DNA from: an uncultured Rhodocyclaceae bacterium
GTDB lineage: Bacteria > Pseudomonadota > Gammaproteobacteria > Burkholderiales > Rhodocyclaceae
Reading direction: 5' to 3'
Assembly: GCA_907163225.1 (NCBI GenBank)
Contig: OU015322.1
Coordinates: 2,786,060 to 2,850,059, forward strand
DNA: 64,000 nucleotides
The translations under genes and the position numbers were made by a program. Below the pieces are notes generated by a model. It was not told the origin of the DNA. It was given only the letters and a program-made list of their open reading frames with translations, and searched no databases. Positions 1 through 64,000 of the stretch are shown in pieces (the first letter of the stretch is position 1; each line of letters opens with the position of its first letter).

Positions 1-934
1 CGCCGACCTCATCCTGCCGACCGCCATGTGGGTCGAGAAGGAAGGCGCCTACGGCAATGCCGAGCGTCGCACGCAACTGTGGCGCCAGCAGGTCAAAGCG
101 CCAGGTGAGGCTAAATCCGACTTGTGGCAGGTGATGGAGTTCGCCAAGCGCTTCAAGATGGAAGAAGTCTGGCCGGCGGAACTGCTCGCCAAGGCGCCGA
201 AGCTCAAGGGCAAGACGATGTTCGATGCCCTGTTCGCCAACGGCGTGGTCAACAAGTATCCGGTCAAGGAAACTCAGGCCGGCTTCGACAACGATGAATC
301 CAAACACTTCGGCTTCTACGTGCAGAAGGGCTTGTTCGAGGAATACGCAGCGTTCGGTCGCGGTCATGGCCATGACCTTGCCCCGTTCGAAACCTACCAC
401 CAAGCCCGCGGTCTGCGCTGGCCGGTGGTCGGTGGCAAGGAAACGCTGTGGCGCTTCCGCGAAGGCTACGATCCGTACGTCAAGAAGGGCGAGGGCGTGA
501 AGTTCTACGGCCACAAGGACGGCAAGGCAGTCATCTTCGCGTTGCCTTACCAGCAGCCTCCCGAGATGCCGGACAAGGAATTCGACATGTGGTTGTCTAC
601 CGGCCGCGTGCTGGAGCATTGGCACACTGGCACGATGACTCGTCGCGTTCCCGAGCTTTACAAGGCCTTCCCGGATGCGGTCGTCTTCATGCACCCGGAT
701 GATGCCAAGGCGCGTGGTCTGCAGCGCGGCATGGAGGTCAAGGTAGCCTCGCGGCGCGGAGAAATCCAGTTGCGCGTCGAGACGCGCGGTCGGAACAAGC
801 CGCCCCGTGGCTTGGTTTTCATTCCCTTCTTTGATGCCGGTCGCCTGATCAACAAGTTGACGTTGGATGCGACTTGTCCGATTTCCAAGGAAACGGATTA
901 CAAGAAGTGTGCCGTCAAGGTGACCCGGGCCTGA
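1..934 (+). CDS. napA: Periplasmic nitrate reductase catalytic subunit NapA, C-terminal part
   Basis: The frame is open from base 2 and ends with TGA at 932-934, so only about the last 310 residues are present. NapA is the Mo-bisMGD subunit that reduces nitrate to nitrite in the periplasm. The visible part carries the molydopterin-dinucleotide binding C-terminal domain, including [17 protein letters not shown] and the end [15 protein letters not shown], which are typical of NapA. napB and napC follow on the same strand. The N-terminal 4Fe-4S and molybdenum-ligand regions lie outside the window. Identification rests on recognised family motifs and on the nap gene order. Confidence 0.95.
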
Positions 935-961
935 ACTGCCCAGTAAAGAAACGGCTGATTC

Positions 962-990
962 TACGGTCAACCGGAAAAATGAGCCAAAAA
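962..990 (+). repeat. Dispersed TVNRK-type repeat, copy in napA-napB spacer
   Basis: This copy has the core ACGGTCAACCGGAAAAA followed by GAGCCAAAAA. It sits between the napA stop and the napB ribosome binding site and is co-oriented with the operon. It matches copies near 19.8, 34.6, 41.8, 43.6, 44.9, 55.2, 56.3, 57.4 and 60.9 kb. Confidence 0.75.
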
Positions 991-1034
991 GCGAATGGGG
1001 CATCGTCTCCATTCGTTCATCGGAGGTAACAAAT

Positions 1035-1478
1035 ATGAGATTGATCACTGCACTGGCCCTAGCCGCCGGCATGCTCCTGGGGGGAGTTGCCGGCGTCAGC
1101 GCCCAGGAACTGCGAGTGAATGAGATTGGCATCGAGTCGATCGAGGGAAATTCCAAGGTTGATATGTTCCGGCCCGAGAAAGACCAGGCCACCATCCCGC
1201 GCAATTTCCAAAAGCAGCCGCCGCTGATTCCGCACAGCATCAAGGGTTACAACATCACCCAGAATTTCAACAAGTGCATGGACTGCCACTCGAAAGAGCG
1301 TGCCGAGGAAACTGGTGCAACGAAGGTGGCCAAGTCGCACTATCTGGACCGCGAAGACAAGAAGCAATCAAATATTTCTCCGCGCCGCTATTTCTGCATG
1401 CAGTGTCACGTGCCGCAGTTCGACGCCAAGCCGCTCGTCGCCAATACCTATAAGCCGGCAGCCAAGAAGGGGGAATGA
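1035..1478 (+). CDS. napB: Periplasmic nitrate reductase electron-transfer subunit NapB (dihaem cytochrome c)
   Basis: This 147-residue protein has an N-terminal signal peptide ending near VSAQE. It has two c-type haem motifs, CMDCH from about residue 81 and CMQCH from about residue 121, as expected for the dihaem NapB that passes electrons to NapA. GGAGG lies just upstream of the ATG at 1035. The napA stop is 100 bp upstream, and a repeat copy occupies part of that spacer. The 3' end overlaps napC, so the two are probably co-translated. Confidence 0.95.
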
Positions 1479-2137
1479 TGAGTCTCGATAAATTCACGCC
1501 CACATGGGTCAAGCGCATCGGGCTGGTCACCGTATTGGGCCTGTTCGTAGCCGGTATCGTCTTCTGGGGTGGCTTCAACTGGGCACTGGAATCGACCAAC
1601 AAGGAATCTTTCTGTATTTCCTGTCACGAGATGGAGGAAAACGTCTTCCGGGAGTATCAGAACACCGTTCACTACACGAACAGAACCGGGGTTCGCGCTA
1701 CTTGTCCGGATTGCCACGTGCCCAAGGAGTGGGGGCCAAAGATGATTCGCAAGATCCAGGCATCCAACGAAGTGCTGCACAAGGTTCTAGGCACCATCGA
1801 CACGCCAGAGAAATTCAACATGAAGCGCGGCCAACTCGCCCAGAACGAGTGGAAGCGTATGAAGGCGAACGACTCGCAGGAATGCCGCAATTGCCATCGC
1901 TACGACTACATGGATTACACCGAGCAGGGTGACCGTGCAGGCCGTATGCATCCGACTGCCTTCACGGAGGGTAAGACCTGTATCGATTGCCACAAAGGAA
2001 TCGCCCATCAACTACCTGCTATTGACCAGCACATTGGTAAGCAGAACGACGGCGCTGTCGCCATCTCTCATGGTGAAAAGCCTGTCGAGGCGGCGAAGGA
2101 TGGTGCAAATGAAGAGGCCAAGCCGGCCAGCAAGTAG
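1475..2137 (+). CDS. napC: NapC/NirT-family tetrahaem cytochrome c
   Basis: This 220-residue membrane-anchored quinol dehydrogenase feeds electrons from the quinol pool to NapB/NapA. One membrane helix spans about residues 14-33. Four CXXCH motifs are visible: CISCH (about 47), CPDCH (about 77), CRNCH (about 137) and CIDCH (about 169). The start overlaps the napB stop in ATGATGA, so 1475 and 1478 are both possible ATGs. A lysine- and glutamate-rich C-terminal tail follows the last haem. An intrinsic terminator follows the gene, making napC the end of the operon. Confidence 0.95.
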
Positions 2138-2160
2138 GTCAGCTTCGTCCGTATAAAGAC

Positions 2161-2191
2161 AAACCCGGCCGAGCGTCGGGTTTTCTTTTTT
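2161..2191 (+). terminator. Intrinsic terminator after napC
   Basis: A 7-bp stem AAACCCG/CGGGTTT with a 9-base loop is followed by a T-rich run (TTCTTTTTT). It lies about 25 bp after the napC stop. Confidence 0.8.
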
Positions 2192-2356
2192 GCTGGATGC
2201 TGTATCGAACGTATCAATATTACAAATATTCACCCAGTAGCCCGCAAATAGGGGGTCTTGGGCCAACACTTATTCAAATAGGTATGCTACTTTTACTCTG
2301 CTGCCGTTCCGACGGCCAGTTTTCTTAAACACTAATAGGTAACAGGAGGCACTTAG

Positions 2357-2656
2357 ATGAATAAATCCGAGCTGGTCGAAGTTGCTGCAAAAGAAGCTGG
2401 TATTACCAAGGCTGCTGCTGACAAGGCGTTGTCCGCCATTATCGGTGCGGTGGTAAAGACTGTAAGCAAAGGCGAGTCGGTTACTCTCGTTGGTTTCGGT
2501 ACGTTCAAATCTGCCCAGCGCGCAGCGCGCACCGGCAAGAACCCGAAGACTGGTGCAACGCTGAAGATTCCCGCGACTACGGTCCCGAAATTTACTGCTG
2601 GTACGGCTTTCAAGGCTTCGGTTGCCCCCAAGAAGACCGCTGCCAAGAAGAAGTAG
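2357..2656 (+). CDS. HU-family DNA-binding protein
   Basis: This 99-residue protein starts MNKSELVEVAAKEAGITK and contains the HU fold and beta-arm region (GFGTFKSAQRAARTGKNPKTG). HU bends DNA and organises the nucleoid. It differs from the roughly 90-residue E. coli HU by an extra basic C-terminal tail, PKKTAAKKK, which may add nonspecific DNA affinity. AGGAGG lies 7 bases before the ATG. The gene appears monocistronic, with a terminator directly after it. Confidence 0.93.
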   Translation: MNKSELVEVAAKEAGITKAAADKALSAIIGAVVKTVSKGESVTLVGFGTFKSAQRAARTGKNPKTGATLKIPATTVPKFTAGTAFKASVAPKKTAAKKK

Positions 2657-2672
2657 TCCAGTGTTGTCGAAT

Positions 2673-2706
2673 GCGGGGTTCGTCTTTGACGGGCTCCGCT
2701 TTTTTT
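2673..2706 (+). terminator. Intrinsic terminator after HU gene
   Basis: A 10-bp stem with three G-T wobbles (GCGGGGTTCG with CGGGCTCCGC) and a 7-base loop is followed by a run of seven T. It lies 17 bp after the HU stop. Confidence 0.8.
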
Positions 2707-2714
2707 AAGTCGCA

Positions 2715-3080
2715 ATGAACAATCCGAATCCAGAAAATCCCCCCGAAAATCCAGTTGCTGTTGTTCAGCCGCTAGATAACCGCCGCCGTCTGCGCGAGCT
2801 TCTTTCGGTCCCCGAACGTGATCGGACTGATGAGCAATGGGACGAAATTATTGAGTTGGAGATCCAGCTTGCTCCTGGGAATCGCGCGTCTAGTAACGAG
2901 CCTCTCGGTGGGACTCCTAGCCGTAATAGTGCCGCGCCCTATGGCAATAAACCCAGTGGCGGTGGTGGTGCCGGCGGAGCTGCTGGCCAGCAGCAAAAAA
3001 AGCATCGCCCTCGCGCCAACAACAATCGCCGCCCGCGTCAGAACAAGCCGCAATCCGGTGGTAGCGGTACGCCCGTCTGA
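2715..3080 (+). CDS. Small low-complexity hypothetical protein
   Basis: This 121-residue ORF has an acidic N-terminal half (a helical stretch RRRLRELLSVPERDRTDEQW) and a C-terminal half rich in Gly, Gln, Asn, Arg and Lys. There is no signal peptide or membrane segment. No clear ribosome binding site is visible, and the start sits immediately after the HU terminator. The function is not recognised. The charged N-terminal segment argues for a real protein, but the ORF could be spurious. It precedes the ubiquinone hydroxylase gene by 40 bp. Confidence 0.5.
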   Translation: MNNPNPENPPENPVAVVQPLDNRRRLRELLSVPERDRTDEQWDEIIELEIQLAPGNRASSNEPLGGTPSRNSAAPYGNKPSGGGGAGGAAGQQQKKHRPRANNNRRPRQNKPQSGGSGTPV

Positions 3081-3120
3081 TTTGCTTGCTCCCCTCTCCT
3101 GAAGCGGCATAGTTGCCGTC

Positions 3121-4284
3121 ATGCAGCAGTTTGATCTAATCATCGTTGGTGGTGGACTGGCCGGTGCAAGCTTGGCGCTAGCTTTGCGCAATACGCGCCT
3201 GAGCATTGCTTTGGTTGAAAGTCAGCCGCCACGTCGCGCGGACGGATGGGATGCTCGCGTGTATGCGATTAGCCCCGCCAATGCTGAGTTTCTCGAAAGT
3301 ATCGGTGCTTGGCGGCATCTCGATACATCACGCATGGCGCCTATCCGTGCCATGCAAGTTTATGGCGATGCTGCCGGTCGACTGGATTTTTCGGCGTATG
3401 AAACCGGGGTTTCTGAATTGGGCTGGATTCTTGAATCCTCCCTGATGGCCTGCGAATTCTGGGAAAGCGCCAAGCGACAAAGCAATCTGACGATGTTTTG
3501 CCCGGCACGTCCCGCGTCGCTAGAGTTTCGCCAGGATGCTGCCATCCTTCAGTTGAGTGACAGCACGACGCTCTCCGCCAAGCTCTTGGTCGGGGCTGAT
3601 GGGCGAGACTCATGGGTGCGTGAGGCGGCCGGCCTCAAGGCGTTCAACAAGCCTTACGGTGAAAAAGGGGTTGTTGCCAATTTTTCTACCGAGAAACCGC
3701 ATAACAATAGGGCTTTTCAATGGTTTAGGGATGATGGCGTACTCGCCTATCTTCCATTGCCTGGGAACCGGATTTCCATTGTTTGGTCGATACAAGATGA
3801 TTCTGCTGACCAAGTATGCGCTTTGCCTTCTGACTTGCTGTGTGGGCGGGTTGCCGAGGCGGGTGACCATGTTCTGGGGCGCCTTGAGTTGCTAACTGCT
3901 CCCGCCGCTTTTCCGCTTCGCCTGATGCGCGTTCCGCAGACTGTGGCGCCGCGCTTGGCGCTGGTCGGCGATGCGGCTCATGGCATCCATCCGCTTTCAG
4001 GGCATGGCATCAATCTGGGTTTTCAGGATGCCATGGTTCTCGCCAGTCAACTGGCTGCAACACAGCCGTGGCACGATATAGGTCAAGTGCGCTTCCTGCA
4101 GCGCTACCAGCGGGCTCGTCGTGAAGAAACTGTTCTGATGCAGACCACGACAGATAGTCTTCGTCGTTTGTTCAGGGCGTCGTCGCCAGGCTTACGTCCG
4201 TTGCGCAATCTCGGTCTCAGCCTCGGTAACCGACTTCCATTGTTAAAAAATGCCTTGGTGCGATACGCTCTCGGCGTCCTTTAG
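3121..4284 (+). CDS. UbiH/UbiF/VisC-family FAD-dependent hydroxylase
   Basis: This 387-residue flavoprotein monooxygenase is of the family that hydroxylates the ubiquinone precursor ring. The N-terminal Rossmann motif is IIVGGGLAGASLALAL. The middle motif GADGRDSWVR and the C-terminal FAD/ribityl motif LVGDAAHGIHPLSGHGINLG are intact. Which ring position it acts on (UbiH, UbiF, UbiI or the broader UbiM type) cannot be read from motifs alone. dsbC starts 10 bp after its stop behind AGGAG, so the two are probably one transcript. Confidence 0.88.
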   Translation: MQQFDLIIVGGGLAGASLALALRNTRLSIALVESQPPRRADGWDARVYAISPANAEFLESIGAWRHLDTSRMAPIRAMQVYGDAAGRLDFSAYETGVSELGWILESSLMACEFWESAKRQSNLTMFCPARPASLEFRQDAAILQLSDSTTLSAKLLVGADGRDSWVREAAGLKAFNKPYGEKGVVANFSTEKPHNNRAFQWFRDDGVLAYLPLPGNRISIVWSIQDDSADQVCALPSDLLCGRVAEAGDHVLGRLELLTAPAAFPLRLMRVPQTVAPRLALVGDAAHGIHPLSGHGINLGFQDAMVLASQLAATQPWHDIGQVRFLQRYQRARREETVLMQTTTDSLRRLFRASSPGLRPLRNLGLSLGNRLPLLKNALVRYALGVL

Positions 4285-4293
4285 GAGAATCGC

Positions 4294-4998
4294 ATGTTGA
4301 AGAAATTGTTGCTGCCAGTTCTGTTGTCTGTGCTTTGTCTGAATGCTGCGGCGGATGAGGCAGAGATTCGGAAATCCATGGAGGCCAAGCTCGGTGCCAA
4401 GGTGGAAAGTGTGACGAAGTCAGGATATATGGGGCTTTACGAGGTTTATGCCGACGGCAACATTTTCTATACGGATGAGAAAATGACGGCGATCGTCGTA
4501 AGTGGCCAGCTGATAGATGCCAAGACGATGAAAAATGTTACGGACGAGCGAATGAAGAAGCTTACAGCTATCAAATTCGGTGAATTGCCGCTCGACCGCG
4601 CCATCAAGCAAGTGCGAGGTGATGGCAAGCGTGTTTTGGCGACTTTTGAGGATCCGAACTGCGGATATTGCAAGCGCTTGGCCAAGGATTTCCTGAGGCT
4701 TGAAAATGTAACGATTTATACCTTTCTGCTGCCCATTCTTTCTGAAGATTCGGTTCGAAAGTCAAAGCAGATTTGGTGCTCTGCAGATCGAGCAAAGGCC
4801 TGGAATGACTGGATGGTTGATGGCAAGGCCCCTTCCGGGCGTGAAGACTGTGATACTGCAGCAGTCACAAAAAATCAGGAGTTCGGCCGCAAGCTCAACA
4901 TCACTGGTACGCCCACGATATTCTTTGCTGACGGGGAGCGTGTACCCGGAGCTGTGCCTTTGGCGCGAATCGAACAGAAGCTTAGCCAGATCAAGTAG
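4294..4998 (+). CDS. dsbC: Periplasmic disulfide isomerase DsbC
   Basis: This 234-residue protein has a signal peptide (about residues 1-20). An N-terminal dimerisation domain is followed by a thioredoxin fold with the active-site CGYC at residues 123-126 and the cis-Pro motif TGTPTIFF. DsbC rearranges wrong disulfides in secreted proteins. That is relevant here because NapB and NapC are multi-cysteine cytochromes, although that link is only contextual. AGGAG lies 7 bases before the ATG. Confidence 0.93.
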   Translation: MLKKLLLPVLLSVLCLNAAADEAEIRKSMEAKLGAKVESVTKSGYMGLYEVYADGNIFYTDEKMTAIVVSGQLIDAKTMKNVTDERMKKLTAIKFGELPLDRAIKQVRGDGKRVLATFEDPNCGYCKRLAKDFLRLENVTIYTFLLPILSEDSVRKSKQIWCSADRAKAWNDWMVDGKAPSGREDCDTAAVTKNQEFGRKLNITGTPTIFFADGERVPGAVPLARIEQKLSQIK

Positions 4999-5070
4999 CC
5001 TCAATAGATGTGGGCTGGCCTTCGAGGCCTCTGCTCTAACGTTACTGCGGCCCACTGAGGGTATGGCTTC

Positions 5071-7041
5071 TTGCGGTTGAAATCCTCCTCCGGGCGATGG
5101 ATCGGTCGTGTATTTGGGCCGCGGCTTCGGCTTGTCCTGTTTTTTTTGCTGACCTGGCTGGGCGTCGCGGTGTTGTTGGGCTTTCTTCTCTCTGAAGGTC
5201 GGCGCGAGGCAGAACGAAAGGCGCACTCCGATGCGGTCGGCGTATCCGCACTCCTGGAGGCGAGGCTGGCAGCAACACTTCGGCGGCTACAGGGCGACTT
5301 GGAAGATTTGTCCGCTACGCTCCCGCGTGATGCCTTCAAGCCAGCGTTGCTTGAACGATACCGCGATGCGGTAACCGGTACCTTGGCTTTGCATGCAGGT
5401 CATTTTCCCGAAGTTGCTGGCTTTCATGTCGTCGATGCATCGGGCAGTTTTCTGTTTGCCTCGAACCGCCTTCTTCAGAAGTCTGAGGCTAATTCTCTTG
5501 CCTACCCCCCCTTGTCTTTTTCCGGCCCGGACAATTCGCTCAGTTTTTCCGAAGTGGCGCATGACCGTGTCTCCGGCCACTCGCTGATGGCTGTGGCCAT
5601 AGCTGTGCGCGATGCTCGTGGCGAGTTGCATGGGGGGGTTGTCGCACAGCTTGATCTTACCTATCTTGCTAAAACGTTTGACGCGATCAACGTGGGGAGC
5701 AATGGCGTCATCTCGCTTCGTCGGGTCGATGACTCGCGTCTTATCGTTCGTCGTCCGGAACGCCTGGAGCTGATTAATCAGGCAGTTGTGAACAATCCTC
5801 TGCATCAGCGACTGGCAGCTGGTGAAAGGCAGGGAACGATTCGCTTTCGGGCAACTATTGACGGTATTGAACGCATTTATGCTTTTCAGCGCATCGAGGA
5901 ATATCCACTTTATTTGACGACAGGGCTGGCTACCTCGGATTACCTTGCTGAGTGGCGAAAAATGTTAGGCATGGCCGGCGCATCGGCGCTCCTGCTCTTT
6001 CTGTCTCTTTCCCTGGTTCTGATCCGCCTCATGCGCGCTGAGAATGAAGAGGGCGTTGTCGCAGCCAAGCTGGTCGGGAGCGAGGCTCGCTACCGCATGT
6101 TGGCGGAAAATAGCCATGACGTAATCTGGACGCTCGACATTGCAACCCGGCGCTATACCTATGTCAGTCCTTCCGTGACCGGAATGAGTGGTTTTCTGCC
6201 TGAGGAGATTGTGGGGCAAGCCATGGATTCACGCTTGACGCCGGAATCGGCAGAGCGTGTGATTCATGAGGTCGATCAACGTTTGCGACGAATTGCGGCT
6301 GGCGACAAGACGGCGAGCGTCGTGGTCTCCGAGTTGGAGCAAATCTGCAAGAATGGCGAAGTCATTTCGACTGAAGTGGTTTCGAGCTATTTGCTGGATT
6401 CAGAGGGGGTCGCACACACGATTCTCGGGATAACCCGCAATGTCAGTGAGCGCAAGGCAGCGGATCTTGCACTTCGCGAGACGAATCGGCAATTGCATGC
6501 CCGCATCGAAGAAATTGGGCGCCTCCAGGTCGCGCTTCAGGAGTTGGCTGTGCGCGATAGTTTGACCGGATTGTACAACCGCCGATACATGGATGAGACG
6601 CTAGAGCGAGAGGTTTCCCGGGCGCGCCGAGAGGGAAATCCACTGTCGCTGGTAATGCTAGATATTGACTATTTCAAGCGGGTAAACGACACCTACGGTC
6701 ATCAAGTAGGTGACGAGGTCTTGAAGATGCTGGCAACTATCCTTCTCGCGGATATTCGCGCGGAGGACGTTGCCTGTCGCTACGGCGGCGAGGAATTCCT
6801 CATTTTGTTGCCGAATATGCCGCTTGATACGGCAATGCAGCGGGCTCAAGGATGGCGGAAGGCAGTTGAAGAGTTGTCTGTTGTATTGGGGAATTTCAAT
6901 ATTACTTTCACTATTTCCCTGGGGGTGGCCGCATATCCCGAGCACGGCAAAACCCCGGATGATCTGACTCGTTGCGCCGATCAGGCGCTCTACCGGGCCA
7001 AAAACCAAGGGCGCAATCAGGTCACCGTTTTTTCGGCCTGA
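5071..7041 (+). CDS. Membrane-bound sensory diguanylate cyclase (periplasmic sensor-PAS-GGDEF)
   Basis: This 656-residue protein makes cyclic di-GMP. Membrane helix 1 (about 18-40) and helix 2 (about 298-320) enclose a periplasmic CACHE-like sensor region. A PAS domain follows at about 336-455, then a short coiled linker, then a GGDEF domain. The signature is GGEEF near residue 572. The inhibitory RxxD site (RAED) lies exactly five residues before it, so product inhibition is likely. The start is TTG at 5071; no in-frame ATG occurs before the first membrane helix, so the exact start is uncertain. It is a single gene between dsbC and the dcw promoter. Confidence 0.9.
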   Translation: MRLKSSSGRWIGRVFGPRLRLVLFFLLTWLGVAVLLGFLLSEGRREAERKAHSDAVGVSALLEARLAATLRRLQGDLEDLSATLPRDAFKPALLERYRDAVTGTLALHAGHFPEVAGFHVVDASGSFLFASNRLLQKSEANSLAYPPLSFSGPDNSLSFSEVAHDRVSGHSLMAVAIAVRDARGELHGGVVAQLDLTYLAKTFDAINVGSNGVISLRRVDDSRLIVRRPERLELINQAVVNNPLHQRLAAGERQGTIRFRATIDGIERIYAFQRIEEYPLYLTTGLATSDYLAEWRKMLGMAGASALLLFLSLSLVLIRLMRAENEEGVVAAKLVGSEARYRMLAENSHDVIWTLDIATRRYTYVSPSVTGMSGFLPEEIVGQAMDSRLTPESAERVIHEVDQRLRRIAAGDKTASVVVSELEQICKNGEVISTEVVSSYLLDSEGVAHTILGITRNVSERKAADLALRETNRQLHARIEEIGRLQVALQELAVRDSLTGLYNRRYMDETLEREVSRARREGNPLSLVMLDIDYFKRVNDTYGHQVGDEVLKMLATILLADIRAEDVACRYGGEEFLILLPNMPLDTAMQRAQGWRKAVEELSVVLGNFNITFTISLGVAAYPEHGKTPDDLTRCADQALYRAKNQGRNQVTVFSA

Positions 7042-7083
7042 CACGAAGCACCCGGCCTCCCGCCGGATCGGCGACCGCCCCGC

Positions 7084-7141
7084 GCTGACACCAAACTCAT
7101 ACCGCTTTGGCATGCGGCTATCTTGGGTGTCGCCAGCTTTT
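7084..7141 (+). terminator. Possible terminator after the diguanylate cyclase gene
   Basis: An interrupted hairpin pairs GCTG-CACC-CCGC with GCGG-GGTG-CAGC and is followed by TTTT. The paired blocks are separated by bulges, so this is a weak call. The rest of the 7042-7269 stretch is AT-rich (7160-7270) and shows no gene. Confidence 0.35.
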
Positions 7142-7269
7142 CCCACTCCTTACAAGTCACTTTAAGTGTCAATCTTCGCCCATTGATTTCTAAGGGAAAA
7201 TTTTCTCCAAAATCAGTACAAAATTCTCTCTAAGTCCTTGTTGCATAAGAAATATTTGCAATATCTCTA

Positions 7270-7298
7270 TTGACGGTAAGGGGTTGTTGTTCTAAAGT
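7270..7298 (+). promoter_or_regulatory. Sigma-70 promoter of the dcw cluster
   Basis: A -35 TTGACG (7270-7275) and a -10 TAAAGT (7293-7298) are separated by exactly 17 bp, 45 bp upstream of mraZ. The -10 overlaps the first MraZ box, which suits autorepression. Confidence 0.65.
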
Positions 7299-7331
7299 GG
7301 AGAAACGTGTTGAAAAGTGGGTAAACGGGGG
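7297..7331 (+). promoter_or_regulatory. MraZ operator: four boxes at 10-bp spacing
   Basis: Four 5-mers, GTGGA, GTGTT, GTGGG and GGGGG, start at 7297, 7307, 7317 and 7327, a perfect 10-bp period. MraZ is known to bind repeats of TGGGN type with 5-nt spacers ahead of its own gene. The array ends 11 bp before the mraZ start and overlaps the -10. Confidence 0.75.
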
Positions 7332-7342
7332 GTTGGAAGAGG

Positions 7343-7789
7343 ATGTTTGAAGGCGCAGCTGCACTCAGTCTGGATGCGAAGGGACGGCTTGCCATACCGG
7401 CAAGGCACCGTGAGTCCCTGCTCGCTGCCGCTGAGGGTGGTTTGGTGCTGACGGCGCATCCGCATCGCTGCTTGTTGCTTTACCCCTCGCCGGCCTGGCA
7501 GCCAATTCGCGACCAGATTCTTCGGGCTTCTAGCCTCGATCCCCGTGCTGCCTCGATCAAGCGCGTGCTGGTCGGAAATGCGCGCACCGAGGAGCCGGAT
7601 TCGGCGGGGCGCATCCTGATTGCGCCGGAGTTGCGCGAGTACGCACAGTTTCAAAAGACGGTTTATCTGGTCGGTATGGGAGCGCACTTCGAGATATGGA
7701 GCGAGGCGGGCTGGAAGCAGCAGAATGATCTGGCTGCTGAGGCGCTGTCGGGTGATCTTCCTCCGGGCTTCGGGGATCTCGTCCTGTGA
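7343..7789 (+). CDS. mraZ: Transcriptional regulator MraZ
   Basis: This 148-residue protein has two SpoVT/AbrB-like half-domains, visible as [17 protein letters not shown] and [16 protein letters not shown]. MraZ is the first gene of the dcw cluster and represses its own promoter through the boxes immediately upstream. A purine-rich GGAAGAGG precedes the ATG. The stop overlaps the GTG start of rsmH, implying translational coupling. Confidence 0.95.
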
Positions 7790-8712
7790 CCGGTGGTGCC
7801 GCCCATGTGACGGTACTGCTCGAAGAGGCGGTGGATTCTCTGGCGATCAAAGCTGATGGGCGCTACGTTGATGCCACCTTCGGGCGGGGTGGTCATAGTC
7901 GCCGAATTCTTTCCGGGTTGAATGAAAAAGGCCGCCTGGTGGCGGTTGACCGTGATCCGCAGGCAATCGCCGCGGGTGCGCAGATTTGCGACCCCCGTTT
8001 TTTGCTGGTGCATCGGGCATTCGGTGAATTGGCCGAGGCGGCTGATGAGGCGCGCATCAGCGATGTGGATGGAATTTTGTTTGACGTGGGGGTGTCGTCG
8101 CCGCAAATCGACGATGGGGAGCGCGGCTTCAGTTTTCGCTACGACGCGCCGCTCGACATGCGTATGGATACCACGCAGGGCGAGACGGCGGCCGAGTGGC
8201 TGGCGCGTGCGGAAATAAGGGACATAACGGAGGTCATTAGAAACTATGGCGAAGAACGGTTTGCTTTCCAGATTGCAAAGAAGGTTGTGGCTGCTCGGGT
8301 CGAACAACCTATTGTCACAACAGGTCAGTTCGCGGCCCTCGTACGCGAGACCGTGCGCACCCGTGAGCCAGGGCAGGACCCGGCGACGCGCAGCTTTCAA
8401 GCTTTACGGATTCATATCAATCAAGAACTCCGCCAGCTGGAGGTAGCCCTGCCGCAGGCGCTGGATTTGCTCAAGACGGGTGGCCGGCTGGTGGTGATTT
8501 CCTTCCATTCGCTCGAAGACCGTATTGTCAAAAACTTCATGCGCGATCAGTCGATTGCTGACGACCTGCCCAAAGGCTTGCCTTTGCGTGCCGACCAGTT
8601 GCCGCAGCCCAAGCTGCGCCTGATCGGCAAGCCGGTGAAGGCGTCGGCGGCGGAGGTCGCGGCGAATCCGCGGGCGCGCAGCGCTGTGATGCGCGTGGCG
8701 GAGAAATTGTAA
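7786..8712 (+). CDS. rsmH: 16S rRNA m4C1402 methyltransferase RsmH
   Basis: This 308-residue SAM-dependent enzyme (formerly MraW) methylates N4 of C1402 of 16S rRNA. The motifs [11 protein letters not shown] and [11 protein letters not shown] near the N-terminus and [12 protein letters not shown] near the C-terminus are diagnostic. The start is GTG at 7786, overlapping the mraZ stop by 4 bp. The stop overlaps the ftsL ATG by one base. Confidence 0.96.
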
Positions 8713-8996
8713 TGCTCCGCTTCAATGTGATTCTTCTCATGGTGGTCGTTGTTTGTGCGCTGGGTGTCGTGACGTCGCAGCACCGTGCGCGCAAGCTGTT
8801 CCAGGCGCTGGAGGCAGAGCAGGAGCGGGCGCGTCAGCTGGATGTGGAGTACGGCCAGCTCCAGCTTGAAATGTCTACCTGGGCGAATCACCCGCGGATT
8901 GAAAAAATTGCCCGTGAGCGTTTGCGCATGCTGACGCCGGATTCGGCGGTTCGGGCGCCGGCGGCTGTTGTGGCCGTTCCGAAAGGGGGGCGTTGA
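8712..8996 (+). CDS. ftsL: Cell division protein FtsL
   Basis: This 94-residue bitopic protein has a short cytoplasmic end, one membrane helix (about residues 3-20) and a periplasmic coiled coil (QALEAEQERARQLDVEYGQL). FtsL forms a complex with FtsQ and FtsB and activates FtsW/FtsI. Identification rests on size, topology and position between rsmH and ftsI. It overlaps both neighbours by one base. Confidence 0.92.
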   Translation: MLRFNVILLMVVVVCALGVVTSQHRARKLFQALEAEQERARQLDVEYGQLQLEMSTWANHPRIEKIARERLRMLTPDSAVRAPAAVVAVPKGGR

Positions 8997-10744
8997 TGGT
9001 TGTGCGTCGCCGCCCGCAGCGTGGACATCGCTTTACCGAAAGTCCGGTGCTACAGCTGGCTTTGCAGGGCTGGCGTTCGCGTACCGTCGGGCTGGTGCTG
9101 ATGGCCGCGTTTTTGGCGCTGGTCGCCCGTGGTTTTTATTTGCAGGTGATCAACAACGACTTCTTGCAGCAGAAGGGCGATTCGCGCTATCTGCGGGACA
9201 TCGAGATTTCGGCCTCGCGCGGCAAGATTGTCGACCGCAACGGCGATTTGCTGGCCGTGTCGACGCCAATGAAGACGATCTGGGCGATCCCAGGCGATGC
9301 GCGAACGATGAATGCCCAACAAAAGCGCCAGTTGGCCGGCATGCTCGACATGAATGTTCGCGAGCTGGATGGCAAGATCGCATCGGAAAAGACTTTTACC
9401 TTTGTTAAGCGCCAGGTTTCCCCGGAGTCGGCTGACCGGATTGCCGCTGTCAAGTTTCCGGGGATTCATCAGGAGAAGGAATATCGCCGCTTTTATCCAA
9501 CGGCGGACATGACCGCCCACATCGTCGGCTTTACCGGTGTGGATGACAAAGGTCTGGAGGGGGTAGAGCTGGCCTTTCAGAACAGCCTGTTCGGCCGGCC
9601 GGGTAGCCGTACCGTGATTCGTGACCGGCGTGGCAGCATCGTCGAGGACGTTGGCGCAACCAAGCCGCCGCAGGATGGCAGGGATGTCCATCTGGCGCTT
9701 GATTCCAAGATTCAATACCTAGCCTTCAGTCAGCTCAAGCTGGCTGTCGAGGCGAACAATGCCAAGGCGGGCGGTGCTGTTGTCATTGACGCGCGAACAG
9801 GTGAAATCCTGGCTCTGGCCAACTGGCCAACCTACAACCCGAACAACCGGGAACGACTGTCTGGCGCGCAATTGCGCAACCGTGCGATTACCGATACTTT
9901 CGAACCCGGCTCGGTGATGAAGCCGTTTACGGCCGCGCTGGCGTTGGAAAAAGGCAAGGTTCGTTTCGATACCTCAATAAACTGCGCGCCGGGCCGAATG
10001 ACCATTGGCAGCGCAACGATTTCCGACGCCCATCCGCACGGCGTGCTGAGCGTGGCGCAGGTTATCCAGAAATCCTCCAACGTCGGCACGGCCAAGATTG
10101 CCCTTGGCTTCCCGCCCAAGGAAATGTGGGAAATGTTCGACAGCGTCGGATTCGGTCAGGCGCCGAATCTGGGCTTTCCCGGTGAGGTCAATGGCCGTTT
10201 GCGCCCTTGGAAAAACTGGCGGCCGATCGAGCAGGCGACGATGTCTTACGGCCACGGGATTGCGGTTAGCTTGATCCAGCTGGCTCGGGCATACACCGTT
10301 TTTGCACACGACGGCGAATTGATGCCATTGTCCCTGACCCGGATTGACGAGGCCGCGCCACGCGGCGTTCGCGTTTTTTCGCCACAGACCATGCGGGAAG
10401 TGCGGGCCATGCTGGAAATGGCAGTTCAGCCGGAAGGTACGGCGCCCAAGGCGCGCGTCGCGGGCTATCGGGTCGGTGGCAAGACGGGGACGGCCTACAA
10501 GATTGAAGGCGGCGTCTATGCCCGGAAATATGTCGCGTCCTTCGTCGGCATCGCGCCGATCAGCGATCCGCGACTGGTTGTCGCGGTCATGATCGACGAG
10601 CCAACCGGCGGCGCCCACTATGGTGGCGACGTGGCCGGCCCGGCCTTTTCGCAGATCGTTGGCGGCGCATTGCGTACCCTGGGCGTTCCCCCTGACGCGC
10701 CGGTTCAGGTGGCCGAAGTGGTCGCCGGAAGAGGCAAGCTGTGA
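8996..10744 (+). CDS. ftsI: Septal peptidoglycan transpeptidase FtsI (PBP3)
   Basis: This is a class B penicillin-binding protein of 582 residues. It has one N-terminal membrane helix (about 30-48), a dimerisation domain and a C-terminal transpeptidase domain. The catalytic SVMK is at Ser306; the SSN and KTG motifs follow (QKSSNVG and GGKTGTAYK). It crosslinks septal peptidoglycan with FtsW. The ATG at 8996 shares a base with the ftsL stop; an in-frame TTG sits three bases earlier and is less likely. Confidence 0.95.
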   Translation: MVVRRRPQRGHRFTESPVLQLALQGWRSRTVGLVLMAAFLALVARGFYLQVINNDFLQQKGDSRYLRDIEISASRGKIVDRNGDLLAVSTPMKTIWAIPGDARTMNAQQKRQLAGMLDMNVRELDGKIASEKTFTFVKRQVSPESADRIAAVKFPGIHQEKEYRRFYPTADMTAHIVGFTGVDDKGLEGVELAFQNSLFGRPGSRTVIRDRRGSIVEDVGATKPPQDGRDVHLALDSKIQYLAFSQLKLAVEANNAKAGGAVVIDARTGEILALANWPTYNPNNRERLSGAQLRNRAITDTFEPGSVMKPFTAALALEKGKVRFDTSINCAPGRMTIGSATISDAHPHGVLSVAQVIQKSSNVGTAKIALGFPPKEMWEMFDSVGFGQAPNLGFPGEVNGRLRPWKNWRPIEQATMSYGHGIAVSLIQLARAYTVFAHDGELMPLSLTRIDEAAPRGVRVFSPQTMREVRAMLEMAVQPEGTAPKARVAGYRVGGKTGTAYKIEGGVYARKYVASFVGIAPISDPRLVVAVMIDEPTGGAHYGGDVAGPAFSQIVGGALRTLGVPPDAPVQVAEVVAGRGKL

Positions 10745-12225
10745 TGACGCCACGCGAAATTCTCGACCGCCTGGAAACCATGGGCGTTGTGCCGACGGGG
10801 GTTGCTGACGACAGCCGTCAGGTGTTGCCGGGTGATCTCTTTCTGGCCTATCCGGGCGATCTGGCCGATGGCCGTCGCTTTATCGGCAACGCGCTGGAGC
10901 GCGGCGCAATTGCTGTTCTTTGGCAGCCCGGTGAGAACTTCGATTTTGGCCAAGATTTCCCGTTGACCGCAAACCTGCCGGTCGATGCCTTGCGTCCGCT
11001 GGCCGGGCCTTTGGCGCACGCCGTTTATGGCCACCCGAGCGAAGGCTTGTCGCTGATTGCCATCACCGGCACCAATGGCAAGACGACGATCAGCCAGTGC
11101 CTCGCCACGGCCTATCCGAAACCCTGTGCCATCATCGGCACGCTTGGCGCCGGCTTCCCCGATGCCTTGGTCGAAACAGGTTTCACGACGCCCGAAGCAA
11201 CGACGCTGATGCGCTATCTGGCGAAGTTCCGCGCGGCCAAGGCGGCCGCCTGTGCGCTTGAAGCGAGTTCGATCGGCATCGAAGAGGGGCGGATGAATGG
11301 CGCCCGCGTCGATGTCGGGGTGTTCACCAATCTCTCTCGTGATCATCTCGACTATCACGGCACGATGGAAGCCTACGCCGCGGCCAAGGAAAAGCTCTTT
11401 GGCTGGCCGCGTCTGCGCACGGCGATCATCAATCTGGATGACGAATTCGGCCGCCGTTTGATGGGCTCAACAAGCGCGATGCGCGTTCTTGGCTATGCCA
11501 TCGGCGAGCAGCGGCGTGATTTCCCGGCGCTGATTCGTGCCGAAAACTTGGTCGATACGCCCTTTGGTCAACGCTTCAGCCTGATCCTGCCCAATGGCCG
11601 GGCCACCGTAGATACGGCCCTGGTCGGCCGCTACAACATTTCAAATCTGTTGGCTGTCGCCGGCGTGCTGCACGATGCAGGCATGCAGGCGGTTGATGTG
11701 GCGCGCCGCCTTTCCGAGCTGACACCGCCGCCAGGCCGCATGGAGCGGGTCGGTGGAAATGGCGAGCCGCTGGTGCTCATTGACTACGCCCACACCCCAG
11801 ATGCGCTCGAAAACGCCCTGGGCGCCCTGCGCGGCGTAGCCGAGGCGCGCGGTGGTCGCCTCAGCGTTGTGTTTGGCTGTGGCGGTGATCGCGATCCGGG
11901 CAAGCGCCCGCAAATGGGCGAAGTGGCCGAGCGTCTGGCAGATCGCGCCGTGGTCACCAGCGACAATCCGCGCAGTGAGTCGGCGCAGTCCATCATCGAC
12001 GCCATTGTCGGCGGCATGACGCGGGCCGAAGTCGAGGCGGATCGTGGTGCCGCCATTCATCGCGTCATTGTCGAGGCCGACGAACATGACGTCATTTTGC
12101 TCGCTGGCAAAGGCCATGAGCCCTATCAGGAAATCGCCGGTGTTCGTTATCCCTTTTCCGATGTCGAGCAAGCCCGCGCCGCGCTGGCCTTGCGCCGTCC
12201 CCAATCCAAGGAGGTAGCGGCATGA
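10744..12225 (+). CDS. murE: UDP-MurNAc-L-Ala-D-Glu:meso-DAP ligase MurE
   Basis: This 493-residue cytoplasmic ligase adds the third residue of the stem peptide. The ATP-binding motif is ITGTNGKTTISQ. The DNPR motif (TSDNPRSE) marks meso-diaminopimelate rather than lysine specificity. The ATG at 10744 overlaps the ftsI stop by one base; a GTG three bases earlier is an alternative. Residues about 66-76 (FDFGQDFPLTAN) are encoded by DNA resembling an inverted copy of the dispersed repeat. Confidence 0.95.
   Translation: MTPREILDRLETMGVVPTGVADDSRQVLPGDLFLAYPGDLADGRRFIGNALERGAIAVLWQPGENFDFGQDFPLTANLPVDALRPLAGPLAHAVYGHPSEGLSLIAITGTNGKTTISQCLATAYPKPCAIIGTLGAGFPDALVETGFTTPEATTLMRYLAKFRAAKAAACALEASSIGIEEGRMNGARVDVGVFTNLSRDHLDYHGTMEAYAAAKEKLFGWPRLRTAIINLDDEFGRRLMGSTSAMRVLGYAIGEQRRDFPALIRAENLVDTPFGQRFSLILPNGRATVDTALVGRYNISNLLAVAGVLHDAGMQAVDVARRLSELTPPPGRMERVGGNGEPLVLIDYAHTPDALENALGALRGVAEARGGRLSVVFGCGGDRDPGKRPQMGEVAERLADRAVVTSDNPRSESAQSIIDAIVGGMTRAEVEADRGAAIHRVIVEADEHDVILLAGKGHEPYQEIAGVRYPFSDVEQARAALALRRPQSKEVAA
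10941..10970 (-). repeat. Degenerate dispersed repeat inside murE
   Basis: The plus strand reads CGATTTTGGCC, then AAGATTTCC, then CGTTGACCGC. The order and spacing are the same as in the minus-oriented repeat copies (AATTTTGGCC, TTTTTCCC, GGTTGACCGT). It lies in the variable N-terminal domain of murE. The match is partial and could be chance. Confidence 0.4.
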
Positions 12226-13589
12226 AATGGCTGCTTTCACAAGTCGCCCAGTCGACGCAAGGTCGCTTGATCGGCCGCGACGTCGAGGTGACAGGTGTGA
12301 CGACCGACACCCGTGCCGTGGCTGACGGCCAACTATTCATCGCCCTCAGCGGCGAACGCTTCGATGCCCATGATTTTCTCGATCAGGCCGTCGCTGCAGG
12401 CGCAGTTGCCTTGCTGGTCTCGAATGAAAGCAAGGTGCCGGCCGGCATTTCAGCGGTCGTGGTCGATGATACGCGCCTTGCCCTCGGCTGCTTCGCTGCT
12501 GCCTGGCGTGCCCAGTTCGATTTGCCGGTGATCGCGGTGACCGGCTCCAATGGCAAGACGACGACGAAGGAAATGATCGCCTCGATTCTCAAGGCTGCCT
12601 TCGGTGCCGCCGTGCTGTCGACGCGTGGCAACCTGAACAACGACATCGGCTTGCCGCTGACCCTGCTTGGCCTCCGCGCCTCACACCGCGCAGCGGTGAT
12701 CGAGATGGGCATGAACCATCCCGGTGAAATTGCTTATCTGGCGCCACTGGGTGCGCCGACGGTGGCGCTGGTGACCAACGCCCAGCGCGCTCACCTCGAA
12801 GGCATGGGCGATCTCGACGAAGTGGCGCGTGAAAAAGGCAGCATCTTCGGCGGCCTGCAAGCGAATGGCGTCGCGGTGATCAATGCCGACGATGCCTACG
12901 TCGATGTTTGGCGCGGCATGGCTGGTCAGCACGCGGTGCGTACTTTTGGTATCGACCATGCCGCTGATGTGAGCGGCGCCGTCCACCAGCACGGGCTGGA
13001 AATCGCCATCGATCTGAAGGCTGCGGAAGGCGATGCTGCCGTCACGCTGCACATTCCCGGCCGCCACAACGCCCGTAACGCCGTTGCCGCTGCCGCCGCC
13101 TGTCTGGCCGCCGGGGTGCCGATGAGCGCCGTGGTCGAAGGGCTGAATGCCTTCGCCGGCGTCAAGGGCCGTCTGCAGCGCCGGGCCGGCAACAAGGGCG
13201 CCGAGATTCTCGACGATACCTACAACGCCAACCCGGATTCCGTGCGCGCCGGCATCGATGTGCTGGCTGCCACCATCGGCCGCAAGCTGTTCGTGCTCGG
13301 CGACATGGGCGAAATCGGCGAGGCCAGCGGCCAGTATCACGACGAAATCGGCGGCTACGCCAAGAGCCAGGGCATCGACCGCCTGTTTGCGCTGGGCGAC
13401 GCCGCGCAGCAGGCCGTGCGCAACTTCGGCGAAGGCGCCAAGCACTACTGCAACATCGAAAAGCTGATTGCTGCGGTCGACAAGGAAATGGGCCCGGAAA
13501 CCACTGTGCTGGTAAAGGGCTCGCGCTTTATGAAAATGGAACGCGTGGTGGATGCCCTCGCTGTGCCGGTTACCGAGGAGAAACACTGA
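12222..13589 (+). CDS. murF: UDP-MurNAc-tripeptide:D-Ala-D-Ala ligase MurF
   Basis: This 455-residue Mur ligase adds D-Ala-D-Ala to complete the UDP-MurNAc-pentapeptide. The ATP-binding loop is [14 protein letters not shown]. The central-domain motifs [10 protein letters not shown] and NADDAYVD and the C-terminal [10 protein letters not shown] motif are present. It overlaps murE by 4 bp (ATGA) and shares one base with mraY. Confidence 0.95.
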
Positions 13590-14692
13590 TGCTGCTTGCG
13601 TTGGCCCAATGGCTCGCCCAGGACGTTCGCTTTTTCAACGTCTTCAACTACATCACGCTGCGCACTGTGCTGGCCGCGATGACCGCGCTGCTCATCTCGT
13701 TTGCCGCCGGCCCCGGCGTCATCCGCTGGCTGGCCGCCAAGAAGATCGGCCAGGCAGTGCGTTCCGACGGCCCGCAGACCCACCTCGTCAAATCCGGCAC
13801 GCCCACCATGGGCGGCGTGCTGATCCTGATTTCCATCGGCCTGACCACGCTCCTTTGGGGTGATCTCAGCAACAAATACGTGTGGACGGTGCTTGTCGTC
13901 ACGCTCGGCTTCGGCATTGTCGGCTGGTACGACGACTGGAAGAAAGTGGTCTATCGCGACCCGAAGGGCCTGTCGGCTGGCTGGAAATACCTGTGGCAAT
14001 CGATCCTCGGCCTCGGCGCCGCGCTCTTCCTCGCCTACTCGGCCAAGTCCGGTGCGCAGACCGAATTGATCGTGCCTTTCTTCAAGACCGTCGCCTATCC
14101 GCTCGGCATCATCGGCTTCATCACGCTGACCTACTTCGTCATCGTCGGCACCAGCAACGCGGTCAACCTGACCGATGGCCTTGACGGCCTGGCGATCATG
14201 CCGACCGTCATGATCGCCGGTGCTTTCGCCATCTTTGCCTACGTCACCGGCCATGCCGTGCTGGCCAAATACCTGTTCATTCCCTACGTACCGGGGGCGG
14301 GCGAGTTGTGCATCCTGCTCGGCGCCATCGCCGGTGCCGGCCTCGGCTTCCTGTGGTTCAACGCCTATCCGGCTGAAGTGTTCATGGGCGACGTCGGCGC
14401 GCTGTCGCTGGGCGCCGCACTGGGCACTGTCGCCGTCATCCTGCGTCAGGAAATCGTGCTGCTGATCATGGGCGGCGTCTTCGTCGTCGAAACCCTGTCG
14501 GTCATGCTGCAGGTCAGCTACTTCAAGTACACCAAGAAAAAGTTCGGCGAAGGCCGCCGCATCCTGCGCATGGCGCCGCTGCACCACCACTTTGAACAGT
14601 CGGGCTGGAAGGAGACGCAGGTCGTCGTCCGCTTCTGGATCATCACCATCATGCTCGTGCTGGTCGGGCTGTCTTCGTTGAAGCTGCGCTGA
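13589..14692 (+). CDS. mraY: Phospho-MurNAc-pentapeptide transferase MraY
   Basis: This 367-residue polytopic membrane enzyme moves phospho-MurNAc-pentapeptide to undecaprenyl phosphate, making lipid I. Diagnostic motifs are the aspartate-rich [23 protein letters not shown] and APLHHHFE near the C-terminus. It overlaps murF and murD by one base on each side. Confidence 0.96.
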
Positions 14693-16044
14693 TGGAACTC
14701 AAGGGCAAACGCGTTCTGGTAGTCGGGCTCGGTGAGTCCGGACTGGCGATGGCCAAGTGGCTGCATCGCCAGGGCGCGTTGGTCCGTGTCGCCGATTCGC
14801 GTGACAACCCGCCGAACGTCGATGCCCTGCAACGCGTTGCGCCGGGTGCCGAACTGATTGCCGGGCCGTTTACAAGCGCTCCATTTGCCAGCGCCGATCT
14901 GGTCGCGCTGTCGCCGGGCGTCGCCAAGGCCACGCCGGTGATTGCTGCGGTCAACCAGAAAATAGTGTCAGAAATCGAATTGTTCGCTGCCGGCGTGCGC
15001 GAGCAGGTGCCCGGATCCAAGATCGTCGCCATCACCGGCAGCAACGGCAAGACTACCACTACGGCGCTGACCGCCCATCTGCTCAATGGCGCCGGGGTGC
15101 CAGCCATTGCCTGCGGCAACATTTCGCCGTCAGCCCTCGATGCACTGATGGACGCGCAGGATGCCGGCGCTTTGCCGAAGGTCTGGGTCGTCGAACTATC
15201 CAGCTTCCAGCTTGAAACGACGCACCACCTGAATGCCGCTGCGGCCACCGTCCTCAACGTCTCGGAAGATCACCTCGACCGCTACGACGGCAGCCTGGCC
15301 AACTACGCCGCTGCCAAGTCGCGCGTTTTCCAGGGCAAGGGCGTCATGGTGCTGAACCGCGACGACGACTGGTCGATGGCCAACGGCCGCTGCGGCCGGA
15401 CGATGGTGACTTTCGGCCTCAATGCCGCGCCGCGCGGCGTCGATTACGGCTTTGCCGACGGCGTCATCTGTCGCGGCAAGGAAAAGCTGGTCGCGCTGGC
15501 CGATCTGAAATTGTCCGGCCTGCACAACGCCGCCAACGCGATGGCCGCTTTGGCCCTGTGCGAAGCCATCGGTGTTGAACCGACTCGCCTGATCGAACCG
15601 CTCAAGTCCTTCTCCGGTCTGCCGCATCGCGTTGAAACCGTGGCTGAAATCGATGGTGTGCTTTACGTCGATGACTCCAAGGGCACCAATGTCGGCGCCA
15701 CACTCGCTGCCATCGAAGGCATGGGCTGCAAGGTCGCCATCGTGCTGGGTGGCGACGGCAAGGGCCAGGATTTCTCGCCGCTCAAGCCTGCGCTCGAAAA
15801 GCACGGCCGCGCCGTGGCATTGATCGGCCGCGATGCCGCCGCCATCGGCATGGCCCTCGAAGGCAGCGGAGTACCGACCCGAATTCTCGGTGACATGGAA
15901 GCAGCGGTTCGCTGGCTGGCCGCTCAGGCGCAATCAGGCGACTGCGTGCTGCTATCTCCTGCCTGTGCCAGCCTCGACATGTACAAGAATTACGCTCACC
16001 GCGCCCAGGCTTTCATCGACGCGGTGAAGGGGCTGTCGGCATGA
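14692..16044 (+). CDS. murD: UDP-MurNAc-L-Ala:D-Glu ligase MurD
   Basis: This 450-residue cytoplasmic ligase adds D-glutamate. The N-terminal Rossmann domain (VLVVGLGESGLAMAKWL) is followed by the ATP loop [14 protein letters not shown]. Conserved NVSEDHLDRY and DDSKGTNVGAT also appear. The stop overlaps the ftsW start by 4 bp. Confidence 0.95.
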   Translation: MELKGKRVLVVGLGESGLAMAKWLHRQGALVRVADSRDNPPNVDALQRVAPGAELIAGPFTSAPFASADLVALSPGVAKATPVIAAVNQKIVSEIELFAAGVREQVPGSKIVAITGSNGKTTTTALTAHLLNGAGVPAIACGNISPSALDALMDAQDAGALPKVWVVELSSFQLETTHHLNAAAATVLNVSEDHLDRYDGSLANYAAAKSRVFQGKGVMVLNRDDDWSMANGRCGRTMVTFGLNAAPRGVDYGFADGVICRGKEKLVALADLKLSGLHNAANAMAALALCEAIGVEPTRLIEPLKSFSGLPHRVETVAEIDGVLYVDDSKGTNVGATLAAIEGMGCKVAIVLGGDGKGQDFSPLKPALEKHGRAVALIGRDAAAIGMALEGSGVPTRILGDMEAAVRWLAAQAQSGDCVLLSPACASLDMYKNYAHRAQAFIDAVKGLSA

Positions 16045-17204
16045 TGATCGGCGCCCTCGACTCGCCGCGTCGGCAAGTTGCCGAGATCGACTATGCCCTG
16101 CTGTGGAGCATCTTGATCCTGCTTTTCTCCGGCCTGGTCATGGTTTATTCCTCTTCCATCGCCATTGCAGAAGGTGGGCGCTTTACCGGGCATCAGCCGG
16201 CTTATTACCTTGTTCGCCACGGCGTTTTCCTGTGCATCGGGTTGGTCGCCGCCGCGGTGACATTCCAGGTGCCGTTGTCGCTGTGGCAGAAAAATGCACC
16301 CTATCTGTTCATGATCGGCGTCGCCCTGCTGGCACTGGTGCTGATCCCCGGCGTCGGCCGCGACGTCAATGGTGCCCGCCGCTGGTTGTCGCTCGGTTTT
16401 GCCAACCTGCAGCCCTCCGAGCTGATGAAGATGTTCGCCGTGCTCTACGCCGCCGACTACACGGTACGCAAGATCAACGTCATGCATGACCTGAAACAGG
16501 CCTTCCTGCCGATGTTCGGCGCCATGGCTGTGGTCGGCATGCTGCTCTTGAAGGAGCCGGACTTCGGTGCCTTCGTGGTCATCATTTCCATCGCCATGGG
16601 CATCCTCTTCCTCGGCGGCCTGAAGGCACGGCTGTTCGCGCTCCTCATCGTCGGCCTGCTGATCGCCTTCGCGATCATGATCATCGTTTCACCTTACCGG
16701 CGCGACCGGGTGTTCGGGTTCATGGACCCGTGGGCCGATGCCTTCGGCCGTGGTTACCAGTTGTCCCACTCGCTGATCGCTTTCGGTCGTGGCGAGTTGT
16801 TTGGCGTCGGCCTCGGTGCCAGCGTCGAGAAGCTGTTTTATCTGCCGGAAGCACATACCGACTTCCTGCTCGCCGTGGTTGCGGAAGAAATGGGTTTCTT
16901 CGGCGTGGTGGCCATCATCGGCCTGTTCGCTCTACTCGTTCAGCGCGCTTTCGCCATCGGCCGGCAAGCTGTTCAGCTCGATCGCCTCTACCCTGCGCTG
17001 GTCGCCATGGGCATGGGTATCTGGTTCGGCGTCCAGTCTTTCATCAACATGGGCGTGAACATGGGCCTGCTGCCGACCAAGGGGCTGACTTTGCCCCTGA
17101 TGAGCTTCGGTGGTTCCGGCATCTTCGCCAATTGCGTGGCCTTGGCGATTCTGCTTCGGGTCGACTGGGAAAACCGCCAATTGATGCGCGGGGGCAAGCT
17201 ATGA
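16041..17204 (+). CDS. ftsW: Septal peptidoglycan glycosyltransferase FtsW
   Basis: This 387-residue SEDS-family protein has about ten membrane helices and polymerises lipid II with FtsI. Conserved stretches are GRDVNGARRWLSLG, LLKEPDFGAFVV, HTDFLLAVVAEEMGF and LMSFGGSG. Two tandem ATGs (16041, 16044) overlap the murD stop. The C-terminus LMRGGKL is encoded by DNA that recurs 125 bp downstream just before murG. Confidence 0.95.
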   Translation: MMIGALDSPRRQVAEIDYALLWSILILLFSGLVMVYSSSIAIAEGGRFTGHQPAYYLVRHGVFLCIGLVAAAVTFQVPLSLWQKNAPYLFMIGVALLALVLIPGVGRDVNGARRWLSLGFANLQPSELMKMFAVLYAADYTVRKINVMHDLKQAFLPMFGAMAVVGMLLLKEPDFGAFVVIISIAMGILFLGGLKARLFALLIVGLLIAFAIMIIVSPYRRDRVFGFMDPWADAFGRGYQLSHSLIAFGRGELFGVGLGASVEKLFYLPEAHTDFLLAVVAEEMGFFGVVAIIGLFALLVQRAFAIGRQAVQLDRLYPALVAMGMGIWFGVQSFINMGVNMGLLPTKGLTLPLMSFGGSGIFANCVALAILLRVDWENRQLMRGGKL

Positions 17205-17334
17205 CGACGTCCAGCGCCTATTCGCAGCAATTGGCGATTTCGTCGCAGGCTAACCCGGCGCAGCCGGTGTTAAGGGCGCAGCCCGGCCGTAGACAAAGTC
17301 GCCCTTCATCGCGCGGGGGCAAACTATGAAGACG
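17186..17334 (+). repeat. 24-bp direct repeat pair bracketing the ftsW-murG spacer
   Basis: Bases 17186-17209 and 17311-17334 match at 22 of 24 positions (GCGCGGGGGCAA, G or A, CTATGA, C or A, GACG). Each contains an ATGA stop-start overlap: the first joins ftsW to the small ORF and the second joins that ORF to murG. The arrangement looks like a duplication or insertion of about 125 bp that kept translational coupling. Confidence 0.8.
17201..17329 (+). CDS. Coupled 42-residue micro-ORF between ftsW and murG
   Basis: An ATG at 17201 overlaps the ftsW stop, and the TGA at 17327-17329 overlaps the murG ATG. The product is 42 residues, starting [20 protein letters not shown] and ending SSRGGKL. 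It is rich in Ser, Gln and Arg and has no membrane segment. Its last residues RGGKL repeat the FtsW C-terminus because of the direct repeat. No family is recognised. Translation is plausible from the coupling; a role is unknown, and it may only carry ribosomes across the spacer. Confidence 0.5.
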
Positions 17335-18381
17335 ATCATGGTCATGGCCGGCGGTACCGGCGGCCACATCTTCCCGGCGCTGGCCGTTGCCCATTCCCTG
17401 CGTGATGCCGGCTGGCGTGTCGTCTGGCTTGGCAATCCCGATGGTATGGAAGCCCGTCTGGTGCCCCAGCACGGCTTCGAGATGGTTAATCTGAAGTTCG
17501 CCGCCCTGCGCGGCAAGGGCATTTTGCGCAAGCTGCTGCTGCCGCTCAATCTGCTCAGGGGCTTCTGGCAGGCACAAAAGGCCATCCGGCAGATTCAGCC
17601 CAATGTCGTGCTCGGCATGGGCGGCTACATCACGTTCCCGGGCGGCATGATGGCTTCGCTGCTCGGCAAGCCGCTGGTGGTGCATGAGCAGAACTCCGTC
17701 GCCGGACTGGCCAATCGCGTGCTGGCCGGTGTCGCTGACCGCATCGTCACCGGCTTCCCGGATGTCCTGAACAAGGGTGTTTGGGCGGGTAACCCGGTGC
17801 GCCCGGAAATCGCCAAAATCGCTCCACCGGCCGAACGCTTTGCCGACCGCACCGGCGCCCTGCGGGTTTTGGTCATCGGTGGCAGCCTTGGCGCGGCGGC
17901 ATTGAACGAAATGGTGCCGAAAGGCATGGCCTTGCTCGGCGAAAGCGACCAGCCGCAAATCGTCCATCAGGCCGGCGAAAAGCATATCGAGGCGCTCAAG
18001 GCCAACTACGCCGCGGTCGGCGTGCAGGCCCATTGCGTCTCCTTCATCGAAGACATGGCCGGCGCCTACGAGTGGGCCGATCTGGTTATTTGCCGTTCTG
18101 GCGCGTTGACCGTGGCAGAGCTGGCAGCGACCGGCGTGGCGAGCATCCTGGTGCCCTTCCCGCATGCGGTGGATGACCACCAGACCGGGAATGCCAAGTT
18201 TTTAGTTAACGTCGGCGGCGCCTTCCTGTTGCCGCAAAACGAATTGACAGCGGAATCCATCGCCCTGATCCGGAACTATTCCCGCGGTCAACTGCTGGAA
18301 ATGGCCGAAAAAGCCCGCAGCCTGGCCAAGCCCGATGCCACCGCAGAAGTGGCCAATATTTGCGCGGAGAGTGCGAAATAA
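17326..18381 (+). CDS. murG: Lipid II synthase MurG
   Basis: This 351-residue GT28 enzyme transfers GlcNAc to lipid I on the inner membrane face. The glycine-rich [16 protein letters not shown], the [15 protein letters not shown] motif and the donor-binding region around [15 protein letters not shown] and [13 protein letters not shown] are present. It starts in an ATGA overlap with the micro-ORF, not directly with ftsW. The murC ATG follows the TAA without a gap. Confidence 0.95.
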
Positions 18382-19773
18382 ATGAAACATAAAGTCAAAC
18401 ACATCCATTTCGTCGGCGTCGGTGGGTCGGGCATGAGCGGCATCGCCGAGGTCATGGCTCACCTGGGCTATACCGTCACCGGCTCTGACATCGCGGCCAG
18501 CGCAACGACGCGCCGCCTCGAAGGTGAAGGCGTCAAGGTCAGGATCGGTCACGCTGCCGAAAACATGGCAGGTGCCGACGCCGTGGTCATCTCGACCGCC
18601 GTCAAGGAAGACAATCCGGAAGTGATTGCCGCCCGCGAGCGCAAGATTCCGGTCGTGCCGCGCGCCCAGATGCTGGCCGAACTGATGCGTCTCAAGCACG
18701 GCATCGCCATCGCCGGCACGCACGGCAAGACGACGACGACCAGCCTGGTGACCAGCATCCTGGCCGAAGGCGGAATTGACCCGACTTTCGTCATCGGCGG
18801 TCGCCTTAATGCCGCCGGCGCCAACGCCCGGTTGGGCAGCGGCGATTTCCTGGTCGCCGAAGCCGACGAGTCGGACGCCTCCTTCCTTTTCCTGTCGCCG
18901 ATCATTTCGGTCGTCACCAATATCGACGCCGATCACATGGAAACCTACGGCCACGACTTCGAGCGTCTGAAGAGTGCCTTCGTCGAGTTCCTGAACCGCC
19001 TGCCGTTTTATGGCGTGGCCGTGCTTTGCGGTGACGACGCCAACGTCCGCGCCATCATGCCGCGCGTGCCGAAGCAGATCATCACCTACGGCCTGTCGCC
19101 GGACTGCAATTTCTACGCCGAAAATGTCGTCGCTGCCGATGGCCAGATGCGATTTACCTGCGTTCGCGTCAATGGCTCGGTGTCGCGCCTCGACATCACG
19201 CTCAACACGCCGGGTATGCACAACGTGCTCAATTCACTGGCGGCGATTGCCGTGGCAACCGAAGTCGGCGTCGAAGATGCGGCCATCATCAAGGCATTGG
19301 CCGAGTTCAAAGGCGTTGGCCGCCGCTTCCAGCGATACGGCGAAGTGGCCTTGCCGGCGGGTGGCTCCTTCACGCTGGTCGATGACTACGGCCATCACCC
19401 GGTCGAAATGGCTGCGACGCTGGCCGCCGCCCGCGGCGCCTTCCCCGGACGTCGTCTGATGCTCGCCTTCCAGCCGCACCGCTACACGCGGACGCGGGAT
19501 TGCTTCGAAGATTTCGTCAAAGTGCTAAGCACGGTCGATGCCCTGTTGCTTTCGGAAATCTACGCCGCCGGCGAAGCGCCGATTATCGCTGCCGACGGCC
19601 GCTCACTGGCCCGCGCCCTGCGCGTCGCCGGCAAGGTCGAGCCGGTTTTCGTCGAAGACATCGCGGCCATGCCGCAAACGATCATGGACGCCGCCCGTGA
19701 TGGCGACGTCGTCTTGTGCATGGGCGCCGGCTCGATTGGTGCCGTTCCCGGAAAGGTAGCGGCGCAAGTATGA
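18382..19773 (+). CDS. murC: UDP-MurNAc:L-alanine ligase MurC
   Basis: This 463-residue ligase adds L-alanine to UDP-MurNAc. The N-terminal [16 protein letters not shown] Rossmann motif, the ATP loop [12 protein letters not shown] and the C-terminal [17 protein letters not shown] stretch are typical. It sits between murG and ddlB; no murB lies between them. Confidence 0.95.
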
Positions 19774-19838
19774 ACGCCTACGGTCAACCCGAAAAAATGC
19801 CCAAAAATGAAAAGCTGTCTGGAGCAAAGCATGTCTGA
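19770..19838 (+). other. 22-codon leader-like ORF between murC and ddlB
   Basis: An ATG at 19770 overlaps the murC stop. The frame runs through the dispersed repeat and ends with TGA at 19836-19838, overlapping the ddlB start region. The peptide begins [13 protein letters not shown]. Translation is possible by coupling to murC. It may simply be the result of a repeat insertion in the spacer. Confidence 0.35.
19779..19808 (+). repeat. Dispersed TVNRK-type repeat, copy in murC-ddlB spacer
   Basis: This copy reads TACGGTCAACCCGAAAAAA, then TGCCCAAAAATGA. It is co-oriented with the operon, as is the copy in the nap operon. Confidence 0.7.
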
Positions 19839-20736
19839 ATTCGGCAAAGTCGCCGTCCTCTTTGGTGGCACCTCCGCCGAGCGCGAGGTTTCCCTGAACA
19901 GCGGTTCGCGCGTACTGGCCGCGCTGCAAGGGCAGGGTATCGACGCCCACGCCTTCGACCCGGCAACCGAGCCGCTCGACGCACTCAAGGGCTATGACCG
20001 TGCCTTCATCACGCTGCACGGCCGGCATGGTGAAGACGGCACCATTCAGGGCGCGCTCGAAGTCATGCACATCCCCTACACTGGCTCCGGCGTCCTCGCC
20101 TCGGCGCTGGCCATGGACAAGTTCCGCACCAAGCTGATGTGGCAGGCCGCCGGCCTGGCCATCCCAGAATACGCGCTGCTGACGGCCGATTCCGACTTTG
20201 CCGACATCGAGGAAGAGCTCGGTCTGCCGCTCTTCGTCAAGCCTGCGCGCGAAGGCTCGTCGATTGGCGTGACCAAGGTCAAGGAGCGTGGCGCGCTCAA
20301 GGCTGCCTACGAGGAAGCCGCCAAACACGACCCGCTGGTCATCGCCGAAAAAGGCGTGCTGGGGGGCGAATACACCGTCGGCATCATCGGTGACGAGGCG
20401 ATGCCGATCATCAAGATCGAGCCGGCCACCGAGTGGTACGACTACGAGGCCAAGTACAACCGCGACGACACGCGCTACCTGTGCCCCTGCGGTTTGCCGG
20501 AAGCCAAGGAAATGGAAATCCGCAAGGGGGCACTCGAAGCCTTCCGCGTCCTCGGCGGCCGGGGCTGGGGCCGGGTCGATTTCCTGATGGACGAGGACGG
20601 CAATTACTACTTCCTGGAAGTGAATACGGCCCCGGGCATGACCGACCATTCGCTCGTGCCGATGGCGGCGCGTGTTTCAGGCCTCGAATACCCGGCGCTT
20701 GTGCGTCGCGTGCTCGAAATGGCAGCGAACGACTAA
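19831..20736 (+). CDS. ddlB: D-alanine:D-alanine ligase
   Basis: This 301-residue ATP-grasp enzyme makes the D-Ala-D-Ala used by MurF. The start [19 protein letters not shown], the ATP-grasp region [16 protein letters not shown] and the C-terminal [15 protein letters not shown] are diagnostic. The ATG at 19831 is preferred because GGAGC lies about 10 bases before it. An in-frame ATG at 19807 lies within the repeat and has no ribosome binding site. Confidence 0.93.
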
Positions 20737-20748
20737 ACGAGCCGATGA

Positions 20749-21489
20749 ATGTGGAACAAACCGCACCTGCTCAACGCCATCGCCGACCTGCTCATGCTGG
20801 TCGCGGCGGCGGCGTTGCTGGCGGCCGGTGCGGTCTGGCTGGTGCGCGTGCCTTCACTGCCGGTCAAGCAGGTGGTGTTTGCCGAGCCGCTGCCGCACAC
20901 CCGGCGCGGCGAGGTGGAGCAGGTTCTGCCGACGGCGCTGAAGGGCAATTTTTTCAGCCTGAATCTGGAAACGGTACGCGGTTCGCTGGAAAAGCTGCCC
21001 TGGGTGCGCAAGGTGGAAGTGCGCCGGATATGGCCGGCCAAGCTGGAAATCAGGATCGAGGAGCACAAGCCGGTAGCCCGCTGGGGCGAGGGGCGCGGCG
21101 AGTTGGTGAACAGCTACGGCGAGGTCTTCGCGGCCTTGTTGCCGGAGGACGAGGGGGCTGGTCTGCCCCTGCTGTTCGGGCCGAGCGGCACGGCGACGGA
21201 GGTTTTGAAGCACTACGGCGAATTTGTCGGTGCGTTCAAGGCAGTTGGCGAAATGCCGGTGCAGGTCACGCTGTCGCCACGTCTGGCATGGCAGCTGAAA
21301 TTGCAGAACGGGATGCTGGTGGATATCGGTCGCGAGCAGCCGAAGGCGCCGGTGGGTGTGCGTTTGGCCAGGTTTATAGAAATTTATCCGGAAGCGGTCG
21401 CCAAACGCGCGACCCGGCCGGCAGTCGTGGATTTGCGGTATCCGAATGGTTTCGCCATGCGTGTTGCGGGCGAGGGGAAGGGAAAGTAA
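20749..21489 (+). CDS. ftsQ: Cell division protein FtsQ
   Basis: This 246-residue bitopic membrane protein has one helix at about residues 12-32, a POTRA domain starting LPVKQVVFAEPLPHTRRGEVE and a beta domain. FtsQ scaffolds FtsL and FtsB at the septum. The motif LEKLPWVRKVEVRRIWPAKL is the conserved FtsQ signature. It is placed as usual between ddlB and ftsA. Confidence 0.94.
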   Translation: MWNKPHLLNAIADLLMLVAAAALLAAGAVWLVRVPSLPVKQVVFAEPLPHTRRGEVEQVLPTALKGNFFSLNLETVRGSLEKLPWVRKVEVRRIWPAKLEIRIEEHKPVARWGEGRGELVNSYGEVFAALLPEDEGAGLPLLFGPSGTATEVLKHYGEFVGAFKAVGEMPVQVTLSPRLAWQLKLQNGMLVDIGREQPKAPVGVRLARFIEIYPEAVAKRATRPAVVDLRYPNGFAMRVAGEGKGK

Positions 21490-21493
21490 GCAT

Positions 21494-22723
21494 ATGAGCA
21501 GGGACAACAAGGATTTGGTCGTCGGGCTGGATATCGGAACGTCGAAGATCGTGGCGCTGGTCGCCGAGATCAACAACGAAGGCAACCTGAACGTGATCGG
21601 CATGGGCTCGCAGGATTCACGCGGCCTGAAGAAGGGCGTCGTGGTGAACATCGAGGACACCGTGCACACCATCAGTCGCGTCATCCAGGAAGTCGAGCTG
21701 ATGGCCGACTGCAAGGTGAGCAACGTTTACACGGGCATCGCCGGCAGCCACATCAAGAGCTTCAACTCGAACGGCATGGTGGCGATCAAGGACAAGGAAG
21801 TGACGCCGAGCGATGTCGAGCGCGTCATCGAAACCGCCCGTGCCATGCCGATTCCGGCCGATCAGGAAATCCTGCACATCCTGACGCAGGAGTTCGTCAT
21901 CGACGGCCAGGACGGCATTCGCGAGCCAATCGGCATGAGCGGCATGCGTCTCGAAGTGAAAACGCACATCGTCACCGGCGCAGTTTCCGCTGCCCAGAAC
22001 ATCGTCAAGTGCGTCCGTCGCTGCGGTCTGGAAGTGAATGATCTGGTGCTGCAGCCGCTGGCCTCCAGCTTCGCCGTGCTCTCCGAAGATGAAAAGGACC
22101 TCGGCGTCTGCCTGATCGACATCGGCGGCGGCACGACCGATATTGCCGTCTGGACACAGGGCGCCATCCGCCACACCTCGGTCATTCCCATCGCCGGCGA
22201 CCAGATCACCAACGACATCGCCATGGCGCTGCGCACACCGACTCGCGAGGCTGAGGACATCAAGTGCAAGTATGGCTGCGCCCTGTCGCAGCTGGCCGAT
22301 GCAGCCGAGAACATGGAAGTGGCCGGCGTCGATGACCGCCCGAGCCGCAAGCTGAGCCGCCGGGCCTTGGCTGACGTCATCCAGCCGCGCGTCGAAGAGC
22401 TTTACGAGCTGATCCAGAATGAACTGCGTCGCGCCGGGTTCGAGGAGGTTTTGTCCTCTGGAATCGTGTTGACCGGCGGCGCCAGCGTCATGCCGGGCAT
22501 GGTTGAACTGGGCGAGGAAATCTTCCACATGCCGGTGCGCCTCGGCAACCCGAAATATACCGGCAGCCTGGCTGATGTCGTGCAGAGCCCGCGCTTCTCG
22601 ACGGCTTACGGCCTGCTGCTCGAAGCTCAGGCGCAGCGCAAGCGCGGCCAGAAGATCCAGGAAAAGCAGGGCTTCAAGGACGTCTTTGACGGCATGAAGT
22701 CATGGTTTGCCAAGAATTTTTGA
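21494..22723 (+). CDS. ftsA: Cell division protein FtsA
   Basis: This 409-residue actin-like protein tethers FtsZ to the membrane. The N-terminal VVGLDIGTSKIVALVAE, the phosphate-2 motif LIDIGGGTTDIAVW and GIVLTGGASVMPGM are present. The C-terminal amphipathic segment FDGMKSWFAKNF is the likely membrane-targeting helix. The ATG at 21494 is preferred over the upstream in-frame start inside ftsQ because it gives the standard N-terminus. Confidence 0.95.
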   Translation: MSRDNKDLVVGLDIGTSKIVALVAEINNEGNLNVIGMGSQDSRGLKKGVVVNIEDTVHTISRVIQEVELMADCKVSNVYTGIAGSHIKSFNSNGMVAIKDKEVTPSDVERVIETARAMPIPADQEILHILTQEFVIDGQDGIREPIGMSGMRLEVKTHIVTGAVSAAQNIVKCVRRCGLEVNDLVLQPLASSFAVLSEDEKDLGVCLIDIGGGTTDIAVWTQGAIRHTSVIPIAGDQITNDIAMALRTPTREAEDIKCKYGCALSQLADAAENMEVAGVDDRPSRKLSRRALADVIQPRVEELYELIQNELRRAGFEEVLSSGIVLTGGASVMPGMVELGEEIFHMPVRLGNPKYTGSLADVVQSPRFSTAYGLLLEAQAQRKRGQKIQEKQGFKDVFDGMKSWFAKNF

Positions 22724-22758
22724 TTTGTAGTTGAAACGATTTTTCAGAGGAGGTAGTC

Positions 22759-23946
22759 ATGTTTGAGATCATCGAGAAAGACGAAGAAGTCGGTACGATC
22801 ATCAAGGTGTTCGGAGTTGGCGGTGCCGGTGGCAACGCTATTGAGCACATGATTCACGAAGGTGTCAGCGGCGTTGAATTCATCGCCGCCAATACCGATG
22901 CGCAGGCGCTCAGCCGCAATGCTGCGTCAAGCAAGCTGTCCCTCGGCAAGACCGGCCTCGGTGCCGGTGCCAAGCCGGAGAAGGGCCAGGAAGCCGCACA
23001 GGAACACCGCGACGAAATCCGCGCCAGCCTGCAAGGTGCCCACATGGCCTTCATCACCGCCGGCATGGGCGGCGGCACGGGCACCGGCGCCGCGCCGGTG
23101 GTGGCTGAAATTGCCCGCGAAATGGGCATCCTGACCGTTGGTGTGGTCACCAAGCCGTTCAGTTTCGAAGGCAACAAGCGGATGAAGTCGGCCGAAGCCG
23201 GTATCGCCGAGTTCTCCAAGCACGTCGATTCGCTGATCGTCATCCTCAATGACAAGTTGATGGAAGTCATGGGCGACGACGCTGATGTCGATGATTGCTT
23301 CCGCGCTGCAGACGACGTGCTGAAAAATGCCGTTGGCGGTATCGCCGAAATCATTACCTACCCGGGCCTGGTTAACGTCGACTTCGAAGACGTCCGCACG
23401 GTCATGGGCGAAATGGGTCGCGCCATGATGGGCTCTGCCGCTGCTGCCGGCGTTGATCGCGCCCGCATCGCTGCCGAGCAGGCCGTTGCTTCGCCGCTGC
23501 TCGAAGGCATCAACCTGTCCGGCGCTCGTGGCGTCCTGGTCAACATTACGGCAGCCAAGGGCGGCCTGAAGATGAAGGAAGTCAATGAAGTGATGAACAC
23601 CGTCAAGGCCTTCGCGGCCGAAGACGCACACATCATCTTCGGCGCTGTGTATGACGAATTGATGGGCGATGCCCTGCGCGTTACTGTGGTTGCCACCGGC
23701 CTCGGCCAGGTCGCAGCGGCCCGCGCCAAGCCGGAAGTGTTCACCCAGCCGGTACTGGTTCAGGCAACGGGTACGCACGACGCAGTGGCTTTTGGCTCGA
23801 CGCCGGATTATTCGCACCTGGATGTGCCAGCCGTTCTGCGTGGCCGTGGCCAGCGCGCTGGCAGCAATGTAACCGTCGAGGCGCTTGCCAACAGTGGTGT
23901 TGATCGTTACGACATTCCGGCTTTTCTGCGCAAGCAAGCGGATTGA
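22759..23946 (+). CDS. ftsZ: Cell division GTPase FtsZ
   Basis: This 395-residue tubulin homologue forms the Z ring. The GTP-binding signature GMGGGTGTGAAPVV and the T7-loop region NVDFEDVRTVM are intact. The C-terminal conserved peptide DIPAFLRKQ, which binds FtsA and ZipA, is present. GGAGG lies about 7 bases before the ATG. Confidence 0.97.
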   Translation: MFEIIEKDEEVGTIIKVFGVGGAGGNAIEHMIHEGVSGVEFIAANTDAQALSRNAASSKLSLGKTGLGAGAKPEKGQEAAQEHRDEIRASLQGAHMAFITAGMGGGTGTGAAPVVAEIAREMGILTVGVVTKPFSFEGNKRMKSAEAGIAEFSKHVDSLIVILNDKLMEVMGDDADVDDCFRAADDVLKNAVGGIAEIITYPGLVNVDFEDVRTVMGEMGRAMMGSAAAAGVDRARIAAEQAVASPLLEGINLSGARGVLVNITAAKGGLKMKEVNEVMNTVKAFAAEDAHIIFGAVYDELMGDALRVTVVATGLGQVAAARAKPEVFTQPVLVQATGTHDAVAFGSTPDYSHLDVPAVLRGRGQRAGSNVTVEALANSGVDRYDIPAFLRKQAD

Positions 23947-23975
23947 TGTAACAAAAAATCTCTCTGAAAAAGGGT

Positions 23976-24004
23976 GGTGACAGTTTGTGTTACAATCTGT
24001 CACC
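23976..24004 (+). promoter_or_regulatory. Hairpin with embedded -10-like sequence between ftsZ and lpxC
   Basis: An 8-bp perfect inverted repeat, GGTGACAG/CTGTCACC, has a 13-base loop that contains TGTGTTACAAT, an extended -10-like sequence. It is followed by CTTCCCC rather than a T-run. It may be a weak terminator of the dcw transcript, an lpxC promoter with an overlapping operator, or both. Confidence 0.45.
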
Positions 24005-24029
24005 TTCCCCATTCATTCAAGCACTTAGC

Positions 24030-24947
24030 ATGCTCAAGCAACGCACGTTGAAGACCGTTATTCGCGCCTCTGGCGTCGGCTTGCACGGCGGTGTCAAGGT
24101 CAACATGACCCTGCGCCCGGCAGCTCCGGATACCGGCATTGCCTTCCGCCGCGTCGATCTGCCTGAGCCGATGGACATCCCCGCCAAAGCCTTCATGGTG
24201 GGTGATACACGCATGTGCTCCTGTCTCGAAAAGGACGGAGTGAAGGTTGGTACGATCGAACATCTGATGTCGGCTCTTGCTGGCCTCGGTATCGACAATG
24301 CCTGGATCGATCTGGATGCGCCAGAAGTGCCCATTCTCGACGGTTCGGCTGCGCCGTTTGTTTTCCTGATCCAGTCTGCTGGCATCGAGGAACAGAACGC
24401 TGCCAAGAAATTCATTCGGGTCACCAAAACCATCGAAGTCAAGGATGGTGACAAGTGGGCGAAATTCGAGCCCTATGATGGCTACAAACTGGCTTTTTCC
24501 ATCGTTTTCAACCATCCGGCCATCGACAAGTCGGCCCAGACGGCTGAAATCGATTTTGCCGAACAGTCCTACGTTCGCGAAGTGGCCCGCGCCCGTACCT
24601 TTGGTTTCATGCAGGAAGTCGAATACCTGCGCGAAAACGGTCTCGCCCTCGGTGGCGGCCTTGAGAACGCCATCGTTCTCGACGAATTCCGCGTCCTGAA
24701 CCAGGATGGCCTGCGTTACGGCGACGAGTTCGTCAAACACAAGATTCTCGACGCCATCGGCGATTTGTACCTGCTCGGCCATCCACTGCTAGCAGCCTAC
24801 TCATCGCACAAGGGTGGCCACGCCATGAACAACCAGCTGGCTCGCGCCCTGCTCGCCCAGCAAGATTGTTGGGAAATCGCCACCTTCGAGCAAGCCGAAC
24901 ACGCGCCAAGCGGCGTAACCCGCTGGCTTGCCCAAGCCGCAGCATAA
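24030..24947 (+). CDS. lpxC: UDP-3-O-acyl-N-acetylglucosamine deacetylase LpxC
   Basis: This 305-residue zinc enzyme is the committed step of lipid A synthesis. Zinc-ligand motifs are visible: [28 protein letters not shown] and the catalytic [13 protein letters not shown]. The ATG at 24030 gives the standard N-terminus [19 protein letters not shown]; an in-frame ATG 45 bp earlier lies within the hairpin. It closes the dcw cluster. Confidence 0.95.
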
Positions 24948-24952
24948 ATCCC

Positions 24953-25141
24953 ATGTGGTTGCTGCGTCTGCTGGCAGCGATTGTGGTGGTGGCGATTGGC
25001 GCCGGTTTGCTGATCTACGCGTTTAGCGGCAATCGCTATTATCTAACCTTGAGCTGGCGACTTTTCAAGATCGGAATCGTCTTCGCCTTGCTGGTTTTTG
25101 CGCTGATGTTCATCGAGCGCCTGGCGATCATTCCGCTCTAG
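24953..25141 (+). CDS. Small two-helix membrane protein
   Basis: This 62-residue protein has two hydrophobic helices, about residues 3-23 and 39-58. It starts 6 bp after the lpxC stop, so it is probably co-transcribed with lpxC. No catalytic motif is seen and the function is unknown. Its 3' end overlaps the convergent dciA-like gene by 14 bp. Confidence 0.65.
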   Translation: MWLLRLLAAIVVVAIGAGLLIYAFSGNRYYLTLSWRLFKIGIVFALLVFALMFIERLAIIPL

Positions 25142-25562
25142 CGGCGCGCTTCAGTAGGTTGTCCAGGGCATTCCGGAGCGGACCTTGCGGCAAGGTGTCT
25201 GTGGTCGAGCGTAAGGCCCCGATTGCCTTGTCGGATAGCGGCTTCTGGGTTGAACTCATTGATTGCGAAGGAATTTGGCGGGGTTGAACTTTTACCTCGA
25301 TGCCGCTACACTCCGCTCCTCCTTTCGATAACTCGTCGCTCAAGCGCTGACTCAACTGGCGAATCTTGGCGGCGACCGCGCCGTTATCGGCGTGGATAAT
25401 GATTGTTCCCAACTTGTAATTGGCAACGTGAGCCGAGTGGCGCAGCCCTGCCGGGGCGACCGCTTCGAAGCGACGTGAAAGCTTGAGCAGTAGCCGGGCG
25501 TGAGCCATTACCCGGCCGGCGGCGGCGTCTTTGTCGAGGTAGTGCTCAGGCCCGTTGTACAT
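25128..25562 (-). CDS. DciA/DUF721-family protein
   Basis: This protein of about 144 residues contains the DUF721 pattern (LLLKLSRRFEAVAPAGL, then SAHVANYKLGTIIIHADNGAVAAKIRQL). DciA proteins load the replicative helicase in bacteria that lack DnaC. The ATG at 25562 is chosen; a second one at 25574 would overlap the start of the divergent peptidase gene. It lies convergent to the small membrane protein. In many proteobacteria such a gene sits near secA and an M23 peptidase, as here. Confidence 0.75.
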   Translation of the reverse strand: MYNGPEHYLDKDAAAGRVMAHARLLLKLSRRFEAVAPAGLRHSAHVANYKLGTIIIHADNGAVAAKIRQLSQRLSDELSKGGAECSGIEVKVQPRQIPSQSMSSTQKPLSDKAIGALRSTTDTLPQGPLRNALDNLLKRAARAE

Positions 25563-25572
25563 AGGAGGTTCC

Positions 25573-26493
25573 ATGCAGATTATTCTGGTTTCGCGGCATT
25601 TGAAGGCGGCGAGAACAATCACCATTATGCCTCGGCATCTCGTGGCCGCCGTAATCGTCTTCACGGCACTGGTGTTTTCGACCTCGGCGTTTTTCTCTTG
25701 GCTGTCGGTGCACTTTCGCCTGCCGCTGGTTGAGGATCTCATGCTCTCGCTTCAGCAGCAGGAGGCGACGAAGACGCGGGATCACCTGAATAACAATTTG
25801 CAACTGATGGCGACCAGGCTCGGCGAATTGCAAGGGCGCGTCATGCAGCTGGATACGTTGGGGGAGCGTGTTTCAGGTCTGGCGGGCATCAAGCGCGAGC
25901 GTGTGCAAGAGGCAGCAAAGCCTGCCCAGGGCGGCCCCTACGTTGCTGCGCCAATGTCGGCCGACGCGTTGCAACTGGAAATTGATCGCCTTTCGGTTGA
26001 GGTGGAGAAGAAGAGCGATGATTTTGCCTTGCTTGAATTCAAGCTGCTTGAAAAGCGAGTCAAGGATCGGCTTTTGCCGACGACCCTGCCGATCAAAAAT
26101 GCGCTTCTGGGCTCGGCGTTTGGTTACCGTGCTGACCCGATTGCCGGTCTCCGCTCGATGCATGAAGGCCTTGATTTTGCAGCAGAAACTGGTACGCCGA
26201 TCGTGGTTGCTGCCGACGGGGTGGTGCTCTCCGCCAGCTATCATGGCGACTACGGCAACGTGGTCGATGTTGACCACGGTGATGGCCTGACTTCCCGCTA
26301 TGCCCATATGTCACGGATTGATGTGAAGCCCGGTAGCCTGGTCAAGCGCGGAGAGACAGTCGGTGCAGTGGGTAATACCGGAAGATCGACCGGGCCGCAC
26401 CTTCATTTTGAGGTGCGCATGCTGGGCGTCGCACAGAATCCTGCCCATTTTCTCAAGCAGGGCGATGAGTACGCTTTGGTGAAACACCGGTGA
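25573..26493 (+). CDS. M23-family peptidoglycan endopeptidase
   Basis: This 306-residue protein has an N-terminal membrane anchor (about residues 22-45), a coiled-coil region (about 60-175) and a LytM domain. The zinc-binding motifs HEGLDF and HLHFEV are intact, so the peptidase is probably active. AGGAGG lies 6 bases before the ATG at 25573. It likely cleaves peptidoglycan crosslinks in the periplasm. It stands 100 bp upstream of secA. Confidence 0.88.
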   Translation: MQIILVSRHLKAARTITIMPRHLVAAVIVFTALVFSTSAFFSWLSVHFRLPLVEDLMLSLQQQEATKTRDHLNNNLQLMATRLGELQGRVMQLDTLGERVSGLAGIKRERVQEAAKPAQGGPYVAAPMSADALQLEIDRLSVEVEKKSDDFALLEFKLLEKRVKDRLLPTTLPIKNALLGSAFGYRADPIAGLRSMHEGLDFAAETGTPIVVAADGVVLSASYHGDYGNVVDVDHGDGLTSRYAHMSRIDVKPGSLVKRGETVGAVGNTGRSTGPHLHFEVRMLGVAQNPAHFLKQGDEYALVKHR

Positions 26494-26592
26494 GTCCGGG
26501 CTGAATCCCTTGATTTAGGTCGTCATCATCGGGTCATGGGGCCGTGCTAGAATCAGCGTTTTGCCGCACTGCGCAAATCCTATTCCATCGCG

Positions 26593-29301
<2,709 letters not shown>

Positions 29302-29319
29302 TTTTTGCTGATTCCCTCC

Positions 29320-29340
29320 AAGGCACCCCAGCGGTGCCTT
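29320..29340 (+). terminator. Hairpin after secA
   Basis: A perfect 8-bp stem AAGGCACC/GGTGCCTT with a 5-base loop is followed by GATGCTTTT. The T-run is short and displaced, so termination is probably partial. argJ begins 21 bp later. Confidence 0.5.
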
Positions 29341-29361
29341 GATGCTTTTGGAGCCATGAGA

Positions 29362-30588
29362 ATGCCTGTCAATTACGCCACCCCCGCCGCCAATCAACTT
29401 TTCCCGGTCGCCGGAGTTCGTCTCGGTGTCGCCGAGGCCGAAATCCGCAAGAAGAACCGCCGCGACCTGACGCTCGTGGCGCTGGATGCCGGCTGCACGG
29501 TCGCCGGTGTGTTCACGCAGAACCGTTTCTGCGCCGCACCGGTGCAGATCTGTCGCAAGCATCTTGCTGGCGGCAAGGAAATTCGCGCACTGGTCGTCAA
29601 TACGGGCATCGCCAACGCAGGTACGGGTGAGCCGGGCCGCCAGGCGGCGCAGGAAACCTGCGAGGCCGTTGGAGCCTTGCTGGGCGTTTCCGCCGAACAG
29701 GTGCTTCCCTTCTCGACCGGCGTCATTCTCGAACTGTTACCCGTGGAACGCATCAAGGCCGGCCTGCCGGCGGTGTTCGCCGACCTAAAGGCCGACAACT
29801 GGCATGCCGCTGCCCACGGCATCATGACCACCGACACCGTCGCCAAGGCCGCTTCGCGCATTGTTACGGTCAACGGCAAAAAGGTGACTATTTCCGGAGT
29901 CTCCAAGGGGGCGGGCATGATCCGCCCGAACATGGCGACCATGCTCGGTTTCCTTGCCACTGATGCCGGCATTGCCCAGTCGCTGCTCGACAAGCTGGTC
30001 AAGGAAGCGGCTGACGCTTCGTTCAACTGCATTACCGTCGATGGCGACACGTCGACCAACGACTCCTACGTGATGATTGCCACCGGCCAGTCCGGTGCCA
30101 GCTTTGCCGCTGAAAGCGATGCCGGCTGGGCCGAGGTCAAGGCCGCCATCATCGCTGTTTCGGTCGAACTGGCCCAGGCCATCGTCCGTGACGGCGAAGG
30201 TGCCACCAAATTCATCACCGTGGCTGTGCAGGGCGGCAAGGATGTCGAAGAGTGCCGCAAAGTGGGTTACGCCATTGGCCACTCACCGCTGGTCAAGACT
30301 GCCTTCTTCGCCTCCGACCCCAACCTTGGCCGCATTCTCGCGGCTGTCGGCTACGCCGGAATTAATGATCTCGATGTCGATGGCGTCAGGGTCTGGCTAG
30401 ACGACGTGCTGGTTGCCGAAAAGGGCGGTCGCGCTTCAGCCTACAAGGAAGAGGACGGCGCCCGCGTCATGGCGCAGGCCGAAATCACCGTGCGCGTTGA
30501 CCTTGGTCGCGGTGCCGCGCAGGCCAACGTGTTCACCTGCGATTTTTCCTACGATTACGTCAAGATCAATGCAGATTACCGCAGCTAG
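29362..30588 (+). CDS. argJ: Glutamate N-acetyltransferase / amino-acid acetyltransferase ArgJ
   Basis: This 408-residue protein acts in arginine synthesis, moving acetyl from N-acetylornithine to glutamate. It is made as a precursor that cleaves itself at the Ala-Thr bond in MATMLGF, which is present with the preceding [10 protein letters not shown]. The ATG at 29362 is preferred, because TTGGAG lies about 9 bases before it; ATG 29356 is the alternative. Confidence 0.93.
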
Positions 30589-30790
30589 AAAAAAGTTTCG
30601 TGGAATTGACAGAATGTTTTGCTCAGTTGCTTAGTGTAAATCCCAAGAACGTTAGCATTAGTCGCTTGTGTTATCTTTGATTGCATGCAGCCTGCAAATT
30701 CGTAGTGCAAAGAGCTATCTTCTTGTTGGAAAACGCTAATTCGTTTGATTGTATGGCACTGTTGGTAGTCAATAATATAAAGGAGGATTC

Positions 30791-31318
30791 GTGGCTTACG
30801 GTTTGCAAGAAATTACCCCCGAGCTTTTGAAGCAAACCCAGAAGGCTTGGGAGTTAGTCGTAGGCGAAGAGGAGTTTGCTAGCGAGTTCCAAGCATTGTT
30901 TGAGTGGATTGGTTGCCACATCGACTATGCCGACCCAAAGGGGAATTCGTTGGCATACGCAATCGTAGATGACGGTCAGAAAATTGCTTCTGGATTTGGA
31001 GAGATTGTTTCCACGAAGCACCACGGCGGAAGGAAGCTTGGCGGCCTAACCAAATTGTTAAAGGTAATGGTGACGCCCCAGTATTGGGAGATTGCTAGCC
31101 ACAAACAAGAGATCATCGGGATTTTTGTTGCGGCTATAAAAGGGGTGACAAAAATTTCACACCAAAATAAATCGAAAACAATTAAAATCTACGGCCGTAC
31201 TGATTCGTTGCTTGAGTTGTTGCAAGGAATTCACGATTCTATGCAAGCAGACGAGCAGAGCGCAAAGTTAATTACTACCTGCATCAAGGGCCGCTGGCTT
31301 GAGATAGCAGTTAAATAG
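30791..31318 (+). CDS. Hypothetical protein, AT-richer than neighbours
   Basis: This 175-residue protein is not recognised. The start is GTG at 30791 with AGGAGG 4 bases upstream. It has no signal peptide or membrane helix. The middle is basic (KHHGGRKLGGLTKLLKVM) and a helical C-terminal region begins LLELLQGIHDSM. Codon choice and base content are clearly AT-richer than argJ and the transporter on either side, as is the 200-bp upstream spacer (30589-30790), which suggests recent acquisition. Confidence 0.6.
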   Translation: MAYGLQEITPELLKQTQKAWELVVGEEEFASEFQALFEWIGCHIDYADPKGNSLAYAIVDDGQKIASGFGEIVSTKHHGGRKLGGLTKLLKVMVTPQYWEIASHKQEIIGIFVAAIKGVTKISHQNKSKTIKIYGRTDSLLELLQGIHDSMQADEQSAKLITTCIKGRWLEIAVK

Positions 31319-31329
31319 AGGGAATAGCC

Positions 31330-31515
31330 ATGTCATCTACGATTAGTTACTTAACTGTTGCAGACGCTATCAGGGTGTGTGAGGGCTCATTTTTTGCCAA
31401 TGTTCAATGCGCAGTCACGAATTGGATCGAAACAGCTGAACGTTCAGAAATCTCTGCTTCACTTTTTTCCTACGACATCCTCGAATCTCAAAGCGAAACT
31501 CGGCGAGTTGCTTGA
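31330..31515 (+). CDS. Small hypothetical ORF, possibly a remnant
   Basis: This 61-residue ORF begins 11 bp after the preceding gene, with a purine-rich GGGAATAG before the ATG. The product begins MSSTISYLTVADAIRVCEGS. An overlapping frame (31358-31576) also encodes a plausible helical sequence, so the true frame, or a frameshift between them, cannot be settled. The function is unknown. Confidence 0.35.
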   Translation: MSSTISYLTVADAIRVCEGSFFANVQCAVTNWIETAERSEISASLFSYDILESQSETRRVA

Positions 31516-31534
31516 GAAATTTGTGCTTACCTTC

Positions 31535-31557
31535 AAACCGCCTACGGGCGGTTTTTT
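31535..31557 (+). terminator. Intrinsic terminator after the hypothetical pair
   Basis: The stem AACCGCC/GGGCGGTT with a tight loop (TAC) is followed by TTTTTT. It ends the AT-rich hypothetical unit before the transporter gene. Confidence 0.8.
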
Positions 31558-31591
31558 GTTGTGCATTCAGTTTTAGTCTCGAAGCCTGAAC

Positions 31592-32677
31592 ATGACTGAC
31601 ATCCGCCGCGACCTGGCCCGCAACACGCTGGCCATACTCTGCATCCTCGGGCTGATCGGCCTGTCGGTCTGGGTCTTGCTGCCCTTTCTGGCAGCGACGG
31701 TGTGGGCGGTGATGATTGTCGTGGCGACCTGGCCGCTGTTCCGGTCGCTCGAAGCGCGACTCGGTAACCAGCGGGCGCTGGCCGTGGCGATCATGTCGGT
31801 GGCCATGTTGCTTTTGCTTGTCCTGCCGCTATGGCTGGCTATCGACACCATTTTTGAGCATTCCGGGCAGTTGACCGCAGCAGGCAAATCGTTTGCTGCC
31901 AACGGCCTTCCGCCGCCACCGGCCTGGGTGAAAACGGTGCCGCTGGTTGGCGAGCGCATTGCCGTCGGCTGGGCACAGCTCGACGCTGCGGGGGCGACCG
32001 GTATTGTCGCCAAGGTGACGCCTTATGCAGCCGATACGGGTAAGTGGGTGCTCGCTCAGGTAGGTGGCATCGGCGGCATGCTGATTCAGTTTTTGCTCGT
32101 CGTCACCATTGCCGCCATCCTCTACGCCGGTGGCGAAGACGGAGCGCGGTTGGTGCGGCGTTTCGGCCGCCGACTGGCCGGCGAGCGGGGCGAGAATTCG
32201 ATCATTCTGGCTGGCCAGGCGATTCGTGGCGTGGCGCTGGGCGTCGGTGTCACTGCCATCGTGCAGACCGTGCTCGGTGGCATCGGGCTGGCCGTCGCCG
32301 GTGTGCCGTTTGCGTCGCTGCTGGCGGCCGTGATGCTGATGCTGTGCATCGCCCAGATCGGGCCGATGCTGATTTTGTTGCCGGCCGTCGGCTGGATGTA
32401 CTGGACCGGCGATACCGGCTGGGCGACGGCTTTGCTGGTGTGGAGCCTGATCGTCGGCAGCCTCGACAACTTCCTGCGCCCCATGCTCATCAAGCGCGGC
32501 GCCGATCTGCCGTTGCTGCTGATTTTCGCCGGCGTCATCGGCGGCATGCTGAGTTTTGGCCTCATCGGTATTTTCGTCGGGCCGGTCGTGCTTGCCGTTA
32601 CCTATACGCTGACCCTGGCTTGGATCGAGGATGCGCTGGGCAGGGACGAGCCGGCGCCCGAGCCGCCCGCTTCATAG
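31592..32677 (+). CDS. AI-2E family transporter (YdiK/PerM type)
   Basis: This 361-residue protein has about eight predicted membrane helices, with paired N-terminal helices (LAILCILGLIGLSVWVLLPF, then the ATVWAVMIVVATWPLF stretch). The C-terminal half has the family pattern IGPMLILLPAVGWMY and FLRPMLIKRGADLP. The family was named for autoinducer-2 export, but members also move other solutes, so the substrate is open. The 3' end overlaps the convergent methyltransferase by 6 bp. Confidence 0.85.
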   Translation: MTDIRRDLARNTLAILCILGLIGLSVWVLLPFLAATVWAVMIVVATWPLFRSLEARLGNQRALAVAIMSVAMLLLLVLPLWLAIDTIFEHSGQLTAAGKSFAANGLPPPPAWVKTVPLVGERIAVGWAQLDAAGATGIVAKVTPYAADTGKWVLAQVGGIGGMLIQFLLVVTIAAILYAGGEDGARLVRRFGRRLAGERGENSIILAGQAIRGVALGVGVTAIVQTVLGGIGLAVAGVPFASLLAAVMLMLCIAQIGPMLILLPAVGWMYWTGDTGWATALLVWSLIVGSLDNFLRPMLIKRGADLPLLLIFAGVIGGMLSFGLIGIFVGPVVLAVTYTLTLAWIEDALGRDEPAPEPPAS

Positions 32678-33265
32678 CTTTCTGAGCCGGATCATCCGGA
32701 ACCACCCGCCGGCTAGGGCGGGCTGATCGTGCTCCAGCGCCAGTCCGGGCGCTTCGGCGAGCAGGTCTTCGAAAACCACATCGAGTCGCGTCGCGATACG
32801 GCGCATCAGCGGGTTGGCCAGACGGCGCAACAGGGCTGGCTGGCCGCGACGCAGGAATTTGTCAAAAACCAGTACCTGCCCGCCCGGTTTGAGTACCCGC
32901 TCGATTTCTGCGAAACAGTGGGCCGGTTCCGGCACGACGGCCAGAATGAGGTGCAACACGGCGCTGTCGAAGGAGGCATCGGCGAACGGCAGGCGCTGGG
33001 CGTCGCCCTGAATCGGCACGAAATCGACGTGGCTGGTGCGGGGCAGGGCCCGGCATAGCATGGCCTGATTGAGGTCGAGGCCGACGTAGTGATGCTGCGG
33101 CGGCAGATGCGGCAAATCGAGGCCGGTGCCGACGCCAGCCAGCAGAACCTGTCCTGCCTCCTTCGGCAGAGCCGACAGGCTGCGCGCCCGGGCGGCATGC
33201 GTGGCCCGGGCAATCGCCGCGTCGTAGAACGGCGCGATCAGCGTGTAGCTGTGGCGTAGGCTCAA
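32672..33265 (-). CDS. Class I SAM-dependent methyltransferase
   Basis: This 197-residue protein of the UbiE/phospholipid N-methyltransferase-like group has motif I VLLAGVGTGLDLPHL, the acidic GLDLNQAML, and motif II/III around GDAQRLPFADASFDSAVLHL and VLKPGGQVLVFD. The substrate is unknown. It is transcribed with apaG, which lies 7 bp upstream on the same strand. Confidence 0.8.
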   Translation of the reverse strand: MSLRHSYTLIAPFYDAAIARATHAARARSLSALPKEAGQVLLAGVGTGLDLPHLPPQHHYVGLDLNQAMLCRALPRTSHVDFVPIQGDAQRLPFADASFDSAVLHLILAVVPEPAHCFAEIERVLKPGGQVLVFDKFLRRGQPALLRRLANPLMRRIATRLDVVFEDLLAEAPGLALEHDQPALAGGWFRMIRLRKL

Positions 33266-33272
33266 ACCAGGC

Positions 33273-33656
33273 TCAATGCAGGGCGCGCGGACTGGCCAGG
33301 ACGAACTCGGGAATCACGGCTTCGAAGTGCGTGCCGTCCTCGGCGACCATCTGGTAAGTGCCCTTCATCGTGCCGATCGCCGTCGTCAGCGACGAGCCGC
33401 TGGTGTATTGAAAGCTCTCGCCCGGCTGCAGCAGCGGCTGCTTGCCGACGACGCCAAGGCCGCGCACTTCCTGCACCTCGTTGTTGCCGTCAGTGATGAT
33501 CCAGTGCCGCGAGACGAGCTGGGCCGGCACGCTACCAATGTTTTTGATGGTGATCGTGTAGGCGAAGATGTAGCGCTCGTTTTCCGGGTCGGACTGCTCC
33601 GGGATGTACTGCGGCATGGGGTGAATTTCGATTTGGTACTTGTCACTGTTGGGCAT
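33273..33656 (-). CDS. apaG: ApaG (DUF525) protein
   Basis: This 127-residue immunoglobulin-like fold protein shows the ApaG patterns YIFAYTITIKNIGSVPAQL, RHWIITDGNN and GEVRG-like EVRGLGVVGKQPLL, and the end MVAEDGTHFEAVIPEF. The biochemical role of ApaG is not settled; links to Ap4A and Mg/Co homeostasis have been proposed. It is divergent from rpe across a 40-bp spacer. Confidence 0.92.
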   Translation of the reverse strand: MPNSDKYQIEIHPMPQYIPEQSDPENERYIFAYTITIKNIGSVPAQLVSRHWIITDGNNEVQEVRGLGVVGKQPLLQPGESFQYTSGSSLTTAIGTMKGTYQMVAEDGTHFEAVIPEFVLASPRALH

Positions 33657-33696
33657 GGGATAATTTCGTCTATCTGTTTTTGTTCAGGGAAACTTC

Positions 33697-34398
33697 ATGT
33701 CAGCCAAAGATTTCGTCATCGCACCGAGCATTTTGTCCGCCAATTTCGCCAAATTGGGCGAAGAGGTGGCCAACGTCATTGCCTCGGGCGCCGACTGGAT
33801 TCACTTCGACGTGATGGACAACCATTATGTTCCAAACCTGACCATCGGGCCGCTGGTGTGCGAGGCGATTCGCCCGTGCACCACGGCACCGATCGACGTG
33901 CATCTGATGGTCAAGCCGGTCGACCGCATCATCCCCGATTTTGCCAAGGCCGGGGCCAATATCATCACGTTCCACCCGGAAGCGTCCGATCACGTCGACC
34001 GCAGCCTGTCGCTGATCCGCGATGCCGGCTGCAAAGGCGGGCTGGTCTTCAACCCGGCGACGACGCTCGACTACATGGATTATGTCCTCGACAAGATCGA
34101 CGTTATCCTGCTCATGAGCGTGAACCCCGGTTTCGGTGGTCAGAAATTCATCCCCGGCACATTGGCCAAGGCCAGGCAGGCGCGCGCCAAGCTGGATGCC
34201 TACGAAAAGGAAAGCGGGCGGCGCATTCGCCTCGAAATCGACGGTGGCGTGAACACCGCCAACATCGCCGAAATCGCTCGTGCCGGTGTCGATGCCTTCG
34301 TCGCCGGTTCGGCGGTTTATGGTGCAGGAAAAGACAGCGACCCGCATCGCTACGACTCGATCATCGGTGCCCTGCGTAGCGAACTGGCCAAAGTCTGA
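33697..34398 (+). CDS. rpe: Ribulose-phosphate 3-epimerase
   Basis: This 233-residue TIM-barrel enzyme interconverts ribulose 5-phosphate and xylulose 5-phosphate. Family motifs are [47 protein letters not shown] and [14 protein letters not shown]. The stop shares one base with the gph ATG. rpe-gph-trpE is a common betaproteobacterial order. Confidence 0.95.
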
Positions 34399-35078
34399 TG
34401 TACTTCGAATCCGTTACCTTTGACCTCGACGGCACCTTGCTCGACACCATCGCCGACCTGGCCGAAGCCTGTCGCCTGATGCTAGCCGAAGTCGGCGCCC
34501 GGCCGCGCACGCAGGCCGAGGTGCACAGCTTCGTCGGCAAGGGCATGGCCGTGCTTGTCGAGCGCTGCTTGACTCACGAGCATCCGCCGACGGATGAGCA
34601 ACTGCACGCCGCCATCGAATCCTTCAAACGCCACTATTCCACGGTCAACGGGAAATATTGCCAAATTTACGAAGGTGTTCTCGATGGGTTGGACGCCTGG
34701 AAAGCCAGCGGCCTCAAGATGGGCGTCGTCACCAACAAGCCCGGCATGTTCACCGAGCAACTGCTCGATCGCATGGGGCTGGCCGACTATTTCGACGTGG
34801 TTGTTTCCGGCGATACCACGCCGCACAAGAAGCCGCATCCCGAGCCCATCCTGCACGCCTGTCGCCTGTTCGCTGTGCAGCCTGAGCGCAATCTGCACAT
34901 CGGCGACTCGGAAAACGACATCCTTGCTGCCCGCGCCGCTGGTTCGCCGACCTACTGCGTCCCCTACGGCTACAACGAAGGCAAGCCGGTGGACAGCGCC
35001 GATTGCGATGCGCTAGTATCAAGCCTCCTTGTTGCCTACCAACAAGCCCTTAATTTCAAAGACCTCCAACACAAATGA
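34398..35078 (+). CDS. gph: Phosphoglycolate phosphatase (HAD family)
   Basis: This 226-residue HAD hydrolase starts with the nucleophile motif FDLDGTLLDTIADL. Motif II (VVTNKPG) and motif III/IV (KKPHPEP, HIGDSENDILAARAAG) follow. It removes phosphoglycolate formed from DNA repair or oxygenase activity. The cap region contains STVNGKYCQIY, encoded by a copy of the dispersed repeat. The stop overlaps the trp leader ATG (ATGA). Confidence 0.92.
   Translation: MYFESVTFDLDGTLLDTIADLAEACRLMLAEVGARPRTQAEVHSFVGKGMAVLVERCLTHEHPPTDEQLHAAIESFKRHYSTVNGKYCQIYEGVLDGLDAWKASGLKMGVVTNKPGMFTEQLLDRMGLADYFDVVVSGDTTPHKKPHPEPILHACRLFAVQPERNLHIGDSENDILAARAAGSPTYCVPYGYNEGKPVDSADCDALVSSLLVAYQQALNFKDLQHK
34639..34669 (+). 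repeat. Dispersed TVNRK-type repeat inside gph
   Basis: The DNA reads CCACGGTCAACGGGAAAT, then ATTGCCAAATTTAC. It is translated as S-T-V-N-G-K-Y-C-Q-I-Y in the cap domain. The frame is the same T-V-N-x-K frame used in the kinase and ArnT-like copies. Confidence 0.65.
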
Positions 35079-35131
35079 CGACTCTGCGAATCTGGAACGA
35101 ATGGCAAGGTTGGCGTCGCTGGCGCCCCTGA
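35075..35131 (+). CDS. trpL: Tryptophan leader peptide upstream of trpE
   Basis: This 18-residue ORF reads MTTLRIWNEWQGWRRWRP. It has four Trp codons at positions 7, 10, 13 and 16, a Trp every third residue. The ATG overlaps the gph stop, and trpE begins 69 bp after the leader stop. This is the layout of transcription attenuation: scarce tryptophanyl-tRNA would stall ribosomes here. A GCGCC/GGCGC hairpin (35143-35157) follows, but no clear U-run marks the terminator, so the exact attenuator fold is not resolved. Confidence 0.85.
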   Translation: MTTLRIWNEWQGWRRWRP

Positions 35132-35200
35132 TCTCCTTTCGCGCGCCCTTGTGGCGCACCGCTCCAGACCGCAACCCCCTGTCATTTTCGAGGCTTCCCC

Positions 35201-36676
<1,476 letters not shown>

Positions 36677-36700
36677 ACCTCGTTGTCGTTGATAGCAAAG

Positions 36701-36743
36701 AAAGCCGCCTGAATTTTGGCGGCTTTTTCGTGTCGACCGCAGG
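36701..36743 (+). terminator. trpE terminator overlapping a degenerate dispersed repeat
   Basis: The stem AAAGCCGCC/GGCGGCTTT with loop TGAATTTT is followed by TTTTT. From the loop onward (36711-36743) the sequence GAATTTTGGC, GGCTTTTTCG, TGTCGACCGC follows the order of a minus-oriented repeat copy. Confidence 0.75.
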
Positions 36744-36756
36744 GAGAGTGGTAGTG

Positions 36757-36800
36757 TCGGGTTTCCGATGTCCGTTTTGGATCGGCTGTCGGAAATCCGA
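36757..36800 (+). promoter_or_regulatory. Paired upstream activator boxes of gltIJKL
   Basis: Two exact TCGG-N4-CCGA palindromes, TCGGGTTTCCGA (36757-36768) and TCGGAAATCCGA (36789-36800), start 32 bp apart. They lie 74 bp upstream of the sigma-54 element. The core matches the TTCGGN4CCGAA motif described for AauR in Pseudomonas. The same spacing occurs ahead of aspA and the asparaginase gene. Confidence 0.8.
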
Positions 36801-36874
36801 TAGTTTCCGGAAGGGTGTGCGAAAAAATGATCAATAAATCAAGGCTCGGCGCTTTGGGGCGCCCATCATTTTTC

Positions 36875-36890
36875 TGGCACGCTAGCTGCG
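36875..36890 (+). promoter_or_regulatory. Sigma-54 promoter of gltIJKL
   Basis: TGGCACG-CTAG-CTGCG matches the -24/-12 consensus TGGCACG-N4-TTGCA, with GG and GC at the required spacing. It lies 52 bp before the gltI ATG. An NtrC-family regulator encoded downstream has the GAFTGA motif needed to activate such a promoter. Confidence 0.85.
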
Positions 36891-36942
36891 TAGTAAACGC
36901 CACCGAAGCCGGGCAATGGCTTCTACAACAAAAGGAGATGAC

Positions 36943-37842
36943 ATGAACCGATTTGCCTTTGCTGCTGCACTTGCCACCGCCCTGAGTACTGTCGCCGCTT
37001 TGCCGGCCCAGGCTCAAGAGTCCTCCACCCTGAAAAAGATCAAGGACACCGGCAGCATCACGCTGGGTCATCGCGAATCGTCGATTCCCTTTTCCTATTA
37101 CGACGACAAACAACAGGTCATCGGCTATTCGCACGAGCTGATGCTCAAAGTCGTCGACAGCATCAAGAGCGAACTCAAGCTGGCCAAGGTCGATACCCGC
37201 CTGATGCCGGTCACCTCGGCCAACCGCATCACGCTGATCCAGAACGGCACCGTCGACATCGAATGCGGCTCGACGACCAACAACCTCGAACGCCAGAAGC
37301 AGGTCGGCTTCTCGACGACCATTTTCGTCATCGGCACCCGCCTGATGACCAAGAAGGATTCCGGCATCAAGGACTTCGCCGATCTCGCCGGCAAGAACGT
37401 GGTGACCACCGCAGGCACCACCTCCGAGCGCCTGATCCGCAAGATGAACGAAGACAAGAAAATGGGCATGAACGTAATCTCCGCCAAGGACCACGGCGAA
37501 GCCTTCCTGACCCTGGAAACCGGCCGCGCCGTCGCCTTCATGATGGACGATGCGCTGCTCTATGGCGAAATGGCCAAGGCGAAGCGTGCGGGCGACTGGA
37601 TCGTTACCGGCACTGCCCAGTCCAAGGAAGCCTACGGCTGCATGCTGCGCAAGGACGACCCGGCCTTCAAGAAGCTGGTCGACGCGGCACTGACCAAGGC
37701 ACTGACTTCGGGTGATGCCGAGAAAATCTACACCAAGTGGTTCCTCAACCCGATCCCGCCCAAGGGCCTGAACCTCAACATGCCGCTGTCCGACGAAATG
37801 AAGGCCGCCTTCAAGGCACCTAACGACAAGGCTTTCGAATAA
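36943..37842 (+). CDS. gltI: Glutamate/aspartate ABC transporter, periplasmic binding protein
   Basis: This 299-residue protein has a signal peptide ending PAQAQE. The type II binding fold is shown by DTGSITLGHRESSIPFSYYD and by DIECGSTTNN. It captures glutamate and aspartate for the GltJKL permease. AAAGGAG precedes the ATG at 36943; an in-frame upstream ATG is not supported. Expression is probably sigma-54 dependent from the promoter upstream. Confidence 0.93.
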   Translation: MNRFAFAAALATALSTVAALPAQAQESSTLKKIKDTGSITLGHRESSIPFSYYDDKQQVIGYSHELMLKVVDSIKSELKLAKVDTRLMPVTSANRITLIQNGTVDIECGSTTNNLERQKQVGFSTTIFVIGTRLMTKKDSGIKDFADLAGKNVVTTAGTTSERLIRKMNEDKKMGMNVISAKDHGEAFLTLETGRAVAFMMDDALLYGEMAKAKRAGDWIVTGTAQSKEAYGCMLRKDDPAFKKLVDAALTKALTSGDAEKIYTKWFLNPIPPKGLNLNMPLSDEMKAAFKAPNDKAFE

Positions 37843-37916
37843 GCTCCCCGGCCTCTCCCTGACCCCGCTGCCGTATCCGGTAGCGGGGCAATAAAAATAT
37901 CCTTGAGGAGTCCATC

Positions 37917-38654
37917 ATGGGTTACCAATGGAATTGGGGCGTCTTCCTGCAGCCGAGCGCGAGCGGAGACGACACTTACCTGGGCTGGATGTTCGCCGGC
38001 TTCAAAATGACCATCGCGCTGTCGCTGACCGCCTGGGTTCTGGCCCTGCTGCTAGGCGCGCTGGTCGGCGTCCTGCGCACGGTGCCGAACAAGACGCTGG
38101 CTGGCATCGCCACGGCTTATGTCGAACTGTTCCGCAACGTGCCGCTGCTCGTCCAGCTGTTCATCTGGTATTTCGTGCTGCCGGAACTGTTGCCGACCGA
38201 TATCGGCAATGCCTTCAAGCAGTCCAACCCTGTGTTCCAGCAGTTCCTCGCCTCGATGGTCTGTCTCGGTCTATTCACCAGTGCCCGCGTCGCCGAGCAG
38301 GTGCGCGCCGGCATCAACTCGCTGCCCCGGGGCCAGAAGAACGCCGGCCTGGCGCTCGGCTTCACGCTGCCGCAGACCTACCGTTTCGTGATGCTGCCGA
38401 TGGCCTTCCGCCTGGTCGTGCCACCGCTGACTTCCGAATTCCTCAACATCTTCAAGAACTCCGCCGTCTGCTCGACCATCGGGCTGCTTGAGCTGGCCGC
38501 CCAGGGGCGCCAGCTGGTCGATTACACGGCGCAGCCCTACGAGTCCTTCATTGCCGTGACCCTGTCCTACATCATTATCAACGTCACCGTGATGACCCTG
38601 ATGCACAAGTTTGAGAAGCGCATTGCGGTACCCGGCTACATCGGAGGCAAATAA
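37917..38654 (+). CDS. gltJ: Glutamate/aspartate ABC transporter permease GltJ
   Basis: This 245-residue inner membrane permease of the HisMQ type has about five helices. The cytoplasmic EAA loop is recognisable as [28 protein letters not shown] lies about 9 bases before the ATG. It pairs with GltK. The 145-bp spacer to gltK is unusual for this operon. Confidence 0.9.
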
Positions 38655-38799
38655 TGCTTACCCCCGTCTATCTACTGCGCTGCCCGCCTGCTTCGTTGCG
38701 CGGTGCTCGCTCCCTCGCCTACCAACAGGGTATGTCTCGGTCGCTGCGCTCCGTGCGCCTCGCATCCGGGCATGCTCGCGACGATATCCGGAGGTAAGC
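38655..38799 (+). other. Unexplained 145-bp spacer between gltJ and gltK
   Basis: It holds no gene longer than the read-through of gltK's frame. It is rich in CGCTGCGCTCC- and GGTGCTCGCTCC-like words. It ends in ATCCGGAGG, which supplies the gltK ribosome binding site. It resembles an inserted intergenic repeat, but no second copy exists in this window. Confidence 0.4.
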
Positions 38800-39483
38800 A
38801 TGACTTACGAATTCGACTGGTCTTCCATCCCCGGCGCCTTGCCCTTCCTCTGGGACGGCATGAAGATTTCGCTGGTTATCACCGCCCAGGCGGTGGTCAT
38901 CGGCATCGTCTGGGGCACCCTGCTGGCCATGATGCGGCTGTCGTCGGTCAAGCCGCTGTCGTGGTTCGCCGCTGGCTACGTCAACCTGTTCCGCGCTGTC
39001 CCGCTGGTCATGGTGCTGCTCTGGTTCTTCCTGATCGTGCCGCGCTTCATCGAAACCTTGCTCGACTTCCCGCCGGGCGCCGACCTGCGCCTGAGCTCGG
39101 CGATGATGGGCTTCGCGCTGTTCGAAGCGGCCTATTACTCGGAAATCATCCGGGCCGGCATCCAGAGCGTCCCGAAGGGGCAGATTTCTGCCGCCTCGGC
39201 GCTCGGCATGAACTACGCCCAGGCCATGCGCCTCGTCGTGCTGCCGCAGGCCTTCCGCAACATGGTGCCGCTGCTGCTGACGCAAGCCATCATCCTCTTC
39301 CAGGACACCTCGCTGGTCTATGTCTCGGCCCTCGCCGACTTCTTCGGCGCCGCCTACAAGGTCGGCGACCGCGACGGCCGGCTGGTCGAATTGTTGCTCT
39401 TTGCCGGCGCCGTCTATTTCGTCATCTGCTTCAGCGCTTCGCAGATCGTCAAGCGCCTCCAGAAAAAATACACCCCGGCCTGA
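38800..39483 (+). CDS. gltK: Glutamate/aspartate ABC transporter permease GltK
   Basis: This 227-residue permease has the EAA loop [16 protein letters not shown]-like [20 protein letters not shown]. The ATG at 38800 follows GGAGG and gives the usual start [20 protein letters not shown]; the longer upstream frame crosses the spacer and is rejected. It forms the membrane channel with GltJ. Confidence 0.92.
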
Positions 39484-39505
39484 TGGCCACCGTCAGGAGA
39501 ATCCC

Positions 39506-40234
39506 ATGATCAATATTGCCAACGTCAGCAAGCATTACGGCAGCTTCCAGGTGCTCAAGGATTGCACCACCTCGGTCAGCAAGGGCGAGGTCATCGTTGT
39601 CTGCGGCCCGTCCGGCTCGGGCAAGTCGACGCTGATCAAGTGCGTCAATGGCCTCGAACCCTTCCAGTCCGGTGAAATCGTCGTCAACGGCATTTCGGTC
39701 GGCGACCCGAAAACCAACCCGTCCAAGCTGCGCGCCCAGGTCGGCATGGTCTTCCAGAACTTCGAGCTGTTCCCGCACATGAGCATCACCCAGAACCTGG
39801 CCATCGCCCAGGTCAAGGTCCTCAAGCGCAGCCAGGACGAGGCGATGGACAAGGGTCTCAAACTGCTCGACCGCGTCGGCCTCAAGGCGCAGGCTGACAA
39901 GTTCCCCGGCCAGTTGTCCGGCGGTCAGCAACAGCGCGTGGCGATCGCCCGGGCGCTGGCCATGGACCCGATCTGCATGCTGTTCGACGAGCCGACCTCG
40001 GCGCTCGACCCGGAAATGGTCAATGAGGTGCTCGACGTGATGACCGAACTGGCCCACGAAGGCATGACCATGATGTGCGTGACGCACGAAATGGGCTTCG
40101 CCAAGCGCGTCGCCAACCGCGTCATCTTCATGGATCAGGGCGCCATCGTCGAGGATGACAGCAAGGAAGAGTTCTTTGCCAATCCGCGTTCGCAGCGGGC
40201 GCAGCACTTCCTCGCCAAGATCCTGCACCACTGA
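39506..40234 (+). CDS. gltL: Glutamate/aspartate ABC transporter ATPase GltL
   Basis: This 242-residue ABC ATPase has Walker [11 protein letters not shown]-loop [12 protein letters not shown], signature [15 protein letters not shown] and Walker [14 protein letters not shown]. It powers GltJK. AGGAGA precedes the ATG at 39506. It ends the transporter genes; the kinase gene begins 84 bp later. Confidence 0.94.
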
Positions 40235-40318
40235 GCAACGGCCATCGGTTTTGCCACGGCCAACTGCGGCGGCGGTTGGCGGGCAATTTACAATCAAGCA
40301 CTCATTCCCTTCCTGATC

Positions 40319-42244
40319 ATGCCCGACGCCCGCCAGCCCATCCCGATCTCTCTGACCAAGCCGCGCCGCGTCCTTGGGGTGGCGGGGGTGATGATTCTGA
40401 TTCTGGTCACCGCGCTGTTTGCCTACCGGGTTTCCGAGAAGCAGGGTTTCAGCCAGATGCGTGACGAGGCCAGTCACCAGCTCGATATTCTGGCCGCAGC
40501 CATCGACAGCGAAGTGACGCGGCACGCCTCGATTCCCAGCGCCGTCGAGCTCAATCACGACATCCTGGCCCTGCTGCTCTCCCCGGCCGGCGAGCGCGAT
40601 GCGCTGCAGCCACCAGCCAACCGCTTCCTGCAAAATCTCAACGACCATCTCGGTGGGCCGGCCATTTTCGTGCTCGACACCAACGGGTGGGTGGTCGCTT
40701 CGAGCGACTGGATCTTTTCCGACAACCTGCTCGGCGCCGACCTGTCCACCATCCCGCTGTTCCGCGATGCCGTCGCCGGCACCCCGGGCCGGCACTACGC
40801 CGTCGACAACGTGCGCCAGGAGCCCGGCTATTTCTTCGCGCTGCCCATCCGCGACGAACAGCAGGATTGGAAGGTGATCGGCGTCGCCGTCGTCAAGTCC
40901 AGCCTGCACGAACTCGAGCGGCGCTGGCTCGGCCAGGAGGCGCCGGCCCTGATCGTCGACGCCAACGGCATCGTGCTCCTCGCCTCGCCGCCCGAATGGC
41001 GCTATGCCACGCTGCAGCCGCAAAACCCCGAAGTGCTGGCGCGCATCAGCCAGGAGCAGTTTGCCGGCCAGCCGCTCGGCGTTACCTCGCTCGACATCGC
41101 CATCGACGCGGCGCAGGAAGGCACCGTGGTCCGCCTGTCGCGCCAGCTCAAGCCCGACCCCGGCCCGCTGCAAGGCGCCAAGTCCTACCTCGCCCTGAGC
41201 CGCCACCTGCCGGGAACGGCCTGGCGCATCGTCGTCTTTTCCGACCTGCGCCCGGTTTTCGTCCAAGCCTCGACCCACGCTGCGCTGGCCGCTGCGGCCA
41301 TCGGCTGTTTCCTGCTCTGGCTGCTCTTCCTCAGCCAGCGCCGGCGCCTCGCCCGCGGTCGCGAGGAGGCGCGCGCCATGCTCGAACAGGCCAATCAGGA
41401 GCTCGAACGCAATGTCGCGGCACGTACTGCCGATCTCTCCGAAGCCGTCACCGGCCTGCAGCGCGAAGTCGCCGAACGCCAGCGCGCCGAACAAACCCTG
41501 CGCGCCGCCCAGGATGAACTGGTGCAGGCCGCCAAGCTCGCCGTGCTAGGCCAGATGGCGACCGGCATCACGCACGAACTCAGCCAGCCGCTTGGCGCCA
41601 TCCGCGCGCTGTCGGCCAATGCCGTCGAATTCATGCATCGTGGCGACCTCGCCACGGCCGAAAAGAATCTCGGCATCGTCGGCCAGCTGGCCGAGCAGGC
41701 CGGCGGCATCATCACGCCGCTTAAAACCTTCGCCCGCAAGTCGCCGGCCGTTTCGGTGGCGGTCGATGTGGCGCAGGCGGTCGATGCGGCGCTGTTCCTG
41801 TTCGACGCCCGGCTGAAAAAGATGAATGTCACGGTCAACCGGAATTTTGGCCCAAAATCGAAAATCGCCTGGTGCGACCAGAATCGTCTGCAACAGGTGC
41901 TGGTCAATCTGATCGGCAACGCCATCGATGCCATGGCTGATGAGCCGGTGCGCCGCCTCAGTTTCAGCGCCGAACGCGCCAGTTCCGGCCAGCTTGCCCT
42001 GGCCGTCAGCGACAGCGGCTTCGGCTTCACCGAAGAAGCGCTTGAGCACCTGTTCGAACCCTTCTTTACCACCAAGCAGCCGGGCGAAGGCCTCGGCCTT
42101 GGCCTGACCATCTCGCGCGACATCCTGCGCGACTTCGGCGGCGACCTGCTGGCCGGCCCGGCGCCCGGCGGCGGCGCCCGTTTCGTCATCCTGCTGCCGG
42201 CCGTGCCGCCGGCCACCTCCGTTCCTGAAAAGGGTCAGCCATGA
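40319..42244 (+). CDS. DctB/AauS-like sensor histidine kinase
   Basis: This 641-residue inner membrane kinase has helix 1 at about 18-38, a periplasmic dCACHE-like sensor, helix 2 at about 322-342, a coiled coil, and HisKA with His419 in GITHELSQPLGAIR. The ATPase domain has the N box NLIGNAIDAM, DSGFGF and GEGLGLGLTI. It probably senses acidic amino acids or dicarboxylates and phosphorylates the next gene's product, with which it overlaps by 4 bp. The linker residues VTVNRNFGPKSK are encoded by a dispersed repeat copy. The AauS-like role is inferred from the neighbouring gltIJKL. Confidence 0.88.
   Translation: MPDARQPIPISLTKPRRVLGVAGVMILILVTALFAYRVSEKQGFSQMRDEASHQLDILAAAIDSEVTRHASIPSAVELNHDILALLLSPAGERDALQPPANRFLQNLNDHLGGPAIFVLDTNGWVVASSDWIFSDNLLGADLSTIPLFRDAVAGTPGRHYAVDNVRQEPGYFFALPIRDEQQDWKVIGVAVVKSSLHELERRWLGQEAPALIVDANGIVLLASPPEWRYATLQPQNPEVLARISQEQFAGQPLGVTSLDIAIDAAQEGTVVRLSRQLKPDPGPLQGAKSYLALSRHLPGTAWRIVVFSDLRPVFVQASTHAALAAAAIGCFLLWLLFLSQRRRLARGREEARAMLEQANQELERNVAARTADLSEAVTGLQREVAERQRAEQTLRAAQDELVQAAKLAVLGQMATGITHELSQPLGAIRALSANAVEFMHRGDLATAEKNLGIVGQLAEQAGGIITPLKTFARKSPAVSVAVDVAQAVDAALFLFDARLKKMNVTVNRNFGPKSKIAWCDQNRLQQVLVNLIGNAIDAMADEPVRRLSFSAERASSGQLALAVSDSGFGFTEEALEHLFEPFFTTKQPGEGLGLGLTISRDILRDFGGDLLAGPAPGGGARFVILLPAVPPATSVPEKGQP
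41830..41863 (+). repeat. Dispersed TVNRK-type repeat inside the histidine kinase gene
   Basis: The DNA reads CACGGTCAACCGGAATTTT, then GGCCCAAAATCGAAA, translated T-V-N-R-N-F-G-P-K-S-K. It falls between the HisKA and ATPase domains, where sequence is variable. The reading frame is kept. Confidence 0.75.
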
Positions 42245-43561
42245 AGCCCGAACTGTCCGTCCTGCTCGTCGAAGACGACCCCAATGTCCGCCTCGGTTGC
42301 GAGCAAGCCATGCAACTGGCCGGCATCACCGTCGACGCCGTGGACTCGGCCGAAGAGGCACAACGCCGCTTGCGCGCCGGCTACCCCGGTGTCGTCGTCT
42401 CCGACATGCGTTTGCCCGGCATCAATGGCATGGCCTTGCTGCGCTGGGTGGTCGAGCTTGACGCCGACCTGCCGGTCATCATCATCACCGGGCACGGCGA
42501 CGTCACGTTGGCCGTCGAAGCCATGCGCAGCGGCGCCTACGATTTCATGCAGAAACCGTTCTCGACCAGCGATCTGGTCGACGTCGTCCGCCGGGCGCTC
42601 GAAAAGCGCGAACTGGTCCTCGAAGTTTACGCCCTGCGCCGCCGGCTCGACCATCGCGACAACCTCGAATCCCGCCTGATCGGCCGCTCGCCACAGATGG
42701 CCAAGGTCCGCCAGTTGATCCTCGACGTCGCCGGGGCCGCCGTCGACGTGCTGATCTTCGGCGAAACCGGTACCGGCAAGGAAATGGTCGCCCGCTGCCT
42801 GCACGACCTCAGCCACCCCGACCAGCAGAACTACGTTGCGCTCAATTGCGGCGGCATGTCCGACAACCTGCTCGACAGCGAACTCTTCGGCCACGAGCCG
42901 GGCGCCTTCACCGGCGCCCAGAAACGCCGTATCGGCAAGATCGAATACGCCAGCGGCGGCACGCTCTTTCTCGACGAAGTCGAATCGATGCCGGTCAATA
43001 TGCAGATCAAGCTGCTCCGTGTCCTGCAGGAAAGGGTCATCGAACGCCTCGGCTCGAACCAGCAGATCCCCCGTTTCATGCCGCGTCGTCGCCGCCAGCA
43101 AGGAAGACCTCAAGCAGCTTTCCGACCAGGGAAAATTCCGCGCCGACCTCTACTACCGCCTCAACGTCGTGCGCATCGAACTCCCCCCGCTGCGCGAGCG
43201 GCGCGAAGACATCCCGGCCCTCTACGACGAATTCCTGCTCCACGCCGCCAAACGCTACAACCGCCCGCCGCCGCCGCTCACTTCCGAATACCTGCGCCGC
43301 CTGATGGCGCAAGACTGGCCGGGCAACATCCGCGAACTGCGCAACGCCGCCGACTGCCACGCCCTCGGCATTGGCCGCGACGCCATGAGCACCGGAACCG
43401 GTGCCGCCCAATCGCTGACCGAAGCCGTCGAAAACTACGAACGCGGCCTCGTCGCCGACGAATTCACCCGCCAGGAAGGCAACATCGCCCGCACCAGCGA
43501 AGCCCTGAAAATCGCCCGCACGACGCTGCACGACAAGCTGAAGAAATACGGCTTGATCTGA
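42241..43561 (+). pseudogene. NtrC-family sigma-54-dependent response regulator (AauR/DctD-like), frameshifted
   Basis: The receiver domain has Asp55 (VVSDMRLPG). The AAA+ domain has Walker A GETGTGKE (about 174), GAFTGA (about 221), which contacts sigma-54, and Walker B GGTLFLDEVESM. At the C5 run 43068-43072 the frame shifts by one: the original frame continues into an arginine- and proline-rich nonsense tail to 43578. The correct sequence (VSCRVVAASKEDLKQL, then PGNIRELRNAADCHAL and the Fis-type helix-turn-helix NIARTSEALKIARTTLHDKL) continues in the +1 frame to 43561. Removing one C restores a gene of about 440 residues. A real inactivation and a sequencing error are both possible. Confidence 0.85.
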
Positions 43562-43619
43562 GCGGCGAGTTCGGCTGAAGCGCAGCGGTGAGTCGGGCCT
43601 AAATGCTGCGACAGGATTT

Positions 43620-43651
43620 CAATTTTGGCCGTTTTTCCCGGTTGACCGTGG
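43620..43651 (-). repeat. Dispersed TVNRK-type repeat, copy upstream of rhuM-like gene
   Basis: The plus strand reads CAATTTTGGCCGTTTTT, then CCCGGTTGACCGTGG, the minus orientation. It is one of the best copies. A second copy in the same orientation lies at 44908-44939, so the pair brackets the RhuM-family gene. The remaining spacer 43652-43840 shows no gene. Confidence 0.8.
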
Positions 43652-43840
43652 GATTCGGGATTCATGCTGCACGCGAAGCCGACGAGGGAGTCGCTCTGGT
43701 TTCCTTGGTGGTCGTTGGCTTCGGTTCGCTCGACACGGTGAATACCCTTCGATATGCTGACCGGATTTTGCGCGGGGGCCGGTTTTTTATTGGAGTCTGA
43801 CCCTTATTCCGCTGTTTATCGATCAAGTGTGGAGCCTGAA

Positions 43841-44833
43841 ATGAGCGAATTTCTCATCTACCAGAGCGAAGGCGGCAAGACCCGGCTTTCCGTTGTGCTG
43901 GAAAACGAGAACCTCTGGCTGAGCCAGAAGCAGCTAACCGACCTCTTCGGCAAAGCCAAGGGCACGATCAGCGAGCACATCAAGCACATCTTTGAAGATG
44001 GCGAATTGGAGCCCGCGGCAACTGTTCGGTTATTCCGAACAGTTCAAACTGAGGGGAACCGCAGCGTCGAGCGTGAAGTGGAGCACTACAACCTCGACAT
44101 GGTGCTGGCTGTCGGCTACCGCGTGCGTAGTCAGGCCGGGGTGCGCTTCCGCCAATGGGCCAGCGCCCAGCTCAAGGACTACATCATCAAGGGCTTCGCG
44201 CTCGACGACGAGCGCCTGAAGAACCCCGGCAAGGGCCGCGATTACTTCGACGAACTGACCCGCCGCCTGCAAGACATTCGCACCAGCGAGCGGCGTTTCT
44301 ACCAGAAGATCACCGACATTTACGCGACCAGCGTCGATTACGACCCGGCCGCAGCACTGACGCAGGACTTTTTTGCGACGGTCCAAAACAAGGTGCATTA
44401 CGCCATTCATAGGCATACGGCGGCGGAACTGATCGTCAAGCGCGCCGACAGCAGTTTGCCCAATATGGGGTTGACCACGTGGGACGGTGCGCGCATCCGC
44501 AAGAGTGACGCGAGCGTGGCAAAAAACTATCTGACGGAAGACGAGTTGCGCGCCCTGAATAATCTGGCGGAACAGTATCTGGTTTTTGCCGAAGGGCAGG
44601 CAGCGCGCCGTATCGCCATGACGATGCGGGACTGGATCACCAAGCTTGAAGGTTTCCTGACCTTGAACGACCGCGAAATCCTGAAGGATGCTGGGTCTGT
44701 CTCTGCACAGTTGGCAAAGACGCATGCCGAAGGCGAGTTTTCGAAGTTTCGCGTGCTGGACGATGCGTGCTTTGAGTCTGATTTTGACCGGATGGTGAAC
44801 GCCTTGCCAGCGCCCAAGGGAAAGAAGAAATGA
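43841..44833 (+). CDS. RhuM-family protein
   Basis: This 330-residue protein matches the virulence-associated RhuM family. Its N-terminal helix-turn-helix-like part reads LWLSQKQLTDLFGKAKGTIS with EHIKHIFEDGEL, followed by YNLDMVLAVGYRVRSQAGVRFRQWA split over the core. A C-terminal Fic/DOC-associated-like region (MGLTTWDGARIRKSD, then the YLTEDELRALNNLAEQYL stretch) resembles that found near mobile and defence loci. The biochemical role is unknown. It lies just upstream of a toxin-antitoxin pair and a Fic gene. Confidence 0.82.
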   Translation: MSEFLIYQSEGGKTRLSVVLENENLWLSQKQLTDLFGKAKGTISEHIKHIFEDGELEPAATVRLFRTVQTEGNRSVEREVEHYNLDMVLAVGYRVRSQAGVRFRQWASAQLKDYIIKGFALDDERLKNPGKGRDYFDELTRRLQDIRTSERRFYQKITDIYATSVDYDPAAALTQDFFATVQNKVHYAIHRHTAAELIVKRADSSLPNMGLTTWDGARIRKSDASVAKNYLTEDELRALNNLAEQYLVFAEGQAARRIAMTMRDWITKLEGFLTLNDREILKDAGSVSAQLAKTHAEGEFSKFRVLDDACFESDFDRMVNALPAPKGKKK

Positions 44834-44907
44834 AAAAGCGAGATCGAATTCGTCAGGGCTGGTGATGAATTGAGAACCATAGGGGGTGACCCATGGCACT
44901 ACGATTT

Positions 44908-44939
44908 CAATTTTGGCACTTTTTTCCGGTTGACCGTGG
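44908..44939 (-). repeat. Dispersed TVNRK-type repeat, copy downstream of rhuM-like gene
   Basis: The plus strand reads CAATTTTGGCACTTTTTT, then CCGGTTGACCGTGG. The orientation is the same as the copy 1.3 kb upstream. Confidence 0.8.
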
Positions 44940-45016
44940 CATGCAGGATTGATCGAGCGTTGTCGAAAGACCGTTAAAAGACTATATTGAGTCCTCTGTC
45001 ACACAAGGGAAAACCC

Positions 45017-45292
45017 ATGCGCTACTCATCTCAAGTCAAGCCGATCAGCTACCTCAAGGCCAACGCCGCCGAGGTCCTGGCGCATCTGGCCGAGCAGCGC
45101 GAGCCATTGGTCATCACCCAAAACGGCGAAGCCAAGGCCGTGTTGCAGGATGTCGCCTCCTTCGAAGAAACCCAAGAAACGCTTGCGCTGCTCAAGATTC
45201 TGGCGCTGGGCAACCAGGACGTCGAAGCCGGTCGGGTCAAGCCGGTCGCCGACGTAGTGGCGCGCCTGCGCAACAAACGGACGCCTGCCTGA
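45017..45292 (+). CDS. Phd/YefM-family antitoxin
   Basis: This 91-residue protein has the Phd/YefM fold (SYLKANAAEVLAHLAEQREPLVITQNGEAKAVLQ, read in parts). It binds DNA and neutralises the toxin encoded immediately after it. The ATG at 45017 follows AAGGGA. The stop shares one base with the toxin ATG, as is usual for such pairs. Confidence 0.88.
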   Translation: MRYSSQVKPISYLKANAAEVLAHLAEQREPLVITQNGEAKAVLQDVASFEETQETLALLKILALGNQDVEAGRVKPVADVVARLRNKRTPA

Positions 45293-45633
45293 TGTCAGGC
45301 AAGCCGCATCGCTACGAGGTTCTGCTTACTCGGGCGGCGGAACAGGATCTGGAATCCATCCATGACTACATCGCCGAGTTCGATTGCGTAGCGAACGCCA
45401 ACTACGTTCTTGACCAGTTAATGGAGGTCGTCGATGGCCTGGCGCATTTCCCAGAGCGCGGCAGCTATCCCAAGGAGTTGGCGGCGCTCGGCATCACGGA
45501 GTACCGCCAGACCGCTTTCAAGCCGTACCGGGTTATCTACCGCGTAGTCGGCAGCCAGGTCGTCATCTACCTGATCATCGATGGCCGCCGCGACATGCAG
45601 TCGGCACTGGCCCGCAGGTTTTTCGGTGCTTGA
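45292..45633 (+). CDS. RelE/ParE-family toxin
   Basis: This 113-residue protein starts MSGKPHRYEVLLTRAAEQDL and has the family core HDYIAEFDCVANANYVLDQL, then HFPERGSYPKELAALG, YRQTAFKPYRVIYRVV and VIYLIIDGRRDMQ. Whether it is a ribosome-dependent RNase (RelE) or a gyrase poison (ParE) is not decided by sequence; the long helical N-terminus favours ParE. It is translationally coupled to the antitoxin. Confidence 0.88.
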   Translation: MSGKPHRYEVLLTRAAEQDLESIHDYIAEFDCVANANYVLDQLMEVVDGLAHFPERGSYPKELAALGITEYRQTAFKPYRVIYRVVGSQVVIYLIIDGRRDMQSALARRFFGA

Positions 45634-45700
45634 CTGACGCTGTTTGGCGCCAGAAACAAATGATCTGCTCCTTGTTTTGCAATTTTCTCGAGGTTTTTCT

Positions 45701-47176
45701 ATGACTTATGAACGAATTCAACCCTTTCCAAACCCCGACGCTTTCGAGTTTCCTGAGCTTCGGGCACTAACCTCGGTTTGGCATGAAAAGAAGGAGCAGC
45801 TTGAGGATGATGGCGCTTATAAAGAGTTCATCAAGAAGCTGCAGCGAGAATGGGCAATCGAGACTGGGATTATTGAGCGCCTCTACACATGGGATAGAGG
45901 GGTCACCGAGGTCTTGATCGAGCAAGGGATTGAGTCCTCAATAATTTCTCATCGTGGCGGGGTTGCACAAAAAGACGCCGAACATATTCAAGCATTGATA
46001 AATGATCATCTCGGAATAGTTGAGGGTCTTTTTGGCTATATAAAAGGAGATGAACCACTCTCTGAGTACTTCATCCGCGGGCTGCAGGCGCAATTCACTG
46101 CCCACCAAGACTATAGCGAAGCAGTTACCGAATCCGGTGATCTCATCCGTGTAACTCTTCTCAAAGGGGAATACAAAACCCTACCCAATAATCCACGCAG
46201 ACCAGATGGCGAAATACATGGTTACTGTCCTCCCGAATTAACAAAGGAGGAGATGGAAAATATGGTTCGTATGTACCGAGAGGCAGAATCTACATATTCG
46301 CCCGAGGTCAGATCGGCTTGGTTGCATCACAGGTTTACTCAAATTCACCCGTTTCAAGATGGCAATGGTCGAGTTGCGCGCGCACTCGCCTCTCTAGTAT
46401 TTTTGCGTGAGGGCTTGTTCCCCCTTGTGGTACGTGAATCAGATCGTATGGAATACATTGGTGCGCTTGAGGCTGCTGATGCTGGCGATCTGTCACCTTT
46501 GGTTTCGTTCTTTGCTCGACGGCAAAGAGACTCAATTCTCAAGGCTATCGGCCTTGAGCAACAGGTTCAGCAAAGCAAGTATGCTGACCAGATTATTAGT
46601 TCTGCGCTAGAACTCTTGAAATCAAAATTCACTAAAGAAAAGCAAAAGCTATCGATTGTTTTCGACCATGCAGACAAACTTTTTTCAGTCGTCGATTCCA
46701 AGTTCAAAGAGCTTGCCACCTCTCTTGATGGCCAACTCCGCTCTTTGACCCCTCCGCAAAAACAAAAGTATCAAGCACGCTCTAATGCGGCAAACAACAC
46801 TTCACCTCAACGCCATTACTTTCAAAAACAGATCGTCGAAACTGCAAACCAGTTTGATTACTTTGCCAATTTCGATAAACATCGCTCTTGGGTTCGTTTG
46901 ACGCTCACAACAGATCAAGAGTTTGATTATGTTGTCACTTTTCATGGATATGGCCCGGGTGATTCTGGAATTCTCGCCGCATCCGCCTTTACCTATCTTA
47001 AGGCGCCACGCGAGGATGGTGGTACGGAAACAGTAAGTCTTCATCCTGCTGCAACTGATCTGTTCCAGTTTAACTATGCCGAAACTTATGAAAGCACGCA
47101 AAAGCGGTTTGCTGAATGGCTTGAAAGCTCCCTTGCAATAGCATTAGCAGAGTGGAAAAGGTCGCTTCAAGCCTAG
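45701..47176 (+). CDS. Fic-domain protein (probable AMP transferase)
   Basis: This protein of about 491 residues contains the complete Fic motif IHPFQDGNGRVAR, so AMP transfer to a target hydroxyl is plausible. An N-terminal Fic-associated domain precedes it. The usual inhibitory helix motif (S/T-x3-E-G/N) is not obvious; the matching stretch is SSIISHRGG, without the expected glutamate. The C-terminal third (about 310-490) carries no motif I recognise. Base content is AT-richer than the flanks. The ATG at 45701 follows GAGG. Confidence 0.85.
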   Translation: MTYERIQPFPNPDAFEFPELRALTSVWHEKKEQLEDDGAYKEFIKKLQREWAIETGIIERLYTWDRGVTEVLIEQGIESSIISHRGGVAQKDAEHIQALINDHLGIVEGLFGYIKGDEPLSEYFIRGLQAQFTAHQDYSEAVTESGDLIRVTLLKGEYKTLPNNPRRPDGEIHGYCPPELTKEEMENMVRMYREAESTYSPEVRSAWLHHRFTQIHPFQDGNGRVARALASLVFLREGLFPLVVRESDRMEYIGALEAADAGDLSPLVSFFARRQRDSILKAIGLEQQVQQSKYADQIISSALELLKSKFTKEKQKLSIVFDHADKLFSVVDSKFKELATSLDGQLRSLTPPQKQKYQARSNAANNTSPQRHYFQKQIVETANQFDYFANFDKHRSWVRLTLTTDQEFDYVVTFHGYGPGDSGILAASAFTYLKAPREDGGTETVSLHPAATDLFQFNYAETYESTQKRFAEWLESSLAIALAEWKRSLQA

Positions 47177-47345
47177 CCATGGGCATAATCAATCATTCCA
47201 CCGGCCTGTACGAAAAGGCCCGCAGGTCGGTGCGTTCGGTCGGCCTTGCCAAGGGTCAAATTCCGCTCAGGGCACAACGACACATTAACCTGCGGATTTC
47301 CGTTGAAAAATCATGGCGGTGGTTGCATCCCAATACGAGCAATGA

Positions 47346-47371
47346 CCCGGGACGGCAACAGCCGTCCCGGG
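47346..47371 (-). terminator. Perfect 11-bp hairpin after the porin 3' end
   Basis: CCCGGGACGGC and GCCGTCCCGGG pair perfectly around AACA, 8 bp beyond the porin stop on the minus strand. No strong T-run follows on that strand. The 47177-47345 spacer to the Fic gene shows nothing else. Confidence 0.6.
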
Positions 47372-47379
47372 CACCCCGT

Positions 47380-47823
47380 TTAGAACCAGTACTGATACCC
47401 CAACGCCAGCCCGTAAGCCGAATCGCCCGGATTGACCGTGTAGTTGCCGGCCGAGCTGGTTCCCATCGGAACCAGCGCCGAGCCGGCGCTGTTTTTGTGG
47501 GCGGAGAAGATGGCGTAGACGGCGGATTGGGCGCCGATGTTTTCGACCCAGCCGAGTGTGGCGACGCTGCCCTTGTTGTTCGGGTTGCTGTTCTCGGTCT
47601 TGCCTTCGCCGTAGGAGAGCAGCAGTTTGCCGGTGCCGGTGACGGCTGTGCGGCTGCCGACCATCCATTCATTGCGCGTCGTCTTGAGGCCAGCGTCCGG
47701 CGTCGTCACCGCATGGCCGTAGCCGGCCAGCAGCTTGGTTTTCATGATCTGGTAACCGACGCCGATGAAGGCGTTTTCGGTGTGTGCCGTAGCGCTGCTC
47801 GCGTGGTCGTCGTCCTGGTAGGG
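47380..47823 (-). pseudogene. Porin gene, 3' part, separated by an IS element
   Basis: This is the C-terminal 147 residues of a Gram-negative porin, ending in the outer-membrane beta-strand LALGYQYWF with terminal Phe. It continues the 5' part at 49098-49832. Joining S-V-A before the element to Y-Q-D after it restores an ordinary porin strand-loop sequence. It has no start of its own and is probably not expressed. Confidence 0.88.
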
Positions 47824-47882
47824 AGAAGTGGCCCCGTGCAGTTGGACAGAAATTCGGTTTTCTTAGGTGATTTCTCTGCGGG

Positions 47883-48710
47883 TTAAGCCGCTGCGGCGAG
47901 CAGCGACGGGTTGAAGTAAGCCGTATCCGGGGTTAGCCCGTCAAGGGATGAATGCGGACGACGCCGATTGTAAAAATCGAAATAGCGAGCCAGTGCCTGC
48001 CTGACCTCGGAAACGGTTTCGTAGCCGTGCAGATATATTTCTTCGTACTTGACCGATTTCCAGAGGCGCTCAACGAAGACGTTATCCCGCCAACAACCTT
48101 TGCCATCCATGCTGACCTGAATCCTGAGCTCCTGAAGCAAGCCAATGAAGGCGGAGCTGGTGAATTGGCTGCCTTGGTCTGTGTTCATGATTTCCGGCTT
48201 GCCGTATTTCATGATGGCCTCTTCCAGCGCATCGACACAGGGATCGGCGGTCAGGCTGTTTGACAGGCGCCACGCCAGCACCCGGCGAGTGGCCCAGTCG
48301 AGCACGGCGCTCAGATAGACGAAGCCCCGGCGCATTGGAATGTAGGTGGTATCCATCGCCCAGACCTGGTTCGGACGGTCGATGCTGAGATTCCGCAGCA
48401 GATAGGGATAAATGCGGTGTGCCTGGTTGCGCCGGCTGGTGTTGGCTTTGCGGTAGATGGCCTGGATGTCGAGCTTCTTCATCAGCGTGCCGACATGCTT
48501 GCGACCGATCTCATGTCCTTCCAGCTTGAGCATGTCACGCAGCATCCGCGCCCCGGCGAAGGGATGCTCCAGGTGCAGTTCATCGATTCGCCGCATCAGC
48601 CGCAGGTCAACTTCGGGCGTTGGTTGCGGCAGGTAATAGACGGAGGAGCGAGAGAGTTCCAGCAATTGCGCCTGCCGCACGACAGGCAACTCGTGGTTCT
48701 TGTCGATCAT
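47883..48710 (-). CDS. IS3-family transposase OrfB (DDE integrase)
   Basis: This 275-residue protein has the integrase core with the DDE residues in [22 protein letters not shown] and [15 protein letters not shown]. An N-terminal HTH_21-like region ([20 protein letters not shown]) precedes it. The ATG at 48710 overlaps the orfA stop in ATGA, so coupling may replace the programmed frameshift common in this family. It is apparently intact. Confidence 0.92.
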
Positions 48711-49009
48711 CGTTTTGCGCTCGCATCGCCGATGCGACCGAGCGCGACGGCCAAAAAATCGATTTCCAGCGCCTGCTGGCCAATCTTTGCGTGCAAGTCT
48801 TTCAGATCTGGCGTTGCTGACTGCTTCTCGGCAGCCGTGGCGAAGACGCCGGAGGCGTTCTCCAGCAGTTGCGTCTTCCACTGGGTAATCTGGTTCGGAT
48901 GAACATCAAACTTCTCCGCTAACGCGGCCAGCGTCTCATCGCCCTTGAGGGCGGCGATCGCCACTTTCGCCTTGAAGGTGGCTGTGTGGTTACGGCGGGG
49001 TCTTCTCAT
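48707..49009 (-). CDS. IS3-family transposase OrfA
   Basis: This 100-residue helix-turn-helix protein ([20 protein letters not shown], then [20 protein letters not shown]) binds the element's ends. It starts 63 bp inside the right inverted repeat. Confidence 0.9.
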
Positions 49010-49097
49010 TGCTTCTGCTCCTTGGCAGGCGATTTACATCGCCCATTGAAGCAGAGAATTCACTTAACCGGATGTCCGGATTCGCGGAGCCACTTCT

Positions 49098-49832
49098 GGC
49101 GACGCTCATGTCGAAGGGGCCGTTTTCGTAATTGACGGCGAGGGCGATGGCGTCCGACGACTTGCCGGTTTCGCCGCCCAGCGCCAGCATGACGTTGGCG
49201 CTCAGCCCCTTGAATTTCGGGCTGGCATAGACCAGCGAGTTGTCGAAGCGGGTGGCGCCGGTGCTGACGTTGCCGTCGGTGGTCGGCGAGCCGTAACCCT
49301 GTTCGTAGGCGTCGTAATTGATGATGGCGTTGTAGACCGGCGAGTACTGGCGGCCGGCGGTCAGGCGCCCGTATTTGCCTTCGATGCCGGCGTAGGCCTG
49401 GCGACCGAGCAGGCGACCGCCCTGGGCCAGGGTGCCCTTGTTGAGGAAGATGCCGCTTTCCAGTTGGAAGACGCCACGGACGCCTTCGGTGATGTCAGCG
49501 CCGCCCTTGACGCCGAGGCGGGTGCCGTTGAGGCCGCCGGATTCGAGGGACAGGCGGTCACCCTTGCTACCACCGCTGTTGTATTCGGTGAACAGGTCGA
49601 GCTTGCCGTAGACCGTGACGTTGGCGTTGGCGCCGAGGGACGAGTTGGAGAGGATCGGCGCCTTGCTGTCGGGAGCGGCGCGCGGGGCTTCCTTGGCCTG
49701 GGCTTCAAGCTGGGCGATGCGCTCCTGCATTTTTTGCATGGCGGCCTTCATGTCGTCCAGTTCGCCGGCCTGGGCGGGGGCGAAGGCCGAGCAGAGGCCG
49801 GCGGCGGTCATGGCGAGTACAAGTTTTTTCAT
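49098..49832 (-). pseudogene. Porin gene, 5' part, truncated by the IS element
   Basis: The N-terminal 245 residues include a signal peptide (MKKLVLAMTAAGLCSAFAPA), a coiled-coil-like start (MKAAMQKMQERIAQLEAQ) and porin beta-strands (VTVYGKLDLFTEYNSGG). The ATG at 49832 is preferred over the longer upstream frame. Translation now runs into the IS. It lies downstream of the asparaginase gene on the same strand, so it may once have been the outer-membrane channel of that operon. Confidence 0.88.
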
Positions 49833-49918
49833 GGTGCGATCCTTGATTCGAGAAAAAGTGGGTCCCTGCCGGCATTTGCGATGCGGCATCGGTGTCTTGT
49901 CTGAAACGGGGGGAGCCG

Positions 49919-49938
49919 GGCGGGCCGCTGGGCCCGCC
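49919..49938 (-). terminator. Hairpin between asparaginase and porin genes
   Basis: The perfect 8-bp GC stem GGCGGGCC/GGCCCGCC has a 4-base loop. No T-run follows on the minus strand, so read-through into the porin gene is likely. Confidence 0.45.
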
Positions 49939-49967
49939 GTTGATTTAGCTAGTCAAACTGCGCTGGC

Positions 49968-51065
<1,098 letters not shown>

Positions 51066-51086
51066 TTAGTTTCGTAATGGTTAATC

Positions 51087-51102
51087 AGCACGTGGCGTGC
51101 CA
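51087..51102 (-). promoter_or_regulatory. Sigma-54 promoter of the asparaginase gene
   Basis: On the minus strand it reads TGGCACG-CCAC-GTGCT, with the -24 GG and -12 GC at the correct spacing. It lies 57 bp before the start codon, almost the same distance as at gltI. Confidence 0.8.
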
Positions 51103-51177
51103 GATGTTCCGGCAATGGGGCTTGTTTTTATGTGATTGATTTGTTGAGGAATCGATTTGCGCTGCCCGGTGTTTTTG

Positions 51178-51221
51178 ACGGAATGCCGAGCCTTGGCCGA
51201 CGCATGCCATCGGTTTTTCGA
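51178..51221 (-). promoter_or_regulatory. Paired upstream activator boxes of the asparaginase gene
   Basis: ACGGAATGCCGA (51178-51189) and TCGGTTTTTCGA (51210-51221) each differ at one position from TCGG-N4-CCGA. They start 32 bp apart, as at gltI and aspA, and the near box is 75 bp from the sigma-54 element. Confidence 0.65.
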
Positions 51222-51238
51222 TACGCAGGGCCGCTGTC

Positions 51239-51994
51239 TCAGAAGATTTCAATGAGCTGCTTGACGATCAGCACGCTGACGACGCCGAGGAAAGCCTTGC
51301 GGATGAAGCCGGCGCCATGCTTTAGCGCGAGGTGGGTGCCGACGTAGGCGCCGGCCAGGTTGCAGGCCGCCATGGTCAGGCCGACCGCCCACAGGATCGG
51401 GCCGTGGCTGGCGAAGAAGCCGATGGCCGAAATATTGGTGGCGAAATTGACGACCTTGGCGCTGGCTGAGGCGCGGATGAAATCCATGCCAAACAGGCGG
51501 ACGAAGCCGAAGATCAGGAAGCTGCCGGTGCCCGGCCCGAAGAAGCCGTCGTAGAAGCCGATGACCAGCCCGAACAGGGCGCCGCGCCAGAGGTCGCCGG
51601 GGCGCGGGTCGTGGGTTTCCTCCTGACCCAGGTTCTTGCGCAGGAAGGTGTAAATGGCGACGGCCAGCATCATGACGACGATCAGCGGCCGCATTGCCTC
51701 GCGCGGAACCCAGGCGACCACGGCGGCGCCCAGCCAGGCACCGAGCAGTGCGGCGGCGGTGGCGGGCAGCACCAGGCGCCAGGGAATGCGCACGGCGCGG
51801 GCGTAGCGCCAGAGCGAGGCGCCGGTGCCGGCAATGCTCGACACCTTGTTGGTGCCGAACAGCGTCGGGATGCCGGTCTGCGGGAAGGCGGAGAGCAGAA
51901 CCGGAATCTGGATCAGGCCGCCGCCGCCGACCACGGCGTCGACCATGCCGGCGAAGAAGGCGGCGGGAGCGAGGATGAACCAGTCGATAGTCAT
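51239..51994 (-). CDS. TSUP (TauE/SafE) family permease
   Basis: This 251-residue membrane protein has seven or eight helices and two repeats of the family motif (GMVDAVVGGGGLIQIPVLL and GFYDGFFGPGTGSFLIF). TSUP members move sulfite, sulfonates or other organic anions. The substrate here is unknown. It lies downstream of two tandem terminators that end the symporter gene, so it probably has its own promoter. Confidence 0.85.
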   Translation of the reverse strand: MTIDWFILAPAAFFAGMVDAVVGGGGLIQIPVLLSAFPQTGIPTLFGTNKVSSIAGTGASLWRYARAVRIPWRLVLPATAAALLGAWLGAAVVAWVPREAMRPLIVVMMLAVAIYTFLRKNLGQEETHDPRPGDLWRGALFGLVIGFYDGFFGPGTGSFLIFGFVRLFGMDFIRASASAKVVNFATNISAIGFFASHGPILWAVGLTMAACNLAGAYVGTHLALKHGAGFIRKAFLGVVSVLIVKQLIEIF

Positions 51995-52003
51995 GGCGAA
52001 CTC

Positions 52004-52070
52004 AAAAAAATGACCCGGCGCGGGGGCGCCGGGTCGTCAAAAAAGGTTCGGCGCGAGGGCGGCCGAACCT
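52004..52070 (-). terminator. Two tandem intrinsic terminators after the symporter gene
   Basis: On the minus strand a 9-bp stem (AGGTTCGGC/GCCGAACCT, 52044-52070) is followed by TTTTTT. A 10-bp stem (GACCCGGCGC/GCGCCGGGTC, 52012-52035) is then followed by ATTTTTTT. Both act in the direction of the symporter gene. Confidence 0.88.
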
Positions 52071-52085
52071 CAGAGGAGCGTTGTT

Positions 52086-53390
52086 TCAGGCAGCGACTGG
52101 TACGGCGTCCTCGCCCGGCACCGGCAGTGCGTCATCGACTTCGGCGAGGGATTCGTCGACCGGGTCGATGGCCTGTTCCCATTTGGCGACGACAGCGGTG
52201 GCGATGGCGTTGCCGAGTACGTTGGTCGCTGTGCGCCCCATGTCGAGGAAGTGGTCGATGCCGAGGATCAACAGCAGGCCGGCTTCGGGCAGCCCGAACT
52301 TCGGCAGCACGGCGGCCACCACGACCAGCGAGGAACGCGGCACGCCGGCAACGCCCTTGCTTGAGATCATCAGCACCAGCAGCATGGTGATCTGCGTCCC
52401 CAGGCTCAGATCGATGCCGTAGGCCTGGCCGATGAACAGCGCGGCAAAGGCGCAATAGAGCATCGAGCCGTCGAGGTTGAAGGAGTAGCCGAGCGGCAGC
52501 ACGAAGCCGGTGATGCGGTCGCGGACGCCGAACTTTTCCAGTTGCTCCATCAGCTTGGGGTAGGCCGATTCGCTGCTCGCCGTCGAGAAACCGAGCAGCA
52601 TCGGGCTGCGCACCAGCTTGAGCAGGCGGAAGACTTCCTTGCCGAGCACGAAATAACCGGCGGCAATCAGCACCAGCCAGAGCACGGCGAGAGCGATGTA
52701 GAAACTCGCCAGCAGCTTGCCGAAGACGACCAGCATGCCCAGGCCCTGGGTCGTGATGATGCCGGCGACGGCGCCGAAAACGCCGATCGGGGCGAAGCGC
52801 ATGACGTAGTCGGTGACCTTGAGCATGACGTGCACGACTTCTTCCATGGTGTTCACCAGGCTGCGCGCCGCCTGGTTGTGCAGGTGGCCGAGCGCCAGGC
52901 CGAAGAAGACGGCGAAGACGAGGATCTGCAGGATTTCATTGGCCGCCATGGCCTCGAAGAAATTTTTCGGGAAGACGTGGGTGATGAAATCCTTGAGGTT
53001 CAGCGCGCTGGTTTTCAGACCGACCGCGGCGCCGACTTCGGGCAGCGGCACGCCGAGACTGGCGCCGGGTTGCAGAAGGTTGGCGAAGACAAGGCCGAGC
53101 CCCAACGAGCACAGCGAGGCGGCGACGAACCAGCCGAGCGCCTTGGCGCCGATCCGGCCGACCGTCTTCGAGTCGCCCATGCCGGCCAGGCCGACGACCA
53201 GAGTGGCGAAGACGAGCGGGGCGATGATCATCTTGATCAGGCGCAGGAAGATGTCGGTCAGGATGCCGAAGTAGCCGGCGATTTCCTTGGCGGCGGCCGG
53301 GCCGCCGGCCATGGTGTTGCAGGCGTAGCCGACAATGACGCCGAGGACCATGGCGATCATGATCAGGGTGGTTAACCGGTTCATTTTCAT
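52086..53390 (-). CDS. Dicarboxylate/amino acid:cation symporter (DAACS; GltP/DctA-like)
   Basis: This 434-residue transporter has about eight helices and two re-entrant loops. Motifs are FSTASSESAYPKLMEQLEKFG in hairpin 1, YSFNLDGSMLYCAFAALF, MISSKGVAGVPRSSLVV in hairpin 2 and GIDHFLDMGRTATNVLGNA. NLDGS is more like glutamate/aspartate carriers than DctA. With aspartase and asparaginase beside it, aspartate, glutamate or fumarate are the likely substrates. AAGGAA precedes the ATG at 53390. No sigma-54 element is seen upstream. Confidence 0.9.
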   Translation of the reverse strand: MKMNRLTTLIMIAMVLGVIVGYACNTMAGGPAAAKEIAGYFGILTDIFLRLIKMIIAPLVFATLVVGLAGMGDSKTVGRIGAKALGWFVAASLCSLGLGLVFANLLQPGASLGVPLPEVGAAVGLKTSALNLKDFITHVFPKNFFEAMAANEILQILVFAVFFGLALGHLHNQAARSLVNTMEEVVHVMLKVTDYVMRFAPIGVFGAVAGIITTQGLGMLVVFGKLLASFYIALAVLWLVLIAAGYFVLGKEVFRLLKLVRSPMLLGFSTASSESAYPKLMEQLEKFGVRDRITGFVLPLGYSFNLDGSMLYCAFAALFIGQAYGIDLSLGTQITMLLVLMISSKGVAGVPRSSLVVVAAVLPKFGLPEAGLLLILGIDHFLDMGRTATNVLGNAIATAVVAKWEQAIDPVDESLAEVDDALPVPGEDAVPVAA

Positions 53391-53458
53391 GATGGTTTCC
53401 TTGTTGTGTGCATTGAATGAAGGTCAGTCGTTTAGGGAGGCACTGAATAAATCGGGTT

Positions 53459-53529
53459 TGTCATTCCCGCGCAGGCGGGAATCCAGAAGAATCGACGAAC
53501 TGGATCCCCGCCTGCGCGGGGATGACGAA
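53459..53529. repeat. Large inverted repeat (MITE-like, GTCATTCCCGC type)
   Basis: Two 26-bp arms (TCATTCCCGCGCAGGCGGGA..., and the complement of CTGGATCCCCGCCTGCGCGG...) differ at three positions and flank 13 bp. Each arm itself contains a CCCGCGCAGGCGGG palindrome. This type of dispersed repeat is common in beta- and gammaproteobacteria. It lies between aspA and the symporter gene on the minus strand and may act as a transcript-stabilising or terminating structure. Confidence 0.8.
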
Positions 53530-53544
53530 TTGCTGTGCGTCTCC

Positions 53545-54969
<1,425 letters not shown>

Positions 54970-55023
54970 GTTGTCTCCTGTGCGTGTTGTGGTCAGGCGG
55001 GGCGCCGTCCGGTTTGCTTTTCA

Positions 55024-55039
55024 TTGCAGGAGCCATGCC
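55024..55039 (-). promoter_or_regulatory. Sigma-54 promoter of aspA
   Basis: On the minus strand it reads TGGCATG-GCTC-CTGCA, close to TGGCACG-N4-TTGCA. It lies 54 bp before the aspA start. Confidence 0.8.
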
Positions 55040-55102
55040 AGCGGCAATCGGTTTGCCAGGCATTGATTTTTAATGAATTTTTCGGGGCGGAGCGGCGAGA
55101 GT

Positions 55103-55147
55103 GCCGGATTCCCGAGGATTCGGCCGGGCTGGCATTCGGATTTCCGA
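55103..55147 (-). promoter_or_regulatory. Paired upstream activator boxes of aspA
   Basis: TTCGGATTTCCGAA (55134-55147) is a perfect 14-base match to TTCGGN4CCGAA. CCGGATTCCCGA (55103-55114) differs from the 12-base core at one position. The two cores start 32 bp apart, and the near box is 63 bp from the sigma-54 element. Confidence 0.78.
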
Positions 55148-55201
55148 AGGGCGGAGGCTCGATAGTCGGGCCAATTAATGGCGCGTGACCCAAAAAGCAT
55201 A

Positions 55202-55225
55202 AAACCGCCGGTTTCGGCGGTTTTT
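55202..55225 (-). terminator. Terminator of the PAP2/glycosyltransferase operon
   Basis: The stem AAAACCGCCG/CGGCGGTTTT with a 4-base loop has T-rich sequence on its minus-strand exit. A dispersed repeat copy abuts its upstream side. Confidence 0.7.
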
Positions 55226-55226
55226 G

Positions 55227-55257
55227 ATTTTGGGGATTATTTCCGGTTGACCGTGGG
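55227..55257 (-). repeat. Dispersed TVNRK-type repeat beside the PAP2 gene end
   Basis: The plus strand reads GATTTTGGGGATTATTT, then CCGGTTGACCGTGG. It lies between the PAP2 stop (55263) and the terminator. Confidence 0.75.
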
Positions 55258-55262
55258 AATGC

Positions 55263-55952
55263 TTATTTTTCGGTCGGCGGTAGCCATTTCAGCCGTCGGA
55301 AAACCCATTCCGTCAGCCACAGGCTGAAATAGGTCGCGAACCACGCGAAGATAGTGTCGGACAGGAAATGTCCGCCGGCGGTCATGCGCACCACGGCGAG
55401 CAGCGTGCCGGTGGCCAGGCTGGCCAGCAGCCAGCGCCGGCGCATAGCGGGAGCGCCCAGCCAGCCGAAGGCCATGACGAAGGCGGCGGTGGCCACGTGA
55501 CCGCTGACGAAGGAGCAATTCTTGGGGCACTGGTCGCTGACCACGAAGGCCGGCGTGAAGGTGAGCGGCCCGGCGAATTCGGCCACTGTGGCCGGGCGAG
55601 CCCGGTGCCAGCCATCCTTGAGCGTCGCGTCGACGAGCAGCACCGGCCCGAGCAGCGCAGCAGCGAGCAGGAAGCCGAAGGTTGTCCGCCGGGCATGCAG
55701 CCAGGTCAGGCGCTTGATGCTGCCAAGCAGCAGGCCGCTGGCGAGGACAATGAGCAGCGCCTGACCGACGCGCGGCGTGCCGCGGTACAGCAGTTCGAAG
55801 AACGGCCAGTTACCGCCTGAAAAGGCCCAGCGGCCATCCTGATAAAAAGCACCGCTGGCGGCCAGATCAATTTCCGGAAACGCCACGAAGAGCACCGCGA
55901 GCAGCGCAAATACGACGCCGGCGACGCGTAGCTCAATAACCCTTGAAGTCAT
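55263..55952 (-). CDS. PAP2-family membrane phosphatase
   Basis: This protein of about 229 residues has six predicted helices. The acid-phosphatase motifs are intact: KDGWHRARP, SFVSGH and RMTAGGHFLSD. It likely removes a phosphate from lipid A, an isoprenoid phosphate or phosphatidylglycerol phosphate. Context with an ArnT-like and an ArnC-like transferase favours lipid A or undecaprenyl-phosphate metabolism. The ATG at 55952 overlaps the transferase 3' end; a second ATG at 55967 is possible. Confidence 0.83.
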   Translation of the reverse strand: MTSRVIELRVAGVVFALLAVLFVAFPEIDLAASGAFYQDGRWAFSGGNWPFFELLYRGTPRVGQALLIVLASGLLLGSIKRLTWLHARRTTFGFLLAAALLGPVLLVDATLKDGWHRARPATVAEFAGPLTFTPAFVVSDQCPKNCSFVSGHVATAAFVMAFGWLGAPAMRRRWLLASLATGTLLAVVRMTAGGHFLSDTIFAWFATYFSLWLTEWVFRRLKWLPPTEK

Positions 55953-57396
55953 GCAGCAGGTAAACATCCATGTCGCGGCTGGTCGTCGCGTCGAGCGGTA
56001 CCTTCAGAGCCGCCAATTTTTCGATGCGGCCGAAGCGGGGTGCGAAATCGGCGCCAAGCGCCGTATCGGTGACCAGAAGCGCATCCTTGCCGACGTAGGG
56101 GCGCAGGTCGGTCGTCAGCTTGTAATGGTCGCTGGCGATGCCGGAAGGGTTCCAGCTGGCGGCGGCGGGCTTGAGGTCGCGCAGCTCGTAAAGCATGTGG
56201 GCGAGCAGGGTGCGGTTGTCGGCGACCAGGACGGCATCGGGGTGGGCTTGCAGGATTGGCCTCAGTTGCCGGCCCAGTTCATCCCAGCCCATGGCGCGCT
56301 TGAACGGGTTCAATTTTGCCTGTTTTTCCGGGTTGACCGTGGCAATCACCTGCGGCCAGTGATAGACCAGCCCGACGATCAGCAGATTGATCGCTAGCCC
56401 GGCAATCAGCAGCTTTTTCCTCTCGCGCTGCAGCAGCCAGGCCACGGCGGCGATGACGGCCGGCGCAAATGCGGGCGCCGCCCAGTTGGCGTTGGCGCTG
56501 CTCTTCATGGCCTGCGCCGAGACGACGATCCACAGCGGTAGAGCAAACCACAGCAGGAGTCGGGTGTTGTCGTCGCGCCAGCTTTCACGAACGCGCACGA
56601 GCAGCAGGAAGAAAACGCTGCCAAGCACTGGGCCGAAGGCGATCCACTGCGCCGCCCAGAATTCGCCGAGCGAGGCCAGCCCGCCGCCGGATTGACGGTT
56701 CAAGGTGATGTCGGCGGTGTGCTTGAGCGTCGGAAAATCGTGGGTGAAATTCCAGACGATGTTCGGCGCCAGGACGAGTAAAGCCAGTCCGACCGCCAGC
56801 CACGGTTTGGCCGACGCCAGGCGCGGCCGATGAAAGGCTAGCAGGAACAGGAAGGCCGCACCGAGCCAGGCCGCCATCGTGTATTTGGAGAGCAGGCCGA
56901 GGCCGCAGACCAGACCGAGCAACAGCCAGTCGGCCCAGCTATCGGAATCCAGCGCGCGCAGGAAGGCCCACAGCGCCAGCGCCCAGAACAGCGTGAGCAG
57001 CGCGTCGGTCGAAACAAACAGGCCGAGCCAGGAAAAAATGGGCAGGGTCAGCACGCAGGCCGCAGACCAGAAGGCAACGCGCTCGTCGTAGAGCCGGTGG
57101 GCAATCGCCCAACACGCCGCCGCAGCCAGCGGATAGCAGAGCATCGAAAGTGCCTTGACGCCGACCAGCCCGTCGCCGAACAGCGCGGTGGACAGCCAGA
57201 TCAGCGCCGCGACGCCGGGCGGCTTGGAGAAATAGCCCCAATCCAGATGCTGCGCCCAGGTCCAGTATTGCGCTTCATCGACGTAGAGCGTGATGCCCAG
57301 ATTGGGCAGGAGCCAGAAACGCCAGGCAAGCAGCGCGGCCGTCAGGCCAAACAGCAGTTTTGCGCTGTTTTTCCGGTTGACCGTGGAAAGGCTCAC
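55933..57396 (-). CDS. ArnT-like GT39/GT83 family glycosyltransferase
   Basis: This 487-residue polytopic transferase has the acidic first-loop motif VDEAQYWTWAQHLDWGYFSK with KPPGVAALI, and LSKYTM, typical of enzymes that move a sugar from a polyprenyl phosphate to lipid A or protein. Two dispersed repeat copies lie in its coding sequence. One supplies the N-terminus LSTVNRKNSAKL; the other encodes ATVNPEKQAKLNP in the periplasmic domain. It overlaps the GT2 gene by 4 bp. Confidence 0.85.
   Translation of the reverse strand: MSLSTVNRKNSAKLLFGLTAALLAWRFWLLPNLGITLYVDEAQYWTWAQHLDWGYFSKPPGVAALIWLSTALFGDGLVGVKALSMLCYPLAAAACWAIAHRLYDERVAFWSAACVLTLPIFSWLGLFVSTDALLTLFWALALWAFLRALDSDSWADWLLLGLVCGLGLLSKYTMAAWLGAAFLFLLAFHRPRLASAKPWLAVGLALLVLAPNIVWNFTHDFPTLKHTADITLNRQSGGGLASLGEFWAAQWIAFGPVLGSVFFLLLVRVRESWRDDNTRLLLWFALPLWIVVSAQAMKSSANANWAAPAFAPAVIAAVAWLLQRERKKLLIAGLAINLLIVGLVYHWPQVIATVNPEKQAKLNPFKRAMGWDELGRQLRPILQAHPDAVLVADNRTLLAHMLYELRDLKPAAASWNPSGIASDHYKLTTDLRPYVGKDALLVTDTALGADFAPRFGRIEKLAALKVPLDATTSRDMDVYLLHDFKGY
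56311..56342 (-). repeat. Dispersed TVNRK-type repeat inside the ArnT-like gene
   Basis: The plus strand reads CAATTTTGCCTGTTTTT, then CCGGGTTGACCGTGG, translated in the T-V-N-P-E-K frame on the minus strand. It sits after the last membrane helix. Confidence 0.75.
57356..57386 (-). repeat. Dispersed TVNRK-type repeat at the start of the ArnT-like gene
   Basis: The plus strand reads AGTTTTGCGCTGTTTTT, then CCGGTTGACCGTGG. It encodes residues 4-13 (S-T-V-N-R-K-N-S-A-K), so the element forms the cytoplasmic N-terminus. Confidence 0.75.
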
Positions 57397-58427
57397 GCCG
57401 ACTTGTGCCAGCCTTCGTCAGCCGCCAGAACGCGTTCCGGGCGCGCCGAGTAGGAGCGGATGGTGCCGGATTCGAAGTAAATGCGGGCCAGCAGTTCGGA
57501 CAGCACGCCGGTCGTGATGAAATGAATGCCGGCGATCAGCGTGCCGATGCCGACGATGAGCAACGGACGGCCGCCGATGTTCTCGCCGAGGCCGAACTTG
57601 ACCCAGGCCAGCCAGGTCATGATCAAGCCGGACATCGCGGTGAGGCCGAGGCCGATGCCGCCGAAAAAGTGGCCGGGCCGGGCGCGGAAGCGCATGAAGA
57701 AATAGACCGCGATCAAATCGAGAATGACCCGGAAGGTACGCGAGATACCGTATTTCGAAACGCCAGCCGTGCGCGCATGGTGCGTCGTCGGCTCCTGTGC
57801 GATGCGGCGTGGCGTGGTGACCGTCGCCAGCCAGGCCGGAATGAAACGGTGCATTTCGCCGTACAGGCGCACGCTCTTGATGACGCTGCCGCGGAAAGCC
57901 TTCAGGCTGCAGCCGTAATCGCGCAGATGCACGCCGGTCATCCGGGCGATCAGCTTGTTGGCAATCTTCGACGGAATCTTGCGCAGGAACAGGCCGTCCT
58001 GACGGTTCTGCCGCCAGCCGGCGACCAGGTCGAGATCCTCGTTGATGAGCCGGGCAACCATGCGCGGAATGTCGATCGGATCATTCTGCAAATCGCCATC
58101 CATGGTCACGATCACGTCGCCACGCGCCGCGTCGATGCCTGCCTGCATGGCTGCCGTCTGCTTGAAATTGCGCGTCAGTTCAACGACGCGGACGTGCGGG
58201 CCATATTCACGCGAACACTGCACGGCGCGATCAACGGTCGCATCGCTGCTGCCGTCATCGACCAGCACCAGCTCCCACGGGTAGTCGTAACCGACCAGTG
58301 CCTCGTGCACGCGCTTGACCAGCGGCGCGATGTTGTCCTCCTCGTTGTAGAACGGGACGACGATGGAAAGGCTGTGCGGGGGCGTGGCGGCAACGGCGGT
58401 GTTGGCGGCGGCGATAACTTCGCTCAT
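57393..58427 (-). CDS. GT2-family polyprenyl-phosphate glycosyltransferase (ArnC/DPM1-like)
   Basis: This 344-residue protein has an N-terminal GT2 domain (SIVVPFYNEEDNIAPLV, LVLVDDGSSDAT, VTMDGDLQNDP) and two C-terminal membrane helices (about 240-262 and 275-300). It probably makes the polyprenyl-phosphate sugar used by the ArnT-like enzyme next to it. The ATG at 58427 is preferred; a second ATG lies 18 bp earlier. Confidence 0.88.
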   Translation of the reverse strand: MSEVIAAANTAVAATPPHSLSIVVPFYNEEDNIAPLVKRVHEALVGYDYPWELVLVDDGSSDATVDRAVQCSREYGPHVRVVELTRNFKQTAAMQAGIDAARGDVIVTMDGDLQNDPIDIPRMVARLINEDLDLVAGWRQNRQDGLFLRKIPSKIANKLIARMTGVHLRDYGCSLKAFRGSVIKSVRLYGEMHRFIPAWLATVTTPRRIAQEPTTHHARTAGVSKYGISRTFRVILDLIAVYFFMRFRARPGHFFGGIGLGLTAMSGLIMTWLAWVKFGLGENIGGRPLLIVGIGTLIAGIHFITTGVLSELLARIYFESGTIRSYSARPERVLAADEGWHKSA

Positions 58428-58575
58428 GGATGAATCCGGCGGCAAGTGGCTAAATAAGCGCGCATTTTAACTTGAAAGTCGCTCGGAGGCGCCGAATCAT
58501 CCCCTCGCTTGCTAGCCGGGGCCGGGTCGGGGCGGTAGAATTCAAGGCTTACGAAACAGGCAAGGAATCAACAGC

Positions 58576-59148
58576 ATGCTGCTGATGATCGACAATTACG
58601 ACAGCTTCACCTACAACATCGTCCAGTACTTCGGCGAGCTCGGTCAGGACGTCAAGGTGTATCGCAACGATGCCATCACCGTCGACGAAATCGCCCGGCT
58701 CAAGCCCGAATATCTGGTGATTTCCCCCGGTCCCTGCGCCCCGGCCCAGGCCGGCATCTCGCTGGCTGCCATCAAGGCATTCGCCGGCAAGATCCCGCTA
58801 CTCGGCGTCTGCCTCGGTCACCAGTCGATCGGTGAGGCCTTTGGTGGCAAGATCGTGCACGCCAAGCAGTTGATGCACGGCAAGGTTTCTGAGGTCAACC
58901 ACAAAAATGAGGGTGTTTTCAAAGGTCTGCCCAATCCGTTGACCTGCACCCGCTACCACTCGCTGGCCATCGAACGCGAATCGCTGCCCGATTGCCTCGG
59001 CATCACCGCCTGGACCGACGACGGCGAAATCATGGGCGTCCGCCACAAGACGCTTGCCGTCGAAGGCGTGCAGTTCCACCCCGAATCCATCCTGACCGAA
59101 CGCGGTCACGACCTGCTCAAGAACTTTCTGGACGAATTCAAGAAATGA
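58576..59148 (+). CDS. trpG: Anthranilate synthase glutamine amidotransferase
   Basis: This 190-residue class I amidotransferase supplies ammonia to TrpE. The nucleophile Cys79 is in [15 protein letters not shown], and the His-Glu of the triad is in [10 protein letters not shown]. It has its own upstream region; no leader peptide like the one before trpE is seen. It overlaps trpD by 4 bp. Confidence 0.95.
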
Positions 59149-60167
59149 CCCCGCAAGCCGCCCTCCAGCGTGTCATCGAACACCGCGAAATTTTCCATGA
59201 CGAAATGGTCTCCCTGATGCGCCAGATCATGAGCGGCGAAGTCACGCCGGTCATGATCGCCGCCATCATCACCGGACTGCGCGTCAAGAAAGAAACCATC
59301 GGCGAAATCGCCGCTGCGGCCAGCGTCATGCGCGAATTGTCGACCAAGGTCACGGTGCCCTACGACAACCGCTTCGTTGACATCGTCGGCACCGGTGGCG
59401 ATTCGGCCCACAGCTTCAATATTTCCACCACCTCCATCTTCGTCGCCGCCGCCGCTGGCGCCAAAGTCGCCAAGCACGGCGGGCGCAGCGTTTCGTCCAG
59501 TTCCGGCAGCGCCGACGTCCTCGAAGCCCTCGGCGCCAACATCATGCTGTCGCCTGAGCAGGTCGCTGCCTGCATCGAAGCCTGCGGCATCGGCTTCATG
59601 TTCGCCCCCAACCACCACAGCGCCATGAAGCACGTCGCCCCGGTGCGCCGCGAAATGGGCGTGCGCACGCTGTTCAACATCCTCGGGCCGCTGACCAATC
59701 CGGCATGCGCGCCGAATACGCTGATGGGCGTCTTCCACCCCGACCTCGTCGGCATCCAGGTCCGCGTCATGCAGCGCCTTGGCGCCGAGCGCGTCCTGGT
59801 CGTGCATGGCCGCGACAACCTCGACGAAATCTCTCTCGGCGCCGCCACCCTGGTCGGCGAACTGAAAAATGGCGAAGTCACTGAATATGAAGTGCACCCC
59901 GAAGACTTCGGCCTGCAAATGATGTCGCTGCGCAACCTTCGCGTCGATGGCGCAGAGGAGTCCAAAGCCGTCATGCTCGGCGCCCTCGACAACAAGCCCG
60001 GCGCCGCCCGCGAAATCGTCTGCCTCAACGCCGGCGCCGCGCTCTACGTCGCCAATGTCGCCGACAGCATCGGTGACGGCATCGCCAAAGCGCGTGAAGC
60101 CATCGCCAGCGGGGCCGCCCGCGCCAAGCTCGAGCAGTTCGTCGCCTGCACCCAAAAATTGGCGTAA
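59145..60167 (+). CDS. trpD: Anthranilate phosphoribosyltransferase
   Basis: This 340-residue enzyme joins anthranilate to PRPP. Motifs are [17 protein letters not shown] (PRPP), [21 protein letters not shown] and [11 protein letters not shown]. The ATG at 59145 overlaps the trpG stop (ATGA). The next gene is not trpC but a toxin-antitoxin pair. Confidence 0.95.
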
Positions 60168-60222
60168 TGCCTAGAATGATGTAGAGTTCTCATTGTACTT
60201 ATTTGTGTACAAGGAGTTTGCC

Positions 60223-60483
60223 ATGGATACGATGACCTACAGTTATACCCGCCAGAACTTTGCCAATGTGATGGACCGCGTCAATGACGATCGTGCGCCG
60301 TTGCTGATTACCCGTCAGCAAGGAAAGCCGGTGGTCATGATGTCGCTGGACGATTTCAATGCCCTTGAGGAAACGGCCTATCTGTTGCGCAGCCCAGCCA
60401 ATGCTCAGCGTTTGATCGACGCCATCGCACAGGTTCGCTCCGGCGGCGGCAGTATAAAAACGCTGGCGCTTGATGCCGATTAA
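60223..60483 (+). CDS. YefM/Axe-family antitoxin inside the trp operon
   Basis: This 86-residue protein has a Phd/YefM pattern (SYTRQNFANVMDRVNDDRAP, then LLITRQQGKPVVMMSLDDFN, ALEETAYLLRSPANAQRL). It neutralises the YoeB-type toxin after it. AAGGAG precedes the ATG at 60223. It starts 55 bp after trpD. Confidence 0.92.
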   Translation: MDTMTYSYTRQNFANVMDRVNDDRAPLLITRQQGKPVVMMSLDDFNALEETAYLLRSPANAQRLIDAIAQVRSGGGSIKTLALDAD

Positions 60484-60733
60484 ATTTGCTGATCTTGCCT
60501 GGGCGGATTACGTGTTCTGGCAACAGGCTGACAAGGCAACGACCAAACGAATTCATTCCCTGATCAAGGATATTCAGCGATCTCCCTTTGAAGGTATCGG
60601 CAAGCCCGAGCCTTTGCGACATAATTTTTCAGGCTTCTGGTCTCGCCGCATTGATGAGGAACATCGCCTCATCTACACCATCGAAGATGGCTGCATCGTC
60701 GTTGTCCAGTGCCGCTACCACTACCAATCATGA
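60473..60733 (+). CDS. YoeB/Txe-family toxin inside the trp operon
   Basis: This 86-residue ribosome-dependent RNase family member has the pattern [21 protein letters not shown], then [30 protein letters not shown] and the end CRYHYQS, typical of YoeB. The C-terminal His-Tyr residues needed for activity are present. The ATG at 60473 overlaps the antitoxin by 11 bp. Its stop overlaps the trpC start as ATGA, so trpC translation may depend on toxin translation. Confidence 0.93.
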
Positions 60734-61545
60734 GCGACATCCTCAACAAAATCATCGCCACCAAGCACGAAGAAATCGCCGCTGCGCTGGCCGTCAAACC
60801 GCTCGCCGCCGTCGAAGCCGAAGCCGCCGCGCAACCAGCGCCACGCGACTTCGTCGGGGCCATCCGCCACAAGCTCTCCCACGGTCAACCGGGAATAATC
60901 GCCGAAATCAAAAAGGCCAGCCCTTCCAAAGGCGTCATCCGTCCGGACTTCCACCCCGCCGACATCGCCCGCAGCTACGAGCAGCACGGCGCCGCCTGTC
61001 TGTCGGTGCTCACTGATCGCCAATACTTCCAGGGCTGTCCCGAATACCTGCAAGCCGCCCGCGCTGCCTGCGCCCTGCCCGTGCTGCGCAAGGACTTCAT
61101 GGTCGACGCCTATCAAGTTGCCGAAGCCCGCGCCATGGGCGCCGACGCCATCCTGCTCATCGCCGCTGCCCTTAGCCTGCCCGAAATGCAGGCCCTCGAA
61201 GCCCAAGCCCACGGCTACGGCATGGCCGTCCTCGTCGAAGTGCACAACGGCGAAGAACTCGACGCCGCCCTCCAGCTCAAAACCCCGCTGCTTGGCATCA
61301 ACAACCGCAACCTGCGCACCTTCGACGTCACGCTCCAAACCACCCTCGGCCTCCTGTCGCGCATCCCCGCCGACAAAATAGTCGTCACCGAAAGCGGCAT
61401 CCTGGCCCCGAAAGACGTCGCGCTAATGCGGCAGAACAAGGTCAGCGCCTTCCTCGTTGGCGAAGCCTTCATGCGCGCGCAGGAACCAGGGGCGGAGCTG
61501 GCAAGGCTATTCGCCGGAAATGCGACGGTCGGCGCTCGACCTTAA
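60730..61545 (+). CDS. trpC: Indole-3-glycerol phosphate synthase
   Basis: This 271-residue TIM-barrel enzyme shows [47 protein letters not shown] and VTESGI. The ATG at 60730 overlaps the toxin stop; a longer in-frame start inside the toxin gene is less likely. The stretch [13 protein letters not shown] is encoded by a repeat-like sequence. Confidence 0.95.
60879..60912 (+). repeat. Dispersed repeat-like sequence inside trpC
   Basis: The DNA reads CCACGGTCAACCGGGAAT, then AATCGCCGAAATCAAA. The first 14 bases match the core exactly. The second half encodes the conserved IAEIKK, so part of the match may come from the protein. The reading frame differs from the T-V-N copies. Confidence 0.55.
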
Positions 61546-61678
61546 GCTACGCGCCATCAGCGCGAAGTGGGCTTGCGGGATCGTTTCGTACCAAATCCTC
61601 AAAGCCAATGCAGTCCGCGACAAAATCAAAAGCGTTTGAGGCAGCACCCCCACGCAACTGAAAAAATCTGATTTACAG

Positions 61679-61695
61679 GTTCCGTATTGCGGAAC
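61679..61695 (+). promoter_or_regulatory. Palindromic operator upstream of higBA
   Basis: GTTCCG-TATTG-CGGAAC is a perfect 6-bp palindrome with a 5-base centre, 10 bp before higB. It is the expected position for a HigA-type autorepressor site. Confidence 0.7.
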
Positions 61696-61705
61696 ACAAT
61701 GGCGC

Positions 61706-61984
61706 ATGATCCACTCGTTCACCTGTCTCGATACCGAGGCGCTTTTTCATAGTCAGGCCGTGCCACGGTTCAGGAACATCGAGCGTGTGGTGCGACGCAA
61801 ATTACTGCAACTGCACGCCGCTACCGTGCTACTGAACTTGAGGGTTCCCCCGGGAAATCAGCTCGAAGCCCTCAAAGGCGACCGCAAAGGGCAGCACAGT
61901 ATCCGCGTCAACGGTCAATGGCGTGTGTGCTTTGTCTGGAAAGAAGACGGGGCGTACCAAGTTGAAATTGTGGACTACCACTAG
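61706..61984 (+). CDS. HigB-family toxin
   Basis: This 92-residue RelE/HigB RNase family protein has the pattern LRVPPGNQLEALKGDRKGQH, then SIRVNGQWRVCFVWKEDGAY. The toxin gene precedes the antitoxin, as is usual for hig modules. It probably cleaves mRNA at the ribosome. Confidence 0.92.
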   Translation: MIHSFTCLDTEALFHSQAVPRFRNIERVVRRKLLQLHAATVLLNLRVPPGNQLEALKGDRKGQHSIRVNGQWRVCFVWKEDGAYQVEIVDYH

Positions 61985-61993
61985 GAGTTGAAC

Positions 61994-62299
61994 ATGGCTG
62001 AACTACTTGACGAAATCCACCCCGGGGAAATTCTGCTGGAAGACTTTATGAAGCCGCTGGGTATCTCGGCCCGCCAGCTTGCGGCGGATATTGACGTATC
62101 GCCGAGTCGCATTAGTGAGCTCGTGCACGGCACCCGGCCCATCACAGCCGATACAGCGCTACGCCTGGGCCTTTTCTTCGAAATGGAGCCGCGTTTCTGG
62201 CTGAACCTGCAAACTGAGTACGATATGCGGACCGTTGCCCGTACCCTGCAAGAGAAAATCGCGCCGCGTATCCGTGTCTTTCATCAAGCTGCGGCTTGA
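61994..62299 (+). CDS. HigA-family antitoxin (XRE type)
   Basis: This 101-residue helix-turn-helix protein has HPGEILLEDFMKPLGISARQ, then LAADIDVSPSRISELVHGTR. It neutralises HigB and probably binds the palindrome upstream. AGGAG precedes the ATG at 61994. The 258-bp spacer to the porin gene (62300-62557) shows no gene I can support. Confidence 0.93.
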   Translation: MAELLDEIHPGEILLEDFMKPLGISARQLAADIDVSPSRISELVHGTRPITADTALRLGLFFEMEPRFWLNLQTEYDMRTVARTLQEKIAPRIRVFHQAAA

Positions 62300-62557
62300 T
62301 AGTAAAGCCGTGGCCTGCGGTACCGGGTTACAGGCCGCCGTATCGGGAAATTAACGCCGCAGAAAAAGGCCATTCGGGCAAATACAGGTGTTGCATCAAA
62401 ACAACAGAAGCGCAGAGAAGCGTCCCAACATGCCAATCACCGGTTGCTAGGGCGTTTCGCTCTTTGCGACAATCATTGCCAACTTCTCGATCCGAGAGGT
62501 AAAGCTTGGCTCGGTCGCAAGGCCGCACCAAAAACTAACCACTAAGGAGATTTTCTG

Positions 62558-63670
62558 ATGCAAAAGAAGATTATTGCTCTGGCTGTTGCCGCTCTGGCCT
62601 CTACCGCCGCTTTCGCACAAACCAACGTCACCATCTACGGCGTTGCTGACCTGGGCCAAGCCTTCGTCAACGTTTCTGGTGCTGGCACCAGCGGCGCTTC
62701 TGTTAGCCGTCTGGACTCCAACTCTTCCCTGATCGGTTTCAAGGGTGTTGAAGATCTGGGCAATGGCCTGAAGGCTGTTTTCCAGTTCGAATCCAACGTT
62801 TCTGCTGACACCAATGTTGGTGGCCTGAACGGCGTTCGTGACTCCTACATCGGTCTGGCTGGCGGTTTCGGTACCCTGGTTCTGGGTAACATCACCCACC
62901 CGCTGCGCACCATGGGCGCCAAGGTTGACCTGATTCCGGGCGCCGCTGGCTTCGGCACGATGGCTTCCGTTACTGGCCAGATCGGTGGCTTGCATACCGG
63001 TGCTGATGACCGTGCTGCCAACACCGTTGCTTACGTTTCCCCGAGCTTCGGTGGCCTGACCGGTACTGTTGCCTACATCAACGGCGAAAACCGTGTTAGC
63101 ACCGCTGCTGCCGGTGGCGTTGCCAACCAGCACGCTTTCCAGGTTGCTGCTCAGTACGACAATGGCCCGATTTACGCCGGTGTCGGTTACCACAAGGTTA
63201 ACGATTCAGGTTTGAACGCTACCCCGGCTGTTGCTGCCAGCGCTGGTGAAAACGCTCGCGTTATTCGTGCTGCCGGTACCTACATGTTCCCGAGCAAGAC
63301 CAAGGTAGCTGCTTTGATTGATAGCTTCAAGATTGACGGCGCTATCGGTGGTGTTGAAGCCAAGCGTCTGGCCTGGTCCCTGGGTGTTTCCCAAGGCTTC
63401 GGCAAGAACACCATTGGTCTGCAGTATGGCCGTTCTGGCAATATCAAGGCTGATGGCGTAAATGTTGCCGACACCAGCTCGTCGATCGCTTCCCTGATCT
63501 ACACCTACGACATCAGCAAGCGCACCATGATTCACGCTCGCCTGTCGCGCCTGAACAACTCGTCTGAAGTCAACAATGGTTTCTACAACAACGCTGTTGC
63601 TCAAGGCCTGACCACGGCTGATGGCGCTGATTTCACCGGCGGCATGGTTGGTGTTCGTCACTCCTTCTAA
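62558..63670 (+). CDS. Gram-negative (Omp32-like) porin
   Basis: This 370-residue outer-membrane trimeric porin has a signal peptide ending AAFAQTN. The first strand VTIYGVADLGQAFVN, the motif SSLIGFKGVEDLGNGLKAVFQFES read in parts, and the last strand MVGVRHSF with terminal Phe are typical. AAGGAG lies 7 bases before the ATG. Codon usage is strongly biased (frequent GCT, GGT, CTG), as in highly expressed genes. A strong terminator follows. Confidence 0.94.
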   Translation: MQKKIIALAVAALASTAAFAQTNVTIYGVADLGQAFVNVSGAGTSGASVSRLDSNSSLIGFKGVEDLGNGLKAVFQFESNVSADTNVGGLNGVRDSYIGLAGGFGTLVLGNITHPLRTMGAKVDLIPGAAGFGTMASVTGQIGGLHTGADDRAANTVAYVSPSFGGLTGTVAYINGENRVSTAAAGGVANQHAFQVAAQYDNGPIYAGVGYHKVNDSGLNATPAVAASAGENARVIRAAGTYMFPSKTKVAALIDSFKIDGAIGGVEAKRLAWSLGVSQGFGKNTIGLQYGRSGNIKADGVNVADTSSSIASLIYTYDISKRTMIHARLSRLNNSSEVNNGFYNNAVAQGLTTADGADFTGGMVGVRHSF

Positions 63671-63692
63671 TCTGGTTTAACCAGTTGGAACC

Positions 63693-63720
63693 AAAAACGG
63701 GTGCTTCGGCACCCGTTTTT
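63693..63720 (+). terminator. Intrinsic terminator after the porin gene
   Basis: A perfect 12-bp stem, AAAAACGGGTGC/GCACCCGTTTTT, is closed by a TTCG tetraloop. It can act on both strands. Confidence 0.92.
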
Positions 63721-63820
63721 ACGTCTACGTTTTGTAATGCAAAATTGCGGCAGCCAGTAACTTTTTAGTTGAAGAAAGACGACTGTGCTTCGCAGTTTTG
63801 AGTTGTGCTAACATGATCAA

Positions 63821-64000
63821 ATGAGCGCAATTACTTTCGATACGCACAAGTTTGTTCAAAGCTTCAGGAGGCTGGCTTTAACCAAAAGCAGGCCGAAGGA
63901 CTTACTGAGGCGATGCGGGCGGCGATTGACGAATCCGAATTGGTGACCAAAAAGGATTTGCAGATTGAGCTTGCCCCCGTAAAGGCAGACCTCAATTTGC
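63821..64000 (+). pseudogene. DUF1640-like coiled-coil protein, 5' part, frameshifted
   Basis: The frame starts MSAITFDTHKFVQ, the typical beginning of DUF1640 proteins. The expected continuation (LQEAGFNQKQAEGLTEAMRA, then AAIDESELVTKKDLQ) is in another frame after CAAAG at 63857-63861. One missing A there would restore a single ORF. The gene runs off the window end. A sequencing error or a real frameshift are both possible. Confidence 0.6.

What the first reader, a model, noticed from the sequence alone, without database searches (positions are those of the whole stretch)
962..60912. Dispersed element of about 30 bp present between genes and inside reading frames
A sequence with core CGGTCAACCGGAAAAA, and a few bases later CCAAAATTGAA, appears at 962, 19779, 34639, 41830, 43620(-), 44908(-), 55227(-), 56311(-), 57356(-) and 60879. 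Weaker copies occur at 10941 and 36711. The core CGGT-CA-ACCG is nearly palindromic. Copies occur in spacers of operons (nap, murC-ddlB), next to terminators and inside genes. In genes it is mostly read as T-V-N-R-K-x-x-A-K. Ten copies in 64 kb is far above chance for the core. It is not a standard REP, uptake or Chi sequence that I recognise.
Basis: seen in the sequence. Interest (0 to 1): 0.82.

Follow-up and report, generated by a model that had tools for sequence, protein, structure and literature searches.

The report
Probable self-DNA uptake tags in Azonexus
A bacterium and many of its sister species carry on the order of a thousand copies of a short DNA tag that looks and behaves like the "take up your own kind's DNA" tags reported so far from only two other bacterial families, and different sister species use different versions of it.

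Summary
The repeat is real. CGGTCAACCGG occurs 344 times in the 3.46-Mb genome, against 23 for the reversed control. A profile trained on 464 kb finds 161 sites where 0.9 are expected, about 1,200 per genome by extrapolation. It is a ~37-bp asymmetric motif: TSCYR-CGGTCRAC, then A/T tracts about one helical turn apart.

It does not behave like a mobile element. It changes in place, lies in genes in all six frames, is enriched between genes, most at convergent gene ends, lacks strand bias, and is spaced more evenly than random placing. It is confined to one genus (Azonexus/Dechloromonas by name of hits): 0-4 hits in each of 285 other genomes of the family. It is patchy there and has dialects: a three-species clade carries CGGTCGGC instead, often at the same sites. 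Two long inserts in comEC of motif-rich sisters hold none, against 15.5 expected.

Best reading: a DNA uptake sequence used in natural transformation, in a third family, built like the Pasteurellaceae USS. Uptake is untested, the receptor unidentified, and neither comEC state nor ComP-family presence tracks the motif.

The parts
958..997 (+). motif copy, intergenic
   Evidence: profile 46.5 bits; between gene and 1041-1478
10936..10975 (-). motif copy inside a gene, antisense
   Evidence: 38.8 bits; G068 51.6, G122 50.6; ATGCTACGGTC at the same place in G069 and G029
13468..13507 (+). weak copy in a gene, possibly chance
   Evidence: 23.9 bits; 25.6 in G068; nearly the same peptide in motif-less G018
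   Evidence: 40.9 bits; TTGCTACGGTC at the same place in G069/G029; absent in G018
18079..18118 (-). weak match, probably chance
   Evidence: 29.3 bits but scores below 0 in all 5 relatives compared
18279..18318 (+). weak copy in a gene
   Evidence: 18.5 bits; 14.8 in G068 and G122
19775..19814 (+). motif copy forming the murC-ddlB spacer
   Evidence: 48.1 bits; A core in 10 of 30 genomes of the genus, B core in 3, no spacer in 17
27019..27058 (-). weak match, probably chance
   Evidence: 14.8 bits, below 0 in all 5 relatives compared
   Evidence: 31.2 bits; 37.6 in G068, 40.4 in G122; ATGCTACGGTC in G069/G029
31844..31883 (-). weak copy
   Evidence: 21.0 bits; 19.9 in G068, 14.2 in G122
34636..34675 (+). 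motif copy in a gene
   Evidence: 42.9 bits; 41.4 in G068, 39.9 in G122; ATGCTACGGTC in G029, none in G069
36706..36745 (-). motif copy, intergenic
   Evidence: 33.4 bits; degenerate in G068/G122; ATGCTACGGTC in G069
41826..41865 (+). motif copy in a gene
   Evidence: 46.0 bits; conserved in G068/G122, ATGCTACGGTC in G069/G029
43615..43654 (-). motif copy, intergenic
   Evidence: 51.2 bits; one flank not found in the 5 relatives
44903..44942 (-). motif copy, intergenic
   Evidence: 51.5 bits; flanks not found together in the 5 relatives
50326..50365 (-). weak match
   Evidence: 17.3 bits; 13.2 in G068 only
54171..54210 (+). weak match, probably chance
   Evidence: 19.9 bits, below 0 in the 4 relatives aligned
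55220..55259 (-). motif copy abutting a terminator-like hairpin at 55201-55224
   Evidence: 48.3 bits, 48.3 in G068, 46.1 in G122; hairpin
56306..56345 (-). motif copy in a gene
   Evidence: 45.0 bits, 46.6 in G068, 45.0 in G122; not in G069/G029
57350..57389 (-). motif copy near the start of a gene
   Evidence: 38.9 bits, 37.2 in G068; ATGCTACGGTC in G069/G029
58886..58925 (+). weak match, probably chance
   Evidence: 29.9 bits, core AGGTC, below 0 in the 4 relatives aligned
60876..60915 (+). motif copy in a gene
   Evidence: 41.8 bits; 41.8 in G068, 43.2 in G122; absent in G029 and G018

Best explanation
The motif is a DNA uptake sequence. Shown: an estimated thousand or more copies per genome of a ~37-bp asymmetric motif (CGGTC core plus two or three A/T tracts about one helical turn apart) in part of one genus, with dialects structured by phylogeny, one dialect replacing another in place, enrichment where it should harm genes least, and absence from two long inserts. 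Inferred: a surface receptor, probably a minor pilin of the type IV pilus, binds the motif so that competent cells pull in DNA of their own lineage; the A/T tracts help the helix bend or open for passage; recombination of tagged fragments spreads and maintains the tags (molecular drive); a change in receptor specificity rewrites the tag genome-wide, giving dialects; loss of specificity lets tags decay.
For: Copy number and profile. Layout follows the published USS plan of core plus two 3' AT-rich segments spaced by roughly helical turns (passages of PMC1626085; introduction of PMC12616744), and CGGT is shared with both USS types. Genus-restricted: 0-4 hits in each of 285 other genomes of the family, 35 of 285 with any. 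Dialects: A pattern at >=450 hits in 11 of 76 genomes of the genus and 90-449 in 23 (the latter include forms C and D); B pattern 120-185 hits in 3 of 76 and 0-3 in the other 73; B is one clade at 100/100. In place: ATGCTACGGTC at 7 of the 12 strong window sites with an aligned B orthologue, at 0 of these sites in G000, G068, G122 or G018. 62% genic, 37% intergenic against 12.3% non-coding, P 1.7e-15; published: 65% within ORFs in H. influenzae, 35% in N. gonorrhoeae (PMC1939737 passage). Density 2.5/kb in convergent spacers, 0.85 tandem, 0.64 divergent, 0.24 in genes. No strand bias (77/81; 74/84 against GC skew); spacing CV 0.76 against 0.93 random, P 0.0024. comEC inserts of G122 and G002: 0 sites against 8.1 and 7.4 expected. 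comEC in one open frame in G000, and a minor-pilin operon with a ComP_DUS-family pilin, PilW and PilY1.
Against: No uptake or transformation was measured, and searches of the held library found none described for these genera (listings only). No pilin or competence gene tested tracks the motif: PF16732 is in 70 of 76 genomes of the genus, motif-less ones included; the FimU-like pilin does not correlate; comEC is split or truncated in 6 of 28 motif-rich and 6 of 23 motif-poor genomes, P 0.75. ComEA, DprA, PilQ and PilT were not looked for. The A group is not one clade (3 changes) and motif-poor genomes lie beside or within it, e.g. G025 next to G000. At 5 of 12 strong sites the B sisters lack ATGCTACGGTC, and at 4 of those (958, 55220, 56306, 60876) they lack a B-type site altogether. 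Close inverted pairs are rare (1 among 158 sites). About 1 copy per 2.6-2.9 kb is sparser than in H. influenzae (1471 cores in 1.8 Mb). Evenness by 20-kb bin alone is not significant (P 0.08). No integrase was found among the five proteins of the G122 insert that were scanned, and the expected counts for the inserts use densities from core-gene stretches, for G002 those of another species.
Confidence: 0.8

Rival explanations
1. A binding site of an abundant chromosome-organising or DNA-repair protein (nucleoid protein, SMC loader, Chi- or KOPS-like guide) that has co-evolved with its site.
For: Spread over the whole chromosome, even spacing and A/T tracts as in bent DNA; dialect switching would also follow from a changed intracellular protein.
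Against: No strand or replichore bias (74/84, GC skew as proxy), as Chi or KOPS would need; no regional clustering, 2-10 sites in each of 20 sampled 20-kb stretches. A nucleoid protein should be conserved in the genus, yet 29 of 76 genomes have <=10 A-pattern hits (one of them, G029, has dialect B); the three checked (G018, G065, G016) show no over-represented substitute. Two long inserts lack it.
Confidence: 0.12
2. A REP/REPIN-like or MITE-like repeat spread by a transposase.
For: Dispersed; the 10-bp core is nearly palindromic; at murC-ddlB a ~60-bp spacer containing the motif is present in 13 and missing in 17 of 30 genomes.
Against: 62% of copies are in called genes, in all six frames. 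At the genic sites printed, relatives show bases with point differences rather than an empty site. Sequence outside the ~37 bp is unconserved. Replacement of one dialect by another at old sites is not what transposition does. A partner transposase was not searched for.
Confidence: 0.03
3. A transcription-factor operator or terminator signal for a very large regulon.
For: One window copy abuts a terminator-like hairpin at 55201-55224; motifs are enriched in convergent spacers.
Against: Among spacers, least dense where promoters lie (divergent, 0.64/kb); 62% in coding sequence; one close inverted pair among 158 sites; on the forward strand an A-run, not a T-run, follows the core.
Confidence: 0.04

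Closest known systems
Pasteurellaceae uptake signal sequence (USS; Hin and Apl types)
   Same: Core containing CGGT, AT-rich segments on the 3' side about a helical turn apart, hundreds to thousands of copies, no strand bias, genic and intergenic copies, subclade-specific types (passages of PMC1626085, and PMC1939737; introduction of PMC12616744).
   Different: Core is TSCYR-CGGTCRAC, not ANNNGCGGT; the first A/T tract begins 12 bp after the C of CGGT; a third weak A-rich end; ~60% GC betaproteobacterium; several dialects in one genus; uptake untested.
Neisseriaceae DNA uptake sequence (DUS) and its dialects
   Same: Betaproteobacterial; lineage-specific dialects with a conserved inner core; foreign islands recognisable by atypical DUS distribution (passages of PMC3630211, and PMC7371117).
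   Different: Unrelated sequence; DUS is one short block without flanking motifs; DUS counts seen are higher (1543-3770 in the passages); the DUS receptor ComP is known, whereas here only members of its Pfam family were found, also in motif-less species.
REP/REPIN and MITE repeats (recalled)
   Same: Short, dispersed, many copies.
   Different: Not palindromic over its length, mostly in genes, changes in place.
Chi / KOPS guide motifs (recalled)
   Same: Frequent short chromosomal words.
   Different: No strand bias, much longer, genus-restricted with dialects.

Membership tests
Uptake sequences in general (USS/DUS) | Hundreds to thousands of copies, far above chance | tested here: met
   344 against 23 reversed control; 161 against 0.9 in 464 kb
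Uptake sequences in general (USS/DUS) | No strand or replichore bias, even spread, excess in non-coding DNA | tested here: met
   spacing CV significant (P 0.0024), counts per 20 kb not (P 0.08)
Uptake sequences in general (USS/DUS) | Clade-specific dialects congruent with phylogeny | tested here: met
   tree of one 4.2-kb locus from 30 of 76 genomes; A, B and low groups need 4 changes against 9.9 shuffled, 6 rows in no group not counted; B one clade, A not
Uptake sequences in general (USS/DUS) | Sparse in recently acquired DNA | tested here: met
   0 against 15.5 expected in two comEC inserts of motif-rich genomes; only two such inserts examined
Uptake sequences in general (USS/DUS) | Preferential uptake of motif-bearing DNA by competent cells | not testable with these tools
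   needs an uptake assay
Uptake sequences in general (USS/DUS) | Surface receptor that binds the motif | tested here: inconclusive
   ComP_DUS-family pilin in 70 of 76 genomes, not tracking the motif; FimU-like pilin likewise
Uptake sequences in general (USS/DUS) | Competence machinery present | tested here: inconclusive
   comEC match at E<=1e-10 in 74 of 76, over cut-off in 68 of 76, one open frame in G000, split in motif-rich G122 and G002; other com genes not tested
Pasteurellaceae USS | Core ANNNGCGGT | tested here: not met
   core is TSCYR-CGGTCRAC; works like, but is not, a Pasteurellaceae USS
Pasteurellaceae USS | Two AT-rich segments on the 3' side about one helical turn apart | tested here: met
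   W tracts at +12 to +16 and +22 to +27
Neisseriaceae DUS | Inner core CTG, no flanking AT segments | tested here: not met
REP/REPIN or MITE | Palindromic or inverted-repeat unit, intergenic, transposed as a block | tested here: not met
   asymmetric, 62% genic, point differences at orthologous genic sites
REP/REPIN or MITE | Partner transposase | not tested
Chi / KOPS | Strand bias relative to replication | tested here: not met
   74 against 84, GC skew as proxy

The most novel reading that the evidence does not exclude
A third, independently evolved self-DNA uptake system, outside Neisseriaceae and Pasteurellaceae, in the environmental genus Azonexus/Dechloromonas. It has converged on the Pasteurellaceae design (CGGT core plus helically phased A/T tracts), and several dialects and their loss can be seen in flux within one genus, with sites rewritten in place when the dialect changed.
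Probability: 0.72. Interest if true: 0.92.

Novelty: new variant of a known kind. Interest (0 to 1): 0.86.

Why it matters
Uptake sequences are stated to be known from two families only (PMC12616744, introduction; PMC1626085, passage). A third case with the same architecture would show that the design can evolve more than once and suggest that the CGGT core and phased A/T tracts answer a shared physical need. In one genus, 34 of 76 genomes have 90 or more A-pattern hits and 3 more have dialect B, beside close relatives that lack both, so gain, switch and loss of uptake specificity can be dated and the receptor sought by comparison. It bears on whether such tags arise by biased uptake alone. 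The tag would also mark DNA shared by transformation, and tag-free stretches would flag foreign DNA.

Tried and rejected
Receptor by presence/absence: the FimU-like minor pilin and ComP_DUS family PF16732 do not track the motif. Of 101 prepilin-type matches in eight chosen genomes I fetched most but not all; a script found 55 prepilin-like reading frames in the fetched stretches of nine genomes and no clear correlate. NCBIfam named none of five G000 pilins above a cut-off except by the general prepilin domain TIGR02532. Loss of comEC as the cause of motif loss: rejected (6 of 28 motif-rich and 6 of 23 motif-poor genomes split or truncated, P 0.75; classed by hand among genomes at least 90% complete; genomes with 31-89 hits and G123 left out; some truncations may be contig ends). 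Hidden dialects in motif-less genomes: over-represented 8-mers in G018 (228 kb), G065 (166 kb) and G016 (80 kb) were no stronger than background words, and fixed-offset words before paired A/T tracts gave nothing in smaller samples; other low-count genomes were not examined this way. Literature: the core as text gave three papers, unrelated by title; uptake sequence with Rhodocyclaceae, Dechloromonas or Rhodocyclales gave none; a looser search gave 40 papers, 12 listed, none of these pairing Dechloromonas with uptake sequences; natural transformation with Dechloromonas gave 5 and natural competence with Azonexus 1, none about transformation of these genera by title. The library holds open-licence papers only.


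Full report
OBSERVATION. CGGTCAACCGGAAAAA has 16 matches in the window at up to three mismatches, against 0.78 expected and at most 3 in 100 shuffles. The window is C1:2786060-2850059 of a 3,463,890-base single-contig genome, in which the exact 11-mer occurs 164 + 180 times, against 11 + 12 for the reversed pattern.

WHAT THE MOTIF IS. I read 464 kb of the genome, the window plus twenty roughly evenly placed 20-kb stretches. Aligned on the 47 exact cores, information runs from about -5 to +31 and then fades. An iterated profile settles on 161 sites at >=12 bits, with 0.9 expected from an order-5 Markov background; the scores are sharply two-humped (158 positions >=16 bits, 183 >=4 bits with 4.6 expected). 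That is one site per 2.9 kb, about 1,200 per genome by extrapolation. Consensus: T-S-C-Y-R-CGGTC-R-AC-s-s-G-R, an A/T tract at +12 to +16, S-S-C-C, an A/T tract at +22 to +27, and a weak A-rich end at +29 to +31. Among windows with both tracts, the exact CGGTCAAC is 525 times as frequent as among all windows, one-mismatch forms 31 times, two-mismatch forms 1.3 times.

WHERE IT LIES. A simple gene caller of my own gave 411 genes and 87.7% coding. Of 158 sites >=16 bits, 98 are genic, 58 intergenic and 2 on edges; leaving out the edges, 58 of 156 against 12.3% non-coding gives binomial P 1.7e-15. All six frames are used; 49 of 98 use the T-V-N-R-K frame. Density per kb: convergent spacers 2.5 (15 sites), tandem 0.85 (32), divergent 0.64 (7), genic 0.24. 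Strands 77 and 81; relative to GC skew 74 and 84. Spacing CV is 0.76 against 0.93 for random placing (P 0.0024); evenness of counts per 20 kb is suggestive only (variance/mean 0.59, P 0.08). One pair of neighbouring sites lies within 120 bp.

WHO HAS IT. With the relaxed pattern CGGTCRAC-N4-W4-N6-W5, 11 of 76 genomes of the genus have >=450 hits, 23 have 90-449, 13 have 11-89 and 29 have <=10; the reversed control gives 0-4. In 285 genomes of other genera of the family the count is 0-4, with 35 of 285 above zero; in 48 genomes of other families of the order the 11-mer has 0-9 copies, in the range of its control. One viral contig has a strict hit.

DIALECTS. At the murC-ddlB junction, 10 of 30 genomes carry the A motif, 3 (G069, G029, G123) carry the same motif with CGGTCGGCC, and 17 have no such spacer; there the genes appear to overlap by ATGA (starts judged by eye). 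CGGTCGGC-N4-W4-N6-W5 has 185, 120 and 170 hits in those three genomes and 0-3 in the other 73; the three have 14, 5 and 12 hits of the A pattern. ATGCTACGGTC, the B extension, is at 19.6 and 10.5 per 100 kb in the two B genomes read and 0-0.2 in the seven others read. Profiles for G071 and G064 give two further, less sharply defined forms, C and D. On a tree of a 4.2-kb locus from 30 genomes the B group is one clade (100/100), and A, B and motif-poor groups together need 4 changes against 9.9 for shuffled labels, 6 rows being in no group. The A group is not one clade and two motif-poor genomes (G025, G035) sit among A genomes, which means losses or transfer. One locus in bacteria that may recombine does not settle fine branching.

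CHANGE IN PLACE. I compared the window with syntenic stretches of two A sisters, two B sisters and motif-less G018. Of 14 strong window sites, 10 score >=30 bits at the orthologous place in G068 and 9 in G122. Twelve strong sites have an aligned segment in at least one B sister; 7 of these carry ATGCTACGGTC there (10936, 19775, 29861, 34636, 36706, 41826, 57350), one carries TTGCTACGGTC (14942), and 958, 55220, 56306 and 60876 carry no B-type site. ATGCTACGGTC is at none of these sites in G000, G068, G122 or G018. None of the 8 strong sites aligned in G018 has the motif there, and its 68-kb stretch has 1 profile hit >=12 bits against 22 in the 64-kb window. At 6 of 6 genic sites the G018 peptide differs; one of these is a weak site with a nearly identical peptide, and divergence alone would give some difference, so this is supporting evidence only. 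At 14942 the motif persists in three A genomes while the peptide varies (VNQ, VDR, VNG).

INSERTED DNA. comEC is split by 43.3 kb in G122 and 33.7 kb in G002, both motif-rich. These inserts hold no motif against 8.1 and 7.4 expected (densities from other stretches of G122 and of G068; joint P 1.9e-7), while motifs lie within 1 kb of the split gene's pieces. The G002 insert has a large serine recombinase at one end; in the G122 insert no integrase was seen among the five proteins scanned. The inserts of G043 and G018 also lack motifs, but those genomes are motif-poor; that of motif-poor G065 holds two. In G000 the poorest sampled stretch, L019, has 2 sites, both in its first 5.7 kb; the motif-free rest holds a type I restriction subunit and a TraG/TraD-like protein.

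INTERPRETATION. These are the traits described for DNA uptake sequences: even spacing, no strand bias, non-coding excess with many genic copies, accumulation from existing sequence, clade-specific types, and for the Pasteurellaceae a core followed by two AT-rich segments about a helical turn apart (passages of PMC1939737, PMC1626085, PMC3630211 and PMC7371117; introduction of PMC12616744). That introduction states that only Neisseriaceae and Pasteurellaceae are known to discriminate in this way. I therefore read the motif as an uptake sequence of a third family. Uptake itself, the receptor and most of the competence machinery are inferred, not shown. Candidates exist in G000: an operon with a ComP_DUS-family pilin, a GspH/FimU-like pilin, PilW and PilY1, and comEC in one open frame. 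Neither the presence of that pilin family nor the state of comEC separates motif-rich from motif-poor genomes, so the specificity factor remains open. Motif-poor species with intact comEC do not contradict the reading, since most competent species take up DNA without tags (recalled), but they give it no support either.

MEMBERSHIP. It works like a USS/DUS. It is not a Pasteurellaceae USS (core ANNNGCGGT not met) nor a Neisseriaceae DUS (no CTG core, has AT flanks). The evidence is against REP/MITE, Chi and KOPS.

Noticed in passing
G122 C1:2720194-2765330 (L409-L411); G002 C33:109264-144789 (L412-L414); G065 C1:3064248-3130284; G043 C1:2218349-2252635; G018 C8:1064725-1114638: comEC is split by 20-64 kb of lower-GC DNA in five genomes, in G018 into three pieces, with breaks near profile positions 161-166 (G002, G043, G018) and ~590 (G065, G122): comEC looks like a repeated insertion target. 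The G002 insert starts with a large serine recombinase.
   Followed up: partly
G065 C1:3088364 and 3091251 (L416): Two of the three pattern hits of motif-poor G065 lie close together inside its comEC insert, as if the insert came from a motif-bearing relative.
   Followed up: no
window 19774-19830 (murC-ddlB): The junction looks like a 4-base overlap in genomes without the spacer but holds a spacer built around the motif in A and B genomes; here the motif came or went with an indel.
   Followed up: partly
window 55201-55259: A motif in reverse orientation supplies part of the T-rich tail of a terminator-like hairpin.
   Followed up: no
window and L009-L028 (464 kb of G000): Two other word families are over-represented in G000: CCTCTCCAAC (9-mers 18-19 copies against 0.8-0.9) and CCCTCTGAGAC (9-mers 8-9 against 0.2-0.3).
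   Followed up: no
L019 (G000 C1:1730001-1750000): Motif-poor stretch with an EcoEI-type restriction subunit and a TraG/TraD-like protein, possibly an integrated mobile element.
   Followed up: partly
L164 (IMGVR_UViG_3300029891_000082): A single IMG/VR contig carries one strict copy of the motif; phage or host flank not determined.
   Followed up: no
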